DNA of 64,000 nt. Origin: an uncultured Acidobacteriota bacterium. Its GTDB lineage: Bacteria; Acidobacteriota; Thermoanaerobaculia; Gp7-AA8. The stretch lies in assembly GCA_937870635.1 (NCBI GenBank), contig CALMZP010000084.1, positions 1 through 64,000 of the forward strand, in the 5' to 3' direction. How positions within the stretch are numbered: the first letter of the stretch is position 1; each line of letters begins with the position of its first letter. A program made the position numbers and the translations under genes. The notes beneath the pieces are model-generated. The model saw only the letters and a program-made list of their open reading frames with translations, ran no database searches and was not told the DNA's origin. Below, one piece after another: positions 1-64,000 of the stretch.

Positions 1-279
1 GTACAGGAGCGGGATTTCAGCCAGTCCCCGCGCCACGTCGATCCGCACCTTTTCGAGCAAGTCCATCGCGCCCTCGGAAGTCGTGATCATCTCGGCGATG
101 TCCACGCCTTCCTCGAAACGGATGTCAGTCAGCCCGCCGTCCTCGGCAAGCGCATCCACGATCATCTCGGAGATGAGGAGTTCCTGCATGACATCCCCGG
201 AGTTGATCGCGTCCTTCCACGCCTTCTCCTGGGACTTCTTGTCCATCACGTTCCAGTAAGGCGAAGTAGCTGCACTCAT
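1..279 (-). CDS. Probable major capsid protein, N-terminal 93 residues (runs off left edge)
   Basis: The reading frame is open from an ATG at 277-279 to the window edge, giving 93 residues without a stop. The start is fixed by GGAGGAAACTGACA directly before the ATG. The N-terminus is acidic and helical and ends in VARGLAEIPLLY, the kind of segment that leads into the first capsid strand in many phage major capsid proteins. The gene follows portal, head protease and a DUF2190 cement protein, which is where a capsid gene is expected. No diagnostic motif is visible in the fragment, so the call rests mainly on position. Confidence 0.55.
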   Translation of the reverse strand, partial: MSAATSPYWNVMDKKSQEKAWKDAINSGDVMQELLISEMIVDALAEDGGLTDIRFEEGVDIAEMITTSEGAMDLLEKVRIDVARGLAEIPLLY

Positions 280-299
280 TGTCAGTTTCCTCCTCTCTC

Positions 300-662
300 C
301 TAGTTGATGCTGTCCACGAGGATGACTTCGGCGTAGCCGTCCGCATCCTTCGTCGCACAGACCTTGACAACCGGCGTGCCTGTGACAGCCGCCGTCAGGT
401 CGGTGTCACCGCGCTTCGTGCCCGCGCCCGCCGTCCAGTAGAGCAAGTCGCCCACGGCCGGGGTGAGCGCGCCGGGGAGCTTGATGTTCCACCGCCGGTT
501 GAGCGCGATTTCAAGCGCGCGGCCCCGGTTTGTTGCAGCGGCCGTGCAGTCGTTCAGGAGAAAGCCGGTGAAGCCTGAAATCCGGTAGAGATCACCGTGA
601 TCGTAGGTTCCGGCCGGAACGACGACATCGACTGCCTTTGCGTCACCGATCAGGTTGCCCAT
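300..662 (-). CDS. Capsid cement / decoration protein, DUF2190 family
   Basis: 120 residues. The pattern is that of DUF2190 head proteins: a start of type M-x-N, a VVVPAGTYDHGDLYRI segment near residues 13-28, FLLNDCTAA near 36-44, and a late VGDLLYW strand. Family members bind outside or stabilise the capsid shell. The gene sits directly upstream of the capsid gene. A strong ribosome site, GAAAGGAAGGTGACAAAAG, precedes the ATG at 660-662. Confidence 0.7.
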   Translation of the reverse strand: MGNLIGDAKAVDVVVPAGTYDHGDLYRISGFTGFLLNDCTAAATNRGRALEIALNRRWNIKLPGALTPAVGDLLYWTAGAGTKRGDTDLTAAVTGTPVVKVCATKDADGYAEVILVDSIN

Positions 663-680
663 CTTTTGTCACCTTCCTTT

Positions 681-1340
681 CTAGCTCTCGTCGCCGTTTC
701 CGTCGCCGCCCTCGGCCGCGAACTCGGCTTCCTTGTCCGCGAACGCCTTTTCAGCCGTCGCGTAATCGACCTCTGCCGCGCCGTACACACGGCGAAGCTC
801 GGCCAGCGCGTCGGCGTCCTCGGCGTCCTCGATGGCGCTGACCCAATCGGAGGCGTCGAGTCCCTTGGCGTCCTCGATCTCCTTTTCAGCGTCCTCGACA
901 CGCTTGCGAAGCGCCTTCTTGTTGCCGGACTCCGCGAGGCCCATCGCGCGAGCCTTGGTCTGCCAGTTGGCCTTCGACCACTCGTCGCGCTTGTCATCGT
1001 CGAGTTCCGCAACCTCGCTCTGCGCGTGGGCCTGCATGGCCTCCTCGGGCGTGAGCGTGGACTCGATGTTGACAACCTCCGAAATCGATGCCGATTCCGA
1101 GTTCGGAGCCTCACGGACGGACTGCCCGTAATCCTCCGAGACGGGAACGAGCGCCTGATAGACAGGCACCAGCCGTCCGGCCATCGTCTCCGGGTTCGGT
1201 GATGCGTACCCCGGCGGACTGACAACCACCGGCTTCAGTGTTGCGGCCATCTCCTGATCCTCCTCTCGGAAGGACGGCTCCAACTTGCCAGGCTGTGACT
1301 GGAACAGTCCTTCAGCGTGCGGGTCGAGATTCTGTGCCAT
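681..1340 (-). CDS. Head-region protein of unknown function, acidic C-terminal helices
   Basis: 219 residues from the ATG at 1338-1340, preceded by GAAAGGAGAAACTGAAA; an upstream in-frame extension lacks a ribosome site and overlaps the previous gene. The first 90 residues are Pro/Ser-rich and look extended (VVVSPPGYASPNPET). Around residues 140-165 a helical stretch ending GLAESGNKKALRKRVEDAE resembles a SAP-type DNA-binding motif, and an acidic tail ends in GGDGNGDES. It lies between the protease/scaffold gene and the cement gene, so an internal head protein or scaffold is plausible. I do not recognise a family. Confidence 0.6.
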   Translation of the reverse strand: MAQNLDPHAEGLFQSQPGKLEPSFREEDQEMAATLKPVVVSPPGYASPNPETMAGRLVPVYQALVPVSEDYGQSVREAPNSESASISEVVNIESTLTPEEAMQAHAQSEVAELDDDKRDEWSKANWQTKARAMGLAESGNKKALRKRVEDAEKEIEDAKGLDASDWVSAIEDAEDADALAELRRVYGAAEVDYATAEKAFADKEAEFAAEGGDGNGDES

Positions 1341-1359
1341 TTTCAGTTTCTCCTTTCGC

Positions 1360-2511
1360 CTAGAGCTTCCGAGCGCCGACCTTGACCATGCCCGAGCGAC
1401 CGACGCTGCGCTCGCCCGAACCGCCGCCACCGTTGCTCTGGCGCGAGCGCGAGAGCGGCCCCGGTGCCGTCACCATCTCGGTGACAATCACCTGAGCGTC
1501 CTCGTCGTCGCTGAGGAACGTCTGAACGGCCTTGTCGATCTCGTCATCGTCCTTGCCGACCATCTCGGTGACGGGGAACAGACGCATGACGGTGGCGCGA
1601 GCGCGCTTCGTCTTGTCGTCGTCGCCCTTCAGGTGCTTTGTCAGAGCCGACATCACGCGCTCCTTCAGTTCACCCTTGCCGATCTGCTCGACCTTGCTGA
1701 CAACGTCGGTGACTGCCACGACGATGTCATCCTTCTCCTCGATCCCGAGAAGCTCGCGGAGCTTTGTCAGGAGCGTCTTGGACTCCTTGCCCTCCTCCGC
1801 GTCCTTCTTCATCTCGGAAACCTCGGCCTCCGTCTCACCCTCGACCTTCTGGCGCATCAGGGTGAAAAGCGCAGGGTTCTCCCGCTCGATGTCCCCGAGC
1901 GTGACCTTGCCCCACTCGATCTCTGCCACTTCTCGACTCCCTTCCATTTCGGTTGCCCAGGCAACGACCTTGGCATTCATTCCGTTCGCCCCAGGCCGCG
2001 CCCAATCGATGCTTTCGAGGACGAACGACTCGATGTGTCGCACGCCGCCGATGACCTTCCCGGTCGCCTTGCCCGCCCAACTTGTCAGGCGTGCCATGCT
2101 CCGGTGCTTTCGTGCCTTGCTCTCGGGGTGGTTGTACCCCTTGACGTACAGGACGCTCTTGCCGCCTTCCTTTTTCACCTTTGCGCCGAGCCACACCGTT
2201 TCCACGTCCGGGAAGATGTAGCCCTTCAACTCGGGAGGAATGTGGCCCCAAAATCCCGGCTTCTCGTCGCGGTTGATCTGCTCCGCGATGTCAGCCAGCA
2301 TTCTGTCAGTCCAGTTGTTGCCGTTCCCGGACACGCCGCCTTCCACCCGAAGAACCGGAAACTGCGGCTTGTCATCGTCGTAGTCGTCAAGAAGCCGCTG
2401 AACACGCCCCTTGTCGAGCTTGACGATTTCAGTCACATCCTCGGTAATCTCCATCTCGGAGACATCGAGAAAGACTGCGCACGGTTCATCGGTGAAAACT
2501 GTTTCAGCCAT
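1360..2511 (-). CDS. Putative head maturation protease fused to scaffold-like region
   Basis: 383 residues. The N-terminal half (about 1-190) resembles phage prohead proteases: a cleft of beta strands ending in HIESFVLESIDWARPGANGMNAKVV, where the motif around SIDW-PGAN is typical of S14/S78-like head proteases. The C-terminal half (about 210-383) is charged and helical (KKDAEEGKESKTLLTKLRE), as in protease-scaffold fusions, and ends in a Gly/Ser/Arg-rich tail. Position between portal and capsid genes supports assembly and processing of the prohead. I cannot assign the catalytic triad with certainty. Confidence 0.55.
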   Translation of the reverse strand: MAETVFTDEPCAVFLDVSEMEITEDVTEIVKLDKGRVQRLLDDYDDDKPQFPVLRVEGGVSGNGNNWTDRMLADIAEQINRDEKPGFWGHIPPELKGYIFPDVETVWLGAKVKKEGGKSVLYVKGYNHPESKARKHRSMARLTSWAGKATGKVIGGVRHIESFVLESIDWARPGANGMNAKVVAWATEMEGSREVAEIEWGKVTLGDIERENPALFTLMRQKVEGETEAEVSEMKKDAEEGKESKTLLTKLRELLGIEEKDDIVVAVTDVVSKVEQIGKGELKERVMSALTKHLKGDDDKTKRARATVMRLFPVTEMVGKDDDEIDKAVQTFLSDDEDAQVIVTEMVTAPGPLSRSRQSNGGGGSGERSVGRSGMVKVGARKL

Positions 2512-2513
2512 CT

Positions 2514-3161
2514 CTACCTCTTTTTCAGCGAGCGGTTCACGCCCCGGTCACGAATGCGACGAAGGCCAGAACCCGAAGGGGTGATCGTCTGCTCCTGACG
2601 ACCCGAAACCGCCCCAACGGACGACGCAGGCTGCTTGGTGCCCTCCTGATCCGAGAAGCGAATCAGACCACCTGCCAGGTTTGTCAGCGCCATCGCAGTC
2701 ACAACGCCCGCTCCCGAGTTGCCCGCCGCCACGGCTGCGCTGACAAGCTGCGATGCAGCCGGGTCAGCATTGATCGCCGCTGCGATGTTCGTCGCAGTCT
2801 CGGTGGCGTTGATCGCGCCCGCCGTCACCGCGAGGTTCACGGTGATGTCATTCCCCGCGACGACGATGCTACGTGCCGCCGTGCCACCGGGATTGACAAA
2901 GGCAACGCGAATGGCGTTCCCGAACTCACGCCTCAGCTTGGCCGTGAACGTGAGATCGTTGTCCGCGCCCGCCATCGCCGTTGTCAGCGTGGCATAGACG
3001 GACTCGGCCAGCATCAGTTCACGATCACCGATCTGTGAGTTCGGATCGTTCTTCCCGAGCGTCCTGATTCGACGCCGAGCCTGCCCTGCGATCTGCACGA
3101 AGCCACGCACAGCGCCGCGACGGCGTGCTGGATCGCTGCTGTTGCTCAGAACCCTTACCAC
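2514..3161 (-). CDS. Phage structural protein with Ig-like repeat of the tail/head type
   Basis: 215 residues from a GTG at 3159-3161 behind AGGAGGTAGGTA. Residues about 60-165 match a domain common in phage head and tail proteins: DLTFTAKL, GNAIRVAFVNPG, ITVNLAVTAG, TATNIAAAINAD, VVTAMALTNLAGG. N- and C-termini are Arg-rich. Located between portal and protease genes, it is probably a head-associated fibre or minor head protein. The specific role is not visible. Confidence 0.6.
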   Translation of the reverse strand: MVRVLSNSSDPARRRGAVRGFVQIAGQARRRIRTLGKNDPNSQIGDRELMLAESVYATLTTAMAGADNDLTFTAKLRREFGNAIRVAFVNPGGTAARSIVVAGNDITVNLAVTAGAINATETATNIAAAINADPAASQLVSAAVAAGNSGAGVVTAMALTNLAGGLIRFSDQEGTKQPASSVGAVSGRQEQTITPSGSGLRRIRDRGVNRSLKKR

Positions 3162-3295
3162 TACCTACCTCCTCTCACTTTCACGCCGGTTCGCAGCCCC
3201 GCCGGGGTGCTGCCCTTCTTCATCGTTGTCAGGGTCGTCGGCATCGACTTCCCCCGCTTGCTGGTCATGCCCTTGTTGGCGAACAGACGCCTCAT
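3161..3295 (-). CDS. Small basic protein, 44 residues
   Basis: Starts with an ATG at 3293-3295 that overlaps the stop of the previous small gene (ATGA) and ends one base inside the next start. Sequence begins MRRLFANKGMTSKRGKSMP and contains about ten Lys/Arg. It is the third of three short, strongly basic genes in a row behind the portal. No family recognised; a DNA-contacting internal head peptide is only a guess. Confidence 0.5.
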   Translation of the reverse strand: MRRLFANKGMTSKRGKSMPTTLTTMKKGSTPAGLRTGVKVRGGR

Positions 3296-3411
3296 CGGAC
3301 ACCCCGCACGTGAAGCTCGCGGCCGTAGGGAGCGATCACCCTGCGGCGACGAACGTAGGAGCGCGGCTTGCGCCGAGTACCGAGCCGCCCCTTCGTGTTG
3401 TTGTATTTCAC
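3292..3411 (-). CDS. Small basic protein, 39 residues
   Basis: GTG start at 3409-3411 behind GGAGAAGGTGACAA. The product begins VKYNNTKGRLGTRRKPRSY and holds a run of four Arg; about a third of residues are Lys/Arg. Overlaps the following gene by ATGA. Coding status rests on the ribosome site and the tight coupling to both neighbours. Confidence 0.5.
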   Translation of the reverse strand: MKYNNTKGRLGTRRKPRSYVRRRRVIAPYGRELHVRGVR

Positions 3412-3414
3412 TTG

Positions 3415-3564
3415 TCACCTTCTCCTTCTACGACGACGAACTCTCTGACGACCGACCTTTGCTGCGACCTGCTTGGGGTTTTTCATCCCCCTGCGTCTGC
3501 GACCGTATCTGCGACGGTGTACGGACTTTTTCAGCCGAATCTTGCGCGGCCTGCCGCTACGCAC
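3415..3564 (-). CDS. Arginine-rich 49-residue peptide (protamine-like)
   Basis: GTG at 3562-3564, overlapping the last codons of the homing endonuclease gene, with AGAGAGG five bases before it. Of 49 residues I count 20 Arg and 6 Lys; the C-terminus is a run of Arg (VRRRRRRR). Such composition is typical of nucleic-acid condensing peptides. The position between portal and head protease suggests a packaged internal peptide, but no homologue is recognised. Its first two residues (M-R) match those of the endonuclease upstream. Confidence 0.5.
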   Translation of the reverse strand: MRSGRPRKIRLKKSVHRRRYGRRRRGMKNPKQVAAKVGRQRVRRRRRRR

Positions 3565-4003
3565 ATACGCCTCTCTGATTCAACACCGACATCGCTGTGG
3601 CGATCTCGTTACGAACACGTCTGACTTCCTCAGAGACACGATGTACGCGCGTACCCTTGACTGACAAAGTTTCGATGAACCGCAATGCAAGTTCCGCCTG
3701 TGTGTTCTTGACAACCATGTACGGCAATGCGGCCTTCAGGACTGACTTACACGCCTTACCACGAATCTCCCATGCGTAGACAGTACGACGAGGAGCGCCC
3801 CGATCTCGCCAGCTAACGCTACCGCCGTCAAAGTGGTTGTCTAGCCACAGGATCAGGTCAGGGTTGGTATTTGTCACTTGAACGGTCAGCGACCACGCAT
3901 CCTGATCTTCACGCCCCGGCCCTTGGTTCTTTTTCAGTACGCTGATCGAACCCTCACAATCGAGGGTAGCGGCCAAATACGCTCTGACGGTTGCTGTCCT
4001 CAC
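3557..4003 (-). CDS. LAGLIDADG-family homing endonuclease, downstream of portal
   Basis: 148 residues with one LAGLIDADG-type motif, YLAATLDCEGSISVL (residues about 9-23), then a beta-rich DNA-contact region and a C-terminal helix region (YMVVKNTQAELALRFIE) shared with the other single-motif endonucleases here. Single-motif proteins act as homodimers and cut a pseudo-palindromic target. In the motif Asp-Cys-Glu-Gly replaces Asp-Gly-Glu-Gly, and the usual aromatic Gly-Phe is Ala-Thr, so activity is uncertain. GTG start overlaps the portal stop (GTGA). Confidence 0.8.
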   Translation of the reverse strand: MRTATVRAYLAATLDCEGSISVLKKNQGPGREDQDAWSLTVQVTNTNPDLILWLDNHFDGGSVSWRDRGAPRRTVYAWEIRGKACKSVLKAALPYMVVKNTQAELALRFIETLSVKGTRVHRVSEEVRRVRNEIATAMSVLNQRGVCA

Positions 4004-5586
4004 TCGTTCGCGCCTCCTCCGTTCCTACCTGACCGTGCAGGCTGCCGAGCGCCCCGCCCATTGCCATTCCCATTGCCGGTGCTGACTGGCAACTGTGGCG
4101 TCTCCTTGGCGATGCGAATTGCGTTTTCAGCTTCCAACTCGGCAAGACGCTCCTCCAAGGACAGGTTGCCCTCTGCATCCTGCGCCTCCTCGCTCGGTGG
4201 CTTCATCGTCTTGAAAACGCGGAACACACGCAGCGCCTCGCGTGCGGTGTTCTCCGAGATCAGCTTCCGCTCCAAGAGGACTTCGAGCGTCATGGTGAAC
4301 TGCTGCATCGCCTGGGTCAGAGTGACAAGGCTATCAACCGTGATCTCCGACCAAAGGATGTCCATGCGCACCGGCTCCTCACCGTTCATGGCAAGGGTCA
4401 TCTTGACAAGCATCTGCACCGGCTCTTGGAACTGCGCCCGCTTGCGCTCGATCTTCTTCTCGAACGCGATGAACTTTTTGTCATTCGATCCGCTAACGCC
4501 ACCCTCGGAGCGCATGAACATCTCCTCGGGTGTCTCGGACGCGATGGCGATGCAGTCGATCAGGAACTCCAAAAGCTGCTTCGAGTCCCCGAGGATCGAC
4601 TTGACCTCGATGAAGCCGATGTCCTCCTCGGTGCCGATGAAAAGAACCTCGCGGCCCTTCCAGTTGATCGTGGCACCCGCGACCGGCTCGCCATTTTCAT
4701 CGATGGTATCAGGGAAGTTGTTTTTCAGGAAAGCTCGAACGTCCTCGACCTTGAACCGCAGCTTGGGGGTCGAGTGGTATGCGTGCGCCTGAAGCGACTG
4801 ACGCATGACCTCATGGAACGCCTTGATGAACGGGTAGACCGATTCGAGATCGGACTGTCCGCCTGAAAGCGCCGAGTCGTATTCGTTCCAGACCTCCACG
4901 ATGGGAACGAACCCGTCCGGGTTGTCACGCGACCACTCATCGATCCAACGACGCTCTGTGCGGTCGTAGTAGCGGTACCGCTCGGGGGTGATGTCCTCCC
5001 AAATCTCATGCTCCTTGATCTTTGGCTTTGTCCCCCGTGGCAGATCGGGCCTCGGCTCGACCTCATCCGGGAACTCCACCTTTGTCACGATGACGGCCCG
5101 CACGATCCGTGTCGGGTTCTGCGGGTCGTACATGACCGTGATCCGCTCAGGTTCGTAGAGCATGAGGGCACACGCTTCGCGCTCCTCATTCGTTGTCAGC
5201 TTGTCCGTCAGGAACGGCTGCCACACTCGAACGTATGTCAACGAGTCACGCATCGTGTTCCTGAAAAGCTCGACCAGCTTCGGCTTCCAGTACCGCTCGA
5301 TGGACGTGTTGATCTGCTCGACTAGCTCCTCGTTGTCACCTGTGACCGACGGGATGCCCATGAACTCAACCGAGCGGTCGATGATCGGCTTGCAGAAGCC
5401 CGCGCCCAGGTGGGTGTCGCCACCATCGTTGCGGTATAGCTGCCTAGCCAGATCGTAGTTGACGCGGGTTTTGTCATAGGCCGGGGCCGGGCCAAAGAAC
5501 GAACCGCTGACAACCCGCCAGTTGTGGCGAAGGCTGCTCGCCAACGGTGACAAAAACTCGCTGATCCATCCGGTGAATCGGCTCAT
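4000..5586 (-). CDS. Portal protein
   Basis: 528 residues; the dodecameric channel through which DNA enters the head and to which the tail attaches. The N-terminal region (about 1-80) carries the conserved pattern of portals, an Asp/Arg-rich start followed by DTHLGAGFCKPIIDRSVEFMG; mid-region WEDITPERYRYYDRTERRWIDE and the long helix-turn region QLLEFLIDCIAIASETPEEMF (about 345-370) are typical of the stem and crown. The C-terminus is Gly/Arg-rich and disordered. Follows both terminase genes and overlaps its neighbours at both ends. Confidence 0.85.
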   Translation of the reverse strand: MSRFTGWISEFLSPLASSLRHNWRVVSGSFFGPAPAYDKTRVNYDLARQLYRNDGGDTHLGAGFCKPIIDRSVEFMGIPSVTGDNEELVEQINTSIERYWKPKLVELFRNTMRDSLTYVRVWQPFLTDKLTTNEEREACALMLYEPERITVMYDPQNPTRIVRAVIVTKVEFPDEVEPRPDLPRGTKPKIKEHEIWEDITPERYRYYDRTERRWIDEWSRDNPDGFVPIVEVWNEYDSALSGGQSDLESVYPFIKAFHEVMRQSLQAHAYHSTPKLRFKVEDVRAFLKNNFPDTIDENGEPVAGATINWKGREVLFIGTEEDIGFIEVKSILGDSKQLLEFLIDCIAIASETPEEMFMRSEGGVSGSNDKKFIAFEKKIERKRAQFQEPVQMLVKMTLAMNGEEPVRMDILWSEITVDSLVTLTQAMQQFTMTLEVLLERKLISENTAREALRVFRVFKTMKPPSEEAQDAEGNLSLEERLAELEAENAIRIAKETPQLPVSTGNGNGNGRGARQPARSGRNGGGANE

Positions 5587-6170
5587 TCCGTACCTCTCGC
5601 TTCCGAGACGAGGGTTTCAAGCTCCGTGACCATCGCAGCGACCTTCTGCTGCGTCTCGATGGGCAACCCTTCGAGCTTGCTCCAAAAGTCGTCACTCATG
5701 TCATGCTCGTTCTTCTTAGTGACAACCGATTCCGACTTGTTGACCTTTGCGATGCCGCCACGATCCAGGGCCGACTCGATTGCGCGCAGCTTCACGGACT
5801 CGTCTACGGCCGTGCGCGCGAGTTCAAGCAGCATCTCGATCAGGTCGATGTTGTGGCGCTTCAGGTGTTCGATTGCGCCGTCCGTAATGTCACCGGCGAC
5901 CTTGGCACACATCTGTTGCCACGTCTCATCCTCTGCCCACGCCTTGACAAGACTGCCCTGGATGTTGAGCGTGTCGGAGATGTACCGCCACGACCACCCT
6001 GCGGCTTTCAGCGTTGCCGAGTAAGCCTGTGCGTAAGCAAGCTCGGCCGCTGTCAGTTCCGAGAGATCAGTGATCTTCTTCGACTTGCGCCTACTGAAAA
6101 TCGCTGACCCGTGCTTGTTGCGCGGGCCGACGACTTCGAGGAGACGTTCTGCGTCTGTGCGCCTAGGCAT
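5583..6170 (-). CDS. Putative terminase small subunit
   Basis: 195 residues. A helix-turn-helix-like segment, LKAAGWSWRYISDTLNIQ followed by GSLVKAWAEDETW (about 54-85), would fit DNA recognition by a small terminase; the second half is helical and could oligomerise. It lies between large terminase and portal and overlaps both. The gene order large-then-small is unusual, which lowers confidence; it could be another packaging or head protein. Confidence 0.5.
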   Translation of the reverse strand: MPRRTDAERLLEVVGPRNKHGSAIFSRRKSKKITDLSELTAAELAYAQAYSATLKAAGWSWRYISDTLNIQGSLVKAWAEDETWQQMCAKVAGDITDGAIEHLKRHNIDLIEMLLELARTAVDESVKLRAIESALDRGGIAKVNKSESVVTKKNEHDMSDDFWSKLEGLPIETQQKVAAMVTELETLVSEARGTE

Positions 6171-7875
6171 GTGCGACTACGCTCCCTGAACGGTGAAAAA
6201 GATCACCGATGGATGCGGGGACAATCGTGTGCGGCTTCTTCATCGTGGCGATCTCGCAGAACATGTCCGCGTGGTGCCAGTGATCCGGGTTCTTGTTTTT
6301 CATCCAGCGGCGGACGTTACGGCCCTTCGTGTCCTCCTCCTCCGTCGCCGCCATCTGACAAAGCTGGTACATGTAGCCGTTGTACGGAAGGCGCGGCATG
6401 TTCTCACCGATTGTCTCCACGTCCATCGGCATGAGCATCCGGCCCATCATCATCCGGTTGATGAACATGTCGAAGGCGTCGGTGCGGTCGATGTTGACCT
6501 TGCCGACCTCGCCAGGCTTGGGCGAATTGAAAACGCCTGTCTCTGCCTGATCGGGGCGATCCTGCTCGAACCCGATCCAAACGCGCTTGTGATACTTCAG
6601 CGCGAGCCGCTTGGCCTCAGACTTTTCAGGGTGCGCATCGATGACGCAAGTGAAAGAGCCGAGTCCTGCAAGGAACTCGTCAAGCTGCTTCCACATGTCC
6701 TTCCCCGGCTTGTCAGCCATGATGCGCGCTTGCCAGAAAACTCGACGGTCGAAGCGGTCGAGATAGTCGGCGCGCACGTGAAGGACATTGCCGACATCGA
6801 CGCCGACGTAGATGGCCCCTCCTGGGATGCCCCCCTGTGACAATCCCCCCTCGATGCACTTGCGGATCAGTTCGGGTGTGATCTGATCGCCGGCGCTGAC
6901 AAACGGCTCGCCTCGGTTGTTGTTGAACCAGGCCCGCAGCTTCTTCGGTTGCGTCTGCCCGAGAAAGTAGTTGTCCATGAACCCGGCGATTGTCTGCGTG
7001 GGTGAGTGAAGCTGGTTGATGTGGTACCCACGCTTTCGACCACTCGGGTTGTCAGACTCCCACTGACCGAACTCGTTGGCCGCAGCCCGTTGGATGTCAG
7101 TGATCTCCTTCTTGCAGTACGCGCAGCGAACCTCGCACGCCTCGGCTGTATCTCCGATGGCGACGTTCTCCTCGACGGTGAATGTCTGCCTGCGTGAGCA
7201 ATGCGGACAGGGCACGTACCACCTGTGCTGATCGCTCGCGTGCCAGGCATCCTCGGCGTCAACGCCGTGGCCTGGTGCGGTCGGAGTTGACAACTCCGTC
7301 TTGCGCTTGATGGCGGAGCCGTCGAGCCGCGCCATCGCCTCGGGGATGTTGTCCTCGATCATCTTGTCACGCTCGTCCATGACAAGCACATCGGACGGAA
7401 TCTCTCGAAGCTCCGTCCAGATGTTCGTCCCTCGGATGCGTAGCGCGATGTCATCGACCGTCTGCTTGTGAAGCCGGTTGTCAACCGACTTGAACATGTC
7501 AGACAATCCGGGGTTGGACGCGATGATCGGATCGATCCGGCCCTGGACAAAGGGGATGGCTCCCGTTTTCAGCGGCATCAGGTACAGGTGATGCCAGCGC
7601 CTTTTCACGATCCAATGGAACGTCCTGACAAGGAAAATCGTTGTCAGGCCCATCTGAGCACCCTTGGGCACGATGATCCAGTCGGACTCGTCGCGGATGA
7701 TGTCGCGCTGGAACTCGCGGCCCCGCATGTCAAAAGGATGTCCGTCTACTCTCAGCTTCAAGAGATCGGCCCAGGCATCCGGGTAGACGGCCGCGTTCGC
7801 GCGTGCCGAAAGACCCCCGCTGGTTGTGGCGGAAAGCCGCTTGGTTCCGTGGTTTTTCGCTGTTTTCCGGGCCAC
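6163..7875 (-). CDS. terL: Terminase large subunit, GpA-like
   Basis: 570 residues; the packaging ATPase and nuclease. Walker A-like VPKGAQMGLTT at 69-79 and Walker B SDVLVMDERDK at 161-171 are of the lambda GpA type. A zinc-binding pair, CPHC (223-226) and CAYC (251-254), is inserted as in GpA proteins. The nuclease domain begins with IYVGVDVGN (Asp360) and continues with VIDAHPE (Asp413) and a late Asp near NPDHWHHADMF. The GTG start at 7873-7875 lacks a clear ribosome site, and the true start could lie slightly downstream. Confidence 0.88.
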   Translation of the reverse strand: MARKTAKNHGTKRLSATTSGGLSARANAAVYPDAWADLLKLRVDGHPFDMRGREFQRDIIRDESDWIIVPKGAQMGLTTIFLVRTFHWIVKRRWHHLYLMPLKTGAIPFVQGRIDPIIASNPGLSDMFKSVDNRLHKQTVDDIALRIRGTNIWTELREIPSDVLVMDERDKMIEDNIPEAMARLDGSAIKRKTELSTPTAPGHGVDAEDAWHASDQHRWYVPCPHCSRRQTFTVEENVAIGDTAEACEVRCAYCKKEITDIQRAAANEFGQWESDNPSGRKRGYHINQLHSPTQTIAGFMDNYFLGQTQPKKLRAWFNNNRGEPFVSAGDQITPELIRKCIEGGLSQGGIPGGAIYVGVDVGNVLHVRADYLDRFDRRVFWQARIMADKPGKDMWKQLDEFLAGLGSFTCVIDAHPEKSEAKRLALKYHKRVWIGFEQDRPDQAETGVFNSPKPGEVGKVNIDRTDAFDMFINRMMMGRMLMPMDVETIGENMPRLPYNGYMYQLCQMAATEEEDTKGRNVRRWMKNKNPDHWHHADMFCEIATMKKPHTIVPASIGDLFHRSGSVVAHA

Positions 7876-7949
7876 TGAAAAGGTACGGCGTTTGTGCCGT
7901 CGATGTCAGTGTACCCCGCCGCTGTCAGCCCAAAAAGAGAGGGCCGGGT

Positions 7950-8294
7950 TCAGAGATCGCGCCAGGACAGCCGAGCGCCACTTAGTTGCTCTTGTTTCGA
8001 CACCAATCGATGACAATTTGCGCATAAGTTTTCAATGCGCTTTGGCGCTCTATGACCATCGATCTGACAAGAATCAGACGCCTCAAACCCGCAGCACTCA
8101 CAGACAAGCGATGCGCCCTGGCGGTGCGCGGCCTTCCCACCTGTCCCCCGGCCTTTCACGCACCCAAAACGCGGCTTGCCTGATCGGGTTGTCCCTTTGG
8201 CTCGAAGTCGAGTCGGCCCACAGACAGCGCAAGTCGCCGTTCGGGCCTCCACGTCAATGTCACTGAGCCGGTGCGATCCGTGTGTATAAGCCAT
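7950..8294 (-). CDS. HNH endonuclease upstream of terminase
   Basis: About 114 residues from the ATG at 8292-8294. Two cysteine pairs (CAVC, then CECC with CANC) frame an HNH core: QIDGH, then IENL and CHRLVS. The N-terminus (HRLSDIDVEARTATCAVCGP) matches the HNH protein at 43.7 kb (HKLTKIDTEKRTAKCSICGP), so the two are members of one mobile family. It sits between the promoter-terminator pair and the terminase. No strong ribosome site is visible. Probably a free-standing homing endonuclease. Confidence 0.7.
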   Translation of the reverse strand: MAYTHGSHRLSDIDVEARTATCAVCGPTRLRAKGTTRSGKPRFGCVKGRGTGGKAAHRQGASLVCECCGFEASDSCQIDGHRAPKRIENLCANCHRLVSKQEQLSGARLSWRDL

Positions 8295-8309
8295 TTCAGA
8301 CCACGCTAA

Positions 8310-8345
8310 CAAAAAGAGGGCCGCCCCACAAGGAGACGGCCCCCA
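8310..8345 (-). terminator. Intrinsic terminator before the terminase operon
   Basis: Read on the minus strand: a GC-rich stem (GGGCCG with CGGCCC, loop about 14 bases) followed at once by TCTTTTTG. It lies about 40 bases downstream of a consensus-like promoter (8384-8413) and upstream of the packaging and head genes, so expression of those genes would need read-through or antitermination. Confidence 0.7.
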
Positions 8346-8383
8346 GGCCCGAAACGTCGCGCTCTCGGAAGCCCGACGAGGCC

Positions 8384-8413
8384 AGGGTAGTGCCCCGGCC
8401 CCGTCGATGTCAA
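8384..8413 (-). promoter_or_regulatory. Promoter upstream of terminase operon
   Basis: Minus strand: TTGACA (8408-8413), 18 bases, TACCCT (8384-8389). The -35 box is perfect and the -10 fits TANNNT. Placed between the last small early gene and the terminator at 8310-8345. Confidence 0.6.
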
Positions 8414-8419
8414 ACCAGG

Positions 8420-8739
8420 CTAGAAATCGTCTCCTAGCACTTCCTCGCCAAACCTCGGCAGTCCCGCTTTTTCATCCCACCAATATTCAGGAGGGACAAG
8501 ATCGAGCGGAACAGAAAACCCCATGTCATGCCACGCTTGACATTCTTCGAGCGTGAAAAGTCGGGGAGCACGAATGAGACGCGAACCGAGTCCCCAGGGT
8601 ATACGACGTGTGGCACTACGTCGATTTTCACACTCATCGCGGAACCGTTGGGCAAGCGGAATGTCAGTGAACCCGATTCGAGCGTCATGCCGTCTTGTGT
8701 TGAGCCGCCCGTACCTGCGCCCCTTGATCCCGGCCACAT
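8420..8739 (-). CDS. Unknown protein read through a -1 frameshift
   Basis: Two overlapping frames each look real in only one half. From the ATG at 8737-8739 (coupled to the upstream stop as TAATG) the first 60 residues (SLTFRLPNG, VVYPGDSVRVSFVLPDF) are protein-like; after that the -1 frame continues with TLEECQAWHDMGFSVPLDLV and ends in GEEVLGDDF at 8420. The switch lies at or near the T run at 8556-8559 (GAC TTT TCA). The combined length fits one -1 shift. This is either programmed frameshifting or a frameshift mutation. No family recognised. Confidence 0.5.
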
Positions 8740-9182
8740 TAGAGGGCCGGGTCGATGCTGTTGGAGAACCTGACAAGCGAATAGGCCAGCCTGTCTACCG
8801 CCGCTTCGAGGTTGTGACTGAAAACCGTCTCGATCACATCTCGCACGTCACGGTGAAGCTGGCCCTCTAGCTGATCGAGGATGCCTTCGATGTCGCGGGT
8901 GACAAGGTGCAGTAGTTCATGGACGATGGCGACCTCCAACGTAAGGTGCGCATCCGGCCGAAACGATGTCAGTAGCTCCTCGTTGATGTAGAGCCGCGCC
9001 GTCTCGTAGTCCTTGGGCCTCCACACCGCTGCATAGTCGTCCTTGCCGAACTTGCCGAAGTCGTCGTCGTTTTCAGGCCACAGGTGAGCGTTCTCAGGCC
9101 AAACGACATGGATGTGCCATGTTGTCAGGCCGAGAATGCCTACCCACCGAGAGACAAGCTGCTCTGCGTAAGCGCGATTCAC
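8739..9182 (-). CDS. HExxH zinc metallopeptidase-like protein
   Basis: 147 residues. VAIVHELLHLVTRDIEG (residues about 84-100) contains the gluzincin/zincin signature HELLH at 88-92 inside a hydrophobic helix. The N-terminal half (WHIHVVWPE, LYINEELL) is a small beta region as in minimal SprT- or Wss-type metallopeptidase folds. It is likely cytoplasmic, since no signal peptide is seen. Target unknown; phage proteins of this kind are usually annotated only as metalloprotease-like. Overlaps both neighbours. Confidence 0.6.
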   Translation of the reverse strand: MNRAYAEQLVSRWVGILGLTTWHIHVVWPENAHLWPENDDDFGKFGKDDYAAVWRPKDYETARLYINEELLTSFRPDAHLTLEVAIVHELLHLVTRDIEGILDQLEGQLHRDVRDVIETVFSHNLEAAVDRLAYSLVRFSNSIDPAL

Positions 9183-9499
9183 GCAGACTCCTTCTTGCCC
9201 GACTTCTTGCGTGCCTTGGCCTTCTTGACAACTTCCTCAGCCTTCGGCTCCTCGCTGCGTGCAACCAGGGCCGCAAGCTCCTTCTTCTTCGCGGGCTTCA
9301 GCTTGTCAGCCGCAATCTCCTCCGCGATCTCAGCGTCCACCGGAATCGCCTCTCGACGGCGGCGCGCAAAGACCTCACCGCTGATCCGCCCGAGTCGCAG
9401 GTGCGGCATGAGATGGCGATAGCCGTTGTTGAGATCGCGTTCCCTCTCCGACGACATGATGTCAGTTGGAGTGGAGATGGTCTTGGTAAGTGTTGCCAT
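9179..9499 (-). CDS. Unknown protein with Lys-rich C-terminus
   Basis: 106 residues from the ATG at 9497-9499, preceded by AAGGAGGCGATGACA. The middle (YRHLMPHLRLGRISGEVFARRR) is basic; the last 50 residues are charged helices ending KKAKARKKSGKKESA. Overlaps the next gene by 4 bases. No family recognised. Confidence 0.6.
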   Translation of the reverse strand: MATLTKTISTPTDIMSSERERDLNNGYRHLMPHLRLGRISGEVFARRRREAIPVDAEIAEEIAADKLKPAKKKELAALVARSEEPKAEEVVKKAKARKKSGKKESA

Positions 9500-9512
9500 T
9501 GTCATCGCCTCC

Positions 9513-10010
9513 TTAGAGCGCGGCCAACTCGAAGTCAACCGTGCGTCGTGTCGCTTGCAGGAAGTGGTGCGCCGTCACAACTCCGTTTGTCAGGAGCCTT
9601 ACTCGCTGTTCGTTGAACGTGATCGGCAGATCGAGCTTCATCGCGTGCTTGATCAGGTTGTACGTGTCCTGACCGATGTAGCCATCGACGTTGACAACGT
9701 GAACTCGGTTCGCAAGCTCGCACATGCGGAACTGGACTGCGTGAATGACCGCCTTCTCGCGCTCACCCAACGGCCAATCCTCCCCCGGCTTGAAAACGTG
9801 CTTTCCGAGGACGATGTTGCCTTCGAGCGCGTGCTTGTATGCGCAATCCGAGAACGCCTGTTGAAAACGCGCCGATCCGACAAGCAGGATGATCTCGGGC
9901 AGGCCACGGAGCATTCTGACCTCGTTGTTGGCCTCGTCCCACAGCTTGTCATGCGCCTTGTCCCCATTGGGGCCAACGGCCGTCAGGTACGAGAATGTCT
10001 TGTCAAGCAT
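9513..10010 (-). CDS. Nucleoside 2-deoxyribosyltransferase-like protein
   Basis: 165 residues from the ATG at 10008-10010 (AGGGTGA upstream). The central Rossmann-like region is that of the phage deoxyribosyltransferase-like family: IILLVGSARFQQAFSD (about 42-57), LEGNIVLGKHVF, ANRVHVVNVDGYIGQDTYNLIKHA (about 102-125), then LDLPITF. Related proteins act on nucleosides or nucleotide-like signals; the true substrate here is unknown. Sits next to a MazG-like gene, which suggests nucleotide-pool or alarmone handling. Confidence 0.6.
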   Translation of the reverse strand: MLDKTFSYLTAVGPNGDKAHDKLWDEANNEVRMLRGLPEIILLVGSARFQQAFSDCAYKHALEGNIVLGKHVFKPGEDWPLGEREKAVIHAVQFRMCELANRVHVVNVDGYIGQDTYNLIKHAMKLDLPITFNEQRVRLLTNGVVTAHHFLQATRRTVDFELAAL

Positions 10011-10320
10011 GGCTATCACCCTGCCTTCCGTCTGGAATCCAGATTCCCCCTTCTTCGAGTCTTTCCATCACCTTTTTCATCGTGTGCGCGTCCAGGCGGT
10101 TCCACGCCTTCTGCGTCTCGCGCATAGCGGCCTCGATGCTGGCCGCGCTCGGTTGCATCGGGGCTTCTGTCAGTTGCCTCCACTTCAGGAAGGCGACGAG
10201 GAATGTCAGTACCTCCTCGCCGTAGACCGCATGGAACTCGATCTCGCCGTCCGCCGCTGAAAGCAGCTTGACCTCACCCGGCTTCATATAGACCGGCGGG
10301 TACACCTTCTTTTCAGCCAT
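10003..10320 (-). CDS. Unknown protein
   Basis: 105 residues, ATG at 10318-10320 behind AAGGGAGGCTAG. A short N-terminal beta part (VYPPVYMKPGEVKLL) is followed by amphipathic helices. Overlaps both neighbours by 8 bases. No recognisable motif. Confidence 0.6.
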   Translation of the reverse strand: MAEKKVYPPVYMKPGEVKLLSAADGEIEFHAVYGEEVLTFLVAFLKWRQLTEAPMQPSAASIEAAMRETQKAWNRLDAHTMKKVMERLEEGGIWIPDGRQGDSHA

Positions 10321-10597
10321 CTAGCCTCCCTTCCAGCCAAGCGAACGCGAGCGCGGCCACCTGAATCAACTCCTTCTCGATGTCACCGCCATCGATGATG
10401 TGGCCTTTTTCACCCATGATCGCTTTACCGACCTCAGTGACTTCTTCGAGCAGCGCGATCAGCCGCTCCTCGTCTGTGTACCCAGGGTTGTCATCGAGGG
10501 TGTGCCGAAAGCGCCCCTCGCTTTTCAATCGATCCTGCCGACCCCGCTCGAACAGAACCCGCTGTGAAATCCGCTCGAACCGCTCAATACTGACCAT
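10313..10597 (-). CDS. MazG-like nucleotide pyrophosphohydrolase
   Basis: 94 residues, ATG behind GGAAGGTGACAG. The pattern YTDEERLIALLEEVTEVGKAIMGE (about 40-63) and the late KELIQVAALAFAWLEGRL fit the all-alpha MazG/phosphoribosyl-ATP pyrophosphatase fold, with the EExxE-type metal site represented by LLEEVTEV. Such enzymes hydrolyse nucleoside triphosphates or (p)ppGpp-related nucleotides; many phages carry one. Substrate not deducible. Confidence 0.6.
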   Translation of the reverse strand: MVSIERFERISQRVLFERGRQDRLKSEGRFRHTLDDNPGYTDEERLIALLEEVTEVGKAIMGEKGHIIDGGDIEKELIQVAALAFAWLEGRLDG

Positions 10598-10811
10598 CTG
10601 TCACCTTCCTTCGGTAGACGCGCCGTCCGAACATGACCGCGCTGCCCTCCTCGCTGATCGCAGGGAAGATCGGGCCGTCAGTCAACTCCCACTCGTCCTC
10701 AGCCTGCGTGTCGCGCAGGAAGCCGAACATGGACTGAGTAGCCGCTTCCAGATGTTCCTCGACCGTCTCCTCGTTTTCAGCTTCGGCTTCGAGTCGGAAC
10801 CTAGTGATCAT
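10584..10811 (-). CDS. Unknown small acidic protein
   Basis: 75 residues from the ATG at 10809-10811 with AGGAGCGACG before it. Begins MITRFRLEAEAENEETVEEH, a beta strand followed by an acidic helix, then GPIFPAISEEGSAVMFGRRVY. No family recognised. Confidence 0.55.
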   Translation of the reverse strand: MITRFRLEAEAENEETVEEHLEAATQSMFGFLRDTQAEDEWELTDGPIFPAISEEGSAVMFGRRVYRRKVTDGQY

Positions 10812-11094
10812 CGTCGCTCCTGTCATTCGTCTGCGGCTCAGTACCCGGCGGCAACGGCATGTCACGGATTTTCATTGCGCCCTGGTAGATGACGCGCTTT
10901 GACCCGTGGTAGTGGAAGTCCTCCTCCCCGGCCGGGTTGTGCGACATAGGACGCCGCTGAACATCGTCATCGATTGTCAGCCAAGGGCTGCCACCGATCA
11001 CCTGCATGATGTCCAATGCAACGCGATCCATTTCCTCGATGCACTTGTCGCGCGTGTCGCCGATCACTTGAAAACTGAAGTTCGTTACCGCCAT
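10801..11094 (-). CDS. Unknown protein
   Basis: 97 residues. Starts MAVTNFSFQVIGDTRDKCIEEM, similar in layout to the next gene downstream (strand then helix), so the two may be distant paralogues. C-terminus acidic (NDRSDDDH). Overlaps the neighbour by 11 bases. Confidence 0.55.
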   Translation of the reverse strand: MAVTNFSFQVIGDTRDKCIEEMDRVALDIMQVIGGSPWLTIDDDVQRRPMSHNPAGEEDFHYHGSKRVIYQGAMKIRDMPLPPGTEPQTNDRSDDDH

Positions 11095-11507
11095 TACCGA
11101 TCCCCTTCCTCTGCAATTTCAGTCAACCGAACGATCTCGGCATCGAGGTTCGGCATCTTCGCCGCATGGTCGCGGCTGTGCAACCGAACGGTTTTCATGA
11201 ACTCGATTGCATCATCGAGTGCAGCAACAAGATCACCGTTGCGATTTGTCAGTAGTTTCTTTTCGTTCTTCCAGCCTTCGTGCGCCGCGAGCCAGAACCG
11301 CAGCATGGCGACAAGATACGTGGCCCACTCATTCTCCTCTCGCCGCCACTTGTCACCGACAGCGACCCACACTGACCCTCTCGTCACGGCAATGTCGCCC
11401 TCCCTCGGCTGGCCGAAGAACGGTTCGATCACCGGCACACCGGCGCTACGGTTTACGCGCCACGCGAGATCACCCGCGATCTCTCTTTGCGGATTGTCAA
11501 TCGACAT
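11094..11507 (-). CDS. Unknown protein
   Basis: 137 residues from the ATG at 11505-11507 behind GGAGGTTGCCA. The first 60 residues contain short strands (GDIAVTRGSVWVAVGDKW), followed by a helix (WATYLVAMLRFWLAAHEGW) that is amphipathic rather than membrane-spanning. Family unknown. Confidence 0.55.
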   Translation of the reverse strand: MSIDNPQREIAGDLAWRVNRSAGVPVIEPFFGQPREGDIAVTRGSVWVAVGDKWRREENEWATYLVAMLRFWLAAHEGWKNEKKLLTNRNGDLVAALDDAIEFMKTVRLHSRDHAAKMPNLDAEIVRLTEIAEEGDR

Positions 11508-11865
11508 TGGCAACCTCCTCCATGAACGGGATGCCCTTCTGACCGCAGAACCACAGCATGTCAGGCGGGATCACTGTGTAGACCTTGACCTCCTCGATGA
11601 TGCTGCCGAATGTCGGCCGCACGTGAACCTCGGCCTTGTCAGGCAGGTACACCTGCCACAAGTCCCACTCCTCGATCTCGCTGACCCACTCCATGTTGCC
11701 TGACAATCCCCAGGCCATCGAGGGCGTCGGTGACAAGCTGACGTAGGGTTGGACGTGTTCACGGGACGATGTGACAGTCGATAGCTGCCAGGGCTTCAGC
11801 CCGCCCGCGCGGATTGCTTTGCGCCGCTCAGTAGGCGACCAATGAAAAAGCGGTTCGAGCCTCAC
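11497..11865 (-). CDS. Possible ADP-ribosyltransferase-fold protein
   Basis: 122 residues from a GTG at 11863-11865 that overlaps an upstream TGA. The start LFHWSPTERRKAIRAGGLKPW and the following YVSLSPTPSMAWGLSG resemble the core of small ART-fold proteins (conserved His in strand 1, a Gly-Leu turn, then a Tyr/Ser strand with a helix), as in RNA 2'-phosphotransferase or DarT-like families. The late acidic residues that would complete catalysis (IIEEVKVY) are present but not diagnostic. If true, it would modify host macromolecules with NAD. Low certainty. Confidence 0.4.
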   Translation of the reverse strand: MRLEPLFHWSPTERRKAIRAGGLKPWQLSTVTSSREHVQPYVSLSPTPSMAWGLSGNMEWVSEIEEWDLWQVYLPDKAEVHVRPTFGSIIEEVKVYTVIPPDMLWFCGQKGIPFMEEVANVD

Positions 11866-12549
11866 AGGCTACGCAGCCACCGCTCGAAGTTCTCGTTGCA
11901 CAGGCACATGGACGAGCGAGAGCCACGGACGAGATCAATGGCCTGATCCGCCGTCATGTCCCACCCGAGTCATGAGCGCCCGAGCGATGACGAGCGAGGA
12001 GCGATTCAACCCCGCCTGACAATGAACGAGGACACGCTGGCCCATCTTCACGCACAGAGCAACCGAGTTGGCGAGCGAGTCGATCTGCTGCTTGTCAGGC
12101 TCCCCGTGACCGTCGTACATTTCGACCTCTTGGTATGTCACCCCATCCGGGACGTTGTAGCTCCCCCACGGGTAGAGGTTGAGGATCGCGTCGAAGCGCG
12201 GCCTACGCTCGACCACCATGAATGTCATGTCGGAGTCGTTGACGCGCTGCTCTGTCTCGGCCTCCTCGTACAGCCAGTGACAATCGACTGGCAGCCCGCT
12301 TCGGTGGCGAGCCTCGAACTTCAGAAGCAGCGCATACGGCACGTTGCCAAGCTGGTACTCGTACCGTTCCAACTCGTCGGGGAACTCGGCAGGCGAACAG
12401 CCCTGCCAGAGTGTGTCGATCACTTGACTGAAAAGCGGAACCTCGAAGAATCCGGCCCCGAGCGCCATCGCGGCGTTGCCACGCATGATCGGAAACGGCA
12501 CCTTCTCCGTGTCCGCCACTTTGTCAGGATTTGGTTCCAAGTCGGCCAT
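11862..12549 (-). CDS. Dual-specificity phosphatase, frameshifted near C-terminus
   Basis: Start ATG at 12547-12549 behind GAAGGGAGGCCGG. The protein carries the CX5R signature VHCQAGLNRSSLVIARAL (Cys177, Arg183) and an upstream Asp-rich loop (YDGHGEPD, about 145-152) that could supply the general acid. The frame then hits a stop at 11935, but the +1 frame continues with MTADQAIDLVRGSRSS and NENFERWLRSL, the usual C-terminal helices of DSPs, and ends at 11862 overlapping the next start (GTGA). So the original gene ran to 11862; one base has shifted near the GGG run at about 11962-11973. The catalytic part is intact. Confidence 0.65.
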
Positions 12550-12585
12550 CCGGCCTCCCTTCTCGCCCATCCGGGCTTTGTCAGA

Positions 12586-12631
12586 CACATGGGGGTGGGC
12601 CAGCCCTTGAAAGCAAACCCACCCCCACGTG
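12586..12631. repeat. Inverted repeat, 13 of 14 bases paired
   Basis: CACATGGGGGTGGG (12586-12599) faces CCCACCCCCACGTG (12618-12631), loop 18 bases. There is no T-run in either direction, so it is not a clear terminator. It lies between the phosphatase gene and a small plus-strand reading frame, and could be a regulatory hairpin in either transcript. Confidence 0.5.
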
Positions 12632-12643
12632 CGGAGGTACGCC

Positions 12644-12769
12644 ATGACTTTCAGCGTGTCCCGTTACAACCCGACGGAACTAGCGGTGATGAACAGCACG
12701 GCACGCAGCCGAGCCGCCGCAGAGAACGCAACTTGTCATGCGTCCACCGGCTGCTCGGACATTGCGTAG
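12644..12769 (+). CDS. Possible 41-residue plus-strand protein
   Basis: ATG at 12644 is preceded by CGGAGGTACGCC, a good ribosome site. The product begins MTFSVSRYNPTELAVMNSTA and has two Cys near the end. It lies antisense to the end of a minus-strand gene and directly after the inverted repeat. No family; coding status uncertain. Confidence 0.25.
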   Translation: MTFSVSRYNPTELAVMNSTARSRAAAENATCHASTGCSDIA

Positions 12770-12954
12770 ACCGTCTCGCCGTCCGGTACGTTTTCATGCT
12801 CGGCGTATCGATCATACGAATCTGACCTGACAACCTCGAAGGTGCCACCTGGATACAGCACTCGCGCCTCGCTAAGAATGTCAGCCGCCTTCACAGGCGC
12901 ATCGAGGAACGAGTCCATCGTGAAAGTGCCGCTCGTCGTCTTGACTGTGATCAT
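12736..12954 (-). CDS. Unknown small protein
   Basis: 72 residues from ATG at 12952-12954, with AAAGGGGTATGC upstream. Begins MITVKTTSGTFTMDSFLDAP, beta-rich, then ILSEARVLYPGGTFEVVRSD. Probably a compact domain; no family recognised. Confidence 0.5.
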   Translation of the reverse strand: MITVKTTSGTFTMDSFLDAPVKAADILSEARVLYPGGTFEVVRSDSYDRYAEHENVPDGETVYAMSEQPVDA

Positions 12955-12979
12955 GCATACCCCTTTCACTGAAAATGGT

Positions 12980-13022
12980 GCCGGGGCGAGTCATGGCCCC
13001 TACGGACGACACTCGCCCCGGC
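12980..13022. repeat. Perfect 12-bp inverted repeat
   Basis: GCCGGGGCGAGT (12980-12991) and ACTCGCCCCGGC (13011-13022) with a 19-base loop. It has no T-tract on either side. Lies in the gene-poor stretch upstream of the small gene at 12736-12954, where it could fold in its leader RNA. Confidence 0.55.
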
Positions 13023-13139
13023 CAAGCGGCCCAAGGGCCACTCCTGAAAACGTGGGTGGCGGGGTTTAGGCCCGCCCTGTCACCGCTACCACCCCCTTTC
13101 GCCGGTATCCCTAGCAAGGGAACGGCGGGAGAGTAAACG

Positions 13140-13168
13140 CAAAGAGGCCCGCCGTCAAGGCGAGCCTC
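13140..13168 (-). terminator. Intrinsic terminator, minus strand
   Basis: Minus strand stem GAGGC-t-CGCC with GGCG-g-GCCTC, loop TTGAC, followed by TTTGCGTTTACTC. Would end transcription of the short zinc-protein unit at 13.3 kb. T-tract is interrupted, so efficiency may be moderate. Confidence 0.5.
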
Positions 13169-13288
13169 CATGCTTCCGGTCGCGTGGGCCTGGTAGCGCC
13201 AGGACATCACCACCACCGGCTGTGCCTCTAGGATCGGCCGATCCAGTCACCCCGGCTCCCTCGGCGTCCCGAGGGGCGTCTTGTCAGT

Positions 13289-13453
13289 CTATCCCTTGCA
13301 GATGTGCGTGTAGCGGGACTTGCTCGACTCGCAGGAGATGGAGCGGTAGCAAACGGGGCACGTCTGCGTCGTGCGGACGATCCCCTGCTCCTTCATCCTC
13401 GCCGCGCGCCGCTTGTCAGCGTCCCGGCGGTTCGTGGTACCGGAGGAGGCCAT
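13289..13453 (-). CDS. Small zinc-finger-like protein, 54 residues
   Basis: ATG at 13451-13453 behind AAAGGGGGTGATGAC. N-terminal half is basic (NRRDADKRRAARMKEQ), the C-terminal half has CPVCYRSISCESSKSRYTHIC, a C-x2-C ... H-x-C arrangement able to bind zinc. First well-supported gene after the promoter at 13.67 kb. A nucleic-acid-binding regulator is a reasonable guess. Confidence 0.55.
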   Translation of the reverse strand: MASSGTTNRRDADKRRAARMKEQGIVRTTQTCPVCYRSISCESSKSRYTHICKG

Positions 13454-13478
13454 GTCATCACCCCCTTTCAGGTGTGGC

Positions 13479-13532
13479 CTATCGCGTGGTTAGGCTGAAA
13501 ACGCGATTAGCCTCAACATGGCTCTTGCGCAT
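13479..13532 (-). CDS. Possible 17-residue leader peptide
   Basis: ATG at 13530-13532 sits five bases after AGAGGAGGT, one of the best ribosome sites in the region. The frame reads MRKSHVEANRVFSLTTR and stops. It lies between a terminator hairpin and the zinc-protein gene, a position typical of leader peptides. No other evidence of translation. Confidence 0.35.
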   Translation of the reverse strand: MRKSHVEANRVFSLTTR

Positions 13533-13549
13533 CCGGTACCTCCTCTCTG

Positions 13550-13613
13550 AAAAAGTCCCCCGTCTGCGCCGCGCTCGGGCTGCGGCTCCCAAGGGCGGCG
13601 CTGTGACGGGGGA
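13550..13613 (-). terminator. Extended hairpin with T-run (terminator or attenuator)
   Basis: On the minus strand TCCCCCGTC (13605-13613 reversed) pairs with GACGGGGGA (13556-13564), with an inner GC-rich pairing (AGCGCCGCC with GCGCGGCGC), followed by C-TTTTT (13550-13554). It begins about 40 bases after the transcription start predicted from the promoter at 13659-13687 and ends just before the ribosome site of the 17-codon frame. Confidence 0.6.
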
Positions 13614-13658
13614 GGGGGAGAGCGCGGCGAGCGTACATCGCGCGCTCAGGGAGTGGGG

Positions 13659-13687
13659 ACAGTAGACGAGCCGCGCGATCCTGTCAA
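13659..13687 (-). promoter_or_regulatory. Consensus promoter, minus strand
   Basis: TTGACA (13682-13687), 17-base spacer, TACTGT (13659-13664). Perfect -35 and a TANNNT -10. Drives the leader, the zinc-finger gene and perhaps the whole small-gene operon to the left. Confidence 0.65.
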
Positions 13688-14341
13688 GTACCGGGGCTTG
13701 CGGGCGCGAGCGCGCGGTCGGGTTGCGCCTACGGCGCTCCTACGCGCCTGACAAAAGCCAGGGACTATTCGCGGCGGGCCGCGCTCCCCACTCTGCTTCC
13801 GAACCATCACCGATTTTCAGTGTAGACCCCCATCGAGCGCCCTTCCTGACGGTGTTCCTCTATGAGACGCTGAGAGCCGTTCTGAGCTTCGATGATCCTC
13901 TAGGTGACTGGAACCCCGTCTCTGCTTGTTCGTCCTCGCAGATCGTCTCCTAGGTGCCTTCTCGAAGGTGCCTGATGCCAGGGTGGCAGAGGGTGAGAAC
14001 ACGTAGCCTATTTTTTCACCCAAAAGATTTTCCCAGGACGACTTTCGGTGGGTGTGTTAGCCCCCGCCCCACACCGGGTTATCGATTGTCAGTCGAAAAC
14101 TATCCGGTACCTCGAAATGGACAAGTGACAAAGGGGGTAAATAGACGCCGTTCGATTGTCAGTGTATTCATGTCGGAGAACAGTCTAAATACTCGCCCCG
14201 TTGTCACCCCAAACCCCCTTCCCGGCCGTCCCTCAATGACAAATAGGGTGACAATCGGGGGTACCTCCCGGCCGCATATCCGCCGAACCTTTTTTGTCTG
14301 TCATTGTGTGTTCGTCGGCCCCACTGATAGCAACTAGGCAG

Positions 14342-14368
14342 ACAATGAGGGGGAAACAATGAGGGGGA
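14342..14368. repeat. Tandem 13-bp repeat
   Basis: ACAATGAGGGGGA occurs at 14342-14354 and 14356-14368, one base apart, within a G-rich stretch that continues with GGGG motifs to about 14460. Iteron-like in size, but only two copies are visible. Confidence 0.6.
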
Positions 14369-14486
14369 TAGTTAGTAGGGGTCTAAGGGGTAGGTTCCGC
14401 ATAATGGGGGCCGTTTTCATACACGGGGGAAACCGCATAGGGAAGGGGTTTCAGGGGTGGGCCTATTACTAGGGTGACATCCGGCC

Positions 14487-14510
14487 TACGCGCGCACGCG
14501 CACGCGCGCG
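14487..14510. repeat. 24-bp alternating pyrimidine-purine tract
   Basis: From 14487 to 14510 the bases alternate T/C and A/G without a break (mostly CG with CA/TA steps). Such tracts can adopt Z-DNA under negative supercoiling. No gene overlaps it. Confidence 0.6.
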
Positions 14511-14909
14511 AGGGCTGGCAATAGCAGGGGGTAGAACTGGCCCGGAGTTTCGGCAGGGATTCCGCCCTCCGGGAGTGCCGCCCGTGCAGGATCGCCCCGA
14601 GGCGGGAGGGGATCGCGGGCCGGGTTCGAGTCCGCCTCGGGCACCTTCCCCCGTTCGAGGGATCGAGGCCCGCCGCCCGGTGGCCGATCTCGGGGACATG
14701 GCCTCATGGACTGATGACCGCACACCGGCACCGCCGAGCTTCCGCCTGCCCCTCTCCCGCCGTCGCCGCCTCGGGACTGCCTGGCTTGTCTCCCACCTGG
14801 CCGCGTGCCCGGAGACGGCCTCTCACGGTTCCCCCTTGTCAGCCGCCGCCGAACCTGCTACGCGCGGGCCGGTACGCGGGGAGGTTCTGTCGCATCCGTC
14901 CTGACAACC

Positions 14910-14918
14910 TGCTACGCT
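14910..14918 (+). promoter_or_regulatory. Possible extended -10 promoter, plus strand
   Basis: TGCTACGCT fits TG-N-TANNNT, about 60 bases upstream of the plus-strand gene at 14981. A second copy of CCTGCTACG at about 14854-14862 lies 17 bases after TTGTCA (14836-14841). Neither has a perfect partner box. Confidence 0.35.
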
Positions 14919-14980
14919 CGAACCTCAACACCGCGCACCGCCCCGCCGGGGCACCGCGCACTTCCCGAGGAGGGAACGTA

Positions 14981-15376
14981 ATGACTGCACAGCCCATCCG
15001 TCATTCCGCACCGGCAAACACAGAATGCGACTACTGCGAAGATCCCGCGTCAGCGGTTTTCATTGAATCGTTGCCGATGGGTGGAACGTTCAGCTACCGC
15101 ACGTGCAACGCGCACGCGGTACTTTTCACCGGAACCGCGAATGAGCGCGCGCTAGCGGAATCGTTCATTAGCGCAACGCGGGCCGAACGGCTAGCCGGGC
15201 GCGCCTTCCGTGATCGTATGGCAGACGGTTTCGGAAATGTCATCGTCGGCGCGGATTGGTTCGGCGCAGCTATCGATGCGATGACGGAAGATCGGTTCTG
15301 TGATCTTCCGATGCCGGGAGATCCCGCGCCGTATCGGCGCACGGCCGAACGCGTCAGGATCTACGGCCCGCGCTAG
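14981..15376 (+). CDS. Plus-strand protein with CxxC motif, unknown function
   Basis: 131 residues; ATG at 14981 behind GAGGAGGGAACGTA. The only well-supported plus-strand gene in the window. N-terminus has CDYC (about 15-18) and a second Cys in YRTCNAHAVL, a possible zinc site; the rest is helical (ANERALAESFISATRAERLAG). It has its own terminator at 15402-15430 and possible promoters upstream, so it is a self-contained unit, as expected of a moron-type gene. Codons and base use differ from the flanking DNA (many CG steps). Confidence 0.6.
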   Translation: MTAQPIRHSAPANTECDYCEDPASAVFIESLPMGGTFSYRTCNAHAVLFTGTANERALAESFISATRAERLAGRAFRDRMADGFGNVIVGADWFGAAIDAMTEDRFCDLPMPGDPAPYRRTAERVRIYGPR

Positions 15377-15401
15377 TCGCGGCTGACATACAGCTACAGC
15401 G

Positions 15402-15430
15402 AACGGCCCGCGCTATGCGGGCCGTTTTCG
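15402..15430 (+). terminator. Intrinsic terminator of the plus-strand gene
   Basis: AACGGCCCGC (15402-15411), loop CTATx, GCGGGCCGTT (15417-15426) and a T-tract TTTTCG. Perfect ten-base stem, 25 bases after the stop codon of the plus-strand gene. Confidence 0.75.
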
Positions 15431-15704
15431 TTGCCGGACGCGGGCCGTCTCGCGCGTGCGCGCGTACGGGCGCGTAGGAACCGTTCTAAGCGTCCGCACC
15501 GGCCGGGATGATGGATCACACAAGGGAGGTACCCGCAACGCGTCAGACGGCCGTAGAACGCGCCCTAGTGGCATCGGCGCGATGGGCACAGAATGCGCCT
15601 AGACGGCCGTAGGATCGATTCTCACGCGTGCGGGCCGTCCGGCCGTCCAATGCAGACGGCCCGCTTACGCGGGCCGTCAGGATCGAACCTATGCCGTCAG
15701 CTAG
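15431..15704. other. Intergenic stretch between convergent genes, with hairpin
   Basis: No convincing gene. It contains a perfect 10-bp hairpin, GACGGCCCGC (15655-15664) and GCGGGCCGTC (15669-15678), loop TTAC, similar to the terminator stem at 15402, and two copies of AGACGGCCGTAG near 15544 and 15601. A plus-strand 34-codon frame (MMDHTREVPATRQ) lacks a good ribosome site. The hairpin faces the end of the minus-strand cassette genes and may act in both directions. Confidence 0.4.
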
Positions 15705-15962
15705 CTACAGCGCATAACCGAACGCGGTTCCACGTACCTCCGCACCGGCATACCTCGCGCCATCGCGCCAGGCGCGCGCGTACGTGCAAGCGTCACCTTT
15801 GCGCCTATCGACATGGTTTGTCATTGATTCGTCACCGACCGTATACGGGAACGTTGCGAGGCGATGCCACGGTGCGCCATCGTTTGACACTTCCACGATG
15901 ACATCGGCTGTATCTGCCGATTGCGTTTCCGATCTCAGGTAGCGGATGTCCACGTGAATCAT
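15705..15962 (-). CDS. Unknown 85-residue protein
   Basis: ATG at 15960-15962 directly follows ACTGAAA. Begins MIHVDIRYLRSETQSADTADVIVEVS, beta-rich with repeated short strands. Last gene of the minus-strand cassette unit. No family recognised. Confidence 0.5.
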   Translation of the reverse strand: MIHVDIRYLRSETQSADTADVIVEVSNDGAPWHRLATFPYTVGDESMTNHVDRRKGDACTYARAWRDGARYAGAEVRGTAFGYAL

Positions 15963-15964
15963 TT

Positions 15965-16177
15965 TCAGTCCACCGCGCCGCTAATGGTGAACGCACGCGG
16001 GGACTTCATCCGATCCCCTGCCGGGGGAACCGACGCGCGGTCGGCGCGGTAGCAGGTGCCGACGTTCACGCACGCGCCGACGTTCTCCCCATCGATGGGA
16101 AGCAACGCGCCGCATTCCTCGCACGCGGGGCCGGATGAATCCAATTCGTTATGCAGGTGATCGGCCGGGTTTGTCAT
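15965..16177 (-). CDS. Small zinc-ribbon-like protein
   Basis: 70 residues, ATG behind AAAGGGGTACGCA. CEECGALLPIDG and the later ACVNVGTCYR give two Cys pairs able to bind zinc. Lies two bases upstream of the next gene and belongs to the cassette with biased composition. Confidence 0.55.
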   Translation of the reverse strand: MTNPADHLHNELDSSGPACEECGALLPIDGENVGACVNVGTCYRADRASVPPAGDRMKSPRAFTISGAVD

Positions 16178-16192
16178 TGCGTACCCCTTTCG

Positions 16193-17842
16193 TTAGACGG
16201 TTGCGGTTTCGGTTGCGATGTCATCGGCCGTGCGCACGATCTCGCGCGTGCGGTTCGGCCGCAACCGGGGGACTGTGTTACGGATCGCAATGTACCAGGA
16301 TTCACGATCCCCCAAATTGCGGGTGACGTGATCGCGTGCAATGCGACGGTTGGAACCCCACCCCGTAAAGCGGTCGGGATCGTGATACATCCGGCCCCGA
16401 ATGTATGTCACGCCATCCGGGGTGACTGCGACTTCGGTAGCGGTATGGGCCGTTCCGAAAATCCGCACGGTTTCCCGCGCGGCGCGGAACGGATCGGGGG
16501 TGCCGAACCCGATTTCACCCGGCCGAACCTTTCCGTTGCCGGAACCGACCGACCGACGCGCGCGACGATTCGCACGCGCGTACACGTCATCCCTTGTCAG
16601 GTTCGTTTCGACCGCGAAAATGTCACCCTGCCGGATGACATCCTTTCCGGCCGCGATTGCGGCCGCGACCGAATCCGGCATTAGATCGCGGTACGCATCC
16701 TCTACGGTTTCCGCGCGCGAGTCGCGCGGCAATGCCGCGAGGAAATACAACGGCGCGGGTTCGTTGTAGTCGAACGAGGAAAGGAACCGATACCGCGTGC
16801 GGTACGTTTTCACCTCACGGCCGATGACGTATTCACCCGGTCGGCGCGTGCGGTATCCAATCGCACCCCCGCTAGCGTCGGCAACCTCGCGGGAATCCGT
16901 CACGATTTCCAGCGTATCGGTACGGGGGACTTCCGCGCTGAAAAGCGAATCCCCCAACCAATGCCGATTTTCTTCCCAACGGTACACCCCGTTTTCATCG
17001 GGGGTGACGTTGGGAACGATTCGAGGAACCCGAACCGTGACGTTTCCGTTTTCATCCCCGATGACTTCATAGGATGCCCAAACGCCAGTCCCCTCGTTTG
17101 AGTAATCCCGATCCGGGAATGTCACCCGCACCCGCGTTTCCCCTTCGATTCCATGAATCGAAAGGGACTGGATTTCACCATCGGCCGGATTCAGGTAGCG
17201 ATGTCCCTTCAAGTCCACGTAGGGACGGAACCGTGATCCCCTGCCGAACCCGGCCGAATTCATCGATCCCGGCACCCCATCGCGCTTCAATGCCGCGACT
17301 GAAAACGTGCGTAGATCGTATTCCGTTCGGGTGCGCATCCAGCGCGGAACGTCATTCAGGTAGCGCGAAGATCGCTGGATGGTTTCGGATCGATCCTCCC
17401 GAACGTGAATCGGCCGGATCGTATCCATGTCCACCCCGGCCCCTTCGAGCGCGCTAAAGGGAATGAGAATCGAATCGATCCTTTCCCCAAACCGCGCCGC
17501 GTCCCGGATGACATCCGCAACGGCCGAACGGATTTCGGATTGGTGCCGCGACGTTGCCGACCGTCCTCCGCCACCCCAACGATCCCCATTGAGAATGAAA
17601 ATCGCAGGGGACTTCCGCGTTTTCGGCACGAACCGCGCTAGCGGGAAATGCCGACCGTAGGAATAGATTTGGACCGACGTTGTCAGGGGCCGAACGATCC
17701 CCGAACGTTCCCCATCGATCCAATCCCAACTAACGCGGCCGTTGTACGGAATGACAACCTGCGCATTCCGTTCGATTTCACCTAGCGCGACATACCGCGC
17801 CCATCGGGTGATCGTTTCGTTACTGGCCACGACGCGCGCCAC
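16193..17842 (-). CDS. Large conserved-type protein of unknown function (about 549 residues)
   Basis: The longest gene of the cassette. N-terminal segment VVIPYNGRVSWDWIDGERSGIVRPLTTSVQ is followed by IYSYGRHFPLARFVP, and ILNGDRWGGGGRSATSRHQSEI comes near residues 83-104; this SYG...TSRHQ pattern recalls a widespread uncharacterised phage family. The C-terminal 100 residues (ATEVAVTPDGVTYIRGRMYH and WYIAIRNTVPRLRP) form a second region also seen in actinobacterial mobile elements. No catalytic motif stands out. GTG starts at 17842 or 17830 are both possible. High CG-step content sets it apart from phage core genes. Confidence 0.55.
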   Translation of the reverse strand: MARVVASNETITRWARYVALGEIERNAQVVIPYNGRVSWDWIDGERSGIVRPLTTSVQIYSYGRHFPLARFVPKTRKSPAIFILNGDRWGGGGRSATSRHQSEIRSAVADVIRDAARFGERIDSILIPFSALEGAGVDMDTIRPIHVREDRSETIQRSSRYLNDVPRWMRTRTEYDLRTFSVAALKRDGVPGSMNSAGFGRGSRFRPYVDLKGHRYLNPADGEIQSLSIHGIEGETRVRVTFPDRDYSNEGTGVWASYEVIGDENGNVTVRVPRIVPNVTPDENGVYRWEENRHWLGDSLFSAEVPRTDTLEIVTDSREVADASGGAIGYRTRRPGEYVIGREVKTYRTRYRFLSSFDYNEPAPLYFLAALPRDSRAETVEDAYRDLMPDSVAAAIAAGKDVIRQGDIFAVETNLTRDDVYARANRRARRSVGSGNGKVRPGEIGFGTPDPFRAARETVRIFGTAHTATEVAVTPDGVTYIRGRMYHDPDRFTGWGSNRRIARDHVTRNLGDRESWYIAIRNTVPRLRPNRTREIVRTADDIATETATV

Positions 17843-17984
17843 CCTTCACATACGGCCGACACGGGGTCGGCGCGCTCGAACGTGCCGACGCATCCCGGTT
17901 ACGTCCCCGCGCTCGAACCGCGCGGGACGGTTCGTAAACGGGTGCGTTGTCAGGGTCGGATTTCCAAGCGTTGCGGTTTGTCAC
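17820..17984 (-). CDS. Small basic protein, 54 residues
   Basis: GTG at 17982-17984 overlaps the previous stop (GTGA). Begins VTNRNAWKSDPDNAPVYEPS and ends Arg/Gly-rich (VKGGARRGQ). The frame remains open further upstream, but that stretch has no ribosome site and conflicts with the next gene. Unknown function. Confidence 0.45.
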   Translation of the reverse strand: MTNRNAWKSDPDNAPVYEPSRAVRARGRNRDASARSSAPTPCRPYVKGGARRGQ

Positions 17985-18142
17985 TTTGTACCCCCGTTCG
18001 GCCGATGATGCGACAACGGCCGGAATCCCGGCCGCTTGGATGCCCCGTTGTCGGTACGCGCGCGGAACCGCGCCCAACCATCGGGGGATTTCCGCACCTG
18101 CCCCGCGCCGATCTCGCGGGGGATGCGATGCCGGTTTGCCAT
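17981..18142 (-). CDS. Small protein, 53 residues
   Basis: ATG at 18140-18142 behind GGGAGGTTAGGACGA. Product begins MANRHRIPREIGAGQVRKSP and includes GWARFRARTDNG, a layout (basic N-terminus, W-x-R-F/x-R) reminiscent of the arm-type DNA-binding part of tyrosine recombinases but far too short to be one. First gene after the divergent -10 elements at 18.2 kb. Confidence 0.45.
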   Translation of the reverse strand: MANRHRIPREIGAGQVRKSPDGWARFRARTDNGASKRPGFRPLSHHRPNGGTK

Positions 18143-18196
18143 TCGTCCTAACCTCCCGTTTCGAGCGCGCGACCCGTTGCCGCGCGCGGCCGGGGG

Positions 18197-18260
18197 ATAG
18201 TAGCAGGTTTGTCAGGGACGCGCGCGAGGGGAACCGTTCCGGGGCCGTACCTGCTACGAT
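18197..18260. promoter_or_regulatory. Divergent extended -10 promoters in an inverted repeat
   Basis: Minus strand TGCTACTAT (18197-18205) and plus strand TGCTACGAT (18252-18260) each match TG-N-TANNNT and form the inverted repeat GTAGCAGGT/ACCTGCTAC. The left-going promoter would serve the cassette genes; the right-going one would give a roughly 150-base RNA ending at the terminator at 18388-18420. No good -35 boxes. Confidence 0.4.
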
Positions 18261-18513
18261 CCCGGCCGCGTTTGTCACTCAACCGAAAGGGGGAACGCGC
18301 CACGATCTAGGAACCGATCCGTTAGGGGGTAGCTAGACGACATGTCACCTAGCTAGACATACCGAATCACGTATAGGACTGAAAACCGGCGCGGGCGCGA
18401 GGAATCCCCGCGCCCTTTTTGCGTACCCTCATTCCGCACGTTCGGCCGGAATGGGCGCGGTCGCATTGTCACCCCTGGAAGGGAAACGGCCCCGTGCAAT
18501 GACGGGGCCGATC
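18261..18513. other. Intergenic stretch, possible short plus-strand RNA
   Basis: No credible gene. Contains AGCTAGAC twice (18331-18338 and 18351-18358), 20 bases apart within a partly palindromic context (TAGCTAG), and ends in the plus-strand terminator. The repeats could be an operator for the divergent promoters at 18.2 kb. Confidence 0.4.
18388..18420 (+). terminator. Intrinsic terminator, plus strand
   Basis: GGCGCGGG (18388-18395) pairs with CCCGCGCC (18407-18414), followed by C-TTTTT. Since no plus-strand gene lies upstream, it probably ends an RNA starting near 18267. Confidence 0.65.
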
Positions 18514-18699
18514 CTACGCGGGGACTTCGAGGGGCCGTTCCCCTGCCCATTCGCACGGCCGTTCGGCGGCGTCATGAGCGGGGAATCTCCCGCCCTTTGT
18601 CAGCCGCAATAGCCGCCAACACCCAGGGCAACATGAAAAGGCGTTCCCTGACACCGGCGACTTGCGTAAAATCTGCGGCTTTGCGGACTTCCTAGCCAC
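18514..18699 (-). CDS. Small Cys-rich protein
   Basis: 61 residues from GTG at 18697-18699, overlapping the upstream stop by 8 bases (GTGGCTAG). Contains CCPGCWRLLRLTKGGRFPAH and a later Cys (RPCEW), a possible zinc knuckle. Last gene of the large DNA-metabolism operon before the cassette. Confidence 0.5.
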   Translation of the reverse strand: MARKSAKPQILRKSPVSGNAFSCCPGCWRLLRLTKGGRFPAHDAAERPCEWAGERPLEVPA

Positions 18700-18853
18700 T
18701 CGTCTTTGTCAGCTTCTTTGCTGCCACGATCTCGGTGTATCCGTACTCGTTCCTGATCTCGATTCCTCGGCTGGTCTTTCCGAGGACTGTTGCGGGCCGT
18801 CCTTCGTACTGGACTTTGTCACCCGCATTGAACCTTGGATTTCTGATCGCCAT
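18692..18853 (-). CDS. Small KOW/SH3-like protein, 53 residues
   Basis: ATG at 18851-18853 behind AAGGGGCGGTGACA. FNAGDKVQYEGRPATVLGKTS is the pattern of a small SH3/KOW barrel (Gly-Asp-Lys-Val start, then Ala-x-Val-Leu). Such domains bind nucleic acid or protein; function unknown. Confidence 0.5.
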   Translation of the reverse strand: MAIRNPRFNAGDKVQYEGRPATVLGKTSRGIEIRNEYGYTEIVAAKKLTKTSG

Positions 18854-18855
18854 TG

Positions 18856-19122
18856 TCACCGCCCCTTTCGCAGTAGCTCTCGCGCCTCATTGACGGCCCC
18901 GTATTCACTCGCGGGGTGCGCTGGATCGGCGTGGACGTGGAGGTTGTCAGTCATGAGAATCCTGGCGTCGATCTCGGCGTTCAATGTCGGCGGCGTTGTC
19001 ATCCGGCGTCCTATCCGCATTGCTCGAACGGAAACGCCGATGACAATTGCGACAAGAGCGGCGAGAATGACAACGAGGCCGAGAACGGCCCCGAGCGTTT
19101 CAGTCAGCGTCGGCTCGACCAT
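18856..19122 (-). CDS. Small membrane protein
   Basis: 88 residues from ATG at 19120-19122 behind a G6 tract. Residues about 8-30 (LGAVLGLVVILAALVAIVIGVSV) form one transmembrane helix, followed by a basic stop-transfer segment (RAMRIGRR) and a soluble C-terminus. A strong hairpin (ACGGCCCCG with CGGGGCCGT, near 19140-19167) lies just upstream. Function unknown. Confidence 0.55.
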   Translation of the reverse strand: MVEPTLTETLGAVLGLVVILAALVAIVIGVSVRAMRIGRRMTTPPTLNAEIDARILMTDNLHVHADPAHPASEYGAVNEARELLRKGR

Positions 19123-19190
19123 GACCCCCCTAGGGTAGCGAACGGCCCCGACGATTGCCGGGGCCGTCCACTGATCCGCGTTGTCAGGTG

Positions 19191-19985
19191 CTACCGCTTC
19201 TTGCGGCTCGCGGCCGACTTGCGCCCTGCGGCCGACTTCTTGGCGGCGGGCTTCCGGCTCGCGCCGCTCTTGCGGCCCTGTGCGGGCTTCTGAGCGGGCT
19301 TCCGGGTCGCCCCGGCCTTCTTGCCACCCGAGGACTTGCCGCCGCTCTTGGGCGCGCTGGACGCCTTCGAGCGGGTGGCCCCCTGGTGCTGGCCCGTGTC
19401 CTTCACGAAATCGAACTTGACGCGGGAGATGTGCCACCGCAGGAGGGTCTGCGCCTCGGCCTTCGTGCGCTTCTTCCCGTCCTCCGTCTTGGGGTACATC
19501 TTCTGCGCGTTGTCACTCAGGGCCGCGAACACCTTGTCCACGTTCCCCTTGAACTTGCGCAGCGACTTCATGATGACCTCGCGGTTGCCGCCGGACTTGC
19601 CGACGTTGCTCTCGGCCGTCCAGTCGATGCTCGCGTTGTCGATCCCGACGCGGCCCGCACCGCCAGAGGAAGGCCGCTTCGCCGTGTTGCTCTTGGCAGG
19701 TGCCTTCTTCGCGGTGGACGCGCTGGACTTCTTCGCGCTCGACTTCTTGGCGGCGGGCTTTGTCACCTTCGCGGCCGACTTGCGACCGCTCGCCGTCTTG
19801 GCCCCCGCCGACTTGCGGCCGGTGCCGTTCTTGCCGGACTTGCTCGCGGCCGTCTTGCCGCCGCTCCCGGACTTGCCCTCCGCGCGCTTGATCGCTGCGC
19901 GAAGCTCGTCCTGGCTCATGGCCTTGTAGCCCTCGATGCCGAGCTTCTTGGCCTTGGCGCGAAGCTGGATGCTCTCGTTCGCCAT
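19191..19985 (-). CDS. Histone-H1-like / AlgP-like nucleoid protein
   Basis: 264 residues from ATG at 19983-19985 (GGAAGGTGATTGAC upstream). Residues about 5-35 (QLRAKAKKLGIEGYKAMSQDE) form a SAP/Rho-N-like DNA-binding motif. Two Lys/Ala/Ser/Gly-rich low-complexity arms (about 38-105 and 190-264, repeats of AAKKS and RKSAASRK) flank a folded middle (DNASIDWTAESNVGKSGGN ... LLRWHISRVKFDF). This is the architecture of H1-like DNA-compacting proteins such as AlgP or the tails of mycobacterial HupB. Driven by a near-consensus promoter, so probably abundant. Confidence 0.7.
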   Translation of the reverse strand: MANESIQLRAKAKKLGIEGYKAMSQDELRAAIKRAEGKSGSGGKTAASKSGKNGTGRKSAGAKTASGRKSAAKVTKPAAKKSSAKKSSASTAKKAPAKSNTAKRPSSGGAGRVGIDNASIDWTAESNVGKSGGNREVIMKSLRKFKGNVDKVFAALSDNAQKMYPKTEDGKKRTKAEAQTLLRWHISRVKFDFVKDTGQHQGATRSKASSAPKSGGKSSGGKKAGATRKPAQKPAQGRKSGASRKPAAKKSAAGRKSAASRKKR

Positions 19986-20028
19986 GTCAATCACCTTCCT
20001 TTCCGTCTCGGGCCTTCATGACAGCGAG

Positions 20029-20058
20029 AGTATATGCACACGCTCCCGCCTTTGTCAA
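20029..20058 (-). promoter_or_regulatory. Near-consensus promoter of the histone-like gene
   Basis: TTGACA (20053-20058), 18-base spacer, TATACT (20029-20034); the best promoter match in the window. The start codon of the H1-like gene follows about 45 bases downstream. Confidence 0.75.
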
Positions 20059-20067
20059 ACGGTTCTT

Positions 20068-20514
20068 TCACTTGCCTGAAAGTGGCTTGGTTGCGGGCTT
20101 TTTCCGTCCTCCCTTCTTTGCCGGGATGTCACGGAACCGCGCTGAAAGCTCGGCCCCTCCCCCTTCCACGTCAATGTCAGTGATCCAGAGCTTCACCGGC
20201 TCGACCGTCCCGGCGTCCAGGCGCGGGGCAAGCAGGGACGCAAGGCCCACCCTCTCGTCCGAGTCGGGATCGAGCCGGTTGGAGATGTAGCCGAGTTGCT
20301 TTCCCGCGAGCTTTTTCAGCTTGAAGTCTCCGGCGATCATGACCTTGATCGCGTCCGGGTCAAAGCGATTGTCAGGCTCTCGTTCGAGCGTGACGGGGAA
20401 GGGGCACCACCCCGGCATCATTGCGATCACGTCCCGCTTCCACCGGAACCGCAGGCCGACGACGCTCAGGGTGACAATCCACGTCCGGCCCTTCTTCGTC
20501 GGCGTCTTTTTCAT
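20068..20514 (-). CDS. HIRAN-domain protein
   Basis: 148 residues. LEREPDNRFDPDAIKVMIAG (about 43-62) followed by LAGKQLGYISNRL is the HIRAN signature, a domain that binds DNA 3' ends and stalled forks and is otherwise found attached to SNF2 helicases (HLTF). Here it is free-standing, as in many phages, with basic tails (KKTPTKKGR at the start, KKGGRKKPATK at the end). It is the last gene before the H1-like promoter. Confidence 0.75.
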   Translation of the reverse strand: MKKTPTKKGRTWIVTLSVVGLRFRWKRDVIAMMPGWCPFPVTLEREPDNRFDPDAIKVMIAGDFKLKKLAGKQLGYISNRLDPDSDERVGLASLLAPRLDAGTVEPVKLWITDIDVEGGGAELSARFRDIPAKKGGRKKPATKPLSGK

Positions 20515-20888
20515 CCCGTCACCACTTCGAGATCGTCGGCCTGGAACGTCTGCATGATCGGGCCGTCCGGGTAGTCGCCCCAGGTGATCCGCGTCACATC
20601 ATACGAAGTGACAACTTCCTCGTCGCCATCGCCGTAGCGCAGCGTCACCTTGGGCGGGTACTGCACACCGCGTTGAAGCTCGTCGTCGTAGTCGGCGTCC
20701 GGCTCCGTAATGTCGGTGACAATTCCAGTGTAGGAATCCTGTTCCCCCTCGGCTGGATCACCGAACATGACGCGCGAGCCGACAACGATCTCGTCGCCCT
20801 TGTGGTCGATCACACGCCAGTCCTTTGCCGGGGACTCGGTAACGGTCGTCTCGTCGCCAGGGTCGCAATTTGTCAGGTAGGGCAGCAT
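20511..20888 (-). CDS. Unknown acidic protein, beta-rich
   Basis: 125 residues. DEIVVGSRVMFGDPAEGEQ followed by TGIVTDITEPDADYDD suggests a small SH3-like barrel around residues 30-70; then KVTLRYGDGDEEVVTSYDV. Overlaps the HIRAN gene by 4 bases. No family recognised. Confidence 0.55.
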   Translation of the reverse strand: MLPYLTNCDPGDETTVTESPAKDWRVIDHKGDEIVVGSRVMFGDPAEGEQDSYTGIVTDITEPDADYDDELQRGVQYPPKVTLRYGDGDEEVVTSYDVTRITWGDYPDGPIMQTFQADDLEVVTG

Positions 20889-21152
20889 CTAGTTCTGCCC
20901 CCTGTCCCACTCGTCCTGAGCATCCCGCGCAACGGAACCGGACAATTCCCGATTTCCGTAGTTGGCGTTCAGCGCCTCGACCATGAGTCCAGCATGGGGG
21001 CGCAGCGCGTAGGCGATGATCCCACCGGCGTTGTCATCCACGATGGCGACGATGGCGGGCGAACCCGGTACGAGTCCCTGGATCGCTCCCTGAATCTCGT
21101 CCAGGCGGTTGTCATCGTTCGCCGCATCCAGTACCCAAAAGCGTTCGTCCAT
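20889..21152 (-). CDS. Unknown small protein
   Basis: 87 residues, ATG behind AGGAGGTATGAC. Begins MDERFWVLDAANDDNRLDEI; alternating strand and helix. First gene after the promoter at 21.2 kb. Confidence 0.5.
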   Translation of the reverse strand: MDERFWVLDAANDDNRLDEIQGAIQGLVPGSPAIVAIVDDNAGGIIAYALRPHAGLMVEALNANYGNRELSGSVARDAQDEWDRGQN

Positions 21153-21189
21153 GTCATACCTCCTTGGCTCGACTTCGAGTGTCCGGGCC

Positions 21190-21217
21190 AGTTTAGCAGG
21201 TTTTCAGCCTGCGTCAA
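21190..21217 (-). promoter_or_regulatory. Promoter, minus strand
   Basis: TTGACG (21212-21217), 16 bases, TAAACT (21190-21195) with an extended TGC before the -10. Lies in the short gap ahead of the gene at 20889-21152. Confidence 0.6.
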
Positions 21218-21218
21218 G

Positions 21219-21527
21219 CTAGGACTTGATCCAGATACGCAGGCGTGAAAATTCCTGCTGGTTGAGCCGGATGGTTTCGAGCGACAACGGCGAGTCGAAT
21301 GCGTCCGCGATCTCGGCCAGCGTTTTCAGCATCTCCTGATTCACGCTGTCCTCATCGATCCAGACCATGTGCCACACGTCATCGGTGTGACTTGCCATCT
21401 CGACTTGCAGTCGCCGGAATCCCGCCTCCATGAGCGTTGAACAAACCTCGTTTGTCACCGCCCACAGCTTTGTCAGCTTTTCGGCGCGATCCGCGAGCTT
21501 CTGCTCGGGGGTACGTGTGTCCCTCAC
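21219..21527 (-). CDS. Unknown protein
   Basis: 102 residues. N-terminal charged helix (TPEQKLADRAEKLTKLWAV) followed by LQVEMASHTDDVWHMVWI, a strand-rich middle. Overlaps the upstream gene by 4 bases. No family recognised. Confidence 0.5.
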   Translation of the reverse strand: MRDTRTPEQKLADRAEKLTKLWAVTNEVCSTLMEAGFRRLQVEMASHTDDVWHMVWIDEDSVNQEMLKTLAEIADAFDSPLSLETIRLNQQEFSRLRIWIKS

Positions 21528-21700
21528 GGCTGGATCGCCATTCCGATGATTTCAGCGTTGCCGCCGATTGCTTCACGCACGCGCTCGATGTCCCACGCCT
21601 TCAACCCAAAGCTGCTGATTTCAGCCGGAACGGTGTCGAGATCGATCCACTCCACGTCACCCTGCGGCGGACGCTGAACGATCACGCTGATTGTCGCCAT
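21524..21700 (-). CDS. Unknown small protein
   Basis: 58 residues from the ATG at 21698-21700, whose spacer is GGAGGATGACA. Begins MATISVIVQRPPQGDVEWID. Too short to classify. Confidence 0.45.
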   Translation of the reverse strand: MATISVIVQRPPQGDVEWIDLDTVPAEISSFGLKAWDIERVREAIGGNAEIIGMAIQP

Positions 21701-21702
21701 TG

Positions 21703-22005
21703 TCATCCTCCATTCTTCCGGGGTCGCCCCGGACGTAGCGTTGACAAAATCTGCTCGATCTCCCTGACACGGCCAGGCGAATAAAGCCTGACAGTGATCT
21801 TCCCGATGCGGTGTCGCGCAGGCTCGGGAATCGTGCCTCGGCGTTCGAGCTTGCGCAGCCAGGACTCGTCCTTGTTGACCCTGACTGACAATTCTCCGAG
21901 CGTCAAGTAGTCCGCGAACTTCGGCGGCTTCAGATGCTCGACCTTGATCGGCTTCGGTTCACGCAGGACAGGCCCGCGTCTTTTTGTCACTGTCTTGCGC
22001 GCCAC
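21703..22005 (-). CDS. MerR/excisionase-like helix-turn-helix protein
   Basis: 100 residues from GTG behind AGGGAGCTAG. TLGELSVRVNKDESWLRKLERRG (about 35-57) followed by IPEPARHRIGKITVRLYSPGRV is the layout of winged helix-turn-helix proteins of the MerR/excisionase class. Basic N-terminus. Probably a DNA-binding regulator; target unknown. Confidence 0.55.
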   Translation of the reverse strand: MARKTVTKRRGPVLREPKPIKVEHLKPPKFADYLTLGELSVRVNKDESWLRKLERRGTIPEPARHRIGKITVRLYSPGRVREIEQILSTLRPGRPRKNGG

Positions 22006-22179
22006 CTAGCTCCCTCTCATGAGCCGAACCGTGTTCAGTAGCTCGCGCTCGAACGGCCCTGCGGTGCCCCGCTCGATGTCGCGTTCGAGTAGGCGTTGCA
22101 GATACAGAAGCCCCCTCGGCGTGAAGGTGATCGCGCGGTCATTCAGCCATGCCCTGACAACGTGCAGGATTCCCCTCAC
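22006..22179 (-). CDS. Unknown small basic protein
   Basis: 57 residues; GTG at 22177-22179 overlaps the upstream TGA (GTGA). Sequence VRGILHVVRAWLNDRAITFTPRG and LLYLQRLLERDIERG looks like a compact helical bundle. No family recognised. Confidence 0.5.
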   Translation of the reverse strand: MRGILHVVRAWLNDRAITFTPRGLLYLQRLLERDIERGTAGPFERELLNTVRLMRGS

Positions 22180-22733
22180 GGCTTGCCCCGCTTCTTCGGC
22201 TTGGGCGCACGGGCGGCGTCCGAACGTGACAACTCCTCACGCAGCGCAGCTTCCTCGGCGCGAGCGTCGTCGGCCGTCTGCCCCTCCTTGTACGGGTACC
22301 GTTGGATGTGCGGCTTCACCGGCGTCTGTTCCAGCGCCTTCTCGATCTGCTCGGGCTTGATCGTTCCCTTCCTGACAAGGTCATCGATCTTGCCTGGATC
22401 GACCACCAGCTTTGTCACCTTCAGAAGCATGTTCTTCGGCAGCGCCGCCTTCAGCTTGTCGATGTTCCAAGTCGTGTTCCAGCGCCGGATCGCCGTGATC
22501 TTGTACGTGTCCCTGAAAATGTGCTTGATGTCGTTCTCGACCATGAACACACGAACGGCCTCGTTCAACTCCCTGACCTCATCACGCATTGTCAGGTAGT
22601 CGTATTCCTCCTCCATCGCCTGCTCGACCTCGCGCATCGTTTCCTCGCGCTCCTCGATCAACGCCACGGCCTTTTCAAGATCGGCGGCGGCGGTGATCGT
22701 CCACGTCCCATCCTTGTTCTGTTTCAGCGCCAT
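22176..22733 (-). CDS. Gp157/Gam-like helical protein
   Basis: 185 residues. A long coiled-coil-like helix (DLEKAVALIEEREETMREVE ... VRELNEAVRVFM, about 18-65) followed by KITAIRRWNTTWNIDKLKAALP and KLVVDPGKIDDLVRKGTI resembles siphovirus Gp157 and Mu Gam-like proteins, which protect DNA ends or modulate nucleases. Basic C-terminal tail (APKPKKRGKP). It sits beside the SF2 helicase. Family assignment tentative. Confidence 0.45.
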   Translation of the reverse strand: MALKQNKDGTWTITAAADLEKAVALIEEREETMREVEQAMEEEYDYLTMRDEVRELNEAVRVFMVENDIKHIFRDTYKITAIRRWNTTWNIDKLKAALPKNMLLKVTKLVVDPGKIDDLVRKGTIKPEQIEKALEQTPVKPHIQRYPYKEGQTADDARAEEAALREELSRSDAARAPKPKKRGKP

Positions 22734-22737
22734 GTTC

Positions 22738-24150
22738 CTACCTCCTTTTCAGTCTCGCCCTGATGTTGGCGGCAACGATGCGCCGCTTCTGCTGCGGTGA
22801 CGCAAATTGTCGTTCCTCGTTTTTCAGTTTCATGACTTTGATCCCGAGCTTCTTGTACGTCTCCTTGCGCTCCATCCACTGACGGCGCAGGACTGACACC
22901 GTGTCATCTACGAAGTCCATGATCGCGGCGTCGGTTTTGTCATCGTGCGGTCGAAGCGCACGGCCTACCTGCTGGATGATCCGGCCATCGTGCTTCCCCG
23001 GCCAGGTCAGAAGGACACGTGACAACACAGGCACGTCCAGCGCCTCGTCGGCAAGCTGCGTAGCAAGGAGGCACTTGATCCGACCGGCGCGGAAGTCCTC
23101 CATGAGCTTCTTTCGCTTCGGCCTGACAACGTTGCCAGTCAAAATCTCCACCGGCAAAGTTTTGTCAGCCAACTGATCCATCTCGTACATGACATTTTCA
23201 AGGTGGCCGATGCGGCGCGAGAGGACAAGGACGCTGTGTCCCTTCTCGATCTGGCGCAGCGCCGTCCGGGCGATCAGTTGGTTCCTGTCTTTGTCAGCCT
23301 CCATGTCGGCCTGAAGCCGCATCCAGTCGTAGTGCCCCCGGTATGCGAACTTGTACCCCGTTTTCACCGGAACCACCCTGACAGGGACGGGCGATGAAAA
23401 CTTGCGCTCATAGATCACCGGGCCGAGCAGATGTTCCATGAGCTTTTCCATCCCGTCCGCGCGGCTCTTTGTCGCCGTGAAACCGATCCGATACTTGGCA
23501 GGGCTGGCGTTGAGGATCAGTTCCCACGTCTCAGCCGGGGCATGGTGCGCCTCGTCCACGATGACACCCCCAAAATTGTCAGCCCACTTCGTTCGGTACC
23601 GCTTCATCTGATCTCGAACGGTCTGCACCATTGCGATTGTCAGGTCGCCCCTCACCCACTGGCTGCCCTGAATCGTTCCCACCTTCGCGCTCGGCATCGC
23701 CCTGGCGGCGTACTCGACCCACTGATTGAAAATGTCCTCGGTATGAACGAACACGATCCACGGCGTTTTCACTTCAGCCACCACCGCGAGCGCCACCTGT
23801 GTCTTGCCGAATCCCGGCTGCGCGATCACTAGCCCCTGCTCCTCCCGGAGACACGCCTGGAACGCCTCCACTTGCCCTGTGCGGCCCTCCGCGCCCAAGG
23901 TGTGCCGGAACCTCACCCCGCCCTTCCTCGGGGCGCGAGGGGGGCATACGCGCTCGTCCACATAGCGCACGTGATCGGGCAGGAGACTCCACGCGCCTCG
24001 GGGAATCTCCACCCTCGCGCCTGAGAGCCGCTTGTATGTTGTCACCTGCTGCTGCTTGGCGTCGAAGAAGGTCAGCTTGGTGAACAGCTTGACCCACTCA
24101 CGCTCTGACAACTCAGCGGCCTTCAGGGTGATGGTGGAGTTGACGATCAT
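22738..24150 (-). CDS. Superfamily 2 DEAH-type helicase (XPB/UvsW-like)
   Basis: 470 residues. Motif I QPGFGKTQ (111-118), motif II VIVDEAHH (197-203), motif III FTATKSR, and motif VI IIQQVGRALRP (about 391-401) define an SF2 helicase; the compact length and an N-terminal DNA-binding part resemble XPB and phage UvsW helicases, which act in branch migration, recombination-dependent replication and repair. C-terminus basic (RRIVAANIRARLKRR). Confidence 0.85.
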   Translation of the reverse strand: MIVNSTITLKAAELSEREWVKLFTKLTFFDAKQQQVTTYKRLSGARVEIPRGAWSLLPDHVRYVDERVCPPRAPRKGGVRFRHTLGAEGRTGQVEAFQACLREEQGLVIAQPGFGKTQVALAVVAEVKTPWIVFVHTEDIFNQWVEYAARAMPSAKVGTIQGSQWVRGDLTIAMVQTVRDQMKRYRTKWADNFGGVIVDEAHHAPAETWELILNASPAKYRIGFTATKSRADGMEKLMEHLLGPVIYERKFSSPVPVRVVPVKTGYKFAYRGHYDWMRLQADMEADKDRNQLIARTALRQIEKGHSVLVLSRRIGHLENVMYEMDQLADKTLPVEILTGNVVRPKRKKLMEDFRAGRIKCLLATQLADEALDVPVLSRVLLTWPGKHDGRIIQQVGRALRPHDDKTDAAIMDFVDDTVSVLRRQWMERKETYKKLGIKVMKLKNEERQFASPQQKRRIVAANIRARLKRR

Positions 24151-24437
24151 CGCGTTCGGATGATTTTCACCAAGGCGTTCGTCCCGGCGAACAGGATCGT
24201 CTCGATGGAACCGCGCTTGATCAGGTAGCCGCAGATGCGACCCTCGTACAAGTCCCCGATCTCGAACGTCCTCGGCTCCTTGTCACGCCCCTGGCTGCAC
24301 GTGATCGTCTCACCTGGCTCGACTGGCCTGACAACCTGCCACCACTTGCCTTCGTGGTTGATCTCATGTCCGGCCTTGACGGCGCGGAACCGGATCGTGC
24401 GTTGCTCGCGGATGGCCTTCTTCGTCTCGGTTTTCAT
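24147..24437 (-). CDS. Unknown small protein
   Basis: 96 residues from ATG at 24435-24437 behind GGGAGGAGGCCGTCG. HEINHEGKWWQVVRPVEPGE and EIGDLYEGRICGYLIKRGS suggest a small beta barrel. Overlaps the helicase start (ATGA-like). No family recognised. Confidence 0.5.
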   Translation of the reverse strand: MKTETKKAIREQRTIRFRAVKAGHEINHEGKWWQVVRPVEPGETITCSQGRDKEPRTFEIGDLYEGRICGYLIKRGSIETILFAGTNALVKIIRTR

Positions 24438-24589
24438 CGACGGCCTCCTCCCGCGCGACCGGCGCGACGGATCGTGGACTCTGACACCTTCGGCGGGCGC
24501 GGGAACTCCCCGATCCACCCGAACGGATCACGCATGGCGGCAGGGCGCAGATCGAGCCGCCGGATGAGTGGGATTTTCAGGCTACGCAT
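24434..24589 (-). CDS. Unknown small basic protein, 51 residues
   Basis: ATG at 24587-24589 overlaps the previous stop by 8 bases. MRSLKIPLIRRLDLRPAAMR ... STIRRAGRAGGGRR; Arg-rich C-terminus. Its end carries the ribosome site of the next gene. Function unknown. Confidence 0.45.
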   Translation of the reverse strand: MRSLKIPLIRRLDLRPAAMRDPFGWIGEFPRPPKVSESTIRRAGRAGGGRR

Positions 24590-25274
24590 TGCGCACCGTC
24601 CCGAACTCCAAGCCGAAGCGGTCAGCCGCGTAGACAAGGCTCCGCTTCCGGGCATCGTTGTCAGGCAGCTTGTTGAGCGCAGCGACGATCTCAGCCACCG
24701 CCACGATCTCGGGGTCGATGAACACCGCCGCCGTGAAGTCCACGCGCTCGCTGTGAGCCTCTGAGCGCCCGTCTGCGGCCTCGACAGGCTCCGAGGGTTC
24801 TCCGGGTAGCCCCATGACCGTCCCGCCCGTAGCGAGCCTCTGAGCGCGGCGCTCCTCGACCTCGCGCGTGTCCTCGTCGTCCTCGTCCACCGGCTTTGCC
24901 ATGACCTCACGCAGATGCTCCCTGAAAACCGGAAGCCCCGCCTCGATCAAGTCCCACCCGCGATGGTGGCCGAAGCTCCGCTGAGTGACAACGCAGCGAT
25001 TGAGGAACTGCACCGCGCCCTCGTCGCGCTCCCAATTGAACGCGGAGAGATCGCCGTTGGCGAGCGCCTGCTGGCGACGGGCCTCGGCCCACTCCCACAG
25101 ATGCTTGCCCACGTAGCCGTGGGGTGACAAATGGTTCTTGCCGCCATGCCCCGGCGTGATCCTGACGCCAGGCGGCGGGTGAAGCTCGACCTGGCGGATG
25201 AGACGGCGCAGGATGGGCCGGTAGTGTGTCCCCCGGCGTCCTACTTCGGTGTTTTCAGTGATTGCGGCTCCCAT
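24582..25274 (-). CDS. Unknown protein, 230 residues
   Basis: ATG at 25272-25274 behind GAAGGAGGTACCCGC, about 40 bases after a strong promoter; an upstream extension lacks support. Contains HYRPILRRLIRQVELHPPPG, a His-rich loop (PGHGGKNHLSPHGYVGKHLW) and an acidic middle (VDEDDEDTREVEERRAQ). No family recognised; the HGGKNH segment could be a catalytic or metal-binding loop. Confidence 0.55.
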   Translation of the reverse strand: MGAAITENTEVGRRGTHYRPILRRLIRQVELHPPPGVRITPGHGGKNHLSPHGYVGKHLWEWAEARRQQALANGDLSAFNWERDEGAVQFLNRCVVTQRSFGHHRGWDLIEAGLPVFREHLREVMAKPVDEDDEDTREVEERRAQRLATGGTVMGLPGEPSEPVEAADGRSEAHSERVDFTAAVFIDPEIVAVAEIVAALNKLPDNDARKRSLVYAADRFGLEFGTVRNA

Positions 25275-25317
25275 GCGGGTACCTCCTTCTTTCGAGTGAC
25301 GTTCGGGCCAACCCGTA

Positions 25318-25346
25318 TTTATATCAGCCCTGGGCGAGTTTTGCAA
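25318..25346 (-). promoter_or_regulatory. Promoter, minus strand (duplicated type)
   Basis: TTGCAA (25341-25346), 17 bases, TATAAA (25318-25323). The spacer contains GCCCAGGGCTG, identical to the spacer of the promoter at 29238-29266. The -35 and spacer lie inside the last codons of the HNH gene. Confidence 0.7.
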
Positions 25347-25602
25347 CTTCCCTGGCTGTCTTGGTTCTGTGGCAACCCTGACACAGCACTTGCAGGTTTG
25401 ACATCTCACGTCGGATGACATCCCATGAGCATTGCCATACAGCCGACCGGCGTGGGATCGTTCGGTCGATATGATCTAGCTCTAGGTTTTCAGTTGATCC
25501 ACACTCGATGCAGCACCCGCCAAGAAGCTCGATCAGTTCTTCACGCCGCTGCTGTGCGCGCTCCCTCATCTGCTTCTTTTGTTTGTCAGTTGCCCTGGGC
25601 AT
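25324..25602 (-). CDS. HNH endonuclease
   Basis: About 92 residues from ATG at 25600-25602. CCIECGSTENLELDHIDR (HNH first His, second Cys pair start) and LQVLCQGCHRTKTARE complete a C2-C2 HNH core. Basic N-terminal helix (KQKKQMRERAQQRREEL). Its final codons form the promoter of the following gene. Probably a free-standing mobile endonuclease. Confidence 0.75.
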   Translation of the reverse strand: MPRATDKQKKQMRERAQQRREELIELLGGCCIECGSTENLELDHIDRTIPRRSAVWQCSWDVIRREMSNLQVLCQGCHRTKTAREVAKLAQG

Positions 25603-25611
25603 TCCTGTCAA

Positions 25612-26295
25612 CTACTCCTCAACCTCGGCGGCGCGCGTCGTAACCATGAAGTCCATGATCCCGCAGGCGTCGTAGATGTCGTCCGGCTGGACGGCCTTGG
25701 CCTTCGAGTCGGCGGGCTTCGGGATGAGTCCCTTCCGAGACTGGATCAGGTCGGGCCTATCCTCGACCCCGTAGCTGAACATCGCCCACTTTTTCACGTG
25801 CCACTTGTTGAAGTCGCGGTTCATTTTCATGTCCATGTCGTGCGCAACCGCCGAACGCCACGACGATGCGTTGACCTCGTAGACCCGCGTGTACCCGTAC
25901 CTGACAAGACCTCCACGGAAAGCGCCGCAGATTTCAGCCTGCTGGCGAAGCCACTGAGACTCGGCCCGCCGAACGATCCCGGCAGGCCAAGCCTCCTCAA
26001 TTCCGATCCAGATGTTGTCAGCCGGTATGGACATCGGCCCTACGGCCGTCTGCAACGAATGGATGAAGTCCGCAGCCCGCACCGCCTGAGCCAGTCGGTC
26101 AAGAAAGTGATCCCCATGCGTCCACCTGACCTGAAAAATCCCTGGGCCACGCATCTGATCGAGCAGCGCGTCGTATGCGATCATGCAACCCGAGATCGAG
26201 GACACCGACGCATCGATGCCCACGACCGCCCAGGAGTTTTCAGCCGCCCGACGAACCCGAGCGGCGCGTTGCTTGACTGCGGACTTCCTAGCCAT
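25612..26295 (-). CDS. RuvC-like Holliday junction resolvase
   Basis: 227 residues. VVGIDASVSSISGCMIAYD (Asp28) is the first strand of the RuvC/RNase H fold; IWIGIEEAWP (Glu100) supplies the second acid and QPDDIYDACGIMDF (Asp205-Asp209) the last. The 227-residue length exceeds bacterial RuvC by a basic N-terminus. Would resolve recombination branches before packaging. Confidence 0.75.
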   Translation of the reverse strand: MARKSAVKQRAARVRRAAENSWAVVGIDASVSSISGCMIAYDALLDQMRGPGIFQVRWTHGDHFLDRLAQAVRAADFIHSLQTAVGPMSIPADNIWIGIEEAWPAGIVRRAESQWLRQQAEICGAFRGGLVRYGYTRVYEVNASSWRSAVAHDMDMKMNRDFNKWHVKKWAMFSYGVEDRPDLIQSRKGLIPKPADSKAKAVQPDDIYDACGIMDFMVTTRAAEVEE

Positions 26296-26406
26296 CTACC
26301 TCACCGGCCCGTCGAGCCGGATCAGGCCAGTCGGCGTGACGCGGAACTCCAATTCGTCGCGCTTTGTCACCGTTTCCAGTCCGGCCGCGTATTCCTCGGG
26401 CGTCAT
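26296..26406 (-). CDS. Unknown 36-residue protein
   Basis: ATG at 26404-26406 overlaps the previous stop (ATGA) and the frame ends directly before the resolvase start. MTPEEYAAGLETVTKRDELE followed by FRVTPTGLIRLDGPVR. Coding status rests on the tight coupling. Confidence 0.4.
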   Translation of the reverse strand: MTPEEYAAGLETVTKRDELEFRVTPTGLIRLDGPVR

Positions 26407-26909
26407 GCCAGCTTGTCCAGGCACTCGTCGCAGTACGGGGGATCGGCCTCGGCCTCGACCACCTGCGCCTGCGAGCCTCGAATGACATCCACCATCTTGT
26501 CAGCCAGGGCGCGGAAGGTATGTCCGCGCTCGGGGCCACTCAGGATCAGGAAGTCCGGCATGGCGTCCACGTTCGAGATCAGCGCGTCGTAGACCACCTG
26601 ACGCATCTCGTCGGCGGGGACATGGATCGTGTGCTTGGTCGTCCGAGTGAAAACGTCGAACGCACGGAACATGACTTCACCGGCGCGGTCAGCGTCATGG
26701 CACAGCTTGACCCACTCCTCGCGGTACTTGTCAGGGACGAGTCCGTTCTTCCCCTCGAACTTCGGATCGCCCATGCGGTCGGTCAGGAGCGCGTGCTTTG
26801 CCGACGCCTCCGCGAACGCACGGAAGGTTCGGTGCTGCATGGAGTCCGGTTCGAGCGTACCGAGGAACGTCGTGTGATCCGGGTCGATTGTCAGCTTCTT
26901 CTTACGCAT
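26403..26909 (-). CDS. Unknown protein with C-terminal CxxC
   Basis: 168 residues; FLGTLEPDSMQHRTFRAFAE near the start, a central helical region, and a C-terminus ending PPYCDECLDKLA (half a zinc site). Sits between the methyltransferase and the resolvase. Family unknown. Confidence 0.5.
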   Translation of the reverse strand: MRKKKLTIDPDHTTFLGTLEPDSMQHRTFRAFAEASAKHALLTDRMGDPKFEGKNGLVPDKYREEWVKLCHDADRAGEVMFRAFDVFTRTTKHTIHVPADEMRQVVYDALISNVDAMPDFLILSGPERGHTFRALADKMVDVIRGSQAQVVEAEADPPYCDECLDKLA

Positions 26910-27759
26910 TCGGCTTCACCACCTTTCGCTGGCCGCTCCGCTCGGGGACTTCCCAATCGAGGCCACGCAGGTTGTCAATGGAGACGGACTTCTTGACGAT
27001 CTCGGTCTTGCGTCCCTTTTTCATCGGAACCTCGATGTGAACCTTCCGGTTCTTCTGCCCGACAACACGGACACGGATCGGCGTGATCGTCTTTTCGAGG
27101 TAGAAGTATTCCTCGTCCTTGACAATCTCCAACCCACCGATCCCCCGAATCACCCCGTCGTTCTTGTCAGCCACGTTCGGAGAACCGGGCTTCGTGAAGT
27201 TCGACTGATTGAACGGCTCGACCGGCACGCCATGAGCGCCAAGGCGCACCCATCCCTCACGCGGCTTGACATCCCCGCGCGAGAACAGTTCGAGGTACGG
27301 GCCAGGTGACAACGCCTCGACGCGCTCGGTGATGTCCGGCTTCACCGAATCGCCCCGCCACGGCCCCGTGATCTCCGTTGAGATCGCCCCAGGCTGGACA
27401 CGCTTTTCAGTCGAACGCGCGGCGAGGATGCAATGCTCCGTCCGCGAACGCAGCCACCACCCGAGGCCGAGCTTTGTCTTGCGCCACGTACCCATCGTCT
27501 TGTACGTGAACCCCCACGCCTTGACAACTTCCAACGCCATCTCTAGCGCCGGGTTCGTCGTCCACAGGTGCAAGTGCCCGTCCGGGTGGATGATGTCGCC
27601 CACCGGGATCGCGCAGATTTCAGCCAGCGACATCCGGTCGTAATGCTGCCGGTGCCCCATCGCAAACTGCTTCTTGTTTTCAGGCTCGAAGGGCCACGGC
27701 GGATCGGCAATGATCGTGCCGAACTGAACGCCCTTGGGAAGCTCGAACCGGACGCTCAA
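26902..27759 (-). CDS. MT-A70 family N6-adenine methyltransferase
   Basis: About 285 residues from a TTG that overlaps the upstream stop (TTGA); a GTG 24 bases further upstream is also possible. GTIIADPPWPF (DPPW at about 19-22) is the catalytic motif of the MT-A70 class; GHLHLWTTN, FTYKTMGTWRKTKLGLGWWLRS and KPDITERVEALSPGPYLELFSRG (the late AdoMet-binding strand) follow in the family's usual order. A C-terminal extension of about 100 residues is basic and beta-rich. Likely methylates adenine in DNA; the recognition sequence is unknown. Confidence 0.8.
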   Translation of the reverse strand: MSVRFELPKGVQFGTIIADPPWPFEPENKKQFAMGHRQHYDRMSLAEICAIPVGDIIHPDGHLHLWTTNPALEMALEVVKAWGFTYKTMGTWRKTKLGLGWWLRSRTEHCILAARSTEKRVQPGAISTEITGPWRGDSVKPDITERVEALSPGPYLELFSRGDVKPREGWVRLGAHGVPVEPFNQSNFTKPGSPNVADKNDGVIRGIGGLEIVKDEEYFYLEKTITPIRVRVVGQKNRKVHIEVPMKKGRKTEIVKKSVSIDNLRGLDWEVPERSGQRKVVKPNA

Positions 27760-28109
27760 AGCTCGACCCCGCACAGGACGCACAGGTTCGCCGGGATGAC
27801 GTAGGTGCCCACCCGGATGTCGAATACCGCCAGGTTCTTCAGGATTTCAGTCGCCACGTAGCGCAGGTTGGCGTCCAACGCCTCCCGGCTGATCGGTGCG
27901 CCCTGACCTGCGATGGCAACGATGACATTCCCGGTGACGTTCTGCCGAAGCTCGGCCACCATCTTGTCAAGCAACGCCTGTGTGCGCTCGTCCTGAAGGT
28001 CGTAGGCGGCGTCTGCAAGCTCGCCGCGAACCTCTGCCTCGACCTCGGCCTCCTCGACGGCCTCGGCCACCCTAGGATCGAGTGAACGTACTGCTGTCTT
28101 ACGCGCCAT
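27756..28109 (-). CDS. Unknown protein with C-terminal CxxC
   Basis: 117 residues from ATG at 28107-28109 behind GGAGGCAGCCA. Acidic helical first half (VAEAVEEAEVEAEVRGELAD), second half with IVAIAGQGAPISREALDANL, C-terminus NLCVLCGVEL. Function unknown. Confidence 0.5.
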   Translation of the reverse strand: MARKTAVRSLDPRVAEAVEEAEVEAEVRGELADAAYDLQDERTQALLDKMVAELRQNVTGNVIVAIAGQGAPISREALDANLRYVATEILKNLAVFDIRVGTYVIPANLCVLCGVEL

Positions 28110-28344
28110 TGGCTGCCTCCTTGAACTCGCCCCAATCACAGTCCTGACAAGCGCGCATCAGGTGAGCTTGGGTAGGTGAATGAAGGTTGATTCCATGTTC
28201 ATGAAGCATGTTGATCATCTTGTTTGTCAGCGTAGGGATGAACACACCGGGAGCAAGTTCGAGTGACATCTGCTCCTCGACCGTGCGCAGCATGGTGAAG
28301 CCAACCAGCGAGTAGGCAAGGAAGTTACCCTCCCATCGCTTCAC
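28099..28344 (-). CDS. Unknown protein
   Basis: About 81 residues from GTG at 28342-28344 (GAAGGCGGCTCC upstream); an ATG at 28365 is an alternative start. VKRWEGNFLAYSLVGFTMLR, then a helical part with ACQDCDW near the end. Family unknown. Confidence 0.45.
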   Translation of the reverse strand: MKRWEGNFLAYSLVGFTMLRTVEEQMSLELAPGVFIPTLTNKMINMLHEHGINLHSPTQAHLMRACQDCDWGEFKEAANGA

Positions 28345-28729
28345 GGAGCCGCCTTCGACTGACATTCGCGGGTGCGTCGTCGGGATAGGCTGCGATCTCG
28401 CCGGACTCCACCGCCTCGACGGCTTCCTCGACAAGCTCCTGCCAGATCGACTCGTCCGGGGTGAAAAGCCGGAACCAGTCCAGCGGAGAGATGCAGTCAG
28501 GCCGAAGCTCATCGAAGCGAGCCTGGGGTGACAACCCCTGAGACTTGCCCATCTTGGGCACGAACGCAGGGTGGATCGCCCGCTTCTTGGGCCGCTTCAC
28601 CTTGGCCTTCTCGGACACGTAGCTTGTCACCCGGCCCGAGCGTCGGCCCTTCGGCTTGTACCCCGACTTCTCCCGCTCCTTCGCGGCCGCTTGCTCCTTG
28701 CGCTGCTTGGCTGTCAACTTGTCAGCCAC
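28325..28729 (-). CDS. Unknown protein, basic N-terminus
   Basis: 134 residues. A Lys/Arg-rich N-terminal 55 residues (LTAKQRKEQAAAKEREKSGY ... KVKRPKKRA) precedes an acidic helical C-terminus (WQELVEEAVEAVESGEIAAY). Could bind nucleic acid; no family recognised. Confidence 0.5.
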   Translation of the reverse strand: MADKLTAKQRKEQAAAKEREKSGYKPKGRRSGRVTSYVSEKAKVKRPKKRAIHPAFVPKMGKSQGLSPQARFDELRPDCISPLDWFRLFTPDESIWQELVEEAVEAVESGEIAAYPDDAPANVSRRRLREAMGG

Positions 28730-28913
28730 GTGAGATCACACCGTCGATCACGCGCAGCCGGAAGTTCGCCATCGTCTCGCCCGGAGTGAAAACGAACCCG
28801 CTGAAGTCGAAGTGCCGGGTGGCGGGCTTGGGCGTGTACCCCAACTGGCCTGCCCACCTGACAAGCTCCTCGTCGCACATCATGGCGATGGACTTCCACA
28901 ACGGGTCACACAT
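28722..28913 (-). CDS. Unknown small protein
   Basis: 63 residues from ATG after CCACTGACA. MCDPLWKSIAMMCDEELVRW ... FVFTPGETMANFRLRV. Not classifiable. Confidence 0.45.
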   Translation of the reverse strand: MCDPLWKSIAMMCDEELVRWAGQLGYTPKPATRHFDFSGFVFTPGETMANFRLRVIDGVISRG

Positions 28914-28915
28914 TG

Positions 28916-29200
28916 TCAGTGGCCCCGGCCGGTGGGGATGAAGTCCTTGCCGGTGCGCGGCCCCTTCTTGGACTTCGACTTCTTCTTTGTCACCTGAGCC
29001 TGGCCGGACTCGATCTGAGCGATCAGCCGCTCGCGCTCGCGGAGCGAGTTGCCAGGACGCGACCGCAGCTTTGTCATCTTCTCCTGCGGGGTGAGCGCGT
29101 CGTGTGCTGCCTGCCGTTCCTCAGCGCGACGGCGAAGCTCGTCACGATGCTCGCGGAGCTTCCCGGTGGGCCTGGACTTCTTGGGGTTCGCTTGGCTCAT
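28916..29200 (-). CDS. Small basic protein
   Basis: 94 residues from ATG at 29198-29200 behind GAAGGGAGGATGGCCC. Highly charged: HRDELRRRAEERQAAHDALT and QVTKKKSKSKKGPRTGKDF. First gene after the promoter at 29.25 kb. Function unknown. Confidence 0.5.
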   Translation of the reverse strand: MSQANPKKSRPTGKLREHRDELRRRAEERQAAHDALTPQEKMTKLRSRPGNSLRERERLIAQIESGQAQVTKKKSKSKKGPRTGKDFIPTGRGH

Positions 29201-29237
29201 GGGCCATCCTCCCTTCGGTCGTGGACGTGAACGAGGG

Positions 29238-29266
29238 AGTTTACCAGCCCTGGGCCTATTTTGCAA
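29238..29266 (-). promoter_or_regulatory. Promoter, minus strand (duplicated type)
   Basis: TTGCAA (29261-29266), 17 bases, TAAACT (29238-29243), sharing GCCCAGGGCTG in the spacer with the promoter at 25318-25346. The start codon of the next gene is about 35 bases downstream. Confidence 0.65.
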
Positions 29267-29269
29267 ATG

Positions 29270-30028
29270 CTACTGCTCGGCCAGAATCGCCAACCCCGCG
29301 AGGCTACCCCAACCCCACCCCGGCGAGTTCATCATCTTCCAGGCGTTCGCGCCCACAGTGTCGAGCCGAAACGACTCATTTGATCCAGACAAGTTCGCCG
29401 TCATGATGATGTAGCCCTCGGGAACCGACGATGGACGAAAGCCAACAGGGAGAGTGAAAACCGCACCCGAGCCTGACTGAATCAGACCGCGCCCCACAAC
29501 GAGGCCCGAAGGCAAACGGCGAATCGCAACCCACCCTGCACCGCCCCACGGTGCCGGGTAGTTCGAGTGCCCGCCTTCGTATGCGATCTCGATACCGAGC
29601 CTCTGCCACCCGCTGTCAGTCCAGGGATTTGTCACAACGGGGTTGGCCGCACGTTCCAACGCCGGATACCGCCATGCGATCCTTCCCGCGCCGATCCTCA
29701 CCCCGAGGACGAGCCGATCTCGATGGGGGTATTTTTCATCTCCCGCTGGCGAACCGCTGTATGCATCAACATAGGCGGCATAGGTTCCGCGAGGCGCGTT
29801 CGTCGGTGGCACGTCCACGCACAGCGCGTCCCACTGGCCGAGCGTGTGCGACCCTGCGGCCACCCTGATCCAGTTGTTGTTGCCACCCCCGGCCATGACA
29901 ATCAGCGTTGAGCCGAAGGTGACACCGCCAGCGCCATTGTCAGTGATAGTGCCCTCGGGCATGACGATCATTCCCTGAGCGCGAGCAACCGGCCCCCAAG
30001 GATCGTAGATGTCCGGGATGCTACTCAT
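29270..30028 (-). CDS. Appendage/tail-fibre-like protein inside the replication region
   Basis: 252 residues, ATG behind GGAGGACTGACAA. The sequence is beta-rich with fibre-like repeats: GTITDNGAGGVTFGSTLIVM, WDALCVDVPPTNAPRGTYAAY, and a C-terminus FTLPVGFRPSSVPEGYIIMTA ... LDTVGANAWKMMNSPGWGWG of the type found at the ends of phage fibres and appendages. No signal peptide. Its place among DNA-metabolism genes is unexpected. It could be a decoration or receptor-binding accessory. Confidence 0.5.
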   Translation of the reverse strand: MSSIPDIYDPWGPVARAQGMIVMPEGTITDNGAGGVTFGSTLIVMAGGGNNNWIRVAAGSHTLGQWDALCVDVPPTNAPRGTYAAYVDAYSGSPAGDEKYPHRDRLVLGVRIGAGRIAWRYPALERAANPVVTNPWTDSGWQRLGIEIAYEGGHSNYPAPWGGAGWVAIRRLPSGLVVGRGLIQSGSGAVFTLPVGFRPSSVPEGYIIMTANLSGSNESFRLDTVGANAWKMMNSPGWGWGSLAGLAILAEQ

Positions 30029-30031
30029 TTG

Positions 30032-30301
30032 TCAGTCCTCCGTATCTGCTGTGACAGGGCCGAGGTCGGGAATCCCAAGTAGGTCAAGTACGCATCGATA
30101 GTGGCGGCACGTTTTCCTACCGGAAAAACCATCGCACGTGCATCCACCTTCCGGGTACTCAACACTGACAAATCCGAGATCGACGGCGTGCCATTCATCA
30201 TCCGCGCTTCCGCTTTTCACCAGGAAGTGCGCTCGGCCCAACACGACGATCTCCTCCCCGAGATGGCGTAGCGACTCGTCTTTCAGGGGTTGCTTTTTCA
30301 C
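30032..30301 (-). CDS. SWIM-like zinc-finger protein
   Basis: 89 residues from a GTG at 30299-30301; the frame is open further upstream but inside the nuclease gene. CTCDGFSGRKTCRHYRCVL fits the SWIM pattern C-x-C-xn-C-x-H. SWIM domains bind nucleic acids or partners of recombinases. It overlaps the end of the Cas4-like nuclease gene. Confidence 0.55.
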   Translation of the reverse strand: MKKQPLKDESLRHLGEEIVVLGRAHFLVKSGSADDEWHAVDLGFVSVEYPEGGCTCDGFSGRKTCRHYRCVLDLLGIPDLGPVTADTED

Positions 30302-31151
30302 GCGCCTTCTGAGCAGCCGCAACCTCGTCTCGGCAGAAGTAGGCAAAGGGGCACTCTTGGAACTGGATCGTCCGCGTGGACGTGCAATCCGGGGCGGGGA
30401 TTTCCTCATTTGTCACGTGCCTCCTTAGTTCGTGCATCCGGCGCTTCACCTTCGAGCGATGCTGCCGGACGACTAGCTGATCCTCATGGAGCGCGAGCGG
30501 AGAGCCGGACTGTGAAGGCCCGCCCTTGTTTTCACCGACGAGAAGGCACGTCCTGATCTCGACGCCGAGTACCTCGCCCATGAACGACTCGAACGCACAA
30601 GCCTTGTTGACAATCTCGGCGTACCCCACGATCTGCACCTTGTAGCCGATCTTCGTCCCCCACTTCTCATGCTCCTGAAAACTCCTGACGTTCATCCCCT
30701 TGAAGTCAACGATGTAAAGCTCGCCGCCGATCTCCACGATGGCGTCGATGGTGCCAGCGAAGTCGCCATTGGGATGAAAAACCCTGATCTCGCAGCCATG
30801 CAAGATCAGAAGTCCAGCACGGTGCGCCTTCCAAAGTGCGAACTGCCACTTGTAATGCCTGAAATCCCCATCGAGGAAGTAGCCATTGGTTCGAGGGGAC
30901 TTCGCCCGCCGCTTCTCCTGCCCAATGACAGCGAAGTACGCCTGCCGCGTACAGGACGAGAGCATCGACGGACTGAAAACCCCCTTCTCGCGCTCACGTG
31001 CCCGCGCGATCATGAGGTTCATCATGAACTCACGATCCTCGTCGTCATCGACTGACAACGGATTCTCTAGCACGTCCTCCAAGATCGGGACGAGAATGCC
31101 CCGCGCTCGACGGCGCTCGATGATCCTACGCTCAGTCGCCGTCCGCGCCAC
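30198..31151 (-). CDS. Cas4/RecB-like PD-(D/E)XK nuclease with Fe-S cysteines
   Basis: 317 residues. FSPSMLSSCTRQAYFAVIG (Cys67), AGTIDAIVEIGGELYIVDFKG (Asp136, then Asp149-Phe-Lys151) and the C-terminal trio PDCTSTRT, ECPFAYFC (Cys256, 267, 273) give the PD-(D/E)XK core with four cysteines for an iron-sulphur cluster, as in Cas4, AddB and phage RecB-type exonucleases. Probably a DNA end-processing exonuclease serving recombination with the UvsX-like protein. Basic low-complexity tail (ALPGEKRKRG). Confidence 0.8.
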   Translation of the reverse strand: MARTATERRIIERRRARGILVPILEDVLENPLSVDDDEDREFMMNLMIARAREREKGVFSPSMLSSCTRQAYFAVIGQEKRRAKSPRTNGYFLDGDFRHYKWQFALWKAHRAGLLILHGCEIRVFHPNGDFAGTIDAIVEIGGELYIVDFKGMNVRSFQEHEKWGTKIGYKVQIVGYAEIVNKACAFESFMGEVLGVEIRTCLLVGENKGGPSQSGSPLALHEDQLVVRQHRSKVKRRMHELRRHVTNEEIPAPDCTSTRTIQFQECPFAYFCRDEVAAAQKAREKATPERRVATPSRGGDRRVGPSALPGEKRKRG

Positions 31152-31320
31152 TTTTCACCACCCGGTAAAACGGAGTGCCGCACCGATGGCATTCTCCGAC
31201 CATCCATCGCGCCGGAATCGGCGGATTTGCAGTCGGGTGGGCAGGGACGAAGATCGCATCGTTTTCAGTATGCTCCTCCTGACACTGAGGGCACGTCAAA
31301 ATCTGCGGCTCATTTGCCAC
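31132..31320 (-). CDS. Small zinc-ribbon protein
   Basis: 62 residues from a GTG at 31318-31320. ILTCPQCQEEHTENDAIFVP and GECHRCGTPFYR give two CxxC knuckles of a zinc ribbon. Overlaps both neighbours. Function unknown. Confidence 0.55.
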   Translation of the reverse strand: MANEPQILTCPQCQEEHTENDAIFVPAHPTANPPIPARWMVGECHRCGTPFYRVVKSGADGD

Positions 31321-31732
31321 GGGACAGTCTCTCGATCTCCACCCTTGCTTTTTCAAGTTCACCTTCGAGCAAGCCGATCCGCTCCTGCTGCGCCTCATGA
31401 TCCTCTAGCCGAGTGACAAAAAGGTTGAGTGGGTCAGAACCCTCGAACGTGATCACCATTGCGGGGAGTTGCCCCGGCGGCGTGCTGAAGGCATCCTTTG
31501 TCAGCTTCTTGAACTCGACCTTCGAGATCGTGTAGCTCGCACTCTCGGTCGTCCTGGCCTCGACCAAGTGACCATTGAGAGTGACATCGCGCTTGGCGAA
31601 CCAATGGCGTCCAGAGTTGAGTTGCTTCCGACCCCCTGGCATAGCCGCCAGCTTTGTCTCCTGCCGCTTGCTCCGTTGATTCGCGCGGGCCTTCACCCAC
31701 GGCGTCTCAGGGATGTCAGGCTCAGTCCCCAT
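31310..31732 (-). CDS. Putative PD-(D/E)XK resolvase-like nuclease, altered motif
   Basis: 140 residues from ATG at 31730-31732 behind AAGGAGATCA. HWFAKRDVTLNGHLVEARTT and ESASYTISKVEFKKLTKDAF have the layout of small archaeal-Hjc-like phage nucleases (SGxxxxKxD ... vEcK-T ... S-i). The usual E-x-K appears as E-A-R here. A C-terminal coiled coil (EAQQERIGLLEGELEKARVE) follows. Could be active with Arg, or a binding protein. Confidence 0.5.
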   Translation of the reverse strand: MGTEPDIPETPWVKARANQRSKRQETKLAAMPGGRKQLNSGRHWFAKRDVTLNGHLVEARTTESASYTISKVEFKKLTKDAFSTPPGQLPAMVITFEGSDPLNLFVTRLEDHEAQQERIGLLEGELEKARVEIERLSRGK

Positions 31733-32033
31733 TGATCTCCTTGACAAGCGCCAAGGCACGGCGCGCTCGAAGCCGCAGCGGGTGATCGTGGGGGTACTGG
31801 ATCATGTCACGCTCATTCCGCGTCAACTCCTCGATGATCAACTGCATGTCACCCGCAGGTACGTCCTCCCACCGTGCCGATGACAATGTCGCCCGCCAGT
31901 CCTTGCAAAGCTCCTCTAGCTGCTCGACCCCCGGCTGCATCCGCGTCGGCAGCGAATTGTCCCGCGCGATGATCGCGGCACCGGCCAGCCACGGGTACCA
32001 CTTCTTGTCAAACTGTTCGATTGTCATGCTCAT
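31722..32033 (-). CDS. Unknown protein
   Basis: 103 residues from ATG at 32031-32033, overlapping the upstream stop (ATGA). IEQFDKKWYPWLAGAAIIAR near the start, then helices. The wide amphipathic helix is not clearly membrane-spanning. Family unknown. Confidence 0.5.
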   Translation of the reverse strand: MSMTIEQFDKKWYPWLAGAAIIARDNSLPTRMQPGVEQLEELCKDWRATLSSARWEDVPAGDMQLIIEELTRNERDMIQYPHDHPLRLRARRALALVKEINGD

Positions 32034-32257
32034 GAGGACGCGGCCTTTCGTGCGATCTTCTTTCGCTTCTGCCACTTGACAATCGAGCGAGCGCCGACGA
32101 ACCGATGGGCGCAGCATTCGCCCACGTCAGCGTGCGCCGTGTAGTCCCCGTGCGTCTTGCGCGTCTCCCCGTCTTTCACCGGGGCAATGAACAGCTTGGC
32201 AACGACGCGCTCGCACGCCTGCTGGCAGATGTCACAGGTGACGTTATTCCTCGCCAT
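32030..32257 (-). CDS. Small Cys-rich (zinc) protein
   Basis: 75 residues from ATG inside the end of the recombinase gene (GATGG). VTCDICQQACERVVAKLF and HADVGECCAHRF give two Cys pairs; basic C-terminus. Possibly a nucleic-acid-binding helper of recombination. Confidence 0.5.
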   Translation of the reverse strand: MARNNVTCDICQQACERVVAKLFIAPVKDGETRKTHGDYTAHADVGECCAHRFVGARSIVKWQKRKKIARKAASS

Positions 32258-33344
32258 CGTCGGCCTCCACGTCCTCGTCCTCGGGTGGAACCCCGATTGC
32301 CTTCGAGTTTTCAGCGATAGCCCATTCCAACTCCTCGCGCATCTCCGTGTTGTCACGAAGCAGCTTGCGGAAGTTGGCTTCGGTACCGCCCCACTCCTGC
32401 CCGTCCGAGTCCTCGTACACGTACCGCGTCGGCTTCCCGGTTGCGGTGATCAGTCCGTCCAGCACGCCCAGGTGGATGATCTCGTACTCGCGGTCGATCC
32501 GGCTGCGCTCGTAGTCGAACAGGAACATCGCTTCGATTTCAGGCCGCGCCGTCTTTTGCTTCTCCGCACGGACAGCCACCCAATGCCCGACCGGCGTATC
32601 GGCCTCCACGATCTTGCCCTTTTTCACCGTCTTGCGCTTCTTCTTGTTTCGGTCGAGCCGCTTGAACTCGATCCGCACCGATGCGTAATGCTTCAGCGCG
32701 CGGCCCCCCGGCGTCGTAGTGCCGCCGTATCCCCCAACTTTGTCAATCAGTTGGTTCGTCCAAAGGATCAGTGTGTGATCGTTCTGCGATGTCACCCTGC
32801 GCAGCATCCGTGACATCATCCTCGCACGGCCAGCCGTCCGGTCATCGCCTTCCTCGACATCCTTGGCAAGCTCCTCCTGCGGAAGCAGCGCCGCAACCGA
32901 GTCCACAAGCACTACGTCGGCTGCCGGGTTTTCATCATCGTGCTGAACGAGAAGCATGAGCAGCTTGATGAACTCCTCGGCCGTCTTGGGCCTGCGGATC
33001 AGAAGGTTGTCAAGGTCGCCACCGAGGAACTGGAAATACGCCTCATCGAAAGACCCCTCGGGGTCGATGACAACGCAAACCTCTCCTCGGCTCTGCGCGA
33101 GCGCGAGTGTTCTATACGCGACCGTTGACTTGCAGCCGTGGTAGTCGCCGTATAGCTCGATATGACGGCCTCGGGGAAAGCCGCCCGCCGTTACACGATC
33201 GATGACAAGTGAGCCTGACGGAATCCGCTCGATCTTCCATCGCGGATCGGAGGCGAGGGTCAGTAGCTCGCTGCCCATCTGAGCATTGACCCTCGCCATC
33301 ACCGCCGATGCGGAGCCGCCTTTCCGAGAGCGCGACTTTTTCAC
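32244..33344 (-). CDS. RecA/UvsX-like recombinase
   Basis: 366 residues. IPSGSLVIDRVTAGGFPRGR and IELYGDYHGCKSTVAYRTLA contain the P-loop at 66-74; DVVLVDSVAALLPQEELAKD (about 142-161) is Walker B with the following loop; later TNQLIDKVGGYGGTTTPGGRA matches RecA loop L2. The P-loop Gly before Lys is replaced by Cys71, as T4 UvsX also deviates at this site. C-terminus acidic (EDEDVEADDGEE), a known RecA regulatory feature. Catalyses strand exchange in phage recombination and replication. Confidence 0.85.
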   Translation of the reverse strand: MKKSRSRKGGSASAVMARVNAQMGSELLTLASDPRWKIERIPSGSLVIDRVTAGGFPRGRHIELYGDYHGCKSTVAYRTLALAQSRGEVCVVIDPEGSFDEAYFQFLGGDLDNLLIRRPKTAEEFIKLLMLLVQHDDENPAADVVLVDSVAALLPQEELAKDVEEGDDRTAGRARMMSRMLRRVTSQNDHTLILWTNQLIDKVGGYGGTTTPGGRALKHYASVRIEFKRLDRNKKKRKTVKKGKIVEADTPVGHWVAVRAEKQKTARPEIEAMFLFDYERSRIDREYEIIHLGVLDGLITATGKPTRYVYEDSDGQEWGGTEANFRKLLRDNTEMREELEWAIAENSKAIGVPPEDEDVEADDGEE

Positions 33345-33688
33345 GTCCGACCCGTCCTCGCCTTCTCGCGCCGCAGGTAGCGAACGCGCTTTGCCTGATT
33401 CTTCCGGCCCTTGCCTCTGACAACCAGCTTCCGCTTGTGACGGCGCTCGGCCTTGACCTTCGCCATCGGGCGCTTTGTCACTCCACGCTTCGGAGCAAAG
33501 TTGCGCTTGGCGGTCGTCCGCTCGCGGGCAAGCTGGCGAAGAACCTGGGCCTTCAGGTTTTCAAGCGCGTTCGCGTCCTCCCGATCCCTGTCGGCCTGCT
33601 GGCGCTTTCGTAGCGCATCGAGGGTGAACCGATCTCCGAGTCCACGCAGGCCACTGAGCGGCCCCCTGCGGCCCTGAGAACCCTTCAC
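33341..33688 (-). CDS. Highly basic protein of unknown function
   Basis: 115 residues from GTG at 33686-33688 (GGAGGACTAGG). Very Arg/Lys-rich throughout (AKVKAERRHKRKLVVRGKGR, NQAKRVRYLRREKAR). Translated just upstream of the recombinase and overlapping it by ATGA. A DNA- or RNA-binding protein is likely; family unknown. Confidence 0.5.
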   Translation of the reverse strand: MKGSQGRRGPLSGLRGLGDRFTLDALRKRQQADRDREDANALENLKAQVLRQLARERTTAKRNFAPKRGVTKRPMAKVKAERRHKRKLVVRGKGRKNQAKRVRYLRREKARTGRT

Positions 33689-33689
33689 C

Positions 33690-34181
33690 CTAGTCCTCCA
33701 CCGTCTCGGCGTCGGCGGCGTCTCCTGCGGCCTCCTGCGCGAGCGCATCGGCCTCTGCAAGCTGCGGGTCAGGCTGCTCACGGTCGGCGGCTGCGGCCTC
33801 GTCCGGGCCGTCCACGGCGCGCTCGCCGGGTGCAGACGGTTCGTCCACCGGCAGACCGGCCTCGGCCCGCTCGATGTTCGAGGACTGCGGCATGACAAGC
33901 CCGTGGTGCATGGACGGGTCATCGATGCCGTACTGCGTCGGGTTGAGGTTGATCTGCGTGCCCTTCGGGTTGTCATCGGTACCCACGTACAGCGTCGTCC
34001 AGTCGCGGCCGAGCGTCGCCACGGAAAGCTTCATGCCAACGATCACTTCATCGGGCATGGGGTACTCGGGATCGAGATTGACAATGCGCGGCCCGCCTTC
34101 GAGAACGAGCGCCCACCCATCGCCTTCCGGCTCGATGGCCTCGATCTCGCGGCCGTAGTAGAACGTGAGGTTTGGTTCCAT
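33690..34181 (-). CDS. Unknown acidic protein
   Basis: 163 residues from ATG at 34179-34181 behind AAGGAGGAAGTGAAA. N-terminal part beta-rich (FYYGREIEAIEPEGDGWALV, VIVGMKLSVATLGRDWTTLY); the last 60 residues are Ala/Glu/Asp-rich and probably disordered. Lies between polymerase and recombinase genes. Family unknown. Confidence 0.5.
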   Translation of the reverse strand: MEPNLTFYYGREIEAIEPEGDGWALVLEGGPRIVNLDPEYPMPDEVIVGMKLSVATLGRDWTTLYVGTDDNPKGTQINLNPTQYGIDDPSMHHGLVMPQSSNIERAEAGLPVDEPSAPGERAVDGPDEAAAADREQPDPQLAEADALAQEAAGDAADAETVED

Positions 34182-34183
34182 TT

Positions 34184-37100
34184 TCACTTCCTCCTTGCCT
34201 GTCGCTTACGCTTGTGTAGAACCGTGAACGCGGCAACCAGCTTGTCATCCTCCGCGCCAAACACCTGCGGATCGCCCTCGTAACAGCCAGTGACATCGTA
34301 GAAGCGGAAGCCCATCGGCCCGTCCGTGTCGAACGGTTTACGGATGCTCCCCTCCATGCAGATGACATTCCCCCGGTGCTTCCGAGCGATGAACTTCAGG
34401 TACTCCGCTTCCTCCTCCTTGTCCTCGTTCGCCATGATATGAAAAGCGATCCCGTTTTCATCCACGGCGAGTAGCAGGTAGGTCTTGACTCGCGCCCAAG
34501 AGGACGCCTTCAGCTTCAGTATCTCTTTTTCATCGAGATCGGGAATCCAGAACATCTTGGACACGCTGGCCCGAGCGTCTGTCAGCGTAGCCCCCGGCTC
34601 ATACCCCAGGTGCCGCCACGTACCCGAGTCATTCCGCCGCTTGCGAGTGTGTTCGGGCTTGCACCCGACCATCGCCCTCGGCTTGTCAAGCAAGAACTTC
34701 AGGAGCTTGAACTGCTCCGTGTCATCCTGAACGCCCTGGATTCCGAACGATGAAAACGCACCTACAGCCGCGAGGTTGTTGATCGTCGTCACCTTGACAG
34801 CCTGCGACGGGGTACGCGCCTTCAAGTCCTCCACCGACGAGAACGGTTGACCGGCAAGGATGGCACGCATCGCCACCGGCCCGACCCCATCGATAGCTGA
34901 CAATCCCACCCTGATCTGCTTGTCCTTCTCGCCCTTCGAGAAGCCGCCCGTAGACAGGTTGATGTCAGGCGGCAGGATGCGGTACCCATGCGCTCGGGCA
35001 TCCGCGATATAACGTCCCTTTTCAGGGTACGTGTCGAGCAGCGCCACGTAGTAGTTGTGTTCGTGATGGCATTTCAGGTGCGCCGCCTGCACCGCGAGCT
35101 TCCCGTAGCTCGTCGCATGTCCACGGTTGAAGCCGTAGCCCTGGAAGGATTCCATGTAGGTGTCCCAGGTCGCTTCGGCTTCAGCCCTGGACATCCGTTC
35201 GCTGGCTCGCTTGACAAACTTCGGCTTGATCTTGGCGAACGCTTCCTTGGCCCCACGGCCGACGCCCTTGGCGAGCTTGATCGCATCGAGGAGTTCCTGT
35301 ACCTCGTTGTGATCGAAGCCGATGGCATAGCCGAGATCGAGAATCTGCTCCTGAAAAATCGGCATCCCCATCGTCTCGCCAAGCACCTTCTCCGCGATCT
35401 CATGCGGGTAGGTGACATCCTCCTCGCCCTTCCGTCTCTTGTTGTAGACCTTGTGATACCCCGGCCTTGTCAGCGACGGACGGTAGATGGCGACAGTGGC
35501 GATGACGCCATGCACGTTTTCAGGCTCAACCTCGATGCAGCCCTGCCGGTTAGTCTTTCCCTGGATCGTGAAGATGCCCTCTGTGTCACCGGCGCGGATC
35601 ATCTCGAACGTCTCAGGGTCGTCCAGCGGGATCGACTCCAAGTCGAGCGGGTTCATTCCTGACATGGCGAGCGTCTTGGAGATGACCGTCAGCATTTTCA
35701 GTCGGAGGAAGTCGCCCTTGTTGAACCCGAACTCCAAAGCCTGCTTGTAGTCGTACTGACTGACAAGCTGGCCGGACGACGCAATCAGGTAGCGGGGCAC
35801 CCACTCACGGAGCGGGCGATCCTTCGTGCCGAACACCCACCCGCAGGCGTGCTGGCCGACGCTCTTGATGTTGTCAAACACGCCGGATGCAAGCTCGTAG
35901 ATGTCAGGGTACTCCTCCTTCAGCGCCGTCCAGATGTCCTCCTCCTCGTCTACGAGGCCCGAGTCGATCATCTGCGGGAGCAAGCCTGCGATTTCATCCT
36001 GCGCCTCCTTCGAGATGCCGAGGCTTTCCGCCACCATGCGGAACGTCGAGCGGTTCGCCAGCGTCCCGTAGTTGCACAGAAGGATCAGGTTGTCATCGCC
36101 CTCGCGCTCCGAAACGTAGTCCTTCACGTACTGCATGAAGTCCTCGTAGCGGTCGTACTGGATGTCGATGTCGATGTCAGGCAGCTTCTTTCGCTCCGGG
36201 TTCACGAACCGCTCGAATGTCAGCTTGTATTCGAGCGAGTCGATGTTGTGAATGCCCAGGCAATAACAGAGCAGCGAGTTGGCCGCTGACCCTCGGGTAT
36301 TTGTCAGGATGCCTTCGCGCCGTGCGGCTGCGATGAAATCAGACATCATGAGCAGGTAATCGAGGAAGTCGCCCATCGAACGAAGCTCATGCTCGATCCG
36401 CGCGTTCACTACCTCGTCGCCATGCTTGGCCCTAAGCCTTTTCACCCGCGTCTTTATCCGAGTGCGAACCTCGTCCAGCTTGTCGGTGTATCCCGAGTCC
36501 GGGATCGAGTACGAAAAGTTGTCAAGGGGGTCGAGCCGAATGTCGGCTTCGGCCACGATGTCGAGCAGGTTTTCACACGCGCCCGCAGCCCAAGGGGTCT
36601 TGTCCTCTAGCTCCTCCATCGACTGCATGAAGTTCCGCCAGTAGATGTAGCCCTTGACAGGATCGAGCTTTTCATTCGTTGCCTCGTCCTTGGCCCACCT
36701 GTTCAGCTTCGAGGCAAGCATGGCGATGTGCGCCTTGCGCTGTTCCCGATCCTGATAGTGCGAGTCGTTTGTCAGTACGAGAGGCGTGCCGGTGATCTCG
36801 GCCACAAGCGCGAGGCTTTTCATGACAGCCCGCTCATGCGTGACCATCTCCTCCCACCGCGCGTACTCACGGCCGAACAGGCGCTCGTCGTAATGGTTCT
36901 GAATCTCGATGTAGAAGTGCGGCCACACCGTTTTCATTGCCTCGACGTAGGCGATGGCCGCTTGCGCGCCGTTGCCGTTCATCGAGTGAACGGTCTGACA
37001 AAGCTCGCCGCCCATGCAGCCCGACAATACGACGTTGTGATGCAGCGGGTAGGGTGCATGGTCGATCATCGCTTCGACCGAGATGCGAGGCTTGTGGTAG

Positions 37101-37552
37101 AAGTTTTCACGCTGCATCGCAAAGCTCGTCCACGCAACGAGGTTGTGATACCCCTCGCGTGACAACGCCAGCACCGTCAAGTGGTGCGATGCGCTGCGAT
37201 ACTCCTTGTCCTGAAGGCCCAGGATTTCATCGGGCACCACGTACATCTCGCATCCGATGATCGGCTTCACCTTTTTGTCACGGCAAGCCTGGTAGAAGGC
37301 GGGCGCGCTGCCCATCCAACCATGTTCGGTCAGACAGGCAGCGCCCCACCCTAGCTCGACGGCGCGCTCGACAACGCTCTTGGGACTCCCGAACCCGTCC
37401 AGCACCGAGAACGTGGAGTGACAATGTAGGTCAGGGGCGTTTCGACGTGCCGTCTTTCGCATCGCTACTCCTTGGAGGCCAGGTCGGGGATTTTCACAGC
37501 GTTGCTTGTACCGAGCGTCCTCCTTCAGCGCGAATCCGAAGCTGTAGCTCAT
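34184..37552 (-). CDS. dnaE: DNA polymerase III alpha subunit (DnaE-like, PHP domain)
   Basis: 1122 residues. PHP domain: DLHCHSTFSVLDG (41-53) and CLTEHGWMGS (about 74-83) with IIGCEMYVV. Polymerase core: NTRGSAANSLLCYCLGI and LPDIDIDIQYDRYEDFMQY give the catalytic Asp triad region; later VEVEPENVHGVIA, GYGFNRGHATSYGKLAVQAA and the helix-hairpin-helix IDGVGPVAMRAIL are in normal order. Two starts look usable: the ATG at 37550-37552 (AAGGAGGACTGACA) and an in-frame ATG at 37460-37462 (AAGGAGTAGCG), so a form about 30 residues shorter may also be made. Replicative polymerase. Confidence 0.92.
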   Translation of the reverse strand: MSYSFGFALKEDARYKQRCENPRPGLQGVAMRKTARRNAPDLHCHSTFSVLDGFGSPKSVVERAVELGWGAACLTEHGWMGSAPAFYQACRDKKVKPIIGCEMYVVPDEILGLQDKEYRSASHHLTVLALSREGYHNLVAWTSFAMQRENFYHKPRISVEAMIDHAPYPLHHNVVLSGCMGGELCQTVHSMNGNGAQAAIAYVEAMKTVWPHFYIEIQNHYDERLFGREYARWEEMVTHERAVMKSLALVAEITGTPLVLTNDSHYQDREQRKAHIAMLASKLNRWAKDEATNEKLDPVKGYIYWRNFMQSMEELEDKTPWAAGACENLLDIVAEADIRLDPLDNFSYSIPDSGYTDKLDEVRTRIKTRVKRLRAKHGDEVVNARIEHELRSMGDFLDYLLMMSDFIAAARREGILTNTRGSAANSLLCYCLGIHNIDSLEYKLTFERFVNPERKKLPDIDIDIQYDRYEDFMQYVKDYVSEREGDDNLILLCNYGTLANRSTFRMVAESLGISKEAQDEIAGLLPQMIDSGLVDEEEDIWTALKEEYPDIYELASGVFDNIKSVGQHACGWVFGTKDRPLREWVPRYLIASSGQLVSQYDYKQALEFGFNKGDFLRLKMLTVISKTLAMSGMNPLDLESIPLDDPETFEMIRAGDTEGIFTIQGKTNRQGCIEVEPENVHGVIATVAIYRPSLTRPGYHKVYNKRRKGEEDVTYPHEIAEKVLGETMGMPIFQEQILDLGYAIGFDHNEVQELLDAIKLAKGVGRGAKEAFAKIKPKFVKRASERMSRAEAEATWDTYMESFQGYGFNRGHATSYGKLAVQAAHLKCHHEHNYYVALLDTYPEKGRYIADARAHGYRILPPDINLSTGGFSKGEKDKQIRVGLSAIDGVGPVAMRAILAGQPFSSVEDLKARTPSQAVKVTTINNLAAVGAFSSFGIQGVQDDTEQFKLLKFLLDKPRAMVGCKPEHTRKRRNDSGTWRHLGYEPGATLTDARASVSKMFWIPDLDEKEILKLKASSWARVKTYLLLAVDENGIAFHIMANEDKEEEAEYLKFIARKHRGNVICMEGSIRKPFDTDGPMGFRFYDVTGCYEGDPQVFGAEDDKLVAAFTVLHKRKRQARRK

Positions 37553-37564
37553 TGTCAGTCCTCC

Positions 37565-38044
37565 TTACTTCTTCTTCTTGGCAGACGACTTCTTGCCCGA
37601 CGACTTGCCCTGCGACTTCACGCGAGCGGCCTTCTGCTCCTCGGCCTCGCGTGCTGCGGCCCGCTCTGCGGCCTTCTTCTGCCGCTCCTTGGCCTCCTTG
37701 ACAAGCCGCTTGCCCACCGGCGAGTCGAGATCGGGGAGCGCGTCCTTCACGGACGTTCCCACCGTGGCCTTCACGCGGAGCTTGGCAGGCTGCGGATCGG
37801 CCCACTTCTCCTCGCCGGGATTGTCACGATCCGGCACCTTGCGCTTCGGCTTCGCGGGCACGCCGCTCGGGTTGATCGTCACGATCTTGAAAAGGGGAAC
37901 CTTCAGCCCCTCCTCGATGACCTCCTCGACCACGGCACGCAGCGAAGCAACGAAGTCCTGAGCGTTCTTCTTCGGAATGCGAAGCTCGTCCTCCATCGTT
38001 TCGAGCGTGCGGTCAAGAAGCTGGCTCTGTGTAATGCTTGCCAT
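37565..38044 (-). CDS. HU/IHF-like histone protein with Lys-rich tail
   Basis: 159 residues from ATG at 38042-38044. The first 105 residues fold as HU: QLLDRTLETMEDELRIPKKN, DFVASLRAVVEEVIEEGLKV (helix 2), then VPLFKIVTINPSGVPAKPKR, DRDNPGEEKWADPQPAKLRV and ATVGTSVKDAL. The arm carries KPKRKVPDRDNPG, the place where HU has its Arg-Asn-Pro tip. A C-terminal tail (AAERAAAREAEEQKAARVKS ... GKKSSAKKKK) resembles the tails of mycobacterial HupB. Packs or bends phage DNA. Confidence 0.75.
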   Translation of the reverse strand: MASITQSQLLDRTLETMEDELRIPKKNAQDFVASLRAVVEEVIEEGLKVPLFKIVTINPSGVPAKPKRKVPDRDNPGEEKWADPQPAKLRVKATVGTSVKDALPDLDSPVGKRLVKEAKERQKKAAERAAAREAEEQKAARVKSQGKSSGKKSSAKKKK

Positions 38045-38075
38045 ATTTTTCACCCGCCCTTTCAGTCGCGGTTGA

Positions 38076-38123
38076 GTGGGTGATCTGCGGGCAACGAGTG
38101 AACCCGAAGCCCGCAGAACCCAC
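38076..38123. repeat. Long inverted repeat upstream of the HU-like gene
   Basis: GTGGGTgatCTGCGGGC (38076-38092) pairs with GCCCGCAGaACCCAC (38109-38123), loop 16 bases, in the short gap between the SSB-like gene and the HU-like gene. Without T-run on the minus strand, so an mRNA stability or control hairpin rather than a clear terminator. Confidence 0.5.
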
Positions 38124-38143
38124 AGGGAGGTAGCCTTTTCAGG

Positions 38144-39352
38144 CTACTTCTTTTTCTTCCCTCCGGCCTTCTTGCCACCGGACTTCTTGCCGGACTTCCC
38201 GACCGGCTCGGGAAAGACAGACGCGAGCATGTCGTCGTCATCGTCCTTCGCGGCCGAGATCGTCACCTGCTGGCCCTCCTCGAAGTCGGAGATGTCAAGC
38301 TCCGACCAGTCGCGGCCGTTGTCATCCTCACCGGCATCGAGGAAGAACAGATCGAACTCCGTCCCGTCCTCCATCTCCACGGTCAGGGTGTCCTCGTCCG
38401 TGTTGACGGCCTTGATCGTGACAACCTCGCTGTCCACGGAGTCGGGCACTTCGCCCTCACCATCCGGGTCGTCCTCGGTCGCCTCCTCGGCCTCGGACAC
38501 CACGAAGTCGCCATCCTCGTCCTTCTCGAAGCTGACAACCAGCTTGGTGCCCTTGCCGTAGTCGGTGAGATCGACCTCATCGGTGCCGTAGATGTCGAAC
38601 TCGTCCGACTCGCCCGCCGTCACGGTGAGGATGTTGTCCTTCTTCTTCAGCTTGACAACCTCGACCGTCAGACCCTCGCCCTCTGGCTCCTCCTCCGGTT
38701 CCTCGTCGGCGGGCTTGCCCTTCTTGGCCGACGACTTCCCGCTGGACTTGCCCGAGGACTTCTTCTCCTTCTTGTCCTCGTTGTCATCCTCGTCGGGGTC
38801 GTCCTCCTCCAAGGCGCTCGCGGCATCGACTTCCTTCAGGGCGCGACGCATCTGCTTGGTGGCGATGTCCTCCAAGTAGTCGTCGTCGATCTCCTTCAGC
38901 GCCTTGTTGAGTTCCGTCTTTGTCAGCTTCTCCTTCTTGTCACGAATCGAGAACTGCCCGTTCCCCTCCATCTTCGTGATCTTGAAAAGCTGGCCGAGGA
39001 CGTTGTCACCCTCGGACACCATCTCGCGGAACTCCTCCGCGACGTAGTAGTTCATGTTGAACACCTTGATCTCCCCATCGACCAGCCACAGCGTCTTGGC
39101 GCGAGTGGAGGGGTTGTCACCCTCCTCGCACAGCGGGCAGTCGTCGCCGGGGCACGGGCAGTACCCGGTGGCGGGGGTGTAATGCTCGAAGTATTCGTAG
39201 TAGCCGGGGTTGTCACTCAACTCCGGGTCGGGCAAGAACAGCGCGTTGCCCGTGAATGAGTCCTTCACCTTTTTCAGCGTGATGAACCCACCACGGCCTG
39301 CGTTCCGATCCTCGTTGGAGCGGACGCGACGAGGCTTCATCGTGTTAGCCAA
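38144..39352 (-). CDS. T4 gp32-like single-stranded DNA-binding protein
   Basis: About 402 residues from a TTG (GGAAGGTGGCTC upstream). The start GRGGFITLKKVKDSFTGNAL leads into a zinc site GYCPCPGDDCPLCEEGDNPS followed by KTLWLVDGEIKVFNMNYYVA, the layout of phage gp32-type SSB with an OB fold and zinc knuckle. The long C-terminal half is acidic (SALEEDDPDEDDNEDKKEKK), interrupted by repeated beta modules (TVEVVKLKKKDNILTVTAGE) and closed by KKSGGKKAGGKKKK. Much longer than T4 gp32; the Lys tail is odd for an SSB, whose tails are normally acidic. Confidence 0.65.
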   Translation of the reverse strand: MANTMKPRRVRSNEDRNAGRGGFITLKKVKDSFTGNALFLPDPELSDNPGYYEYFEHYTPATGYCPCPGDDCPLCEEGDNPSTRAKTLWLVDGEIKVFNMNYYVAEEFREMVSEGDNVLGQLFKITKMEGNGQFSIRDKKEKLTKTELNKALKEIDDDYLEDIATKQMRRALKEVDAASALEEDDPDEDDNEDKKEKKSSGKSSGKSSAKKGKPADEEPEEEPEGEGLTVEVVKLKKKDNILTVTAGESDEFDIYGTDEVDLTDYGKGTKLVVSFEKDEDGDFVVSEAEEATEDDPDGEGEVPDSVDSEVVTIKAVNTDEDTLTVEMEDGTEFDLFFLDAGEDDNGRDWSELDISDFEEGQQVTISAAKDDDDDMLASVFPEPVGKSGKKSGGKKAGGKKKK

Positions 39353-40394
39353 GAGCCACCTTCCTTTCACGTTTCGGGCTTTTCACCTTCGGACTTACTC
39401 CACGCTCCCGCAACCTCCGCTTGAACGCGGTCATCGACAATGCCGTGTCGATAGCGTGACTCGCCTCCTTCCTTGTCAGTTCTGCCGGGTCTGCTTTGCC
39501 TTTCGGGTACAGGCAAACGAATAGCGGACACTTTGTCAGTTTCGAGGCAGCGAGTTCGGTGTTCCTGATCCCCGCGCCGTCTTTGTCGAACATGAAAAAG
39601 ATTCGGCGGGGTCGAAGTGACCGAATGATCTGCGCCTGCCTGTCTGACAAACCTGTTCCGAGAATCGCCGTGGCCTGGATGCCCATTCCCTGCAACCGGA
39701 TCGCGTCGAGCGAGCCTTCGCAAAGAACGAGGCCGTGAGAGGATACCTGCTTCCTGTCGAGCTTGCAAGCCCCGAATAGCAGGGCCGTCTTGACGGCACC
39801 CTCGGGCCAGTAGAGGTACTTCGGCCAGTCCTTCGAGCGGATCGCCCGCTTGATCAGGAACCGGCTGATCCCGCGCTCGTCGTCGGCGGGAATGACAATC
39901 CGTCGTTCATCCGCGTCCCACCCAAGCCCCCACGTGGAGATCGCTGCTGCGTCGATCCCTCGCGCTGACAGGTATTCAAGTGCAACAGGAGGCAGGTAGG
40001 TAGAAAAGTCGTCCAACCGAGCGACCGCGTTTTCATCACGATCTCCGATGGCGGCTCGTCTAACGCGGCCATCAGCGCCCCGAGACTTCCGCTTGGAGCC
40101 AGGCCCAAGTGAGACTCGCGTGTGCTGAACGATGACCTTGCGAGCTTCTTTTTCACTGATCCCCTTGACTAGCGCGATGGCCTTCTCGTAGGTGCCCGAG
40201 ATGCCGCACAGCGCGAAGCAATGCACCAACGGCTTTTCGAGGTTGATCTGAAAATGCTTCTTGGTCGATCCATGATCGGGGTTCGGGCACACAACGAGGG
40301 GCGCAAACCCGCCTGACAGATCAGCGTTGGGCGGGAAGTCAACGAACTCCTCCCACAACGCAACCGCGTCCAACTTTCGCCCACGGTAATTCAT
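39345..40394 (-). CDS. dnaG: DnaG-like primase with Toprim domain
   Basis: 349 residues. Zinc-binding N-terminus: VVCPNPDHGSTKKHFQINLE with Cys36, His41, Cys59 and Cys63 (HCFALCG). Toprim: LVLCEGSLDAIRLQGMG (about 218-234) and RIFFMFDKDGAGIR (about 262-275), with catalytic Glu and DxD-type Asp. Synthesises RNA primers. Its first 9 residues, MNYRGRKLD, are identical to those of the homing endonuclease encoded just upstream but use different codons; the ATG overlaps that gene's stop (ATGA). Confidence 0.85.
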   Translation of the reverse strand: MNYRGRKLDAVALWEEFVDFPPNADLSGGFAPLVVCPNPDHGSTKKHFQINLEKPLVHCFALCGISGTYEKAIALVKGISEKEARKVIVQHTRVSLGPGSKRKSRGADGRVRRAAIGDRDENAVARLDDFSTYLPPVALEYLSARGIDAAAISTWGLGWDADERRIVIPADDERGISRFLIKRAIRSKDWPKYLYWPEGAVKTALLFGACKLDRKQVSSHGLVLCEGSLDAIRLQGMGIQATAILGTGLSDRQAQIIRSLRPRRIFFMFDKDGAGIRNTELAASKLTKCPLFVCLYPKGKADPAELTRKEASHAIDTALSMTAFKRRLRERGVSPKVKSPKRERKVALG

Positions 40395-40831
40395 GATGCC
40401 CTAAGAAGCCTAAGCTGATTGACAAACCCCATGCGCCGTTCAAGTTCAGCACTAGGAGTTATCCGACCACGCCCACCCGATTTTTCAGACTGAATCGTAT
40501 TCGCATACTCCAACAGCAACTCAGCCTGTGCCAGTTTTTCACCTACAAGGTACTCGCAAATGATCGGGAGGAAATCACGCATCGCGTTTGCCCCTTCAAG
40601 ACTCCAACGCCAGCACGCTCGGTGAGGGCCATGAGCCGGTGATTGGCTTAGGCTCCCACCGAACATGTGACGTAGACGCACCAAGGGGGCATTGTCAACC
40701 TGTCCCGCCGATACCGAAGGCTTGAAAATACGACCATGTGAAACAGTGATCGTAAAGCATCCTTCGCCATCGAGGAACCCTGCCGCCCATGCGACCGCCA
40801 CAGGATCGAGCTTGCGCCCCCGGTAGTTCAC
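40391..40831 (-). CDS. LAGLIDADG homing endonuclease at the primase start
   Basis: 146 residues from GTG. After MNYRGRKLDPVAVAW comes the single LAGLIDADG motif AAGFLDGEGCFTITV (about 15-29), then FKPSVSAGQVDNAPL and a C-terminal helix region (LVGEKLAQAELLLEYANTI). The first nine residues equal those of the primase downstream; seven of 27 bases differ, nearly all at third positions. It therefore appears to use the original start of the primase gene. Expected to cut intact, unrecoded primase 5' ends. Confidence 0.85.
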   Translation of the reverse strand: MNYRGRKLDPVAVAWAAGFLDGEGCFTITVSHGRIFKPSVSAGQVDNAPLVRLRHMFGGSLSQSPAHGPHRACWRWSLEGANAMRDFLPIICEYLVGEKLAQAELLLEYANTIQSEKSGGRGRITPSAELERRMGFVNQLRLLRAS

Positions 40832-41160
40832 AGGCCGACCGTCCTTAGCACCATCTCGTCGGACTTGACTGACATATTCTGCGCCAGCGCAAGCTCACGG
40901 TGGTACTCCATTAGTTCGCGTCCCTCCTCCGGGTCATGTGCGAAGTGCTTGCCGCGCGGCCCGATGTCAGGACGTGCCCCAACAAACGCCACGGCAGGCC
41001 CATCGTCGTCGTAGCTCTCCCGCCCGATGACGAAGTGCTGCGGGTCACGATTGTCAGGGCGAAGGCCGTTGTCTACCGGCTCCCAGTCCGACTTAGCGTC
41101 GGGATCGACCCCGAGCATCGGCAGATCGCGGTGTCGGTCGTGGCCCTTCCACTGACTCAT
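40828..41160 (-). CDS. Unknown protein
   Basis: 110 residues, ATG behind CGGAGGGTCATCTGACA. Polar, with HFVIGRESYDDDGPAVAFVG and KHFAHDPEEGRELMEYHREL. Overlaps the homing endonuclease by 4 bases. Function unknown. Confidence 0.5.
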   Translation of the reverse strand: MSQWKGHDRHRDLPMLGVDPDAKSDWEPVDNGLRPDNRDPQHFVIGRESYDDDGPAVAFVGARPDIGPRGKHFAHDPEEGRELMEYHRELALAQNMSVKSDEMVLRTVGL

Positions 41161-41162
41161 TG

Positions 41163-41423
41163 TCAGATGACCCTCCGGTATTCCTTCGTGCCACGCTCGT
41201 TCCGAGGATCGCCCACGTGGATTTCAACCTCGGTCTGAAGCTGGCCGCTCTCACGCCGAGACAGGCGCTCGACACCCTGCGGCCCACCGCCCTTGGACGA
41301 GAGGATTGTCACACCGCTCCCTTCCTGGCCCTGATCCTGCGGGTTGCTCACCTTCGACTCGTTGTTGCGCCCGCTCGGCGCACGCCGCGAGTAACCCTTC
41401 ACGTTCACCTTCTTGTCATCCAC
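41163..41423 (-). CDS. Unknown small basic protein
   Basis: 86 residues from GTG at 41421-41423 behind GGAGGCAGTTC. VDDKKVNVKGYSRRAPSGRN and VSNPQDQGQEGSGVT; polar and probably flexible in the first half. Follows the helicase gene, overlapping it by 8 bases. Confidence 0.5.
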   Translation of the reverse strand: MDDKKVNVKGYSRRAPSGRNNESKVSNPQDQGQEGSGVTILSSKGGGPQGVERLSRRESGQLQTEVEIHVGDPRNERGTKEYRRVI

Positions 41424-42795
41424 GAACTGCCTCCTTCCTTCCCGTCCGCTTTTTTGGACGAGTCGCATTGTCAACGATCTCCTTCAACTCGGCGTCATCC
41501 TCATCGAAGTCATCGTCCTTGCCGTTCATGTAACTCCCGGTCGGTGCATCGATTTCACGCATGACGCCCGTGTTCGGGTGGAACTGTACCTCGAACTTGA
41601 AATCGTGACCAAACCGGCTCTTGGAGCAGCGAAGGATCATCCGCTTCTCCTCAGACATGTTTTTCACCCCGATGACATGATCCGCCTCTTGGATCGGCAC
41701 GTCGGAGTTGAATGACGAGTCCTTGTGTGGCGCGTCCTCCCTCTGCGTCTGTTGCCGGTGTGCCTGGTTTGTCACGACAATGGGGATGTTGAACGCCTCG
41801 GCCATGTCCTGAATCGCGTCCGAGATGTCTGACAATTCCTCGATCCGCGACTTCCTGTGTTTCGAGGCATGGAGCTTGTAGATCGGATCGATGATGACAA
41901 GATCGGGTGCCACGTCCGCGATCTTGGCCTCGATGAAGCTCGGCGTCATCCGCGTTCGGCGGTGCGTGTTTGTCATCAACACGATCTCGCCGCACTCCCC
42001 CTCCATCCACTCCATGAACCGCTTGTACGTTTTCATGTTGTACCCGACGCCACGCATCAGCGCCCGGTTGCGGAAGGAGTGTTCGAGGCCCAAGGACTTT
42101 TTCACTTGGGGGTACGCCGAGAGGAGTGTGTGAATCCGGCACAGATGCTCACGCCGGTTCATCTCGGGTGAAAACATCAGCACCCGATACTTCTCGAAGA
42201 TCGAGTGGGCTGCGAACTTCGCCGTGAGGAACGACTTGCCCTCACCTGGCCGACCGAGACAGACAATCATCCGGCCGTCTACGAGTCCGTCCCAATGATG
42301 ATCGATCCATTCGAGGCCAGTGGGGATGCCTGGCGGCGTGCCCGCCTTCCTGAGCTTGCGAATCGCCTGCTGCTCCTCGTAGTGATCGCGCCACCCACTG
42401 ACAAGCGAATGGTCGCTGACGGGAGCATGGGCACGGGTGATCTGAGAGAGGATGTCGCGTGCCGCCTGAGCTTTGTCAACGGCGTTCTCGACTTCCAACT
42501 CCTCACCAAGCGTATCGAGCAGCGCATTGATCTCGGTGAAGGCCCGTTCGTTTTTCAGGTCAGGCAGTAGGTCTTGCAGGCGCTCGTCCACCGGAAGCAT
42601 CTCGAAGTCCGGGAACTTGCGCATGAAAAGCCGACGGGAGATCGGCAACCGGCGTGTCGCCCGATCCTCGATCCACTGGAACTCCTCCTCACAGGTGACA
42701 AAATCCTGCACGGAGACACCGGCCTGGTAGAGCTTGCGTAGACCCCCGACCCCTTCGTGGACTACCGCAGCGATGACATGGGCCTCGACGCTCAC
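41416..42795 (-). CDS. dnaB: DnaB-like replicative helicase
   Basis: 459 residues from GTG at 42793-42795, overlapping the upstream stop (GTGA). A helical N-terminal part (about 1-125) resembles the DnaB primase-interacting domain. RecA-like core: IVCLGRPGEGKSFLTAKFAA (Walker A 181-188), RVLMFSPEMNRREHLCRIHT, DLVIIDPIYKLHASKHRKSR (Walker B), PIVVTNQAHRQQTQREDAPH and ILRCSKSRFGHDFKFEVQFH give motifs H1 to H4. Unwinds the fork together with the downstream primase. Confidence 0.85.
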   Translation of the reverse strand: MSVEAHVIAAVVHEGVGGLRKLYQAGVSVQDFVTCEEEFQWIEDRATRRLPISRRLFMRKFPDFEMLPVDERLQDLLPDLKNERAFTEINALLDTLGEELEVENAVDKAQAARDILSQITRAHAPVSDHSLVSGWRDHYEEQQAIRKLRKAGTPPGIPTGLEWIDHHWDGLVDGRMIVCLGRPGEGKSFLTAKFAAHSIFEKYRVLMFSPEMNRREHLCRIHTLLSAYPQVKKSLGLEHSFRNRALMRGVGYNMKTYKRFMEWMEGECGEIVLMTNTHRRTRMTPSFIEAKIADVAPDLVIIDPIYKLHASKHRKSRIEELSDISDAIQDMAEAFNIPIVVTNQAHRQQTQREDAPHKDSSFNSDVPIQEADHVIGVKNMSEEKRMILRCSKSRFGHDFKFEVQFHPNTGVMREIDAPTGSYMNGKDDDFDEDDAELKEIVDNATRPKKRTGRKEAVRG

Positions 42796-43076
42796 AGAAC
42801 GATCCTCACAGTCGGCGGATCGGCGGGGGGCAAGCCGCCCATCTCGAATGTCATCGAGTGCTGGCGTTCGATGGCCGCTGCGAGGAACTCGGGATCGAGC
42901 TTCCACACCGGATCGTAAAGCGCGTCAAGATCGATGACATACGCCGTACCCTCGTTCTCGATGATGGCAGAGCCGAGGATTCGTTCCGACAGATCGGGCC
43001 GTTGATGCCGTGCCCGCTTCGCAACGTCAGGGTGCATGACAACAATGCGCCCGTGATCGAGAACCCCCTCTCTCAC
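42792..43076 (-). CDS. Unknown protein
   Basis: About 94 residues from GTG at 43074-43076; longer forms would run through the hairpin at 43095-43121. IVVMHPDVAKRARHQRPDLS and ENEGTAYVIDLDALYDPVWK. Lies directly upstream of the helicase. Family unknown. Confidence 0.5.
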   Translation of the reverse strand: MREGVLDHGRIVVMHPDVAKRARHQRPDLSERILGSAIIENEGTAYVIDLDALYDPVWKLDPEFLAAAIERQHSMTFEMGGLPPADPPTVRIVL

Positions 43077-43094
43077 ACTCTCACCCCCGGATTC

Positions 43095-43121
43095 CTTCAC
43101 CCCACCCCTAAAGGGGTGAAG
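43095..43121. repeat. Perfect 9-bp hairpin
   Basis: CTTCACCCC (43095-43103) and GGGGTGAAG (43113-43121), loop of 9 bases, in the gap before the gene at 42792. Not followed by a clear T-run on the minus strand. May control translation of the helicase unit. Confidence 0.45.
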
Positions 43122-43165
43122 GGAGAAGGAAGTCCTGAAGAACCTGAAAACTTTTCGCAGGATGT

Positions 43166-43456
43166 TCAACGAATCCACACCCCTGCGATGAAAGCCTTGT
43201 TGATCCAGACCTTCGTTCCCCTGATCTCGAACTCGACTGCGTATCGATCAACGTGACAAACTTTCGCATCGATTGTATCGTCTGCTGAAAGAAGTCCGTC
43301 CATCGGCGTAGCAAAGTCCGCTGCCAGAACGAGATCGACAGTTCCGCTCGACTTCTTCGCTGCGATCAGCGCATTGTCATACGCTGAATGCTGCGAGTGC
43401 GAACGTCCGCGACCACGGCTCTTGCCGCGATCACGTTCCACGGTTGCTGCTTCCAA
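43166..43456 (-). CDS. Small protein, possibly Sm/Hfq-like
   Basis: 96 residues from a TTG start placed five bases after AAGGAGG. An Arg/Ser-rich N-terminus (KSRGRGRSHSQHSAYDNALI) is followed by DTIDAKVCHVDRYAVEFEIR and GTKVWINKAFIAGVW, which has the strand order and D-x-Y / K-x-x-I features of Sm/Hfq proteins. RNA binding would fit but the match is weak. Served by a good promoter at 43556-43585. Confidence 0.4.
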   Translation of the reverse strand: MEAATVERDRGKSRGRGRSHSQHSAYDNALIAAKKSSGTVDLVLAADFATPMDGLLSADDTIDAKVCHVDRYAVEFEIRGTKVWINKAFIAGVWIR

Positions 43457-43555
43457 GTGAACCTCCTTGTCGGGCCTGACAATTGAGTGCTGACGGAAGA
43501 AGCGGGGAGAGGCCGTAGCCCCTCCCCTGCGCCCGACAGTCACTCAGAACGCGGG

Positions 43556-43585
43556 ACACTAGCATCGCTCCCCCTAGATCGTCAA
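43556..43585 (-). promoter_or_regulatory. Promoter of the replication operon
   Basis: TTGACG (43580-43585), 18 bases, TAGTGT (43556-43561), with extended TGC before the -10. Lies in the 250-base gap before the helicase-primase-polymerase genes; nothing else is seen in that gap. Confidence 0.6.
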
Positions 43586-43705
43586 GAAGTGGTCTGTACG
43601 GCCGTCTGCGGGCCTGGGCGGATGGATCGACCTCTCGGGTACCCCCTCCCTTCCCAGGCCCGGAAACGGCCGCTGAGAGCGCCGGACGGGGCTTCCCCGA
43701 GGAGA

Positions 43706-44155
43706 TCACTGTTCGGCGGCTACTTGCGCGAGGGCGGGCACGCGCTTTCGCCGCCGAACTCGGTAGGCGGGAATGACAACCCCTCTAGCAAGGCACGCCT
43801 CGACCAACTGATGACAATTCGAGCAAAGCGTGAGCAAGTTTGAGTGAGTGTCGTTCTTCCTATCGCCATCTTTGTGATGAATCTCTAGTTGACAAATATC
43901 CTCGGGCACAAAACCGCACCGCTCGCAATGATCCTTCAGGTGCTTGCGATAGCGATGCAACCAAGCATGTCCTTCAGGCGTGCGCCAGTTCCCATGCTTG
44001 TCAGGATTCTGCTGCAACCATGCACGCTTGGTGTCTCGGCTTCGTATGGCACAACGCCACCGCCCATTGCCCTTGGCGTGAATCTTCACCGGCCCACAGA
44101 TTGAACACTTGGCTGTGCGCTTCTCGGTATCGATTTTTGTCAACTTGTGATCCAT
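43706..44155 (-). CDS. HNH endonuclease
   Basis: 149 residues, ATG behind GAGGAGATC. Two zinc pairs: CSICGPVKIHAKGNG and CERCGFVPEDICQLEIHHKD (HNH first His), with NDTHSNLLTLCSNCHQLVEA completing the core. The N-terminal half is homologous to that of the HNH protein at 7.95 kb. It lies between the lysis genes and the replication promoter. Likely a mobile endonuclease. Confidence 0.75.
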   Translation of the reverse strand: MDHKLTKIDTEKRTAKCSICGPVKIHAKGNGRWRCAIRSRDTKRAWLQQNPDKHGNWRTPEGHAWLHRYRKHLKDHCERCGFVPEDICQLEIHHKDGDRKNDTHSNLLTLCSNCHQLVEACLARGVVIPAYRVRRRKRVPALAQVAAEQ

Positions 44156-44211
44156 GATCTCCTCGGTTCCGCCCCGTCCGACCTTGTTGCGGGACTAGCC
44201 CGCGAGCTTTT

Positions 44212-44379
44212 TCAGGGGCGGTTGGGTGTCCCCCAAACCGCGCTGAACGTGGTCAGTGTCACGATGGCTGCGGCGACCCACTCCCCCGCCACGATGGAGT
44301 TGTCAACCAGCGCGACACTGATCGAGCCAAGGCCCGCCACGATCCCTGAAACCGTCGCCTTCGCATACGTGGTGAACAT
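44212..44379 (-). CDS. Holin-like protein, actinophage type
   Basis: 55 residues, ATG after GGAAGGGTGGGAC. TYAKATVSGIVAGLGSISVA then EWVAAAIVTLTTFSAVWG and final PNRP match the small actinophage holins (K-A ... EW ... V-x-x-PN). Two hydrophobic segments (about 9-25 and 33-50). Located in the lysis region next to a secreted transglycosylase. Confidence 0.6.
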   Translation of the reverse strand: MFTTYAKATVSGIVAGLGSISVALVDNSIVAGEWVAAAIVTLTTFSAVWGTPNRP

Positions 44380-44411
44380 GTCCCACCCTTCCTTTCGTTG
44401 TCAGTTGACGA

Positions 44412-44510
44412 TCAGCCTACTTCGATGTCCCACCCGAAGAACAAGGCGAGAACCAGCGCGAGCGCAATCACCCACATGGCGACATCGCTCCTAGTCCAAC
44501 CTGCCATCAT
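44412..44510 (-). CDS. Small membrane protein, 32 residues
   Basis: ATG at 44508-44510 behind GGGAGGTGACA. MMAGWTRSDVAMWVIALALV then LALFFGWDIEVG: one transmembrane helix. Next to the holin-like gene; a holin partner or antiholin is possible. Confidence 0.5.
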   Translation of the reverse strand: MMAGWTRSDVAMWVIALALVLALFFGWDIEVG

Positions 44511-44520
44511 TGTCACCTCC

Positions 44521-45078
44521 CTAGTAGACGTTGTACCTGCGCTTGTAGGCACGGGCTTCGCATTCGCCGCCGTACCGACCGTTCACGTAGCCGATCATCC
44601 ACCGAAGCTGCGTCCACGGGTTTGTCGCCCAATCCGGCCCCGCGCTTTTCATCTTGTAGCCAGGGTTCGCCTGGGGAATCCCGTATGCCTCGTACACGTT
44701 GCCATGCCCGCCGCCGTAGTCGAGCGTCGGGATGTAACGTGCATTTTCACCGTGGGAGCCGTACTCGGGTTCGCCTTCGATGATGTCCGCGAGGCACGGA
44801 TGGTGCGTGCGGATGTACGTCTTGATGTCCGGTGGGTTCAGCTTGCGATACGTCTCCTTCCGTTCGCTTGTCAGCCATGCAACCGCCTTGCATGACCATC
44901 GCTTGTGATCGCCCTTTCCGCGCCGACAGACATACTTGGCGTGGGCGAGGTTTTCAGTCTGCGAAGCAAGGCGGTGTTTCAGAGTTTCGCCTTTGGGCTT
45001 CGTGACTAGATGTGCCTGGGCTGTGCTTGTCCCGCCGAACATGACAATCGCCATGACGACGGTTAGGGCAATCCTCAT
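44521..45078 (-). CDS. Secreted lytic transglycosylase / endolysin
   Basis: 185 residues. Signal peptide MRIALTVVMAIVMFGGTSTA (cleavage after AQA near 22). C-terminal 60 residues (GNVYEAYGIPQANPGYKMKS, DWATNPWTQLRWMIGYVNGR) match the end of SLT-type lysozyme-like domains (GAYGlxQ ... dW.tnp.tQ..W...Y). Cuts peptidoglycan glycan strands from outside the membrane. The classical catalytic Glu is not obvious in the visible region. Confidence 0.65.
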   Translation of the reverse strand: MRIALTVVMAIVMFGGTSTAQAHLVTKPKGETLKHRLASQTENLAHAKYVCRRGKGDHKRWSCKAVAWLTSERKETYRKLNPPDIKTYIRTHHPCLADIIEGEPEYGSHGENARYIPTLDYGGGHGNVYEAYGIPQANPGYKMKSAGPDWATNPWTQLRWMIGYVNGRYGGECEARAYKRRYNVY

Positions 45079-45094
45079 GCGAACGCCACCTGTG

Positions 45095-45478
45095 TCAGAG
45101 GAACACCGCGCCGCTCTTTCTCATACAACAGCCCAACGCGATTGCCGACTTCTCGGACTTGACAATCAGATAGGGGTAAACGGCTTCGAGAAAACGCCGG
45201 ACTGACTCTTGCCGGTTGATGACAAGATGAACAGTCGTAGATGAGTTCTCGCTGCGGTGCGTGGAGTGATACTTCCACCGGCCAGTGATTCCTTCTCGGA
45301 CGAGGAACTTCTCGATCCGGCGCAGCACTTCAGCCTGCGGTTCGGACTGAAAAAGTCCAACATCGATGCGCTTCAGTTTGCCACCTTACTTGACAATCGA
45401 AACACATCCTTCGCCGTCGAAGAACCCGGCCACGTACTCCCAACCAATGTGGCGATTCTTCTGAGGCAGCTTACTCAC
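45095..45478 (-). pseudogene. Broken LAGLIDADG homing endonuclease (in-frame stop)
   Basis: GTG at 45476-45478 behind AAGGAGGCTGTAC opens MSKLPQKNRHIGWEYVAGFF followed by DGEGCVSIVK and then a TAA (45386-45388). The same frame continues past the stop with KLKRIDVGLFQSEPQAEVLR, the rest of the family fold and the C-terminal PYLIVKSEKSAIALGCC region. A single nonsense codon therefore separates motif and body; it is a dead copy unless the stop is read through. It lies between a papain-like gene and the transglycosylase gene. Confidence 0.75.
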
Positions 45479-45511
45479 GTACAGCCTCCTTGCTAGACAA
45501 CAGGACGGTCG

Positions 45512-46327
45512 CTAACCGATGACGGTCGCACCCACGTCAATCAGGTGCTTTTTCATGGCAGCGACATCGAGGTAGCGCGACACCTTGCCGGACAGATCGT
45601 CAACGACCGCCCAACACTCGTCGCAGTACCTCTCGATGAAGGCGTTTGTCATGTAGACCTCACGCCCCCATGTGATGCACGTCACCCCGCCCTCGTCATA
45701 CGACTTCACGTAGACGAGATGCCCACCCCATGATCCAGGGCGCGTCTCGGGGCTGTCAGTGGGCACCGAATCCCACGGCTCGTTGCGCGACCACTGATGC
45801 GCCGCCGAGTCCGGGAGCCAGAGGCCCATCTGCACACCGCGTAGCAGGTAGATCGCTGCGCGGATTTCAGCGCGATCCTTCGGGTCGATTTCACCGTAGG
45901 CCGCGATGCTGTTTTTGCGCTTCTTCTTCGAGCGAAGGGTCGGCAGAATCTCCCACCCCTCGTTGCGCCAGTCCTTGACCGCTTCGAGGACGTACAGGCC
46001 ATTGTCATCGGGATCACCGGCGAACTGCGGGGCACGGCCGAATTGGCGCTGGCACTCGGCCTTGTATTCCGCGATGACATCCGGCGTCGTGATGTTTGGG
46101 GTGTTTCGAGTCTCGATGCGCTCGAGCCTGAAAACGTGGTTTGTACGTCCCACCATCACGCAGTCGCCCCACTGATCGTTACCGAACGACGACACAGGAA
46201 ACGGCTTGCGCCCTGCGTCTGTGTCATACGTCAGTGGGATTTTCACTGAAGGCGCAGGCGCGAGCGCCATTGCCATGCGCAACGTGCGTGGGTCATGGCG
46301 ATATTCGAGCTTGCCAAGCCTAGGCAT
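45512..46327 (-). CDS. Papain-like cysteine peptidase fold protein
   Basis: 271 residues from ATG at 46325-46327 behind ACAGGAGGAAAG. FPVSSFGNDQWGDCVMVGRT (Cys in GDC) and GSWGGHLVYVKSYDEGGVTC (His in GGHL) followed by ITWG (possible Asn/Asp position) give the order Cys-His of papain/C39-like folds found in actinophages. Middle contains MGLWLPDSAAHQWSRNEPWD. Could be a tail- or lysis-related peptidase; substrate unknown. Confidence 0.55.
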   Translation of the reverse strand: MPRLGKLEYRHDPRTLRMAMALAPAPSVKIPLTYDTDAGRKPFPVSSFGNDQWGDCVMVGRTNHVFRLERIETRNTPNITTPDVIAEYKAECQRQFGRAPQFAGDPDDNGLYVLEAVKDWRNEGWEILPTLRSKKKRKNSIAAYGEIDPKDRAEIRAAIYLLRGVQMGLWLPDSAAHQWSRNEPWDSVPTDSPETRPGSWGGHLVYVKSYDEGGVTCITWGREVYMTNAFIERYCDECWAVVDDLSGKVSRYLDVAAMKKHLIDVGATVIG

Positions 46328-46781
46328 CTTTCCTCCTGTCCCCTTCGGCCCGAGCCTTGTCCTCTGCGGCCTTGGTTGCAATGTCATGCCGCGCAAGGTC
46401 AATGACCTTTGACCTGACAACACGGGCAATGACCGACTGGACAACGAGCAGGATTGCACCGAAGATCAGCCCCCACCTGACAGACACTCCGATCCAAAAC
46501 GCGGGGCTTGACGTGTCGGTGCTTCCAGTCTCCGGGATCATCATTGCCAGCGCACCGATCAGGATGAAAATGCAATGGATGATCGCACGGATTCCGTCCT
46601 GCCACTTCTGCGCTCGGGCAAGCAGCATCCGCCCATTGATCGTCTCGATCTCTTTCAGGGCGCGGCAGTCTTTCACCGCGTCACGGTAGTTCCAAAGAGC
46701 GAAGCCAAGCCCGAAGGTGGCAATCAAGACCCAAAGGATTTCGATGTCACCTACCGTTCCGTATTGAGCAGCGACAGTCAA
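46320..46781 (-). CDS. Membrane protein of the lysis region
   Basis: 153 residues from TTG, overlapping the upstream stop (TTGA). Three hydrophobic segments: LWVLIATFGLGFALWNYR, IIHCIFILIGALAMMIP and WGLIFGAILLVVQSVIARVV, then a charged tail (HDIATKAAEDKARAEG). Could be a holin or spanin-like helper. Confidence 0.6.
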   Translation of the reverse strand: MTVAAQYGTVGDIEILWVLIATFGLGFALWNYRDAVKDCRALKEIETINGRMLLARAQKWQDGIRAIIHCIFILIGALAMMIPETGSTDTSSPAFWIGVSVRWGLIFGAILLVVQSVIARVVRSKVIDLARHDIATKAAEDKARAEGDRRKDA

Positions 46782-46927
46782 GCGTTTTTCTCCCTTCTTG
46801 TCATGACATCTCGACGTTGTTCGATCATGCGCAACCGGGCCGCAATGTCCAGTTGCTCCTGCCGCAACTCTCGCTTCTCACGGTCGGGAACAGCGCCATT
46901 CACTTTGCGCTTTTTCAACCAACCCAT
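46778..46927 (-). CDS. Small charged protein, 49 residues
   Basis: ATG at 46925-46927 overlaps the upstream stop (TGATG). MGWLKKRKVNGAVPDREKRE then RQEQLDIAARLRMIEQRRDV: an amphipathic helix rich in Arg. Coupled to membrane-protein genes on both sides. Confidence 0.5.
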   Translation of the reverse strand: MGWLKKRKVNGAVPDREKRELRQEQLDIAARLRMIEQRRDVMTRREKNA

Positions 46928-47160
46928 CACGGGCTACTCCGTTCTGCCGCAGTCACCACGGACTCCGCAGTTGTCACAGCCGTCCTCGCCAGGTAGGTGC
47001 CTGCCTTAGCTGCTTCCTTCCATTCGTCTCGATCTCGGGCGACTTCCTCGGCGTACCACCCAAAGACCCACTTCTTTTTCAGACCGCTCCAAATGACAAA
47101 GACCAGGAACCCGAGAAGGCCCGCATCGGAGGCGATGTTCAAGAGTTCCTGAAGCGTCAT
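46927..47160 (-). CDS. Small membrane protein, holin candidate
   Basis: 77 residues. MTLQELLNIASDAGLLGFLV and FVIWSGLKKKWVFGWYAEEV: one clear transmembrane helix (about 13-27) then a charged helix. Directly follows the amidase gene, the position of many holins. Confidence 0.55.
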   Translation of the reverse strand: MTLQELLNIASDAGLLGFLVFVIWSGLKKKWVFGWYAEEVARDRDEWKEAAKAGTYLARTAVTTAESVVTAAERSSP

Positions 47161-48233
47161 GGCGTCCCGATCTCCGCGATCAGGGTTTCGAGCTTGGCCT
47201 TGACATCCGCGAGCTTCGCCTTCAACACCGCGACTTCGACGCTGCCATTCGCACGTGCCTCCTCCAACTCGTTTGTCAGCGAGGCAACCTGATTCTGAAG
47301 GACGACGATCTGAGCGACCTTCTCTTGTAGCTGCGCTTCGAGCGGGGCATTGTCACGTGCCAGCGCCGCGACCTTGCGATTGAGGCCATCCCACCACCAC
47401 TCGTTGATCTCATCCGGTGCCGACTTCGGCCGCGTAGCCGGGTTGCGGTCGAAGATGTACCAGTCACTCCACTGATCGAATGTCAGCGGAGGGCCAAGCT
47501 GCCGGTGGATCGAAGCTGACAATCCCACATCGTCGTAGGCCCATTGCGGGATGTCAGCGGGCAGGCCAGGGATCGCAGGCAGCGCCACGCCCTGCGGGCG
47601 CTGCACCATGTACCACGCCTTCCACGCCGGGTACCAAGCGGGAATCGCCATCTCGTTCTCCTCCTCCTGTGTCTGAGCGAGCAGCGCGGCCCACTTGATC
47701 GCCCTTGGGTCTGTGTGATCGTTTTCAGGTGTCTCGCTGTGGCCGAACCACCCTGCCTTCATTGTCCAGTTCGAGGCCGAGCGCGTGCCATCTCCTCCCC
47801 GACGCATCGGGACGCCAGCCACGTCCTCGATTTTCAGCATCAGCTTTCGCAGTAGCTCGGTCGTCGCAGCATCGGGAAGCCACGGCTCCCACTGACAGAA
47901 CGCGACAAGCTCGATCTGTACCAGGCAGTCGCGGTTTGTCTCGACACCCCCGCTCGCGTTTTTCAGCGTCAACGCCATCTCGCCAATCGGCATGAACTGT
48001 GCGATGCGAAGTCGGCCAGTGTAGCCGACGCCCGAGCGCGTCGAGCCGTCACGGCCGATCATGAACGTCGGGGTGCCAGTGTTGAACCGGAATACTGACA
48101 AAGAGCCAGCCCACGATCCCTCGGTTGTGTGGAGGACGCCCTTGGGTGGGTTCCTGTCAGCGGCCACGAATGACCGCTTGACATCGGTAATCCGCTCGAC
48201 CGTGACCCCGCCTACCTCAGTCAGCCACGTCAT
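47157..48233 (-). CDS. Endolysin, N-acetylmuramoyl-L-alanine amidase
   Basis: 358 residues. Amidase_2/PGRP-like domain (about 1-190): GVLHTTEGSWAGSLSVFRFN (His35), NRDCLVQIELVAFCQWEPW, and AGWFGHSETPENDHTDPRAI (second His) give the zinc triad order His-His/Asp. A middle W/P-rich stretch (WYPAWKAWYMVQRPQGV) may bind wall polymer; the C-terminus is a coiled coil (VVLQNQVASLTNELEEARAN). Degrades host peptidoglycan. Confidence 0.8.
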   Translation of the reverse strand: MTWLTEVGGVTVERITDVKRSFVAADRNPPKGVLHTTEGSWAGSLSVFRFNTGTPTFMIGRDGSTRSGVGYTGRLRIAQFMPIGEMALTLKNASGGVETNRDCLVQIELVAFCQWEPWLPDAATTELLRKLMLKIEDVAGVPMRRGGDGTRSASNWTMKAGWFGHSETPENDHTDPRAIKWAALLAQTQEEENEMAIPAWYPAWKAWYMVQRPQGVALPAIPGLPADIPQWAYDDVGLSASIHRQLGPPLTFDQWSDWYIFDRNPATRPKSAPDEINEWWWDGLNRKVAALARDNAPLEAQLQEKVAQIVVLQNQVASLTNELEEARANGSVEVAVLKAKLADVKAKLETLIAEIGTP

Positions 48234-48459
48234 AGCCCGCCTCCTTCGCGGCTTCCACCTTCTTTGTCAGGTTGTCGATGTCCACTAGAAGGACACCCTT
48301 CTCGCTTGTCAACGACTCGACCTGGCCCTCCAACCCCTCGATCTTTGTCAATGCCTCCGCGAGTGCGGATTCCAGCGCCTCGACACGATCCTCGGCAAGC
48401 CGCCTGCTAACACGCTCCTCTCCGAGAATGACAAGCGTGTTGACCATGTTCTGTTCCAT
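48217..48459 (-). CDS. Small coiled-coil protein
   Basis: 80 residues from ATG at 48457-48459 behind AAGGGCGGGAAGC. Heptad pattern throughout (LESALAEALTKIEGLEGQVE, LLVDIDNLTKKVEAAKEAGY). Between the tail fibre and the amidase. Possibly a fibre chaperone or lysis helper. Confidence 0.5.
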   Translation of the reverse strand: MEQNMVNTLVILGEERVSRRLAEDRVEALESALAEALTKIEGLEGQVESLTSEKGVLLVDIDNLTKKVEAAKEAGYDVAD

Positions 48460-48478
48460 GCTTCCCGCCCTTCCTTTG

Positions 48479-49441
48479 TCAGAGCTTTGCGAGGTAGACG
48501 CCAACGATGTGCGGCACAGTGTCAACAGGCGCACCGGCCGTCTGATCGCCTGCTGTGATGCCAGTAGCCACGTGCGAAGTCGCTGACCCGGCCCCGGTGA
48601 AATCTCCACCCGCTGCGATGTTCGCAGGCCCACCCACAATCTGATTGTAAGAGTGTGAGTGTCCTGGGTCAACGATGCTTGTCTTGTGACGTGGCTTGCG
48701 GAACTGTACCGCCAGGCCGTCATTTTCAAGCAGCGTATCGACCTCTGCATGAGTGCCTTGACCGACAATTACGCGCCCGCGAGTGTCAGGGGTGGCGACC
48801 CCGCCAAGGTGCGTTGCAAGCTCGGCATAGATGCCCGTCGAACTCGGGAGGTTCGTGCCATCGTATTTCACCCATCCAGTCGGCGTAGCCGAATTGAACC
48901 ACGCCATCGTTGCACCGGCCGGTGGTGTCGCCACCCGCGCCCATGCGGCACCGTCTGAGCGGTAGAGAACATCCTGATCGCTCGCGTAGTAGAAGCTGCC
49001 GGGAACGACTGACGATGCGGCAGGACGGGTGCCAAGGGTTCCTGACAACGAGTCGATGCCGAACGGCTGCCAGTTGCGTGCGCCGTCTGTCCCGGTGTTC
49101 CACTCCCACTTGTTTTTCACCGTGTTCAGGATCGCCAGGCCGTAAGGCGCTCGGCCTGCGGCGATGGCGTCCCTCTGCGTGGTCGTGAACGCGCCGGGGA
49201 TGATCCCTTCCAGACCACGAAGAATCTTTGTCACTCGAAGATCAGCGGCCACCTGCAACTCGCCCGCACCGATCTTCGAGATCGACAGCGTGGAATCGCC
49301 AATCCTGAGCGTCCCTAGATCGATTGTCTGTGCGAAGTCCGCCTGCGCAGCCGCAGCCGCCTGGATCGCGTTCAGATCACCGGCAAAGAGCTTCCCGTTC
49401 GGCGCTACGCCGGTTGAGTCGAATGTTTTGACTGCGACCAT
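48479..49441 (-). CDS. Tail fibre with tail-collar domain
   Basis: 320 residues, ATG behind GGGGGTGACAA. C-terminal collar region: MAWFNSATPTGWVKYDGTNL, GVATPDTRGRVIVGQGTHAE, then HKTSIVDPGHSHSYNQIVGG and the closing PHIVGVYLAKL, all typical of phage tail-collar receptor-binding fibres. N-terminal part carries short trimeric-fibre-like repeats (GDSTLSISKIGAGELQVAAD). Determines host adsorption. Confidence 0.75.
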   Translation of the reverse strand: MVAVKTFDSTGVAPNGKLFAGDLNAIQAAAAAQADFAQTIDLGTLRIGDSTLSISKIGAGELQVAADLRVTKILRGLEGIIPGAFTTTQRDAIAAGRAPYGLAILNTVKNKWEWNTGTDGARNWQPFGIDSLSGTLGTRPAASSVVPGSFYYASDQDVLYRSDGAAWARVATPPAGATMAWFNSATPTGWVKYDGTNLPSSTGIYAELATHLGGVATPDTRGRVIVGQGTHAEVDTLLENDGLAVQFRKPRHKTSIVDPGHSHSYNQIVGGPANIAAGGDFTGAGSATSHVATGITAGDQTAGAPVDTVPHIVGVYLAKL

Positions 49442-49451
49442 TTGTCACCCC

Positions 49452-49853
49452 CTATCCCTGGATGAAGGAGAAGTTGTCGATGATGTATTTCACGCCGTCC
49501 TCGACCGTGGGGAACCTGCCCTGTTGCTTCCACGCGATTGCGAAGTAGAGGGCAAAATCCCGAGGCATCGGGTCGGGGATGTTTTCAGGTGCCACCTGTG
49601 CAAGCCACTGGACACCGTAGAACGCCTCCGCGTTTCCAACGGGGTACTCCTCCCCGTTGTCAAGACGCTGTGCGATCTCCAACTCCATTGCGTCAATCGG
49701 ATCACCCGTCTTGCCTCGACGGGTGTAGACCTCCTCGATCAGACGCACGATCATGTCGTTGTCAGGTTTGTCGAGCAACGCCGCCGCGATCCTGTCCTTG
49801 TTTCCACGCAGGAGACGGGTGCGAGCCGCTGCCAGTACGTTGATTTCTGCCAT
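49452..49853 (-). CDS. Unknown tail-region protein
   Basis: 133 residues. MAEINVLAAARTRLLRGNKD, then DFALYFAIAWKQQGRFPTVE; helical. Between baseplate and fibre genes, so a fibre chaperone or connector. Family unknown. Confidence 0.5.
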   Translation of the reverse strand: MAEINVLAAARTRLLRGNKDRIAAALLDKPDNDMIVRLIEEVYTRRGKTGDPIDAMELEIAQRLDNGEEYPVGNAEAFYGVQWLAQVAPENIPDPMPRDFALYFAIAWKQQGRFPTVEDGVKYIIDNFSFIQG

Positions 49854-49865
49854 TCCTTCCTCCTC

Positions 49866-51179
49866 CTACGCGACGTTGCGTCCCGTGTTGTAGTTTTCAA
49901 GAATCTCCTCGGCTGACAATGCCCGGTTGTAGACGGCCAGTTCGTCCAGCACGCCGTCGAAGTTGGTGTTGACAAAACCAACGCCACCGATCTGCAACGG
50001 CCCGCCTAGGCCCGGCAGGATTGTGTCAGGCACCACGCCTGCGTCACTCACTGTGTCCGACCTGACGCCATTGATCCAGACTTCGCACTCAGTCCCTCTT
50101 TTCACCCCGACAACGTGATAGACGCTGCCAGCCACGATGCTGCCCCCAGGGGCGAGACGGCCTGCCCACTCTGCGGGGTCAGTCGTCTTGACAAAGAACC
50201 CAAGTGAGCCACCCGCATTGACACGCATCTGCCAAGAATCGTCCTTGTAGAAAATCGTTCCGTAGCTCGTCGGCGGCATCACGTCTACTCGAATCCACGC
50301 TTCGAGTGACAAATCTCGCATCCCTGTATAGAGCGCGTGATTAGGTGCTGACAAGTAATGCGCAACGTTGCTGAAATCGAGTGCGCCATCACCTGCGCCC
50401 CCAATGTCATGCTGCACCGCTGCATCGAGCAACCCTGGCCCTGCAACTGCGGTCGGGTTGCCGCCGGGGAATGATCCGTTGTTGCCGTAGCCTGACTCGT
50501 CAGTGGCGTCTACGCCGTTCACCCTGAAATACGCCACCGGCTGCTTGTTGCGAACCGTTCGGTGGTAGTTGAGGACGTTGGCCCGCGAGTTGTCAAGCGT
50601 GACCGTGATTCCCGAGGGCGTGACCCGTTGAAGCTCCTTTAGAAGCGCAGCGGTGTCCACGGCCACGTCGCTACGAATCCACACAGCGTAGGAGTAGTCC
50701 CGCACGTCCTCGTAGATGCGATACGTGCCCGTCAGTGAAAACGTGCCCGAGTAAAGCGGCACACCGCCAGCCGTCAGGGACACACCTGCCGGGGTCAGAC
50801 TGACAGCTTCTCCGAACGTCGGAGTGATGAAGCCTTCGACAATCGCGCGAAGTCGAGCGCGCGTGAACGGCCCGTACTGAAGCCGGGGAGCGATGATCGA
50901 GCGCCGCTGTGTGTCAGTCTTTCCAGCCGGGGCAATGGGCACGGTGACAATGGATTCCCACAGGTTCAGGTATTCAGACGCAGAAGCAACGAACATCTCC
51001 TCGCCAAGATGATCGACCTCATCGATCATCTCCTGCACGATGTCAGTGAACACCTTTCTGACCTGGCCGAAGTTCGAGTCCTGGTTTTCAGGCCACATCC
51101 CCGGCGGCGAAAGCTCGATGAACGCCCGCTCGGCGTCCGTGTATGCGCCCTCGGGCAGAAGTGTCGGCTGGCCTTCCAT
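49866..51179 (-). CDS. Baseplate protein with YmfQ-like N-terminus and LamG-like C-terminus
   Basis: 437 residues. The N-terminus (YLNLWESIVTVPIAPAGKTD, RRSIIAPRLQYGPFTRARLR) resembles the DUF2313/YmfQ (XkdU, P2 gpI-like) tail proteins that follow baseplate J. From about 230 on, QPVAYFRVNGVDATDESGYG, FDGVLDELAVYNRALSAEEI form a concanavalin/LamG domain for sugar binding. Likely wedge tip plus carbohydrate-binding domain. Confidence 0.65.
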   Translation of the reverse strand: MEGQPTLLPEGAYTDAERAFIELSPPGMWPENQDSNFGQVRKVFTDIVQEMIDEVDHLGEEMFVASASEYLNLWESIVTVPIAPAGKTDTQRRSIIAPRLQYGPFTRARLRAIVEGFITPTFGEAVSLTPAGVSLTAGGVPLYSGTFSLTGTYRIYEDVRDYSYAVWIRSDVAVDTAALLKELQRVTPSGITVTLDNSRANVLNYHRTVRNKQPVAYFRVNGVDATDESGYGNNGSFPGGNPTAVAGPGLLDAAVQHDIGGAGDGALDFSNVAHYLSAPNHALYTGMRDLSLEAWIRVDVMPPTSYGTIFYKDDSWQMRVNAGGSLGFFVKTTDPAEWAGRLAPGGSIVAGSVYHVVGVKRGTECEVWINGVRSDTVSDAGVVPDTILPGLGGPLQIGGVGFVNTNFDGVLDELAVYNRALSAEEILENYNTGRNVA

Positions 51180-51388
51180 TACGTCACCCCCTCAGACGCC
51201 GTGAGCGCCGTTTTGAGCGTCCGCCAGCCGTCAAGGGTGGTCTGGACTACCCCTACGAACACCGCGCCCCCTACGGGCTTGCAGATGCCGCACAGCCCGC
51301 AGTAGTCAACGCGGCTCGCGCCGAACGTGAGCGGGGTAGCTCCTTCCACCCAAACGTGCTGACAACCCTCTGTGATCAAGACGCTCAT
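51179..51388 (-). CDS. Small Cys-rich protein
   Basis: 69 residues, ATG overlapping the baseplate J stop (ATGA). MSVLITEGCQHVWVEGATPL and VDYCGLCGICKPVGGAVFVG: four Cys that could bind zinc. Unknown tail component. Confidence 0.5.
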   Translation of the reverse strand: MSVLITEGCQHVWVEGATPLTFGASRVDYCGLCGICKPVGGAVFVGVVQTTLDGWRTLKTALTASEGVT

Positions 51389-52800
51389 GTGACTGAGATC
51401 GTTCCCGGCGTCCGCTTCTGCGTAGCCGTCGCTGTCTGATCGACTGCCGGAGTTGTCACCGAAACAGTCGCCACGCCTGGCAGACCGAAGATCGCATCGT
51501 ACAGGCCCGCGACGTAGACCGTACCGCCGATTGGAACGCTGTTGATGTAATCGGTGATCGCCTCCTGTACCGACGCGCTGACATCCGCCAGCACGTAGCC
51601 GGATTCGAGGGTGATCGCCACAGTGACATTCGTAGCGATCTGAGTGAACGTTGTCACATGGAGAGTCATGTTTGCGATGTCCTGAGCCTGAAGCGCGGCA
51701 AGGACAGCCGCAACGACGCTTGCGCTTGGCACCGAGCCGTTCGGCCCTGCGATGCGAACGGTGGTATGCCCGTTTGTTGCTACACCCTCATTGTCATTCG
51801 GGAACGCTCGGGCGGTATCCACGCCGTCGATTGCCTCGGCCCATGATTCGAGATCGGCGGTCGAGCCGGTGCGTGGGTTGCGGATGAAATCGAGAAGGCG
51901 AGAACGGAATGCCTCCATGTCCTCCTCATCGGTACCGCCAGTGAACACAGCCGGGTTTGTCACGTCGGTAACACCATCCGGCACCTGCACAAGCTCGCGG
52001 ATCGAACCGATGACGGCGTTGTACGCCTCGCCTGTCTCCTCTGCAATGGCAGTAACGCTAACGCGCTCGGCGGTGGATTCACTCGGAGGGGCCGATCCAA
52101 GCGCGCCTTCGGCCACCGTGTCTTGGAACGTCGTTGTCACGTTGCCGTTGATCTGTGTGACAAACTTGAACCCGCCGCCATCCCGCTGCCGGTACAGCTT
52201 TCGATGCAGAGTACCCGGCCCGCCGACCGGGATGTTCGATACGTCGATCCGTCTAGCCGCCGCTGTGACAAGCGGAAGTGACACATCGCCTGCGACTGTC
52301 TCACCTGCGGCCGTTACGAAGGTGACAACATACTCGTAGGTGCCCGCGAGCGGGTTCGAGGCAACACCCGAGTCGGTCAGCGTCGGCGCAGTCGGATCGC
52401 CCGGTGCGGGGATTGTCGCGTCTGCGTCTGTCAGGTAGTAGAGCGTGTCCCCTTCACCCACGTCAACGCCAACCATCGCGCCAGTCTCGATCAGAGTACC
52501 AGCGGCTCCGGTGAAAAGAAGCGAGCCTGTGGCGAACGTCCCCTGCTTGACCGTAAGGCCAAACTGTTCGCCATGCCTGCGAAGCTCGACAAGGTTCGCG
52601 GTGGGCACGAAGATGTTGTCACGCTGGATTTGCAGCGCGAGGTACAGACCTTCCAGTGTTTCAGCGGCGACCTCGGCCCACATTCGGAAGGTTCCATCCT
52701 CCTCCACGTGAACGTCGGATACACGGGTCTGCATCCGCGAGATCAAGTCCGCGACGATCTGATCGCGGTTCCGGTAGATCACATCAGCTTCAATCGGCAT
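51385..52800 (-). CDS. Baseplate J-like protein (XkdT/gpJ)
   Basis: 471 residues from ATG at 52798-52800 (AAGGTGAGTGACA). LEGLYLALQIQRDNIFVPTA, LRRHGEQFGLTVKQGTFATG, GSLLFTGAAGTLIETGAMVG and LDFIRNPRTGSTADLESWAE are typical of Baseplate_J proteins that form the wedge. Starts MPIE, identical to the first four residues of the endonuclease gene upstream, with different codons. Confidence 0.85.
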   Translation of the reverse strand: MPIEADVIYRNRDQIVADLISRMQTRVSDVHVEEDGTFRMWAEVAAETLEGLYLALQIQRDNIFVPTANLVELRRHGEQFGLTVKQGTFATGSLLFTGAAGTLIETGAMVGVDVGEGDTLYYLTDADATIPAPGDPTAPTLTDSGVASNPLAGTYEYVVTFVTAAGETVAGDVSLPLVTAAARRIDVSNIPVGGPGTLHRKLYRQRDGGGFKFVTQINGNVTTTFQDTVAEGALGSAPPSESTAERVSVTAIAEETGEAYNAVIGSIRELVQVPDGVTDVTNPAVFTGGTDEEDMEAFRSRLLDFIRNPRTGSTADLESWAEAIDGVDTARAFPNDNEGVATNGHTTVRIAGPNGSVPSASVVAAVLAALQAQDIANMTLHVTTFTQIATNVTVAITLESGYVLADVSASVQEAITDYINSVPIGGTVYVAGLYDAIFGLPGVATVSVTTPAVDQTATATQKRTPGTISVT

Positions 52801-52802
52801 TG

Positions 52803-53237
52803 TCACTCACCTTCCTTCAGGTAGCGAATCATTGCCGACAAACGCTCAACGTCGTCTTGAACCAGCCCGAGTGCCGTATTGCAGTAGTGGCACAGCCAGC
52901 CTCGCGCTCGGCCTGTTGCATGACAATGGTCAAAGCACAAGTTACTCATGACCCCGCAGACCGCGCACCCGTCCTCCTTCAAGATCAACAACGCAGCCAC
53001 AGTCTCATTGTCAAGGCGGTACTTGTAGCGCATCCATGTTGCCCAACGCCTATGACTCGGACAAAAAATGGAATCGCCACCGCCCCTTGGCTGCTCGAAC
53101 TCCTCCCCACAGGGGCACTCAGCGAAGCGATGTTCAGCACGAAAATCCTGCCGGGCTTTTTCAGCCGCTCGCTTGTTGGGGAACAGCCCCAGGCTGATTC
53201 GCTCGCCCATGTGTCTAACTGTCATTTCGATTGGCAC
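52803..53237 (-). CDS. Recombination endonuclease VII-like HNH protein at the baseplate J start
   Basis: 144 residues from GTG behind GGGGGTGACAA. CPCGEEFEQPRGGGDSIFCP is a first zinc pair; DGCAVCGVMSNLCFDHCHAT and GRARGWLCHYCNTALGLVQD are the Endonuclease_7 core (His-Asn). Starts MPIEMTVRHMG, sharing MPIE with the baseplate J protein. Behaves like a free-standing homing endonuclease rather than the T4 gp49 resolvase. Confidence 0.8.
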   Translation of the reverse strand: MPIEMTVRHMGERISLGLFPNKRAAEKARQDFRAEHRFAECPCGEEFEQPRGGGDSIFCPSHRRWATWMRYKYRLDNETVAALLILKEDGCAVCGVMSNLCFDHCHATGRARGWLCHYCNTALGLVQDDVERLSAMIRYLKEGE

Positions 53238-53249
53238 TTGTCACCCCCT

Positions 53250-53651
53250 CTAGGGAAGCTCGTATGTCAGTGTATTCAGAAGGCGCTCCTCGAAGGGGAT
53301 GATCGTGTCGTCCTCAGTGACAACGTAATCGATCTCTACCTTCAGTCCGCCCAGGCCAGTCTCGATTGCTCGAACGTCGATGATCTCGATGTCATCCGAC
53401 ATCGGAGCCAGCGCCTCGTCCACCATCAGCCGCATCTCGCGGATCACTCGCCCCCGAGGAAGCCGCAGCGCCTCCTCCAACCGGCTACCGAGCGCGCCAT
53501 CGGACGGGTCAAGCTCCCAAGCTCGGCGCGCGATCCGCAGCCGGTGTCGGATGCGCTGCGCGATGACCTGATCGCCCTCGACGTGCTGGATGTCACGGTT
53601 GGCGCTGAAAACCCAATCGCCGGTAACTGGATCAGTTGCGATGTCCCACAT
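53250..53651 (-). CDS. gp25-like baseplate wedge protein (XkdS/GPW)
   Basis: 133 residues. MWDIATDPVTGDWVFSANRD, DQVIAQRIRHRLRIARRAWE and GSRLEEALRLPRGRVIREMR are of the GPW/gp25 and DUF2634 type. Forms part of the inner baseplate. Preceded by a homing endonuclease gene that ends one base upstream. Confidence 0.75.
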   Translation of the reverse strand: MWDIATDPVTGDWVFSANRDIQHVEGDQVIAQRIRHRLRIARRAWELDPSDGALGSRLEEALRLPRGRVIREMRLMVDEALAPMSDDIEIIDVRAIETGLGGLKVEIDYVVTEDDTIIPFEERLLNTLTYELP

Positions 53652-54041
53652 TTATTTCAGTCCTCTTATCTGTGAAGCCAGTAGTTCACGGGCTTGACGT
53701 TGGTTCTTTGTGTAGTTCACACCCCGCGTACCAATTGTCTCACAAAAAGCAAGCAAGACCTTAGCCTGCTTCTTTTTCAACGTGAGATGTTCAATCATCT
53801 CAGACAGGATGAAAAGAAGCGTGTCTCGACTGGTAAGCGTCCATCGCCAGTAACCCCGTCCATCCTTACTCAGACTGCCGCCGACAAGTCGCACTACTTT
53901 GTCAAGGGGCTGACGATCTTTTTGTGTTACAGAAAGACTCGGGCGAAGGAGGCCCGAATCCGCGCTGCGACGTGCGATCTCAAAGCAGCCCTCGCCATCA
54001 AGAAAACCTGCAAGCCACGCTATGTCATGTTCCCAGGCCAT
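53652..54041 (-). CDS. LAGLIDADG homing endonuclease at the gp25 start
   Basis: 129 residues, ATG behind GGGAGGATAG. MAWEHDIAWLAGFLDGEGCF contains the motif (about 9-20); SVTQKDRQPLDKVVRLVGGS and LKKKQAKVLLAFCETIG follow as in its relatives. The start M-A-W-E-H-D-I-A only loosely resembles gp25 (MWDIA). Free-standing, single motif. Confidence 0.8.
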   Translation of the reverse strand: MAWEHDIAWLAGFLDGEGCFEIARRSADSGLLRPSLSVTQKDRQPLDKVVRLVGGSLSKDGRGYWRWTLTSRDTLLFILSEMIEHLTLKKKQAKVLLAFCETIGTRGVNYTKNQRQARELLASQIRGLK

Positions 54042-54386
54042 CTATCCTCCCACGTAGCTTCCCGCTCTTGACAAAACCGGCCCCAAGCACTTCGGAAGTC
54101 GGCGGCTTCCCATCTGCCGCAGCACGACCACTAGCTCGCCTAGCTTGGGAACTTCCGGCTCTACCACGGCCTCACGCTTTTTCACTCCTGTCGGAGTCGT
54201 GTCGTAGTACGTGACCTTCTGCCGCAGCCCGACAATCGGGATGGCCTGATCCCCGTACTCTTTCAGCCAAACCAACTTCTTCTTCTCGTCGCGCTTGACA
54301 ACTTTGCCATAGGTGACTTCGTGCGGCGGGATGCCACGCCTGATCTCCTCGAAGATGGCATCATAGTCTCTTTCGGTCAGCGCCAC
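54042..54386 (-). CDS. DUF2577/XkdR-like baseplate protein
   Basis: 114 residues from GTG at 54384-54386 (GGGGGCTAGTT). YDAIFEEIRRGIPPHEVTYG, VVKRDEKKKLVWLKEYGDQA, PIVGLRQKVTYYDTTPTGVK: a small beta-barrel protein. In PBSX-type phages the gene between XkdQ-like and XkdS-like proteins is XkdR; its place here matches. Assignment by order and fold type. Confidence 0.5.
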   Translation of the reverse strand: MALTERDYDAIFEEIRRGIPPHEVTYGKVVKRDEKKKLVWLKEYGDQAIPIVGLRQKVTYYDTTPTGVKKREAVVEPEVPKLGELVVVLRQMGSRRLPKCLGPVLSRAGSYVGG

Positions 54387-54388
54387 AA

Positions 54389-56608
54389 CTAGCCCCCAAA
54401 GTCCGTGACAAACGGCACGTACCAATCAGCCCACCGTCTCGCGCCCTGGTAGTTGTCGCGGTAGTACGGTGAGTTCAGCGGTGAGATTTTCACAACGTCG
54501 CCAGTCTTAGGCGCATGGATGAAGTGCCCATCGTTCAGGTACACCCCCATGTGGCCCAAGTCCTCTCTGAAAAAGACGATATCGCCTGCGCGAAGGTTGT
54601 CCTTGTTGACCTTTTTCAGCGACCCGTTCTTCCAAAGCGTGTACGTTGTCGGACGGCTGGCGTTGGCGAACACCAGCTTACTATCCCCGCCAGCGTAGTT
54701 TGCGGCCGCAATGACAAGTCCTGAGCAATCGAAGCTCGCTGGCCCCTCTGCGCCCCACTCATAGGGCTTGCCAAGCTGTCGGATCATGTAGTTGATGAAC
54801 TTCCGAATGTCATCCGGCGCATTGTTTGGCAGCTTGACATCGAAGCGCCCGCCATTGGCGTCCGTAACCGTGACCTCGGTTTTTTCACCCTCCGGTACCG
54901 AGTTGCTTGACTTCTCGATGTCCTCTGTCAGTCCGCGATAGCGCGTGTTCCAGATCGCCTTGACAGAATCGCGGTACCGATATGCCGCCACACCCGATCC
55001 GTTGTAGCGCCGGACGCCTTCCCAAATCTGCTCAGGCTTCTGCGGATCAAGACCTGACAACTTAGCAGCGAACGCGCGAGCGCCTGCACGGATGTTCGCC
55101 TGTGGCACCCACCGGCCTCCCTCGAACTCGTCGCTCTTGCCTGCGTACTCGTCGGCCCACACCTTGTATTCGTGAGTTGTCAACTGAAACGGCCCGACGC
55201 CACGCGAGCGGTTGAACGGGTTGCCAGGGGTGCCAGCCTCGTTCGCAAACTCGCGCTTCCACGCATCGATACGTGAAATCCCCATCGTCGCTCCGGGTGC
55301 GCCCGGTGCGCCACTTGCCTGCACAGGCTTGGGGTACCACTCGGTATCTCCGCTTTCAGGGACGTTGCGGAAGCTGGACTCTTTGTCACAGATGGCGAGC
55401 AGGACACCGAGGAACAGATCGAACGGCCAGCCGCCACGGAACTCCTGTGCGGCCGACGCGAATGAGTTGGCCCACCGGATGCCACCCTGACGAATCGCCG
55501 CACCGACATCGCCCGCGACTACGTTTTCAGCGGGGTCAGCTTCGAGGACTGGATCGTTCGGGACACGGCGCGAGATCGCATAGTTCTTTTCACGCAGCCG
55601 AACTTCCTGAACGTATCCTCCTACACCCCCGAGCAGCCGGACACCGACGACGAAGAAGATGCCGTGGATTCCCATGTCAGGCACGTTCAACTCAACCATG
55701 TAGTTCTGCCTGACAAGACGACCAGTCTCAGAGAACGGGATCGTGACCGACAATTCGAGCGCGCCGACCTTGCCCTCGAAGATTTCCTCCCACGCCTCCT
55801 GCAACGCCTCACTACGGTTCTTGGCATCCGCGCTAGTGACAATCTTGATCGGTCGTTTCTTCCATGAGCGCGTCGAGGGGTCGCTGGCCTTCGAGACGAA
55901 CCCGAGATCGCCACGCTCACCGAACACCCACACCTGACCAACTCGGCGCTGCGTGTCCTTCGTGATTGTCACGCGCTCGACAGGAATCCAGTTGCGTCTG
56001 CTCGCATGGCGCGTCGGCGTGCCGAAGAAGTAAGTCGGACTGACAGCGTAGTTCAGTTTGTCAGCGATCAGCGTGCCGTCCGGCTCCTGCCAAATCCACA
56101 TCTTTCGCTTGCGGTAGATGCGGTACCAAGAGTCCCAATACGACTCGCTGCCGTCGCGGTAGAAGCGGTCGATCCCTGTCACCCGCGCAAGCCGCATTCG
56201 AGTGAAGCCAAGCGTGCTCGCTTCTGCCTTGACAAAGGCATCGGGGCGCAGCTTGCGATACTCGGCCGGTGGAGCCTGCGAATCCGTTGCGATGGAGGAC
56301 ATGTCTCGCCCCGCAATCGAGATCACGTGATCCTCAGACGAGTAACTGACAACATCCGCGATGCCGGTAGACAGGTGCATTGCGTTTCGTGCCCGTGGCA
56401 TGTCGGTGAAAATCGAGGCTCGTACTTCGTTGTCACGGTCGATCAGGAACTTCAGATCAGGCGTCGGTGAACCGAGATCGACACTGAAAGAATCCGAGTC
56501 CGTATCCATCGCAGAGTCGATCATGAAAGCCGTGATCGCGGACGTGGGGAACTCGCGGTAGCCCCGGTTTCCGATTTCAGCCGTGATGCGCCCCCTGACA
56601 TTGATCAT
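54389..56608 (-). CDS. Tail protein: gpD/XkdQ-like + transglycosylase + NlpC/P60
   Basis: 739 residues with three parts. About 1-350: late-control gpD/XkdQ-like (VSYSSEDHVISIAGRDMSSI, GNRGYREFPTSAITAFMIDS, VGQVWVFGERGDLGFVSKAS). About 375-560: lysozyme-like (ICDKESSFRNVPESGDTEWY, GVGPFQLTTHEYKVWADEYA). About 595-739: NlpC/P60 (LGKPYEWGAEGPASFDCSGL with catalytic Cys; LGHMGVYLNDGHFIHAP with His). A cell-puncturing tail component carrying both glycan and peptide cleaving domains, which suits a thick-walled host. Confidence 0.8.
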   Translation of the reverse strand: MINVRGRITAEIGNRGYREFPTSAITAFMIDSAMDTDSDSFSVDLGSPTPDLKFLIDRDNEVRASIFTDMPRARNAMHLSTGIADVVSYSSEDHVISIAGRDMSSIATDSQAPPAEYRKLRPDAFVKAEASTLGFTRMRLARVTGIDRFYRDGSESYWDSWYRIYRKRKMWIWQEPDGTLIADKLNYAVSPTYFFGTPTRHASRRNWIPVERVTITKDTQRRVGQVWVFGERGDLGFVSKASDPSTRSWKKRPIKIVTSADAKNRSEALQEAWEEIFEGKVGALELSVTIPFSETGRLVRQNYMVELNVPDMGIHGIFFVVGVRLLGGVGGYVQEVRLREKNYAISRRVPNDPVLEADPAENVVAGDVGAAIRQGGIRWANSFASAAQEFRGGWPFDLFLGVLLAICDKESSFRNVPESGDTEWYPKPVQASGAPGAPGATMGISRIDAWKREFANEAGTPGNPFNRSRGVGPFQLTTHEYKVWADEYAGKSDEFEGGRWVPQANIRAGARAFAAKLSGLDPQKPEQIWEGVRRYNGSGVAAYRYRDSVKAIWNTRYRGLTEDIEKSSNSVPEGEKTEVTVTDANGGRFDVKLPNNAPDDIRKFINYMIRQLGKPYEWGAEGPASFDCSGLVIAAANYAGGDSKLVFANASRPTTYTLWKNGSLKKVNKDNLRAGDIVFFREDLGHMGVYLNDGHFIHAPKTGDVVKISPLNSPYYRDNYQGARRWADWYVPFVTDFGG

Positions 56609-56805
56609 CGCTGCGACCTCGCATGTTCCTCGATCAAGGCCACCGCTTTGTCATTTACGCATTCAACGGCAAGGAAGCCGTCCGCGATCCTGTCGAACGC
56701 AGCCACGCGGAGCCGGTGAGGCTGGTTCGGGTACTTGCGCTCCCAGGCCCGGAAGGTCTGAGCGATCCGCACGTAGACGTTTTTGATCTTCCTCGCCATT
56801 GTCAT
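56605..56805 (-). CDS. Unknown small basic protein
   Basis: About 66 residues (two ATGs six bases apart). ARKIKNVYVRIAQTFRAWER followed by RLRVAAFDRIADGFLAVECV. Helical, between the LysM protein and the gpD-like tail protein. Family unknown. Confidence 0.45.
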   Translation of the reverse strand: MTMARKIKNVYVRIAQTFRAWERKYPNQPHRLRVAAFDRIADGFLAVECVNDKAVALIEEHARSQR

Positions 56806-56806
56806 G

Positions 56807-57580
56807 TCAGTAGTAGATCACCGTGCCGAGGGGAAGCCGGTAGTCGGGTGCCTTGTGTGAAGCGATGTTCCGTTTGTCAAACCACTGTGCGTTCTTCTTG
56901 ACCGCGTACAACTCTGTCCAGCGAGCGCCGTTCCTGAAAACGGCATACGCGATCTTCCGAAGTGTGTTGGCCTTCGAGTTGGCACGGAACTGGCGCGTAC
57001 CCCGGCCCCTCGGAGCGTTCTTGCGTCCCTGGTCAGGCTGCACCGGCCCTACGTTCGGCGCGCGGCTTCCTGTTCCGACCTTGACAACCGAGAACTCGTA
57101 CTCGATGTCCATTGTGCGCTCGTCCTGCGCATGACTGAAAGACTCGCGCTCGGCCACCACGTACTGAAGGTTCGGAAGGATGCCAGGCAGGTGCAGAATC
57201 TTCCCGCGCTCGGGCGTATCGGCGTAGAAGATCGCCCGGAGTGCTTTCATGTTCTCCACGCTCGTCCAACCTGGGAACACACCTGACAACACGATGGTTG
57301 TCTCGGCCTTGTGCGTCACGTCTACGTCAAGCTCGATCTCGCCCAGGTACTTGTGCCGCCCGATTTCAGCGGCATCTTCCAGACGGAACCCCTGCGTCCC
57401 GAGCGGCCAGATGAAAGCCCGCCCTCCTGGGACGGCGATGTACGGACGCGCGAAGTCGTCATCCGGGTCAAGGATGTACCGCGCGGTGTCCGTGAGTGAC
57501 AAGTCCGTATTGGAACCATGACGCAACGCCGGACTGTTCGGCGGACGCTCATGGTTGTGTGGATACGGGATGTGCGCCAT
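56807..57580 (-). CDS. LysM-type tail protein (XkdP-like)
   Basis: 257 residues from ATG at 57578-57580 behind GGGAGGTAGGTGAAA. Central HKAETTIVLSGVFPGWTSVE and RTMDIEYEFSVVKVGTG; the C-terminus TLRKIAYAVFRNGARWTELY and ending LPLGTVIYY is a LysM-like module. Its place between tape measure and gpD-like protein matches XkdP. Tail-tip connector, possibly wall-binding. Confidence 0.7.
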   Translation of the reverse strand: MAHIPYPHNHERPPNSPALRHGSNTDLSLTDTARYILDPDDDFARPYIAVPGGRAFIWPLGTQGFRLEDAAEIGRHKYLGEIELDVDVTHKAETTIVLSGVFPGWTSVENMKALRAIFYADTPERGKILHLPGILPNLQYVVAERESFSHAQDERTMDIEYEFSVVKVGTGSRAPNVGPVQPDQGRKNAPRGRGTRQFRANSKANTLRKIAYAVFRNGARWTELYAVKKNAQWFDKRNIASHKAPDYRLPLGTVIYY

Positions 57581-57582
57581 TT

Positions 57583-59778
57583 TCACCTACCTCCCGGTGC
57601 GCGTCGCTGTGTTTTCTGCTGACCCCTGAAGCGAGGCGCAGGCTGAACATCGATCAGCTTGACCGGCACAAACGGCTCGCGGTCTGCGATGCGAAGCAAC
57701 TTGTCAAGCGTCGGAGTAGTAACGATCTTCACAGTCGTACCACCTTCGACTGTGATAGCCTGCTGTGCCCCACCTGCACGCGCTGGAAGCCCACGTGCCA
57801 AGCGTGACAAACGAAGTTCGGCTGTCTCGGCTGAAATGAACCGGCGAGTGAACGCGGTAAGGATACGCTGCTGTTCCTCACTCGGCTGACGCCGGAATGA
57901 CAATCCAGTAGCCCGTCGCGAGCGCCCAAGCGACCGAAGCAACGGGAAATCGCCATCGGGCACTTCACGTGCGCCGCCTGCCGCGATCTGGCGATCCATA
58001 AGACGGTCTGAAAGCTCCTGAGAGAGCGCAGGAGTGGCGAGGAGGGCCGTAGTAGCCGCGCCGCCTTTCAGGGCCATACGCCAGTTCCTACGCGCCCACA
58101 GAGGCACAAATGGAGGCACGTCTGTCCCGTCACCCTTGGTAGCCGTCGCTGAAGGTGCGCCAGGCATGAACCAAGAGAGCGGGTCGATGACAACCCAATA
58201 CGGGTTCGCGCGAGAGCCAGAACGCTGCTGACCTTCGCCGGTCGCTGAAAATGCACCGAGGCCCGATCCAATGACCGACGCAGCGGCAAGCTGTGGCGCA
58301 CGCTGCGCGAGGCCAGGGAAGCGCCCTGCGAGGCCACGCAGGCCAGGGATGCGTGCGATGCCGCGTCCGGCGAGGCCCGCAAGCCCCGTCCCGAAGATCA
58401 GTCGCGATGCAAGCGCCGCGCCACCGGCTGCGCCAACTGCCCCAGTGACAGCCGAGGGATTCCGACCGGTGATCCACTCTCCGAGCCGGTTGATCTGCTC
58501 CACGATGGGACGCAGCGCTGGATCGGCACCGCGAGCGACTGTCAGTCCAACGTTCCGCTGAATCTGACCAAGCTGCTGATACGCACGCTGCCGATTACGC
58601 TGATCGGCCATTTGCGCACCGAGGTTTGCGTCCTTTGCGTCCTCGATGCTGTCGATGAAATCTTCAAGCGCCTGTGTTCCACCCTGCGCCATCAGATTGA
58701 GGAACTGCCTGAAAGACTCCTGCTGACCGAACAGTTGCGAGGCCAGCGTCAGATTGATCCCGGTTCCTCCCGCCGCAGCGATAGCAGCTTCGGGTGACAA
58801 CCCTTCTACTCCAAGCGCCTGCGGGTTTGTAAACCGTGCGCCGCCCGGAGCTACCGCCTGCATCATCCGCTGAAGAATCTGAAAACCACCAAGCTCGCGC
58901 AGCCTTGTCGGATCAGTAGGCAGGCCCGCTCGCCTGAAAGCTGACAACTGCTTCTCGGTCTGCGGGCGAATGATCTCGTCCGCGAGAAGCTGTGTGACGC
59001 CACGGCCGATGACAGCCGGGGAACCACCCGAGCGAGCCGCGAGGCCGTAGACCGCCCAAATCTCCTCGGGTGACATTCGTGCTGCCGTCTGTGCTGCACC
59101 GAGACGGCCGATGTCACGCGCGATGTCCTCACCACGAACGGTCGGCGTGGACTGAAGCACCTGCGCAATGATGTCACGCATCCTCGGTGCCTGCCGCGCG
59201 ATGTCGATTTTCTGGCCCGGTGGCGTTGCACCGATGATCATGCCCGCGATGCCGCCGCCGAGCGCCTGCGGATCGGCACCCTCAGCGAACATCGTGATTT
59301 CAGCCATCGTGTCCGCGTACTCCCGCAGCATTGTCAATCCCTGACGGCCACGAACGTCGTCCCCGAAGGACGAGTAGAAGCGGATCATGTGCTGCTGGAT
59401 GTCATCCACCGCGACCCCGAAGGTGTTACTCAGGTTCACGGCGATGTCGCCCACGTCATTCAGATCGCGGCCAAGCGTTGTCAGACGCCCACCCTGATCG
59501 ATCTTCCCCGCGAGGGCATCGATTTCACCCAAGCGGTCGAGGAACTGGCCGAGGCCGGTGACGGCAGTTGCAACGCCGTACACCGTGGCCCCGGCCAGCG
59601 CGTACCGGATCGTGGTTCCGACCGCGCGCATCTGCTGGCCCCACAGGCCCAGGTTGCGCGTGTGCGAGCGCACCTGCCGGTCGAAACCGACAAGCCCGCC
59701 GATGTTGCGCTCGATGTCAGCGCGAAGCTGCGCACCGTGCGAAGTCCAGATCAGATTGAGTCTGTAGTCAGACGACAC
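57583..59778 (-). CDS. Tape measure protein
   Basis: 731 residues from GTG at 59776-59778. Sequence begins VSSDYRLNLIWTSHGAQLRA; a phage minor tail / TMP pattern with helical and Ala/Gly-rich stretches, FGVAVDDIQQHMIRFYSSFG, AARSGGSPAVIGRGVTQLLA, AVTGAVGAAGGAALASRLIF (hydrophobic). Follows the chaperone genes. The shared start M-S-S with the endonuclease upstream uses different Ser codons. Short for a tape measure, implying a short tail. Confidence 0.8.
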   Translation of the reverse strand: MSSDYRLNLIWTSHGAQLRADIERNIGGLVGFDRQVRSHTRNLGLWGQQMRAVGTTIRYALAGATVYGVATAVTGLGQFLDRLGEIDALAGKIDQGGRLTTLGRDLNDVGDIAVNLSNTFGVAVDDIQQHMIRFYSSFGDDVRGRQGLTMLREYADTMAEITMFAEGADPQALGGGIAGMIIGATPPGQKIDIARQAPRMRDIIAQVLQSTPTVRGEDIARDIGRLGAAQTAARMSPEEIWAVYGLAARSGGSPAVIGRGVTQLLADEIIRPQTEKQLSAFRRAGLPTDPTRLRELGGFQILQRMMQAVAPGGARFTNPQALGVEGLSPEAAIAAAGGTGINLTLASQLFGQQESFRQFLNLMAQGGTQALEDFIDSIEDAKDANLGAQMADQRNRQRAYQQLGQIQRNVGLTVARGADPALRPIVEQINRLGEWITGRNPSAVTGAVGAAGGAALASRLIFGTGLAGLAGRGIARIPGLRGLAGRFPGLAQRAPQLAAASVIGSGLGAFSATGEGQQRSGSRANPYWVVIDPLSWFMPGAPSATATKGDGTDVPPFVPLWARRNWRMALKGGAATTALLATPALSQELSDRLMDRQIAAGGAREVPDGDFPLLRSLGRSRRATGLSFRRQPSEEQQRILTAFTRRFISAETAELRLSRLARGLPARAGGAQQAITVEGGTTVKIVTTPTLDKLLRIADREPFVPVKLIDVQPAPRFRGQQKTQRRAPGGR

Positions 59779-60139
59779 TGAAAACCCCCGCTTCGATAGC
59801 TTCAGCGACTTCCAGCGCCGCTTCACGCTTGAGGATCAAATACGGCGTGATTCTTTTCAGGATTGTCAGAATGTCCTCACGCCGATTGATCGCAAGCACG
59901 CGCATCTCTCTCGTCCCGTATGCCTTCCTGCTTTGTCTGGCAATTCTGCTCTTGCACACGATCCCACCCGCGTTCAAGAACGCTTCGAGCGCATGAATAA
60001 CGTCAGCCGATTTGTCAATCTGGCCCCAAGTGATCTGAAAGTGGATGCGTTCCTTTTTGTCAACCCACCACAGAATCGACCCATCGCCGTCTGTAAATCC
60101 TGCGACGTAGGCCCATGTCATCGGTTTGGCGCTACTCAC
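59768..60139 (-). CDS. LAGLIDADG homing endonuclease at the tape-measure start
   Basis: 123 residues from GTG. MSSAKPMTWAYVAGFTDGDG contains the motif (about 10-22); then ILWWVDKKERIHFQITWGQI and PYLILKREAALEVAEAIEAG. Glu is replaced by Asp in the motif (DGDG). It overlaps the tape measure start by 11 bases. Sharing of MSS with the tape measure protein suggests capture of that gene's start. Confidence 0.8.
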   Translation of the reverse strand: MSSAKPMTWAYVAGFTDGDGSILWWVDKKERIHFQITWGQIDKSADVIHALEAFLNAGGIVCKSRIARQSRKAYGTREMRVLAINRREDILTILKRITPYLILKREAALEVAEAIEAGVFSVV

Positions 60140-61016
60140 TCATCGTCTCCGTCGTTTTCAAGGTGGACATCGGCTGCCGCATAGCGGGCTTCTTGCTCTG
60201 CGTTGTATCTCTCAGGATCAGCGAAGATGGCTTCGATCTCCCGCCTCCGTTCAGACTTGTCATCATCTGACAACTCGGATAGATGCGACACGTCCTCACC
60301 GGGGCGGTAGATTTCATCCTTGAACTTCTCCTGCTGCTCCCGCATCTCCTCTGCGTTGTACGGCTTGTGACAAACTTCGCACGTGACAATGCGTCCGGTT
60401 ACTTCAGCCTCTAGCTGATCTACGCACCAGGGGTGGACGTTGCTTCGTCGCTCGGCCCAATCAAGCTCAGTATGGAGCCAAGTGAGGGTGAGTTGTCCAG
60501 GGGTAGACCCGCCGGAAGGGTCATAAAGACTCCCTTCAGATGCCACCACGGCTTTCCAGAGAGAGCGTTCCAGTCGATTGTCACCAAGGCTTTTTTTAGC
60601 TCCTCCAACTGTTCGTCGGAGAGGCCATCCATCGAAGGCGAACTGAAATCGACCATCCGCTGATAGCACTCAGACAGGTAATTGATTTCAGTCGGTTCGA
60701 GGCCCAACTCCTCGTCAAGCATCTGTTCCAGAGACTCGAATGCGCGCTGCTGATGGTTGTCAGGCATTCGCAGCGCGTAGAGCAAGGTGCAGACCTGCAT
60801 GGTTCGGTCGCGCAGATCGACACCGTACACGTTTTCAGGAGCCGGGATAGCCGCCGCCTGTTCGAGCGTCCACTGATACTCGCGCTCGATCAGAGGCACC
60901 AACGCGAACCCCACGCTCGGCCTGTCAGGAAGCGTCACGTAGTCAGGCGCGGCCTGACCCATGCGCATCTTGGCGAACCGGCGTGTCTCCTTCAGTCGTT
61001 CAAGGATTTCATTCAC
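60136..61016 (-). CDS. Tail assembly chaperone, extended form by -1 frameshift (G-T type)
   Basis: The upstream frame (60420-61016, 198 residues, NEILERLKETRRFAKMRMGQ) is read through a -1 shift at A-AAA-AAA-G (60591-60597 on the plus strand reads T7) into a second frame ending at 60136 (SLGDNRLERSLWKAVVASEG ... HLENDGDDE). Such frameshifted pairs of proteins bind the tape measure during tail assembly (lambda G and G-T). Codons before the slip are CTA AAA AAA GCC. The second frame contains TCEVCHKPYNAEEM, a CxxC element. Confidence 0.75.
60420..61016 (-). CDS. Tail assembly chaperone, short form
   Basis: 198 residues. Made when ribosomes do not slip. Acidic and helical (LEQMLDEELGLEPTEINYLS, SDEQLEELKKALVTIDWNAL), in the usual chaperone position between tube and tape measure. 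Ends at 60420 inside the second reading frame. Confidence 0.7.
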   Translation of the reverse strand: MNEILERLKETRRFAKMRMGQAAPDYVTLPDRPSVGFALVPLIEREYQWTLEQAAAIPAPENVYGVDLRDRTMQVCTLLYALRMPDNHQQRAFESLEQMLDEELGLEPTEINYLSECYQRMVDFSSPSMDGLSDEQLEELKKALVTIDWNALSGKPWWHLKGVFMTLPAGLPLDNSPSLGSILSLIGPSDEATSTPGA

Positions 61017-61338
61017 CAGGATTCCCGCCCTTCTTGATTTTCAGGATGTCCTCAGCGAGTTCCTGCGATACGGCGGTGTCCCACCCGTTCGGGATCGCAA
61101 AGACAACGCGGTTGCAGCAATGCGTCTCGCAACGCACTACGAAGTCACTGAGCTTGCCTGAGCCACCCGCCTCACCCGGTAGTTCCGTGACAACTGGATC
61201 GAGCTTGCCACAGTGAGGGCAGACGGGTGGCCCCGGCTCCTGCATGATGATCTGTTCCTGCTCCGCGATGGCGAGCATCTTTTCAGTCGCCACCGCGTTA
61301 CGCTCTACGGCTGACACCAACTGTTCCAACACGTCCAT
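61009..61338 (-). CDS. Zinc-ribbon protein of the tail region
   Basis: 109 residues, ATG behind GGAAGGGCGGGAATC. VCPHCGKLDPVVTELPGEAG and RCETHCCNRVVFAIPNG provide paired Cys (CxxC ... CxxxC); N-terminal helix VSAVERNAVATEKMLAIAEQ. Lies between tube and chaperone genes. Function unknown. Confidence 0.55.
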   Translation of the reverse strand: MDVLEQLVSAVERNAVATEKMLAIAEQEQIIMQEPGPPVCPHCGKLDPVVTELPGEAGGSGKLSDFVVRCETHCCNRVVFAIPNGWDTAVSQELAEDILKIKKGGNPGE

Positions 61339-61357
61339 GATTCCCGCCCTTCCTTTC

Positions 61358-61750
61358 CTACTCGCGGACGAAGCCGGGGACAGAGATGTTCGTTGTCAAC
61401 GTGACCTGATCCTGACCGGACTGGATGCGAATGAGCGTCCAGTTGCAGCCCCGGTAGACGTTGCGATCTTCGCCGCGCCTTGTCATCGTCTCGAAGTCAC
61501 GAAGCTGCTTCAGCCGACGCTCGTTGTTCATTCCCCGAGCCACACCCCTTTTCAGGAGAATGGCCGAGAACGTCACTTCATCTTCATCTGCACCCCGCAC
61601 CGAGCGGAGGACAGGGCCATCGACTCCGAACGCACCCTGAAAACGGACTTCCTGTCGAAACTCCTCCGACATGTCCTGGGTGGCGGCGAAGTCCTCACCG
61701 GCGATGAAGATGCCGAGATCGACGGCGTTGAGTGCTTCAAGCCAAGCGAT
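61358..61750 (-). CDS. Tail tube protein with apparent ATC start
   Basis: About 130 residues: (M)AWLEALNAVDLGIFIAGEDF, SEEFRQEVRFQGAFGVDGPV and VTLTTNISVPGF at the end fit a short tail tube protein between sheath and chaperones. The frame runs to 61358; an ideal ribosome site GGGAGGAACTGACA is followed not by ATG but by ATC (61748-61750), then GCT TGG CTT. The first in-frame ATG would lose 26 residues. An ATC start, a CTG two codons earlier, or a mutated start codon are possible. Starts (x)AWL like the endonuclease upstream. Confidence 0.6.
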   Translation of the reverse strand: MAWLEALNAVDLGIFIAGEDFAATQDMSEEFRQEVRFQGAFGVDGPVLRSVRGADEDEVTFSAILLKRGVARGMNNERRLKQLRDFETMTRRGEDRNVYRGCNWTLIRIQSGQDQVTLTTNISVPGFVRE

Positions 61751-61752
61751 TG

Positions 61753-62220
61753 TCAGTTCCTCCCTTCGGGAAGGTACGCACGAATACCATTCCCACGATT
61801 CGTTTCGCCCGAAGCGAGTCGGGCCTTGACTTCCTCGATTTTCAGTTCAGCCTCGATCAGCGCGTCCATGACTTCGTCATGCTTGATCCGAACCCACGGC
61901 TCAACCTTTGTCAAGAATGTCACCGTATTGCGAAACCCGTTCACCGCCAGCGCATACGAACCCGCATGGCCTTTTGCAACTCTGTCAGGTCGTGAATGAA
62001 CCTCGACTGCGCTACTGATTCCCCGTCTAGCGAGGAAGTCTTGGATTTCATCCAGCAACTCACGCGAGTTCTGATAGAACTTCACGCGCCAACGAAAGTT
62101 GCGACCGGCCTTGTGCGATCCACTGGATTGCCAGCGACAATCGACGCATCCTTCTCCGTCGAAGAAACCAGCCACGAACGCCCATGAGAGTTCGCGTTTG
62201 GTTTCTCGCAACCATGCCAT
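61753..62220 (-). CDS. LAGLIDADG homing endonuclease at the tube gene start
   Basis: 155 residues, ATG behind GGAGGAACTGACAAG. MAWLRETKRELSWAFVAGFF is followed by DGEGCVDCRW (motif about 13-26); VKFYQNSRELLDEIQDFLAR and PWVRIKHDEVMDALIEAELK follow. The first residues M-A-W-L equal those of the tube protein with other codons, and both genes share the same 13-base ribosome region GGAGGAACTGACA. Confidence 0.85.
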   Translation of the reverse strand: MAWLRETKRELSWAFVAGFFDGEGCVDCRWQSSGSHKAGRNFRWRVKFYQNSRELLDEIQDFLARRGISSAVEVHSRPDRVAKGHAGSYALAVNGFRNTVTFLTKVEPWVRIKHDEVMDALIEAELKIEEVKARLASGETNRGNGIRAYLPEGRN

Positions 62221-62244
62221 CTTGTCAGTTCCTCCTCTCGGTTC

Positions 62245-63363
62245 CTAGACGGCGATCTGAAGCTGTGCGTCCACGAGGATCGTCTGGATGCCGCGCACGA
62301 CCTCGCCCTTGTACGTGACGGTGACAGAACGACCGTCCGCCGAGCTTGTCACCGCGACGAAGTAACCACTATCACCATCCGGCTGCGGGAGAGGCTTGAT
62401 CCAGTTCGACCGCTCGGAAAGCAGCGCCTCGACGCCCGCCTTCAGATCGTTGCGGTTTGCCAGGGTGTTGCCCCGGCGCAGGAAGTTGTTGCCCTCCACG
62501 TAATCCCGAACGTCGATGAAAAGCTGATCCACGATCAGCCTTGTCATCAGAGCGTCCATCGTGGAGTCCACCGTGTACGTCGTGCGAAGGTGCGTGACCT
62601 CCACGCCTCCGTTGCGGCCCCGCCGAAGCGGCGACACACCGCCGACAAGCAGCGTCTCGAAGTCGTTGACCGGCACCCCACCCGTCACCTTGATCCTGAA
62701 AAGCGGGTAGCCGGAAGCATCCCGCTCGACATCCGTGAAGGCTGCGAGCGAGAGCGTATCGAGATCGTCTGACAAGTCGGCGTTCTTGGCGACCTCTGCC
62801 GCCACCGCCGCCGCTGCAAACGCGCCCGAGCGCAACGTGCCTGCCTCGTCATAGATGCCGGGAGCGACGAGGACTGCACGCTTGGATGCGATGGCCCCTG
62901 CTGCGGTGATCAGGTTAGCCGACGAGGTTGCCGTCGCCATTCCGACGAAACACACCTGCTTGTTCTGAATCAGATCCGCGTTTTCACACGAATCGGCCAG
63001 GGCGACATGATCGGCCTGAGCAATCGAGTCCGTCAGGCGAACTCGAATGTCAGGATCGCTTTCGAGAATCGCCCATGCCGTCTGACGCTGTACGAGCGTC
63101 GGTGCTGCGCCCGAGGCCGACGCAATCGCCGTGACCTCTGGAACCCCCCGACCAAGGAGGAACTTGACAATTGCAGCCAGGGGCGATGCTGCCCCAAACT
63201 GCGTGTCCGCCTCCGAAGGCCGAGTGATTTTCACCGGAACTGCGACCGCCGCCGAACCGATTGCCGCCTTTTCACCCTCCACGCCAATCGGCAGGAAAAG
63301 CTCCTGGCTGAAACGCGGCCCGAGGCTGGTTGCGTCCTTGACTTCCGGGTACAGTTGCGACAT
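62245..63363 (-). CDS. Contractile tail sheath protein
   Basis: 372 residues. PEVKDATSLGPRFSQELFLP, KAAIGSAAVAVPVKITRPSE, AVLVAPGIYDEAGTLRSGAF and EALLSERSNWIKPLPQPDGD are in the layout of phage sheath proteins; the C-terminus VRGIQTILVDAQLQIAV ends in the strand that joins the next subunit. Proves a contractile tail together with the gp25/J/tube order. Start MSQL is identical to that of the endonuclease upstream, fully recoded. Confidence 0.75.
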   Translation of the reverse strand: MSQLYPEVKDATSLGPRFSQELFLPIGVEGEKAAIGSAAVAVPVKITRPSEADTQFGAASPLAAIVKFLLGRGVPEVTAIASASGAAPTLVQRQTAWAILESDPDIRVRLTDSIAQADHVALADSCENADLIQNKQVCFVGMATATSSANLITAAGAIASKRAVLVAPGIYDEAGTLRSGAFAAAAVAAEVAKNADLSDDLDTLSLAAFTDVERDASGYPLFRIKVTGGVPVNDFETLLVGGVSPLRRGRNGGVEVTHLRTTYTVDSTMDALMTRLIVDQLFIDVRDYVEGNNFLRRGNTLANRNDLKAGVEALLSERSNWIKPLPQPDGDSGYFVAVTSSADGRSVTVTYKGEVVRGIQTILVDAQLQIAV

Positions 63364-63377
63364 TTTTCACTCCCTTT

Positions 63378-63788
63378 CTAGTTGCTTACCCGTAGAGGGG
63401 CTGGAACAGAAGTGACATGTCGCAGCCACCACTTCCCATGCTCCTTTTTCAGTTTCCTGACTTCTCGCATGTATCGCAAGCACTCCTCGGCCCTCGCCTT
63501 CTTGACGATCAGATGCGGTGAAAGTCTTTTCAGCACGTACTCAACGCTATCGAACTCACTGATCTGAACATCACGCTGACCTGTTTCTGCAAGTGGGCGC
63601 AGGTACGTGAGGACACCCGCTGTTTCAAGGAACTCGTTTATTTCATCGAGAACCCAGGATTGAACGCCATTCTGCGAGATGGAAAGCCTGACCGCTGACG
63701 GAGGCTGGCCGGGGTTCTGCCGCGCCACAGAAATGCAGCCTTCTCCGTCGAAGAAGCCCGCCAACCACTTCCATGACAACTGGCTCAT
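63378..63788 (-). CDS. LAGLIDADG homing endonuclease at the sheath gene start
   Basis: 136 residues, ATG behind GAAGGGAGTGAAAG. MSQLSWKWLAGFFDGEGCIS holds the motif (about 8-20), then SISQNGVQSWVLDEINEFLE and PHLIVKKARAEECLRYMREV. The Met-Ser-Gln-Leu start equals that of the sheath, with Ser AGC/TCG, Gln CAG/CAA and Leu TTG/CTG. Expected to cut the sheath gene 5' end of relatives lacking it. Confidence 0.85.
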   Translation of the reverse strand: MSQLSWKWLAGFFDGEGCISVARQNPGQPPSAVRLSISQNGVQSWVLDEINEFLETAGVLTYLRPLAETGQRDVQISEFDSVEYVLKRLSPHLIVKKARAEECLRYMREVRKLKKEHGKWWLRHVTSVPAPLRVSN

Positions 63789-63803
63789 CTTTCACTCCCT
63801 TCG

Positions 63804-63998
63804 TTATCCCGTGATCGTCACGTTGCCGTCGATGACATTCTGCGGGTCTTGCTCGATCCCATCGATGAAGGTGATGGGTGCCTTCTTTGTGCGTGAGTAG
63901 ACGCGAACACGAAGCTCGATGTCCACTACCCTGAAAACGGGTAGATCGTTGATCCGATCGTTCACGCTCTGTCCTCCTGAAAACGACAGGATTTCCAC
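63804..63998 (-). CDS. Unknown small protein at the right edge (start uncertain)
   Basis: Either 64 residues from a GTG at 63998 (MEILSFSGGQSVNDRINDLP) or 53 from a GTG at 63963-63965 behind AGGAGGACAGAGC. In the second case the reading frame GWKSCRFQEDRA, ending at 63962, would be the last codons of a gene entering from the right edge and overlapping by GTGA. C-terminus FIDGIEQDPQNVIDGNVTIT. A head-tail connector is likely by position; family unknown. Confidence 0.45.
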   Translation of the reverse strand: MEILSFSGGQSVNDRINDLPVFRVVDIELRVRVYSRTKKAPITFIDGIEQDPQNVIDGNVTITG

Positions 63999-64000
63999 CC

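Follow-up and report, generated by a model that had tools for sequence, protein, structure and literature searches.

The window analyzed here, a stretch of 64,000 nucleotides, makes up most of a 70.8-kb (70,839-bp) tailed-phage contig that was binned in a 4.5-Mb MAG. Nearly all genes of the phage contig lie on one strand. Those that bear on this analysis are given in Table 1, together with the short words that are its subject.

Table 1. Positions in the window of the word array and of the genes discussed in the text.
Feature	Position	Strand	Relevance
TTKTCA array	1..64000	both	537 words in the window
Near-cognate words ATGTCA (104) and ATTTCA (47)	1..64000	both	fill array gaps
Terminase large subunit	6163..7875	-	query for clade search and tree
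Gene 30, basic H1/HMGA-like protein, 264 aa	19191..19985	-	candidate alternative or partner reader
Gene 36, MerR-like winged-helix protein, 100 aa	21703..22005	-	candidate reader (alignment, AF2, Foldseek, co-occurrence)
MT-A70-type adenine methylase	26902..27759	-	considered as driver, disfavored
DNA polymerase III alpha (PolIII)	34184..37552	-	replication-module marker for finding relatives
Gene 60, HU-like DNA-binding protein, basic C-terminal extension	37565..38044	-	candidate alternative reader
DnaG-like primase (Toprim)	39345..40394	-	considered as reader, disfavored

A sharply defined word throughout the phage contig

The words TTGTCA and TTTTCA (together TTKTCA) were found at 593 sites on the whole contig, a density of 8.4/kb that is 17–18 times chance, with a mean gap of 119 bp between sites. 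Within the window, TTGTCA occurs 337 times (194 on the plus and 143 on the minus strand) and TTTTCA 200 times (133 and 67, respectively), which is 18.7 and 16.9 times the expectation from base composition. The initial annotation had reported 16, 21 and 18 copies of TTGTCA and 7, 9 and 4 of TTTTCA from hand counts in three 3-kb samples (1–3000, 20041–23040 and 50041–53040), and a recount on both strands returned exactly these figures. Its proposal of a genome-wide enrichment holds for the whole phage contig and fails for the rest of the assembly: the remainder of the MAG has approximately 0.38 TTKTCA sites/kb, about 22-fold fewer, and shows no enrichment.

A third-order Markov model, proposed at that time as a check, does not predict the counts. 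On the whole contig TTGTCA was observed 369 times against 119 expected and TTTTCA 224 times against 50, making them the top two hexamers; a maximal-order Markov test on the window likewise ranked them first and second (252 and 142 expected). The word is sharp, with few copies of its one-letter neighbors (TTATCA 0, TTCTCA 11, TTGTTA 1 and TAGTCA 5). Strong enrichment among its neighbors was otherwise confined to ATGTCA (5.8-fold), ATTTCA (4.0-fold) and TTGACA (4.5-fold); the TTGACA copies are mostly overlaps inside TTGTCAA. Equal enrichment of unrelated hexamers was not seen, and the most enriched non-palindromic word of each of 35 unrelated phage loci reached at most 9-fold.

Most words lie inside genes, and their density outside called genes is 9.3/kb. 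A synonymous-codon shuffle retained 57±7 coding sites, compared with 494 observed, and the words occupy five of the six possible frames in both orientations, the sixth being unused because it would put a TGA stop in frame. The suggestion that TTKTCA is a DNA-level signal rather than a by-product of codon or amino-acid use was thereby borne out: neither Markov models nor the encoded proteins nor codon usage explains the words, which take up roughly 5% of the bases of the genome (~600 copies of a 6–7-bp word). When the phage was compared with its relative G1, TTGTCA ranked first in conservation among 342 hexamers (64%, mean 25%). Crowded sites were less conserved, an effect that was significant in one of the two comparison directions only. 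In a test for local replacement, sites in G1 were no more common near lost positions than at random positions, as the array is dense everywhere.

Even spacing and drift of the word across a phage clade

The sites are spaced far more evenly than chance, with a CV of 0.65 compared with 1.00±0.04 for a Poisson process. Mutual repulsion of sites extends to ~60 bp and was seen in five phages with different words. The effect is independent of orientation and of the G/T variant, and evenness is a property of the pooled strands, since taking the sites of either strand alone gives no more evenness than drawing a random subset. The spacing is not strict in every phage, with weak evenness in the relatives G10 and G16. 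In a blind gap-filling test, ATTTCA and ATGTCA ranked first among words occupying the gaps of the array. No helical phasing of the sites was found, and no second half-site or repeat was detected within 30 bp of the word, so that bipartite and repeated sites were rejected. Information in the flanks was at most 0.14 bit in the present phage (C84), G1 and G2, and in G3 and G9 only an adjacent A was informative beyond the word (0.5 bit). An isolated single word lacking a second half is as expected for one DNA-binding domain. The sites are genome-wide, even, orientation-independent and under selection, as is looked for in a nucleoid array.

The initial annotation had also called for a comparison with related phages. 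A search and tree with the terminase large subunit delimited a clade of ~64 metagenomic phage contigs (terminase identity of 45% or more), nearly all of which share the trait. A PolIII search of genome contigs found no relative. The dominant word varies across the clade, being ATTTCA in most members, TTTTCA in others, TTGTCA in this phage and AATTTCA in G3 and G9; in more distant relatives beyond the clade the trait is absent. Enrichment, selection, spacing, clade-wide occurrence and word drift were all observed, and the phenomenon is well supported. The even spacing, the filling of gaps by near-cognate words, the occurrence throughout the clade and the drift of the word are new beyond the initial annotation. 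In a literature search that was not exhaustive, no title or abstract described a comparable array in phages.

Candidate readers and competing explanations

Among the candidates listed previously, the binding site of a phage nucleoid protein fits best. We consider it somewhat probable that the words are putative binding sites of a phage-encoded, sequence-specific dsDNA-binding nucleoid protein, and we infer that a protein binds the word, which protein does so and what its binding achieves. Each copy of the word would recruit one unit, probably one domain reading 6–7 bp. Selection may have spread ~600–750 sites such that the whole molecule would be covered at intervals of roughly 60–120 bp, and the array would then act as a sequence-directed phage chromatin that condenses, shields or marks the genome as “self”. 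As the specificity of the reader drifts, hundreds of words would turn over to match. We give about an even chance to the fuller proposal that a phage DNA-binding protein and ~600 evenly spaced words have co-evolved as a drifting code for self-identity or packing, at a resolution of ~100 bp.

The most likely reader, put forward tentatively, is the protein of gene 36, perhaps acting together with the H1/HMGA-like protein of gene 30. An alignment of nine homologues of gene 36 revealed a conserved GRP (AT-hook-like) tail, and the AF2 model contains a wHTH at a pLDDT of about 90. All of its Foldseek matches were of the MerR type, including CadR, CvkR, BldC and RacA (probability 0.9–1.0, with modest E-values of 0.06 and above), so the model points to a MerR-type winged-helix fold. 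Genes 36 and 30 were present in 10 of the 10 motif-positive contigs that hold their region, but gene presence follows phylogeny, and such co-occurrence says little for any particular reader. The near-identical contigs L048/G004 count once, as do L106/G016. Residue changes in gene 36 did not obviously track the changes of word, and tblastn of both genes against named phages gave no match.

It is possible, if rather unlikely, that within the same chromatin model the word is read instead by the HU-like protein of gene 60 or by the H1/HMGA-like protein of gene 30. Gene 60 has a weak PHROG match to the DNA-binding protein family phrog_379 (E 4e-4), and the G3 orthologue at this locus is HU-like by eye. 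An HU-like gene adjoins PolIII in eight motif-positive contigs, and the ~60-bp repulsion length would suit a large bending footprint. The HU gene is missing from contig G011, whose end is incomplete and which is probably chimeric, so that its absence there carries no weight. The sites of HU and IHF are bipartite or unspecific, whereas the word carries no information beyond 6–7 bp, and flank information in C84, G1, G2, G3 and G9 gave no IHF-type bipartite site of ~13 bp or more. Gene 30 encodes a Rho_N/HeH-like N-terminus followed by K/A-rich disordered linkers, and a folded helical core (residues 117–203) that had no match in the PDB. This conserved core and the AT-hooks carried by its orthologues favor gene 30 as reader, but AT-hooks do not provide the base reading that the G and C in the word require.

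Explanations other than a nucleoid protein fared less well. The word might be the target of a phage or host DNA-modification enzyme, maintained at high density for the protection or recognition of the genome. Type III/IIG methylases typically target non-palindromic 6-bp words, this phage encodes an MT-A70 methylase, and restriction pressure is real, as most 6-bp palindromes are strongly avoided in the phage. Nonetheless, no MT-A70 homologue was found in G1, G2 or G3, and the N6/N4 and C5 methylase families (PF01555, PF00145) were absent in nine motif-positive relatives; a PF05063 search lacked a control that gave a match. With MT-A70 only in this phage and no N6/N4 or C5 family found in the nine relatives, a phage methylation target is disfavored; moreover, protection would not call for regular intervals, and restriction sites tend to disappear rather than accumulate. 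We regard modification as improbable. A replication signal, either a primase initiation site or a Chi/KOPS-like directional signal, is more improbable still. The DnaG-like primase is conserved and the orientations on the contig are unequal (358 words on the plus strand, sense TGAMAA, and 235 on the minus strand, sense TTKTCA), but this excess can follow from open frames in genes that lie nearly all on one strand. Primase start sites are disfavored because the even spacing ignores strand. In addition, known primase sites have three bases, and one site per 119 bp is, to our knowledge, far denser than any known bacterial Okazaki, Chi or KOPS spacing.

Regulation by a repressor that stops transcription at genome-wide sites has a similarly slight chance. 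Mycobacteriophage stoperators are scattered, asymmetric sites with a consensus that changes along with the repressor (PMC6550527); against this likeness, the phage words are used throughout in both orientations despite the genes being nearly all on one strand, are far denser and lie mostly inside genes. Context-dependent mutation or coding bias can build up short words, yet a functionless artifact of this kind has scarcely any chance given the conservation of TTGTCA above all other hexamers, the even spacing, in which close pairs are depleted, the low synonymous-shuffle null and the absence of one-letter neighbors.

If the nucleoid-protein reading is correct, several per cent of a viral genome, coding and non-coding alike, has been rewritten as an even array of sites for one protein, and divergence within the clade was accompanied by the switch of entire arrays from one word to another. 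Such a system would offer a natural example of a DNA-binding specificity co-evolving with hundreds of sites across a genome, and a possible means by which phages distinguish self from non-self or pack their DNA. It would also supply proteins and sites with which to study the evolution of sequence-specific chromatin. Whichever protein reads the word, an even, drifting array needs an explanation beyond current phage biology.

Comparison with known systems

HU, IHF, SPO1 TF1, phi29 p6, Lsr2 and H-NS resemble the proposed system in the coating or shaping of a genome, and the clade encodes proteins of nucleoid kinds (HU-like and H1/HMGA-like). Known nucleoid proteins recognize mainly AT richness, bendability or modified bases, and we know of none whose genome has been remodeled to carry a single exact word at even intervals. 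The MerR-like chromosome-binding proteins BldC and RacA share their fold with gene 36. MerR-like BldC reads an AT-rich element and one C-G pair, AATTXXXX(C) (PMC5859096), which the AATTTCA of G3 and G9 resembles. BldC binds direct repeats as head-to-tail multimers, whereas the phage words are single with no repeat nearby; BldC-like tandem direct repeats of the word were not found in the array, where close pairs are depleted. Unlike that of the phage, the genomes of BldC and RacA are not known to be saturated with their word.

DNA uptake sequences occur in cells and are linked to competence, and they are longer and roughly tenfold sparser. The phage array resembles them as a short non-palindromic word, in and between genes, that is evenly spaced (CV 0.65); its over-representation is in the phage only rather than in the genome of a competent cell. 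Those of Pasteurellaceae and Neisseriaceae are short, non-palindromic, over-represented words, genic and intergenic, that have been described as evenly spaced (PMC1939737).

Stoperators number some tens per genome, compared with ~600 evenly spaced copies of a 6–7-bp word in both orientations in the phage. They are 13-bp sites in mainly one orientation relative to transcription (PMC6550527), a predominance that the phage array does not show. In mycobacteriophages of cluster A these asymmetric sites are distributed across the genome and read by a phage protein, and their consensus drifts between related phages along with the repressor (PMC6550527, PMC9283540).

The phage contig and its short word

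The window covers bases 1–64000 of C84, a 70,839-bp contig binned in a MAG of 4.5 Mb and 171 contigs. C84 belongs to a tailed phage, encoding terminase, portal, baseplate and tape-measure proteins, and carries genes for DNA polymerase III alpha, a DnaB-like helicase, a DnaG-like primase and RecA. Its ends share 20 bp, so C84 probably represents an entire phage genome closed into a circle. A 24-kb stretch had no nucleotide matches among 50,697 phage records. C84 and its relative G2 both encode a dual-specificity-phosphatase-like protein. In addition, several paralogous small proteins with a LAGLIDADG-like motif, sited between the virion genes of C84, are probably homing endonucleases.

Features of C84 (window coordinates unless marked)
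Position	Strand	Feature	Remark
3557-4003; 59768-60121; 61753-62220; 63378-63788; C84 65037-65501	-	LAGLIDADG-like paralogues	AGF(F/T)DGEG motif
11935-12549	-	Dual-specificity-phosphatase-like protein	PF00782
19191-19985	-	Gene 30: Rho_N/HeH-like start, basic linkers, folded core	Candidate reader
21703-22005	-	Gene 36: small MerR-type winged helix, conserved GRP tail	Candidate reader
26902-27759	-	MT-A70-type adenine methylase	
37565-38044	-	HU-like gene	Candidate reader

The initial annotation had reported enrichment of TTGTCA and TTTTCA (together TTKTCA, both strands) from hand counts, which were exact on recount. C84 holds 593 words (369 TTGTCA and 224 TTTTCA), 17–18 times the base-composition expectation and far in excess of a third-order Markov model. 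Their density was 8.4/kb, versus 0.38/kb in the MAG with C84 subtracted (approximately 1,707 words in 4.45 Mb). The limits of the word were sharp, as one-letter neighbours occurred at about chance or lower, with the exceptions of ATGTCA, ATTTCA and the overlapping TTGACA. The top non-palindromic hexamer in each of 35 unrelated phage loci reached at most 9-fold enrichment and a Markov z of at most 5, compared with up to 38-fold and 17 in the clade to which C84 belongs.

The proposal that the word is a DNA-level signal, rather than a codon or protein effect, was borne out. Words were present in both orientations and in each frame without an in-frame TGA, and were as dense outside called genes (9.3/kb) as overall (8.4/kb). 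A synonymous-codon shuffle that held proteins and codon pools constant gave 57 ± 7 coding words in C84, versus 494 observed, with the same outcome in the relatives G1 and G2. Across 47.7 kb aligned to G1 at 73% DNA identity, TTGTCA ranked first in conservation among 342 testable hexamers, being kept at 64% relative to a mean of 25% across all words. There was also turnover, as 39% of aligned words were not retained in position.

Even spacing of the word

The coefficient of variation (CV) of inter-word gaps in C84 was 0.65, versus 1.00 ± 0.04 (minimum 0.88) in 2000 Poisson simulations, and counts per 2 kb had a variance/mean of 0.33. With the near-cognates ATGTCA and ATTTCA included, pair correlation rose from 0.24 at <20 bp to 1 at ~60 bp, and the hazard was flat beyond that distance; the array therefore behaves as if sites repelled one another within ~60 bp and came up at an unchanging rate farther out. 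About the same repulsion length was found in G1, G2, G11 and G3, whose words differ. In C84, G1 and G2 the evenness was strong. It was clear in G3, G9 and G11, and weak in G10 and G16.

TTGTCA alone (CV 0.77) and TTTTCA alone (0.88) were less even than the joint set. The subset values observed were reproduced when orientation, or the G/T letter, was assigned to words at random, indicating that the two words and the two orientations are equivalent. When all hexamers were tested for excess far from TTKTCA, ATTTCA (z 5.8) and then ATGTCA (z 5.3) led in C84, and ATGTCA (z 5.9) in G1. At equal local identity, word retention was 0.43–0.49 with a neighbour at <40 bp and 0.63–0.64 for isolated words, a crowding effect that was significant in one of two comparison directions.

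Word drift and candidate readers

Terminase and polymerase searches of IMG/VR gathered G1 (3300043499_000058), G2 (3300044720_000021), G3 (3300005329_000002) and approximately 60 more contigs. The trait occurred in nearly all contigs with terminase identity of ~45% or higher and was absent from L110–L112 (identity near 35%) and remoter contigs. Within the clade it was weak or absent in L052 (4 kb, GC 0.36, word 1–2x), L070 (4.7 kb) and L050/G005 (AATTACA at 12x only). L096 was likewise weak or absent. Most branches of the terminase tree used ATTTCA (~5–30x), often as AATTTCA, with secondary ATTACA or ATTCCA. TTGTCA came first and TTTTCA second in C84 and G1, G2 used TTTTCA, and L085/L090 used TTTTCA and ATTTCA. 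Words were mixed in L048/L106, and the adjoining long branch L103 used TTGTCA and TTGGCA. The array has thus been retained through a drift in specificity.

Each site is a lone 6–7-bp word, and no second element lies within 30 bp of it, which fits a single protein domain as reader. Three DNA-binding candidates are conserved in the clade: gene 36, gene 30 and the HU-like gene. Genes 36 and 30 were present in all ten motif-positive contigs holding their region (C84, G1, G2, G3, G004, G009, G010, G011, G012 and G016; G004 is nearly identical to G016). Neither gene was found in any of four motif-negative records. The HU-like gene was found in eight of the ten, the other two being truncated or partial. 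Since co-occurrence tracks phylogeny, it singles out no reader gene. The end of L165 (3300005937_000414, ~7000–8116), where an SSB-like gene is followed by seemingly unrelated cellular sequence, is probably a chimeric assembly and unfit for gene-absence arguments.

We favour gene 36 as the leading candidate reader, because its fold is that of a sequence reader, the word size suits one winged helix, and there is a parallel in BldC. BldC has the same fold, and its target AATTXXXX(C) (PMC5859096) resembles the AATTTCA of G3 and G9. Residue changes in gene 36 alone do not account for the change of word. In gene 30, a helical domain (residues 117–203) was predicted confidently (pLDDT ~95) between long basic disordered stretches, and had no convincing match among solved structures in the PDB; its linkers contain AT-hooks in some relatives.

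Possible function and known systems

An array that is even, indifferent to orientation and spread over the whole genome speaks for a need at every ~100 bp of the molecule, and coating or condensation, nuclease shielding, or self-labelling would be candidate roles. Clustering or strand bias would be expected if the word served as a promoter, terminator, stoperator, Chi/KOPS or primase signal; neither was seen. A phage methylation target is also disfavoured; no homologue of the C84 adenine methylase was detected in G1, G2 or G3.

Many 6-bp palindromes were extremely avoided in C84, G1, G2 and G3. C84 had 4 CGATCG versus 204 expected and no GGCGCC, CCGCGG, GGATCC or GACGTC, and GGTCC/GGACC occurred once in the window versus 91. 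This avoidance looks as if it reflected heavy restriction pressure. The pattern in G2 differs from that of its sister phages: in G2 (L017–L020), GAGCTC (160 versus 69 expected) and GGATCC (140 versus 74) were enriched, and GAGCTG/CAGCTC (1) and GAGGTG/CACCTC (0) were almost missing.

No phage known to us has a genome reworked into evenly spaced copies of a single short word, and a literature search of titles and abstracts found none comparable; we therefore regard the array as a new phenomenon, and hold moderate confidence in the mechanism behind it. The nearest known genome-wide word systems are stoperators (PMC6550527) and uptake sequences (PMC1939737), each of which differs from the array in at least one tested defining feature.
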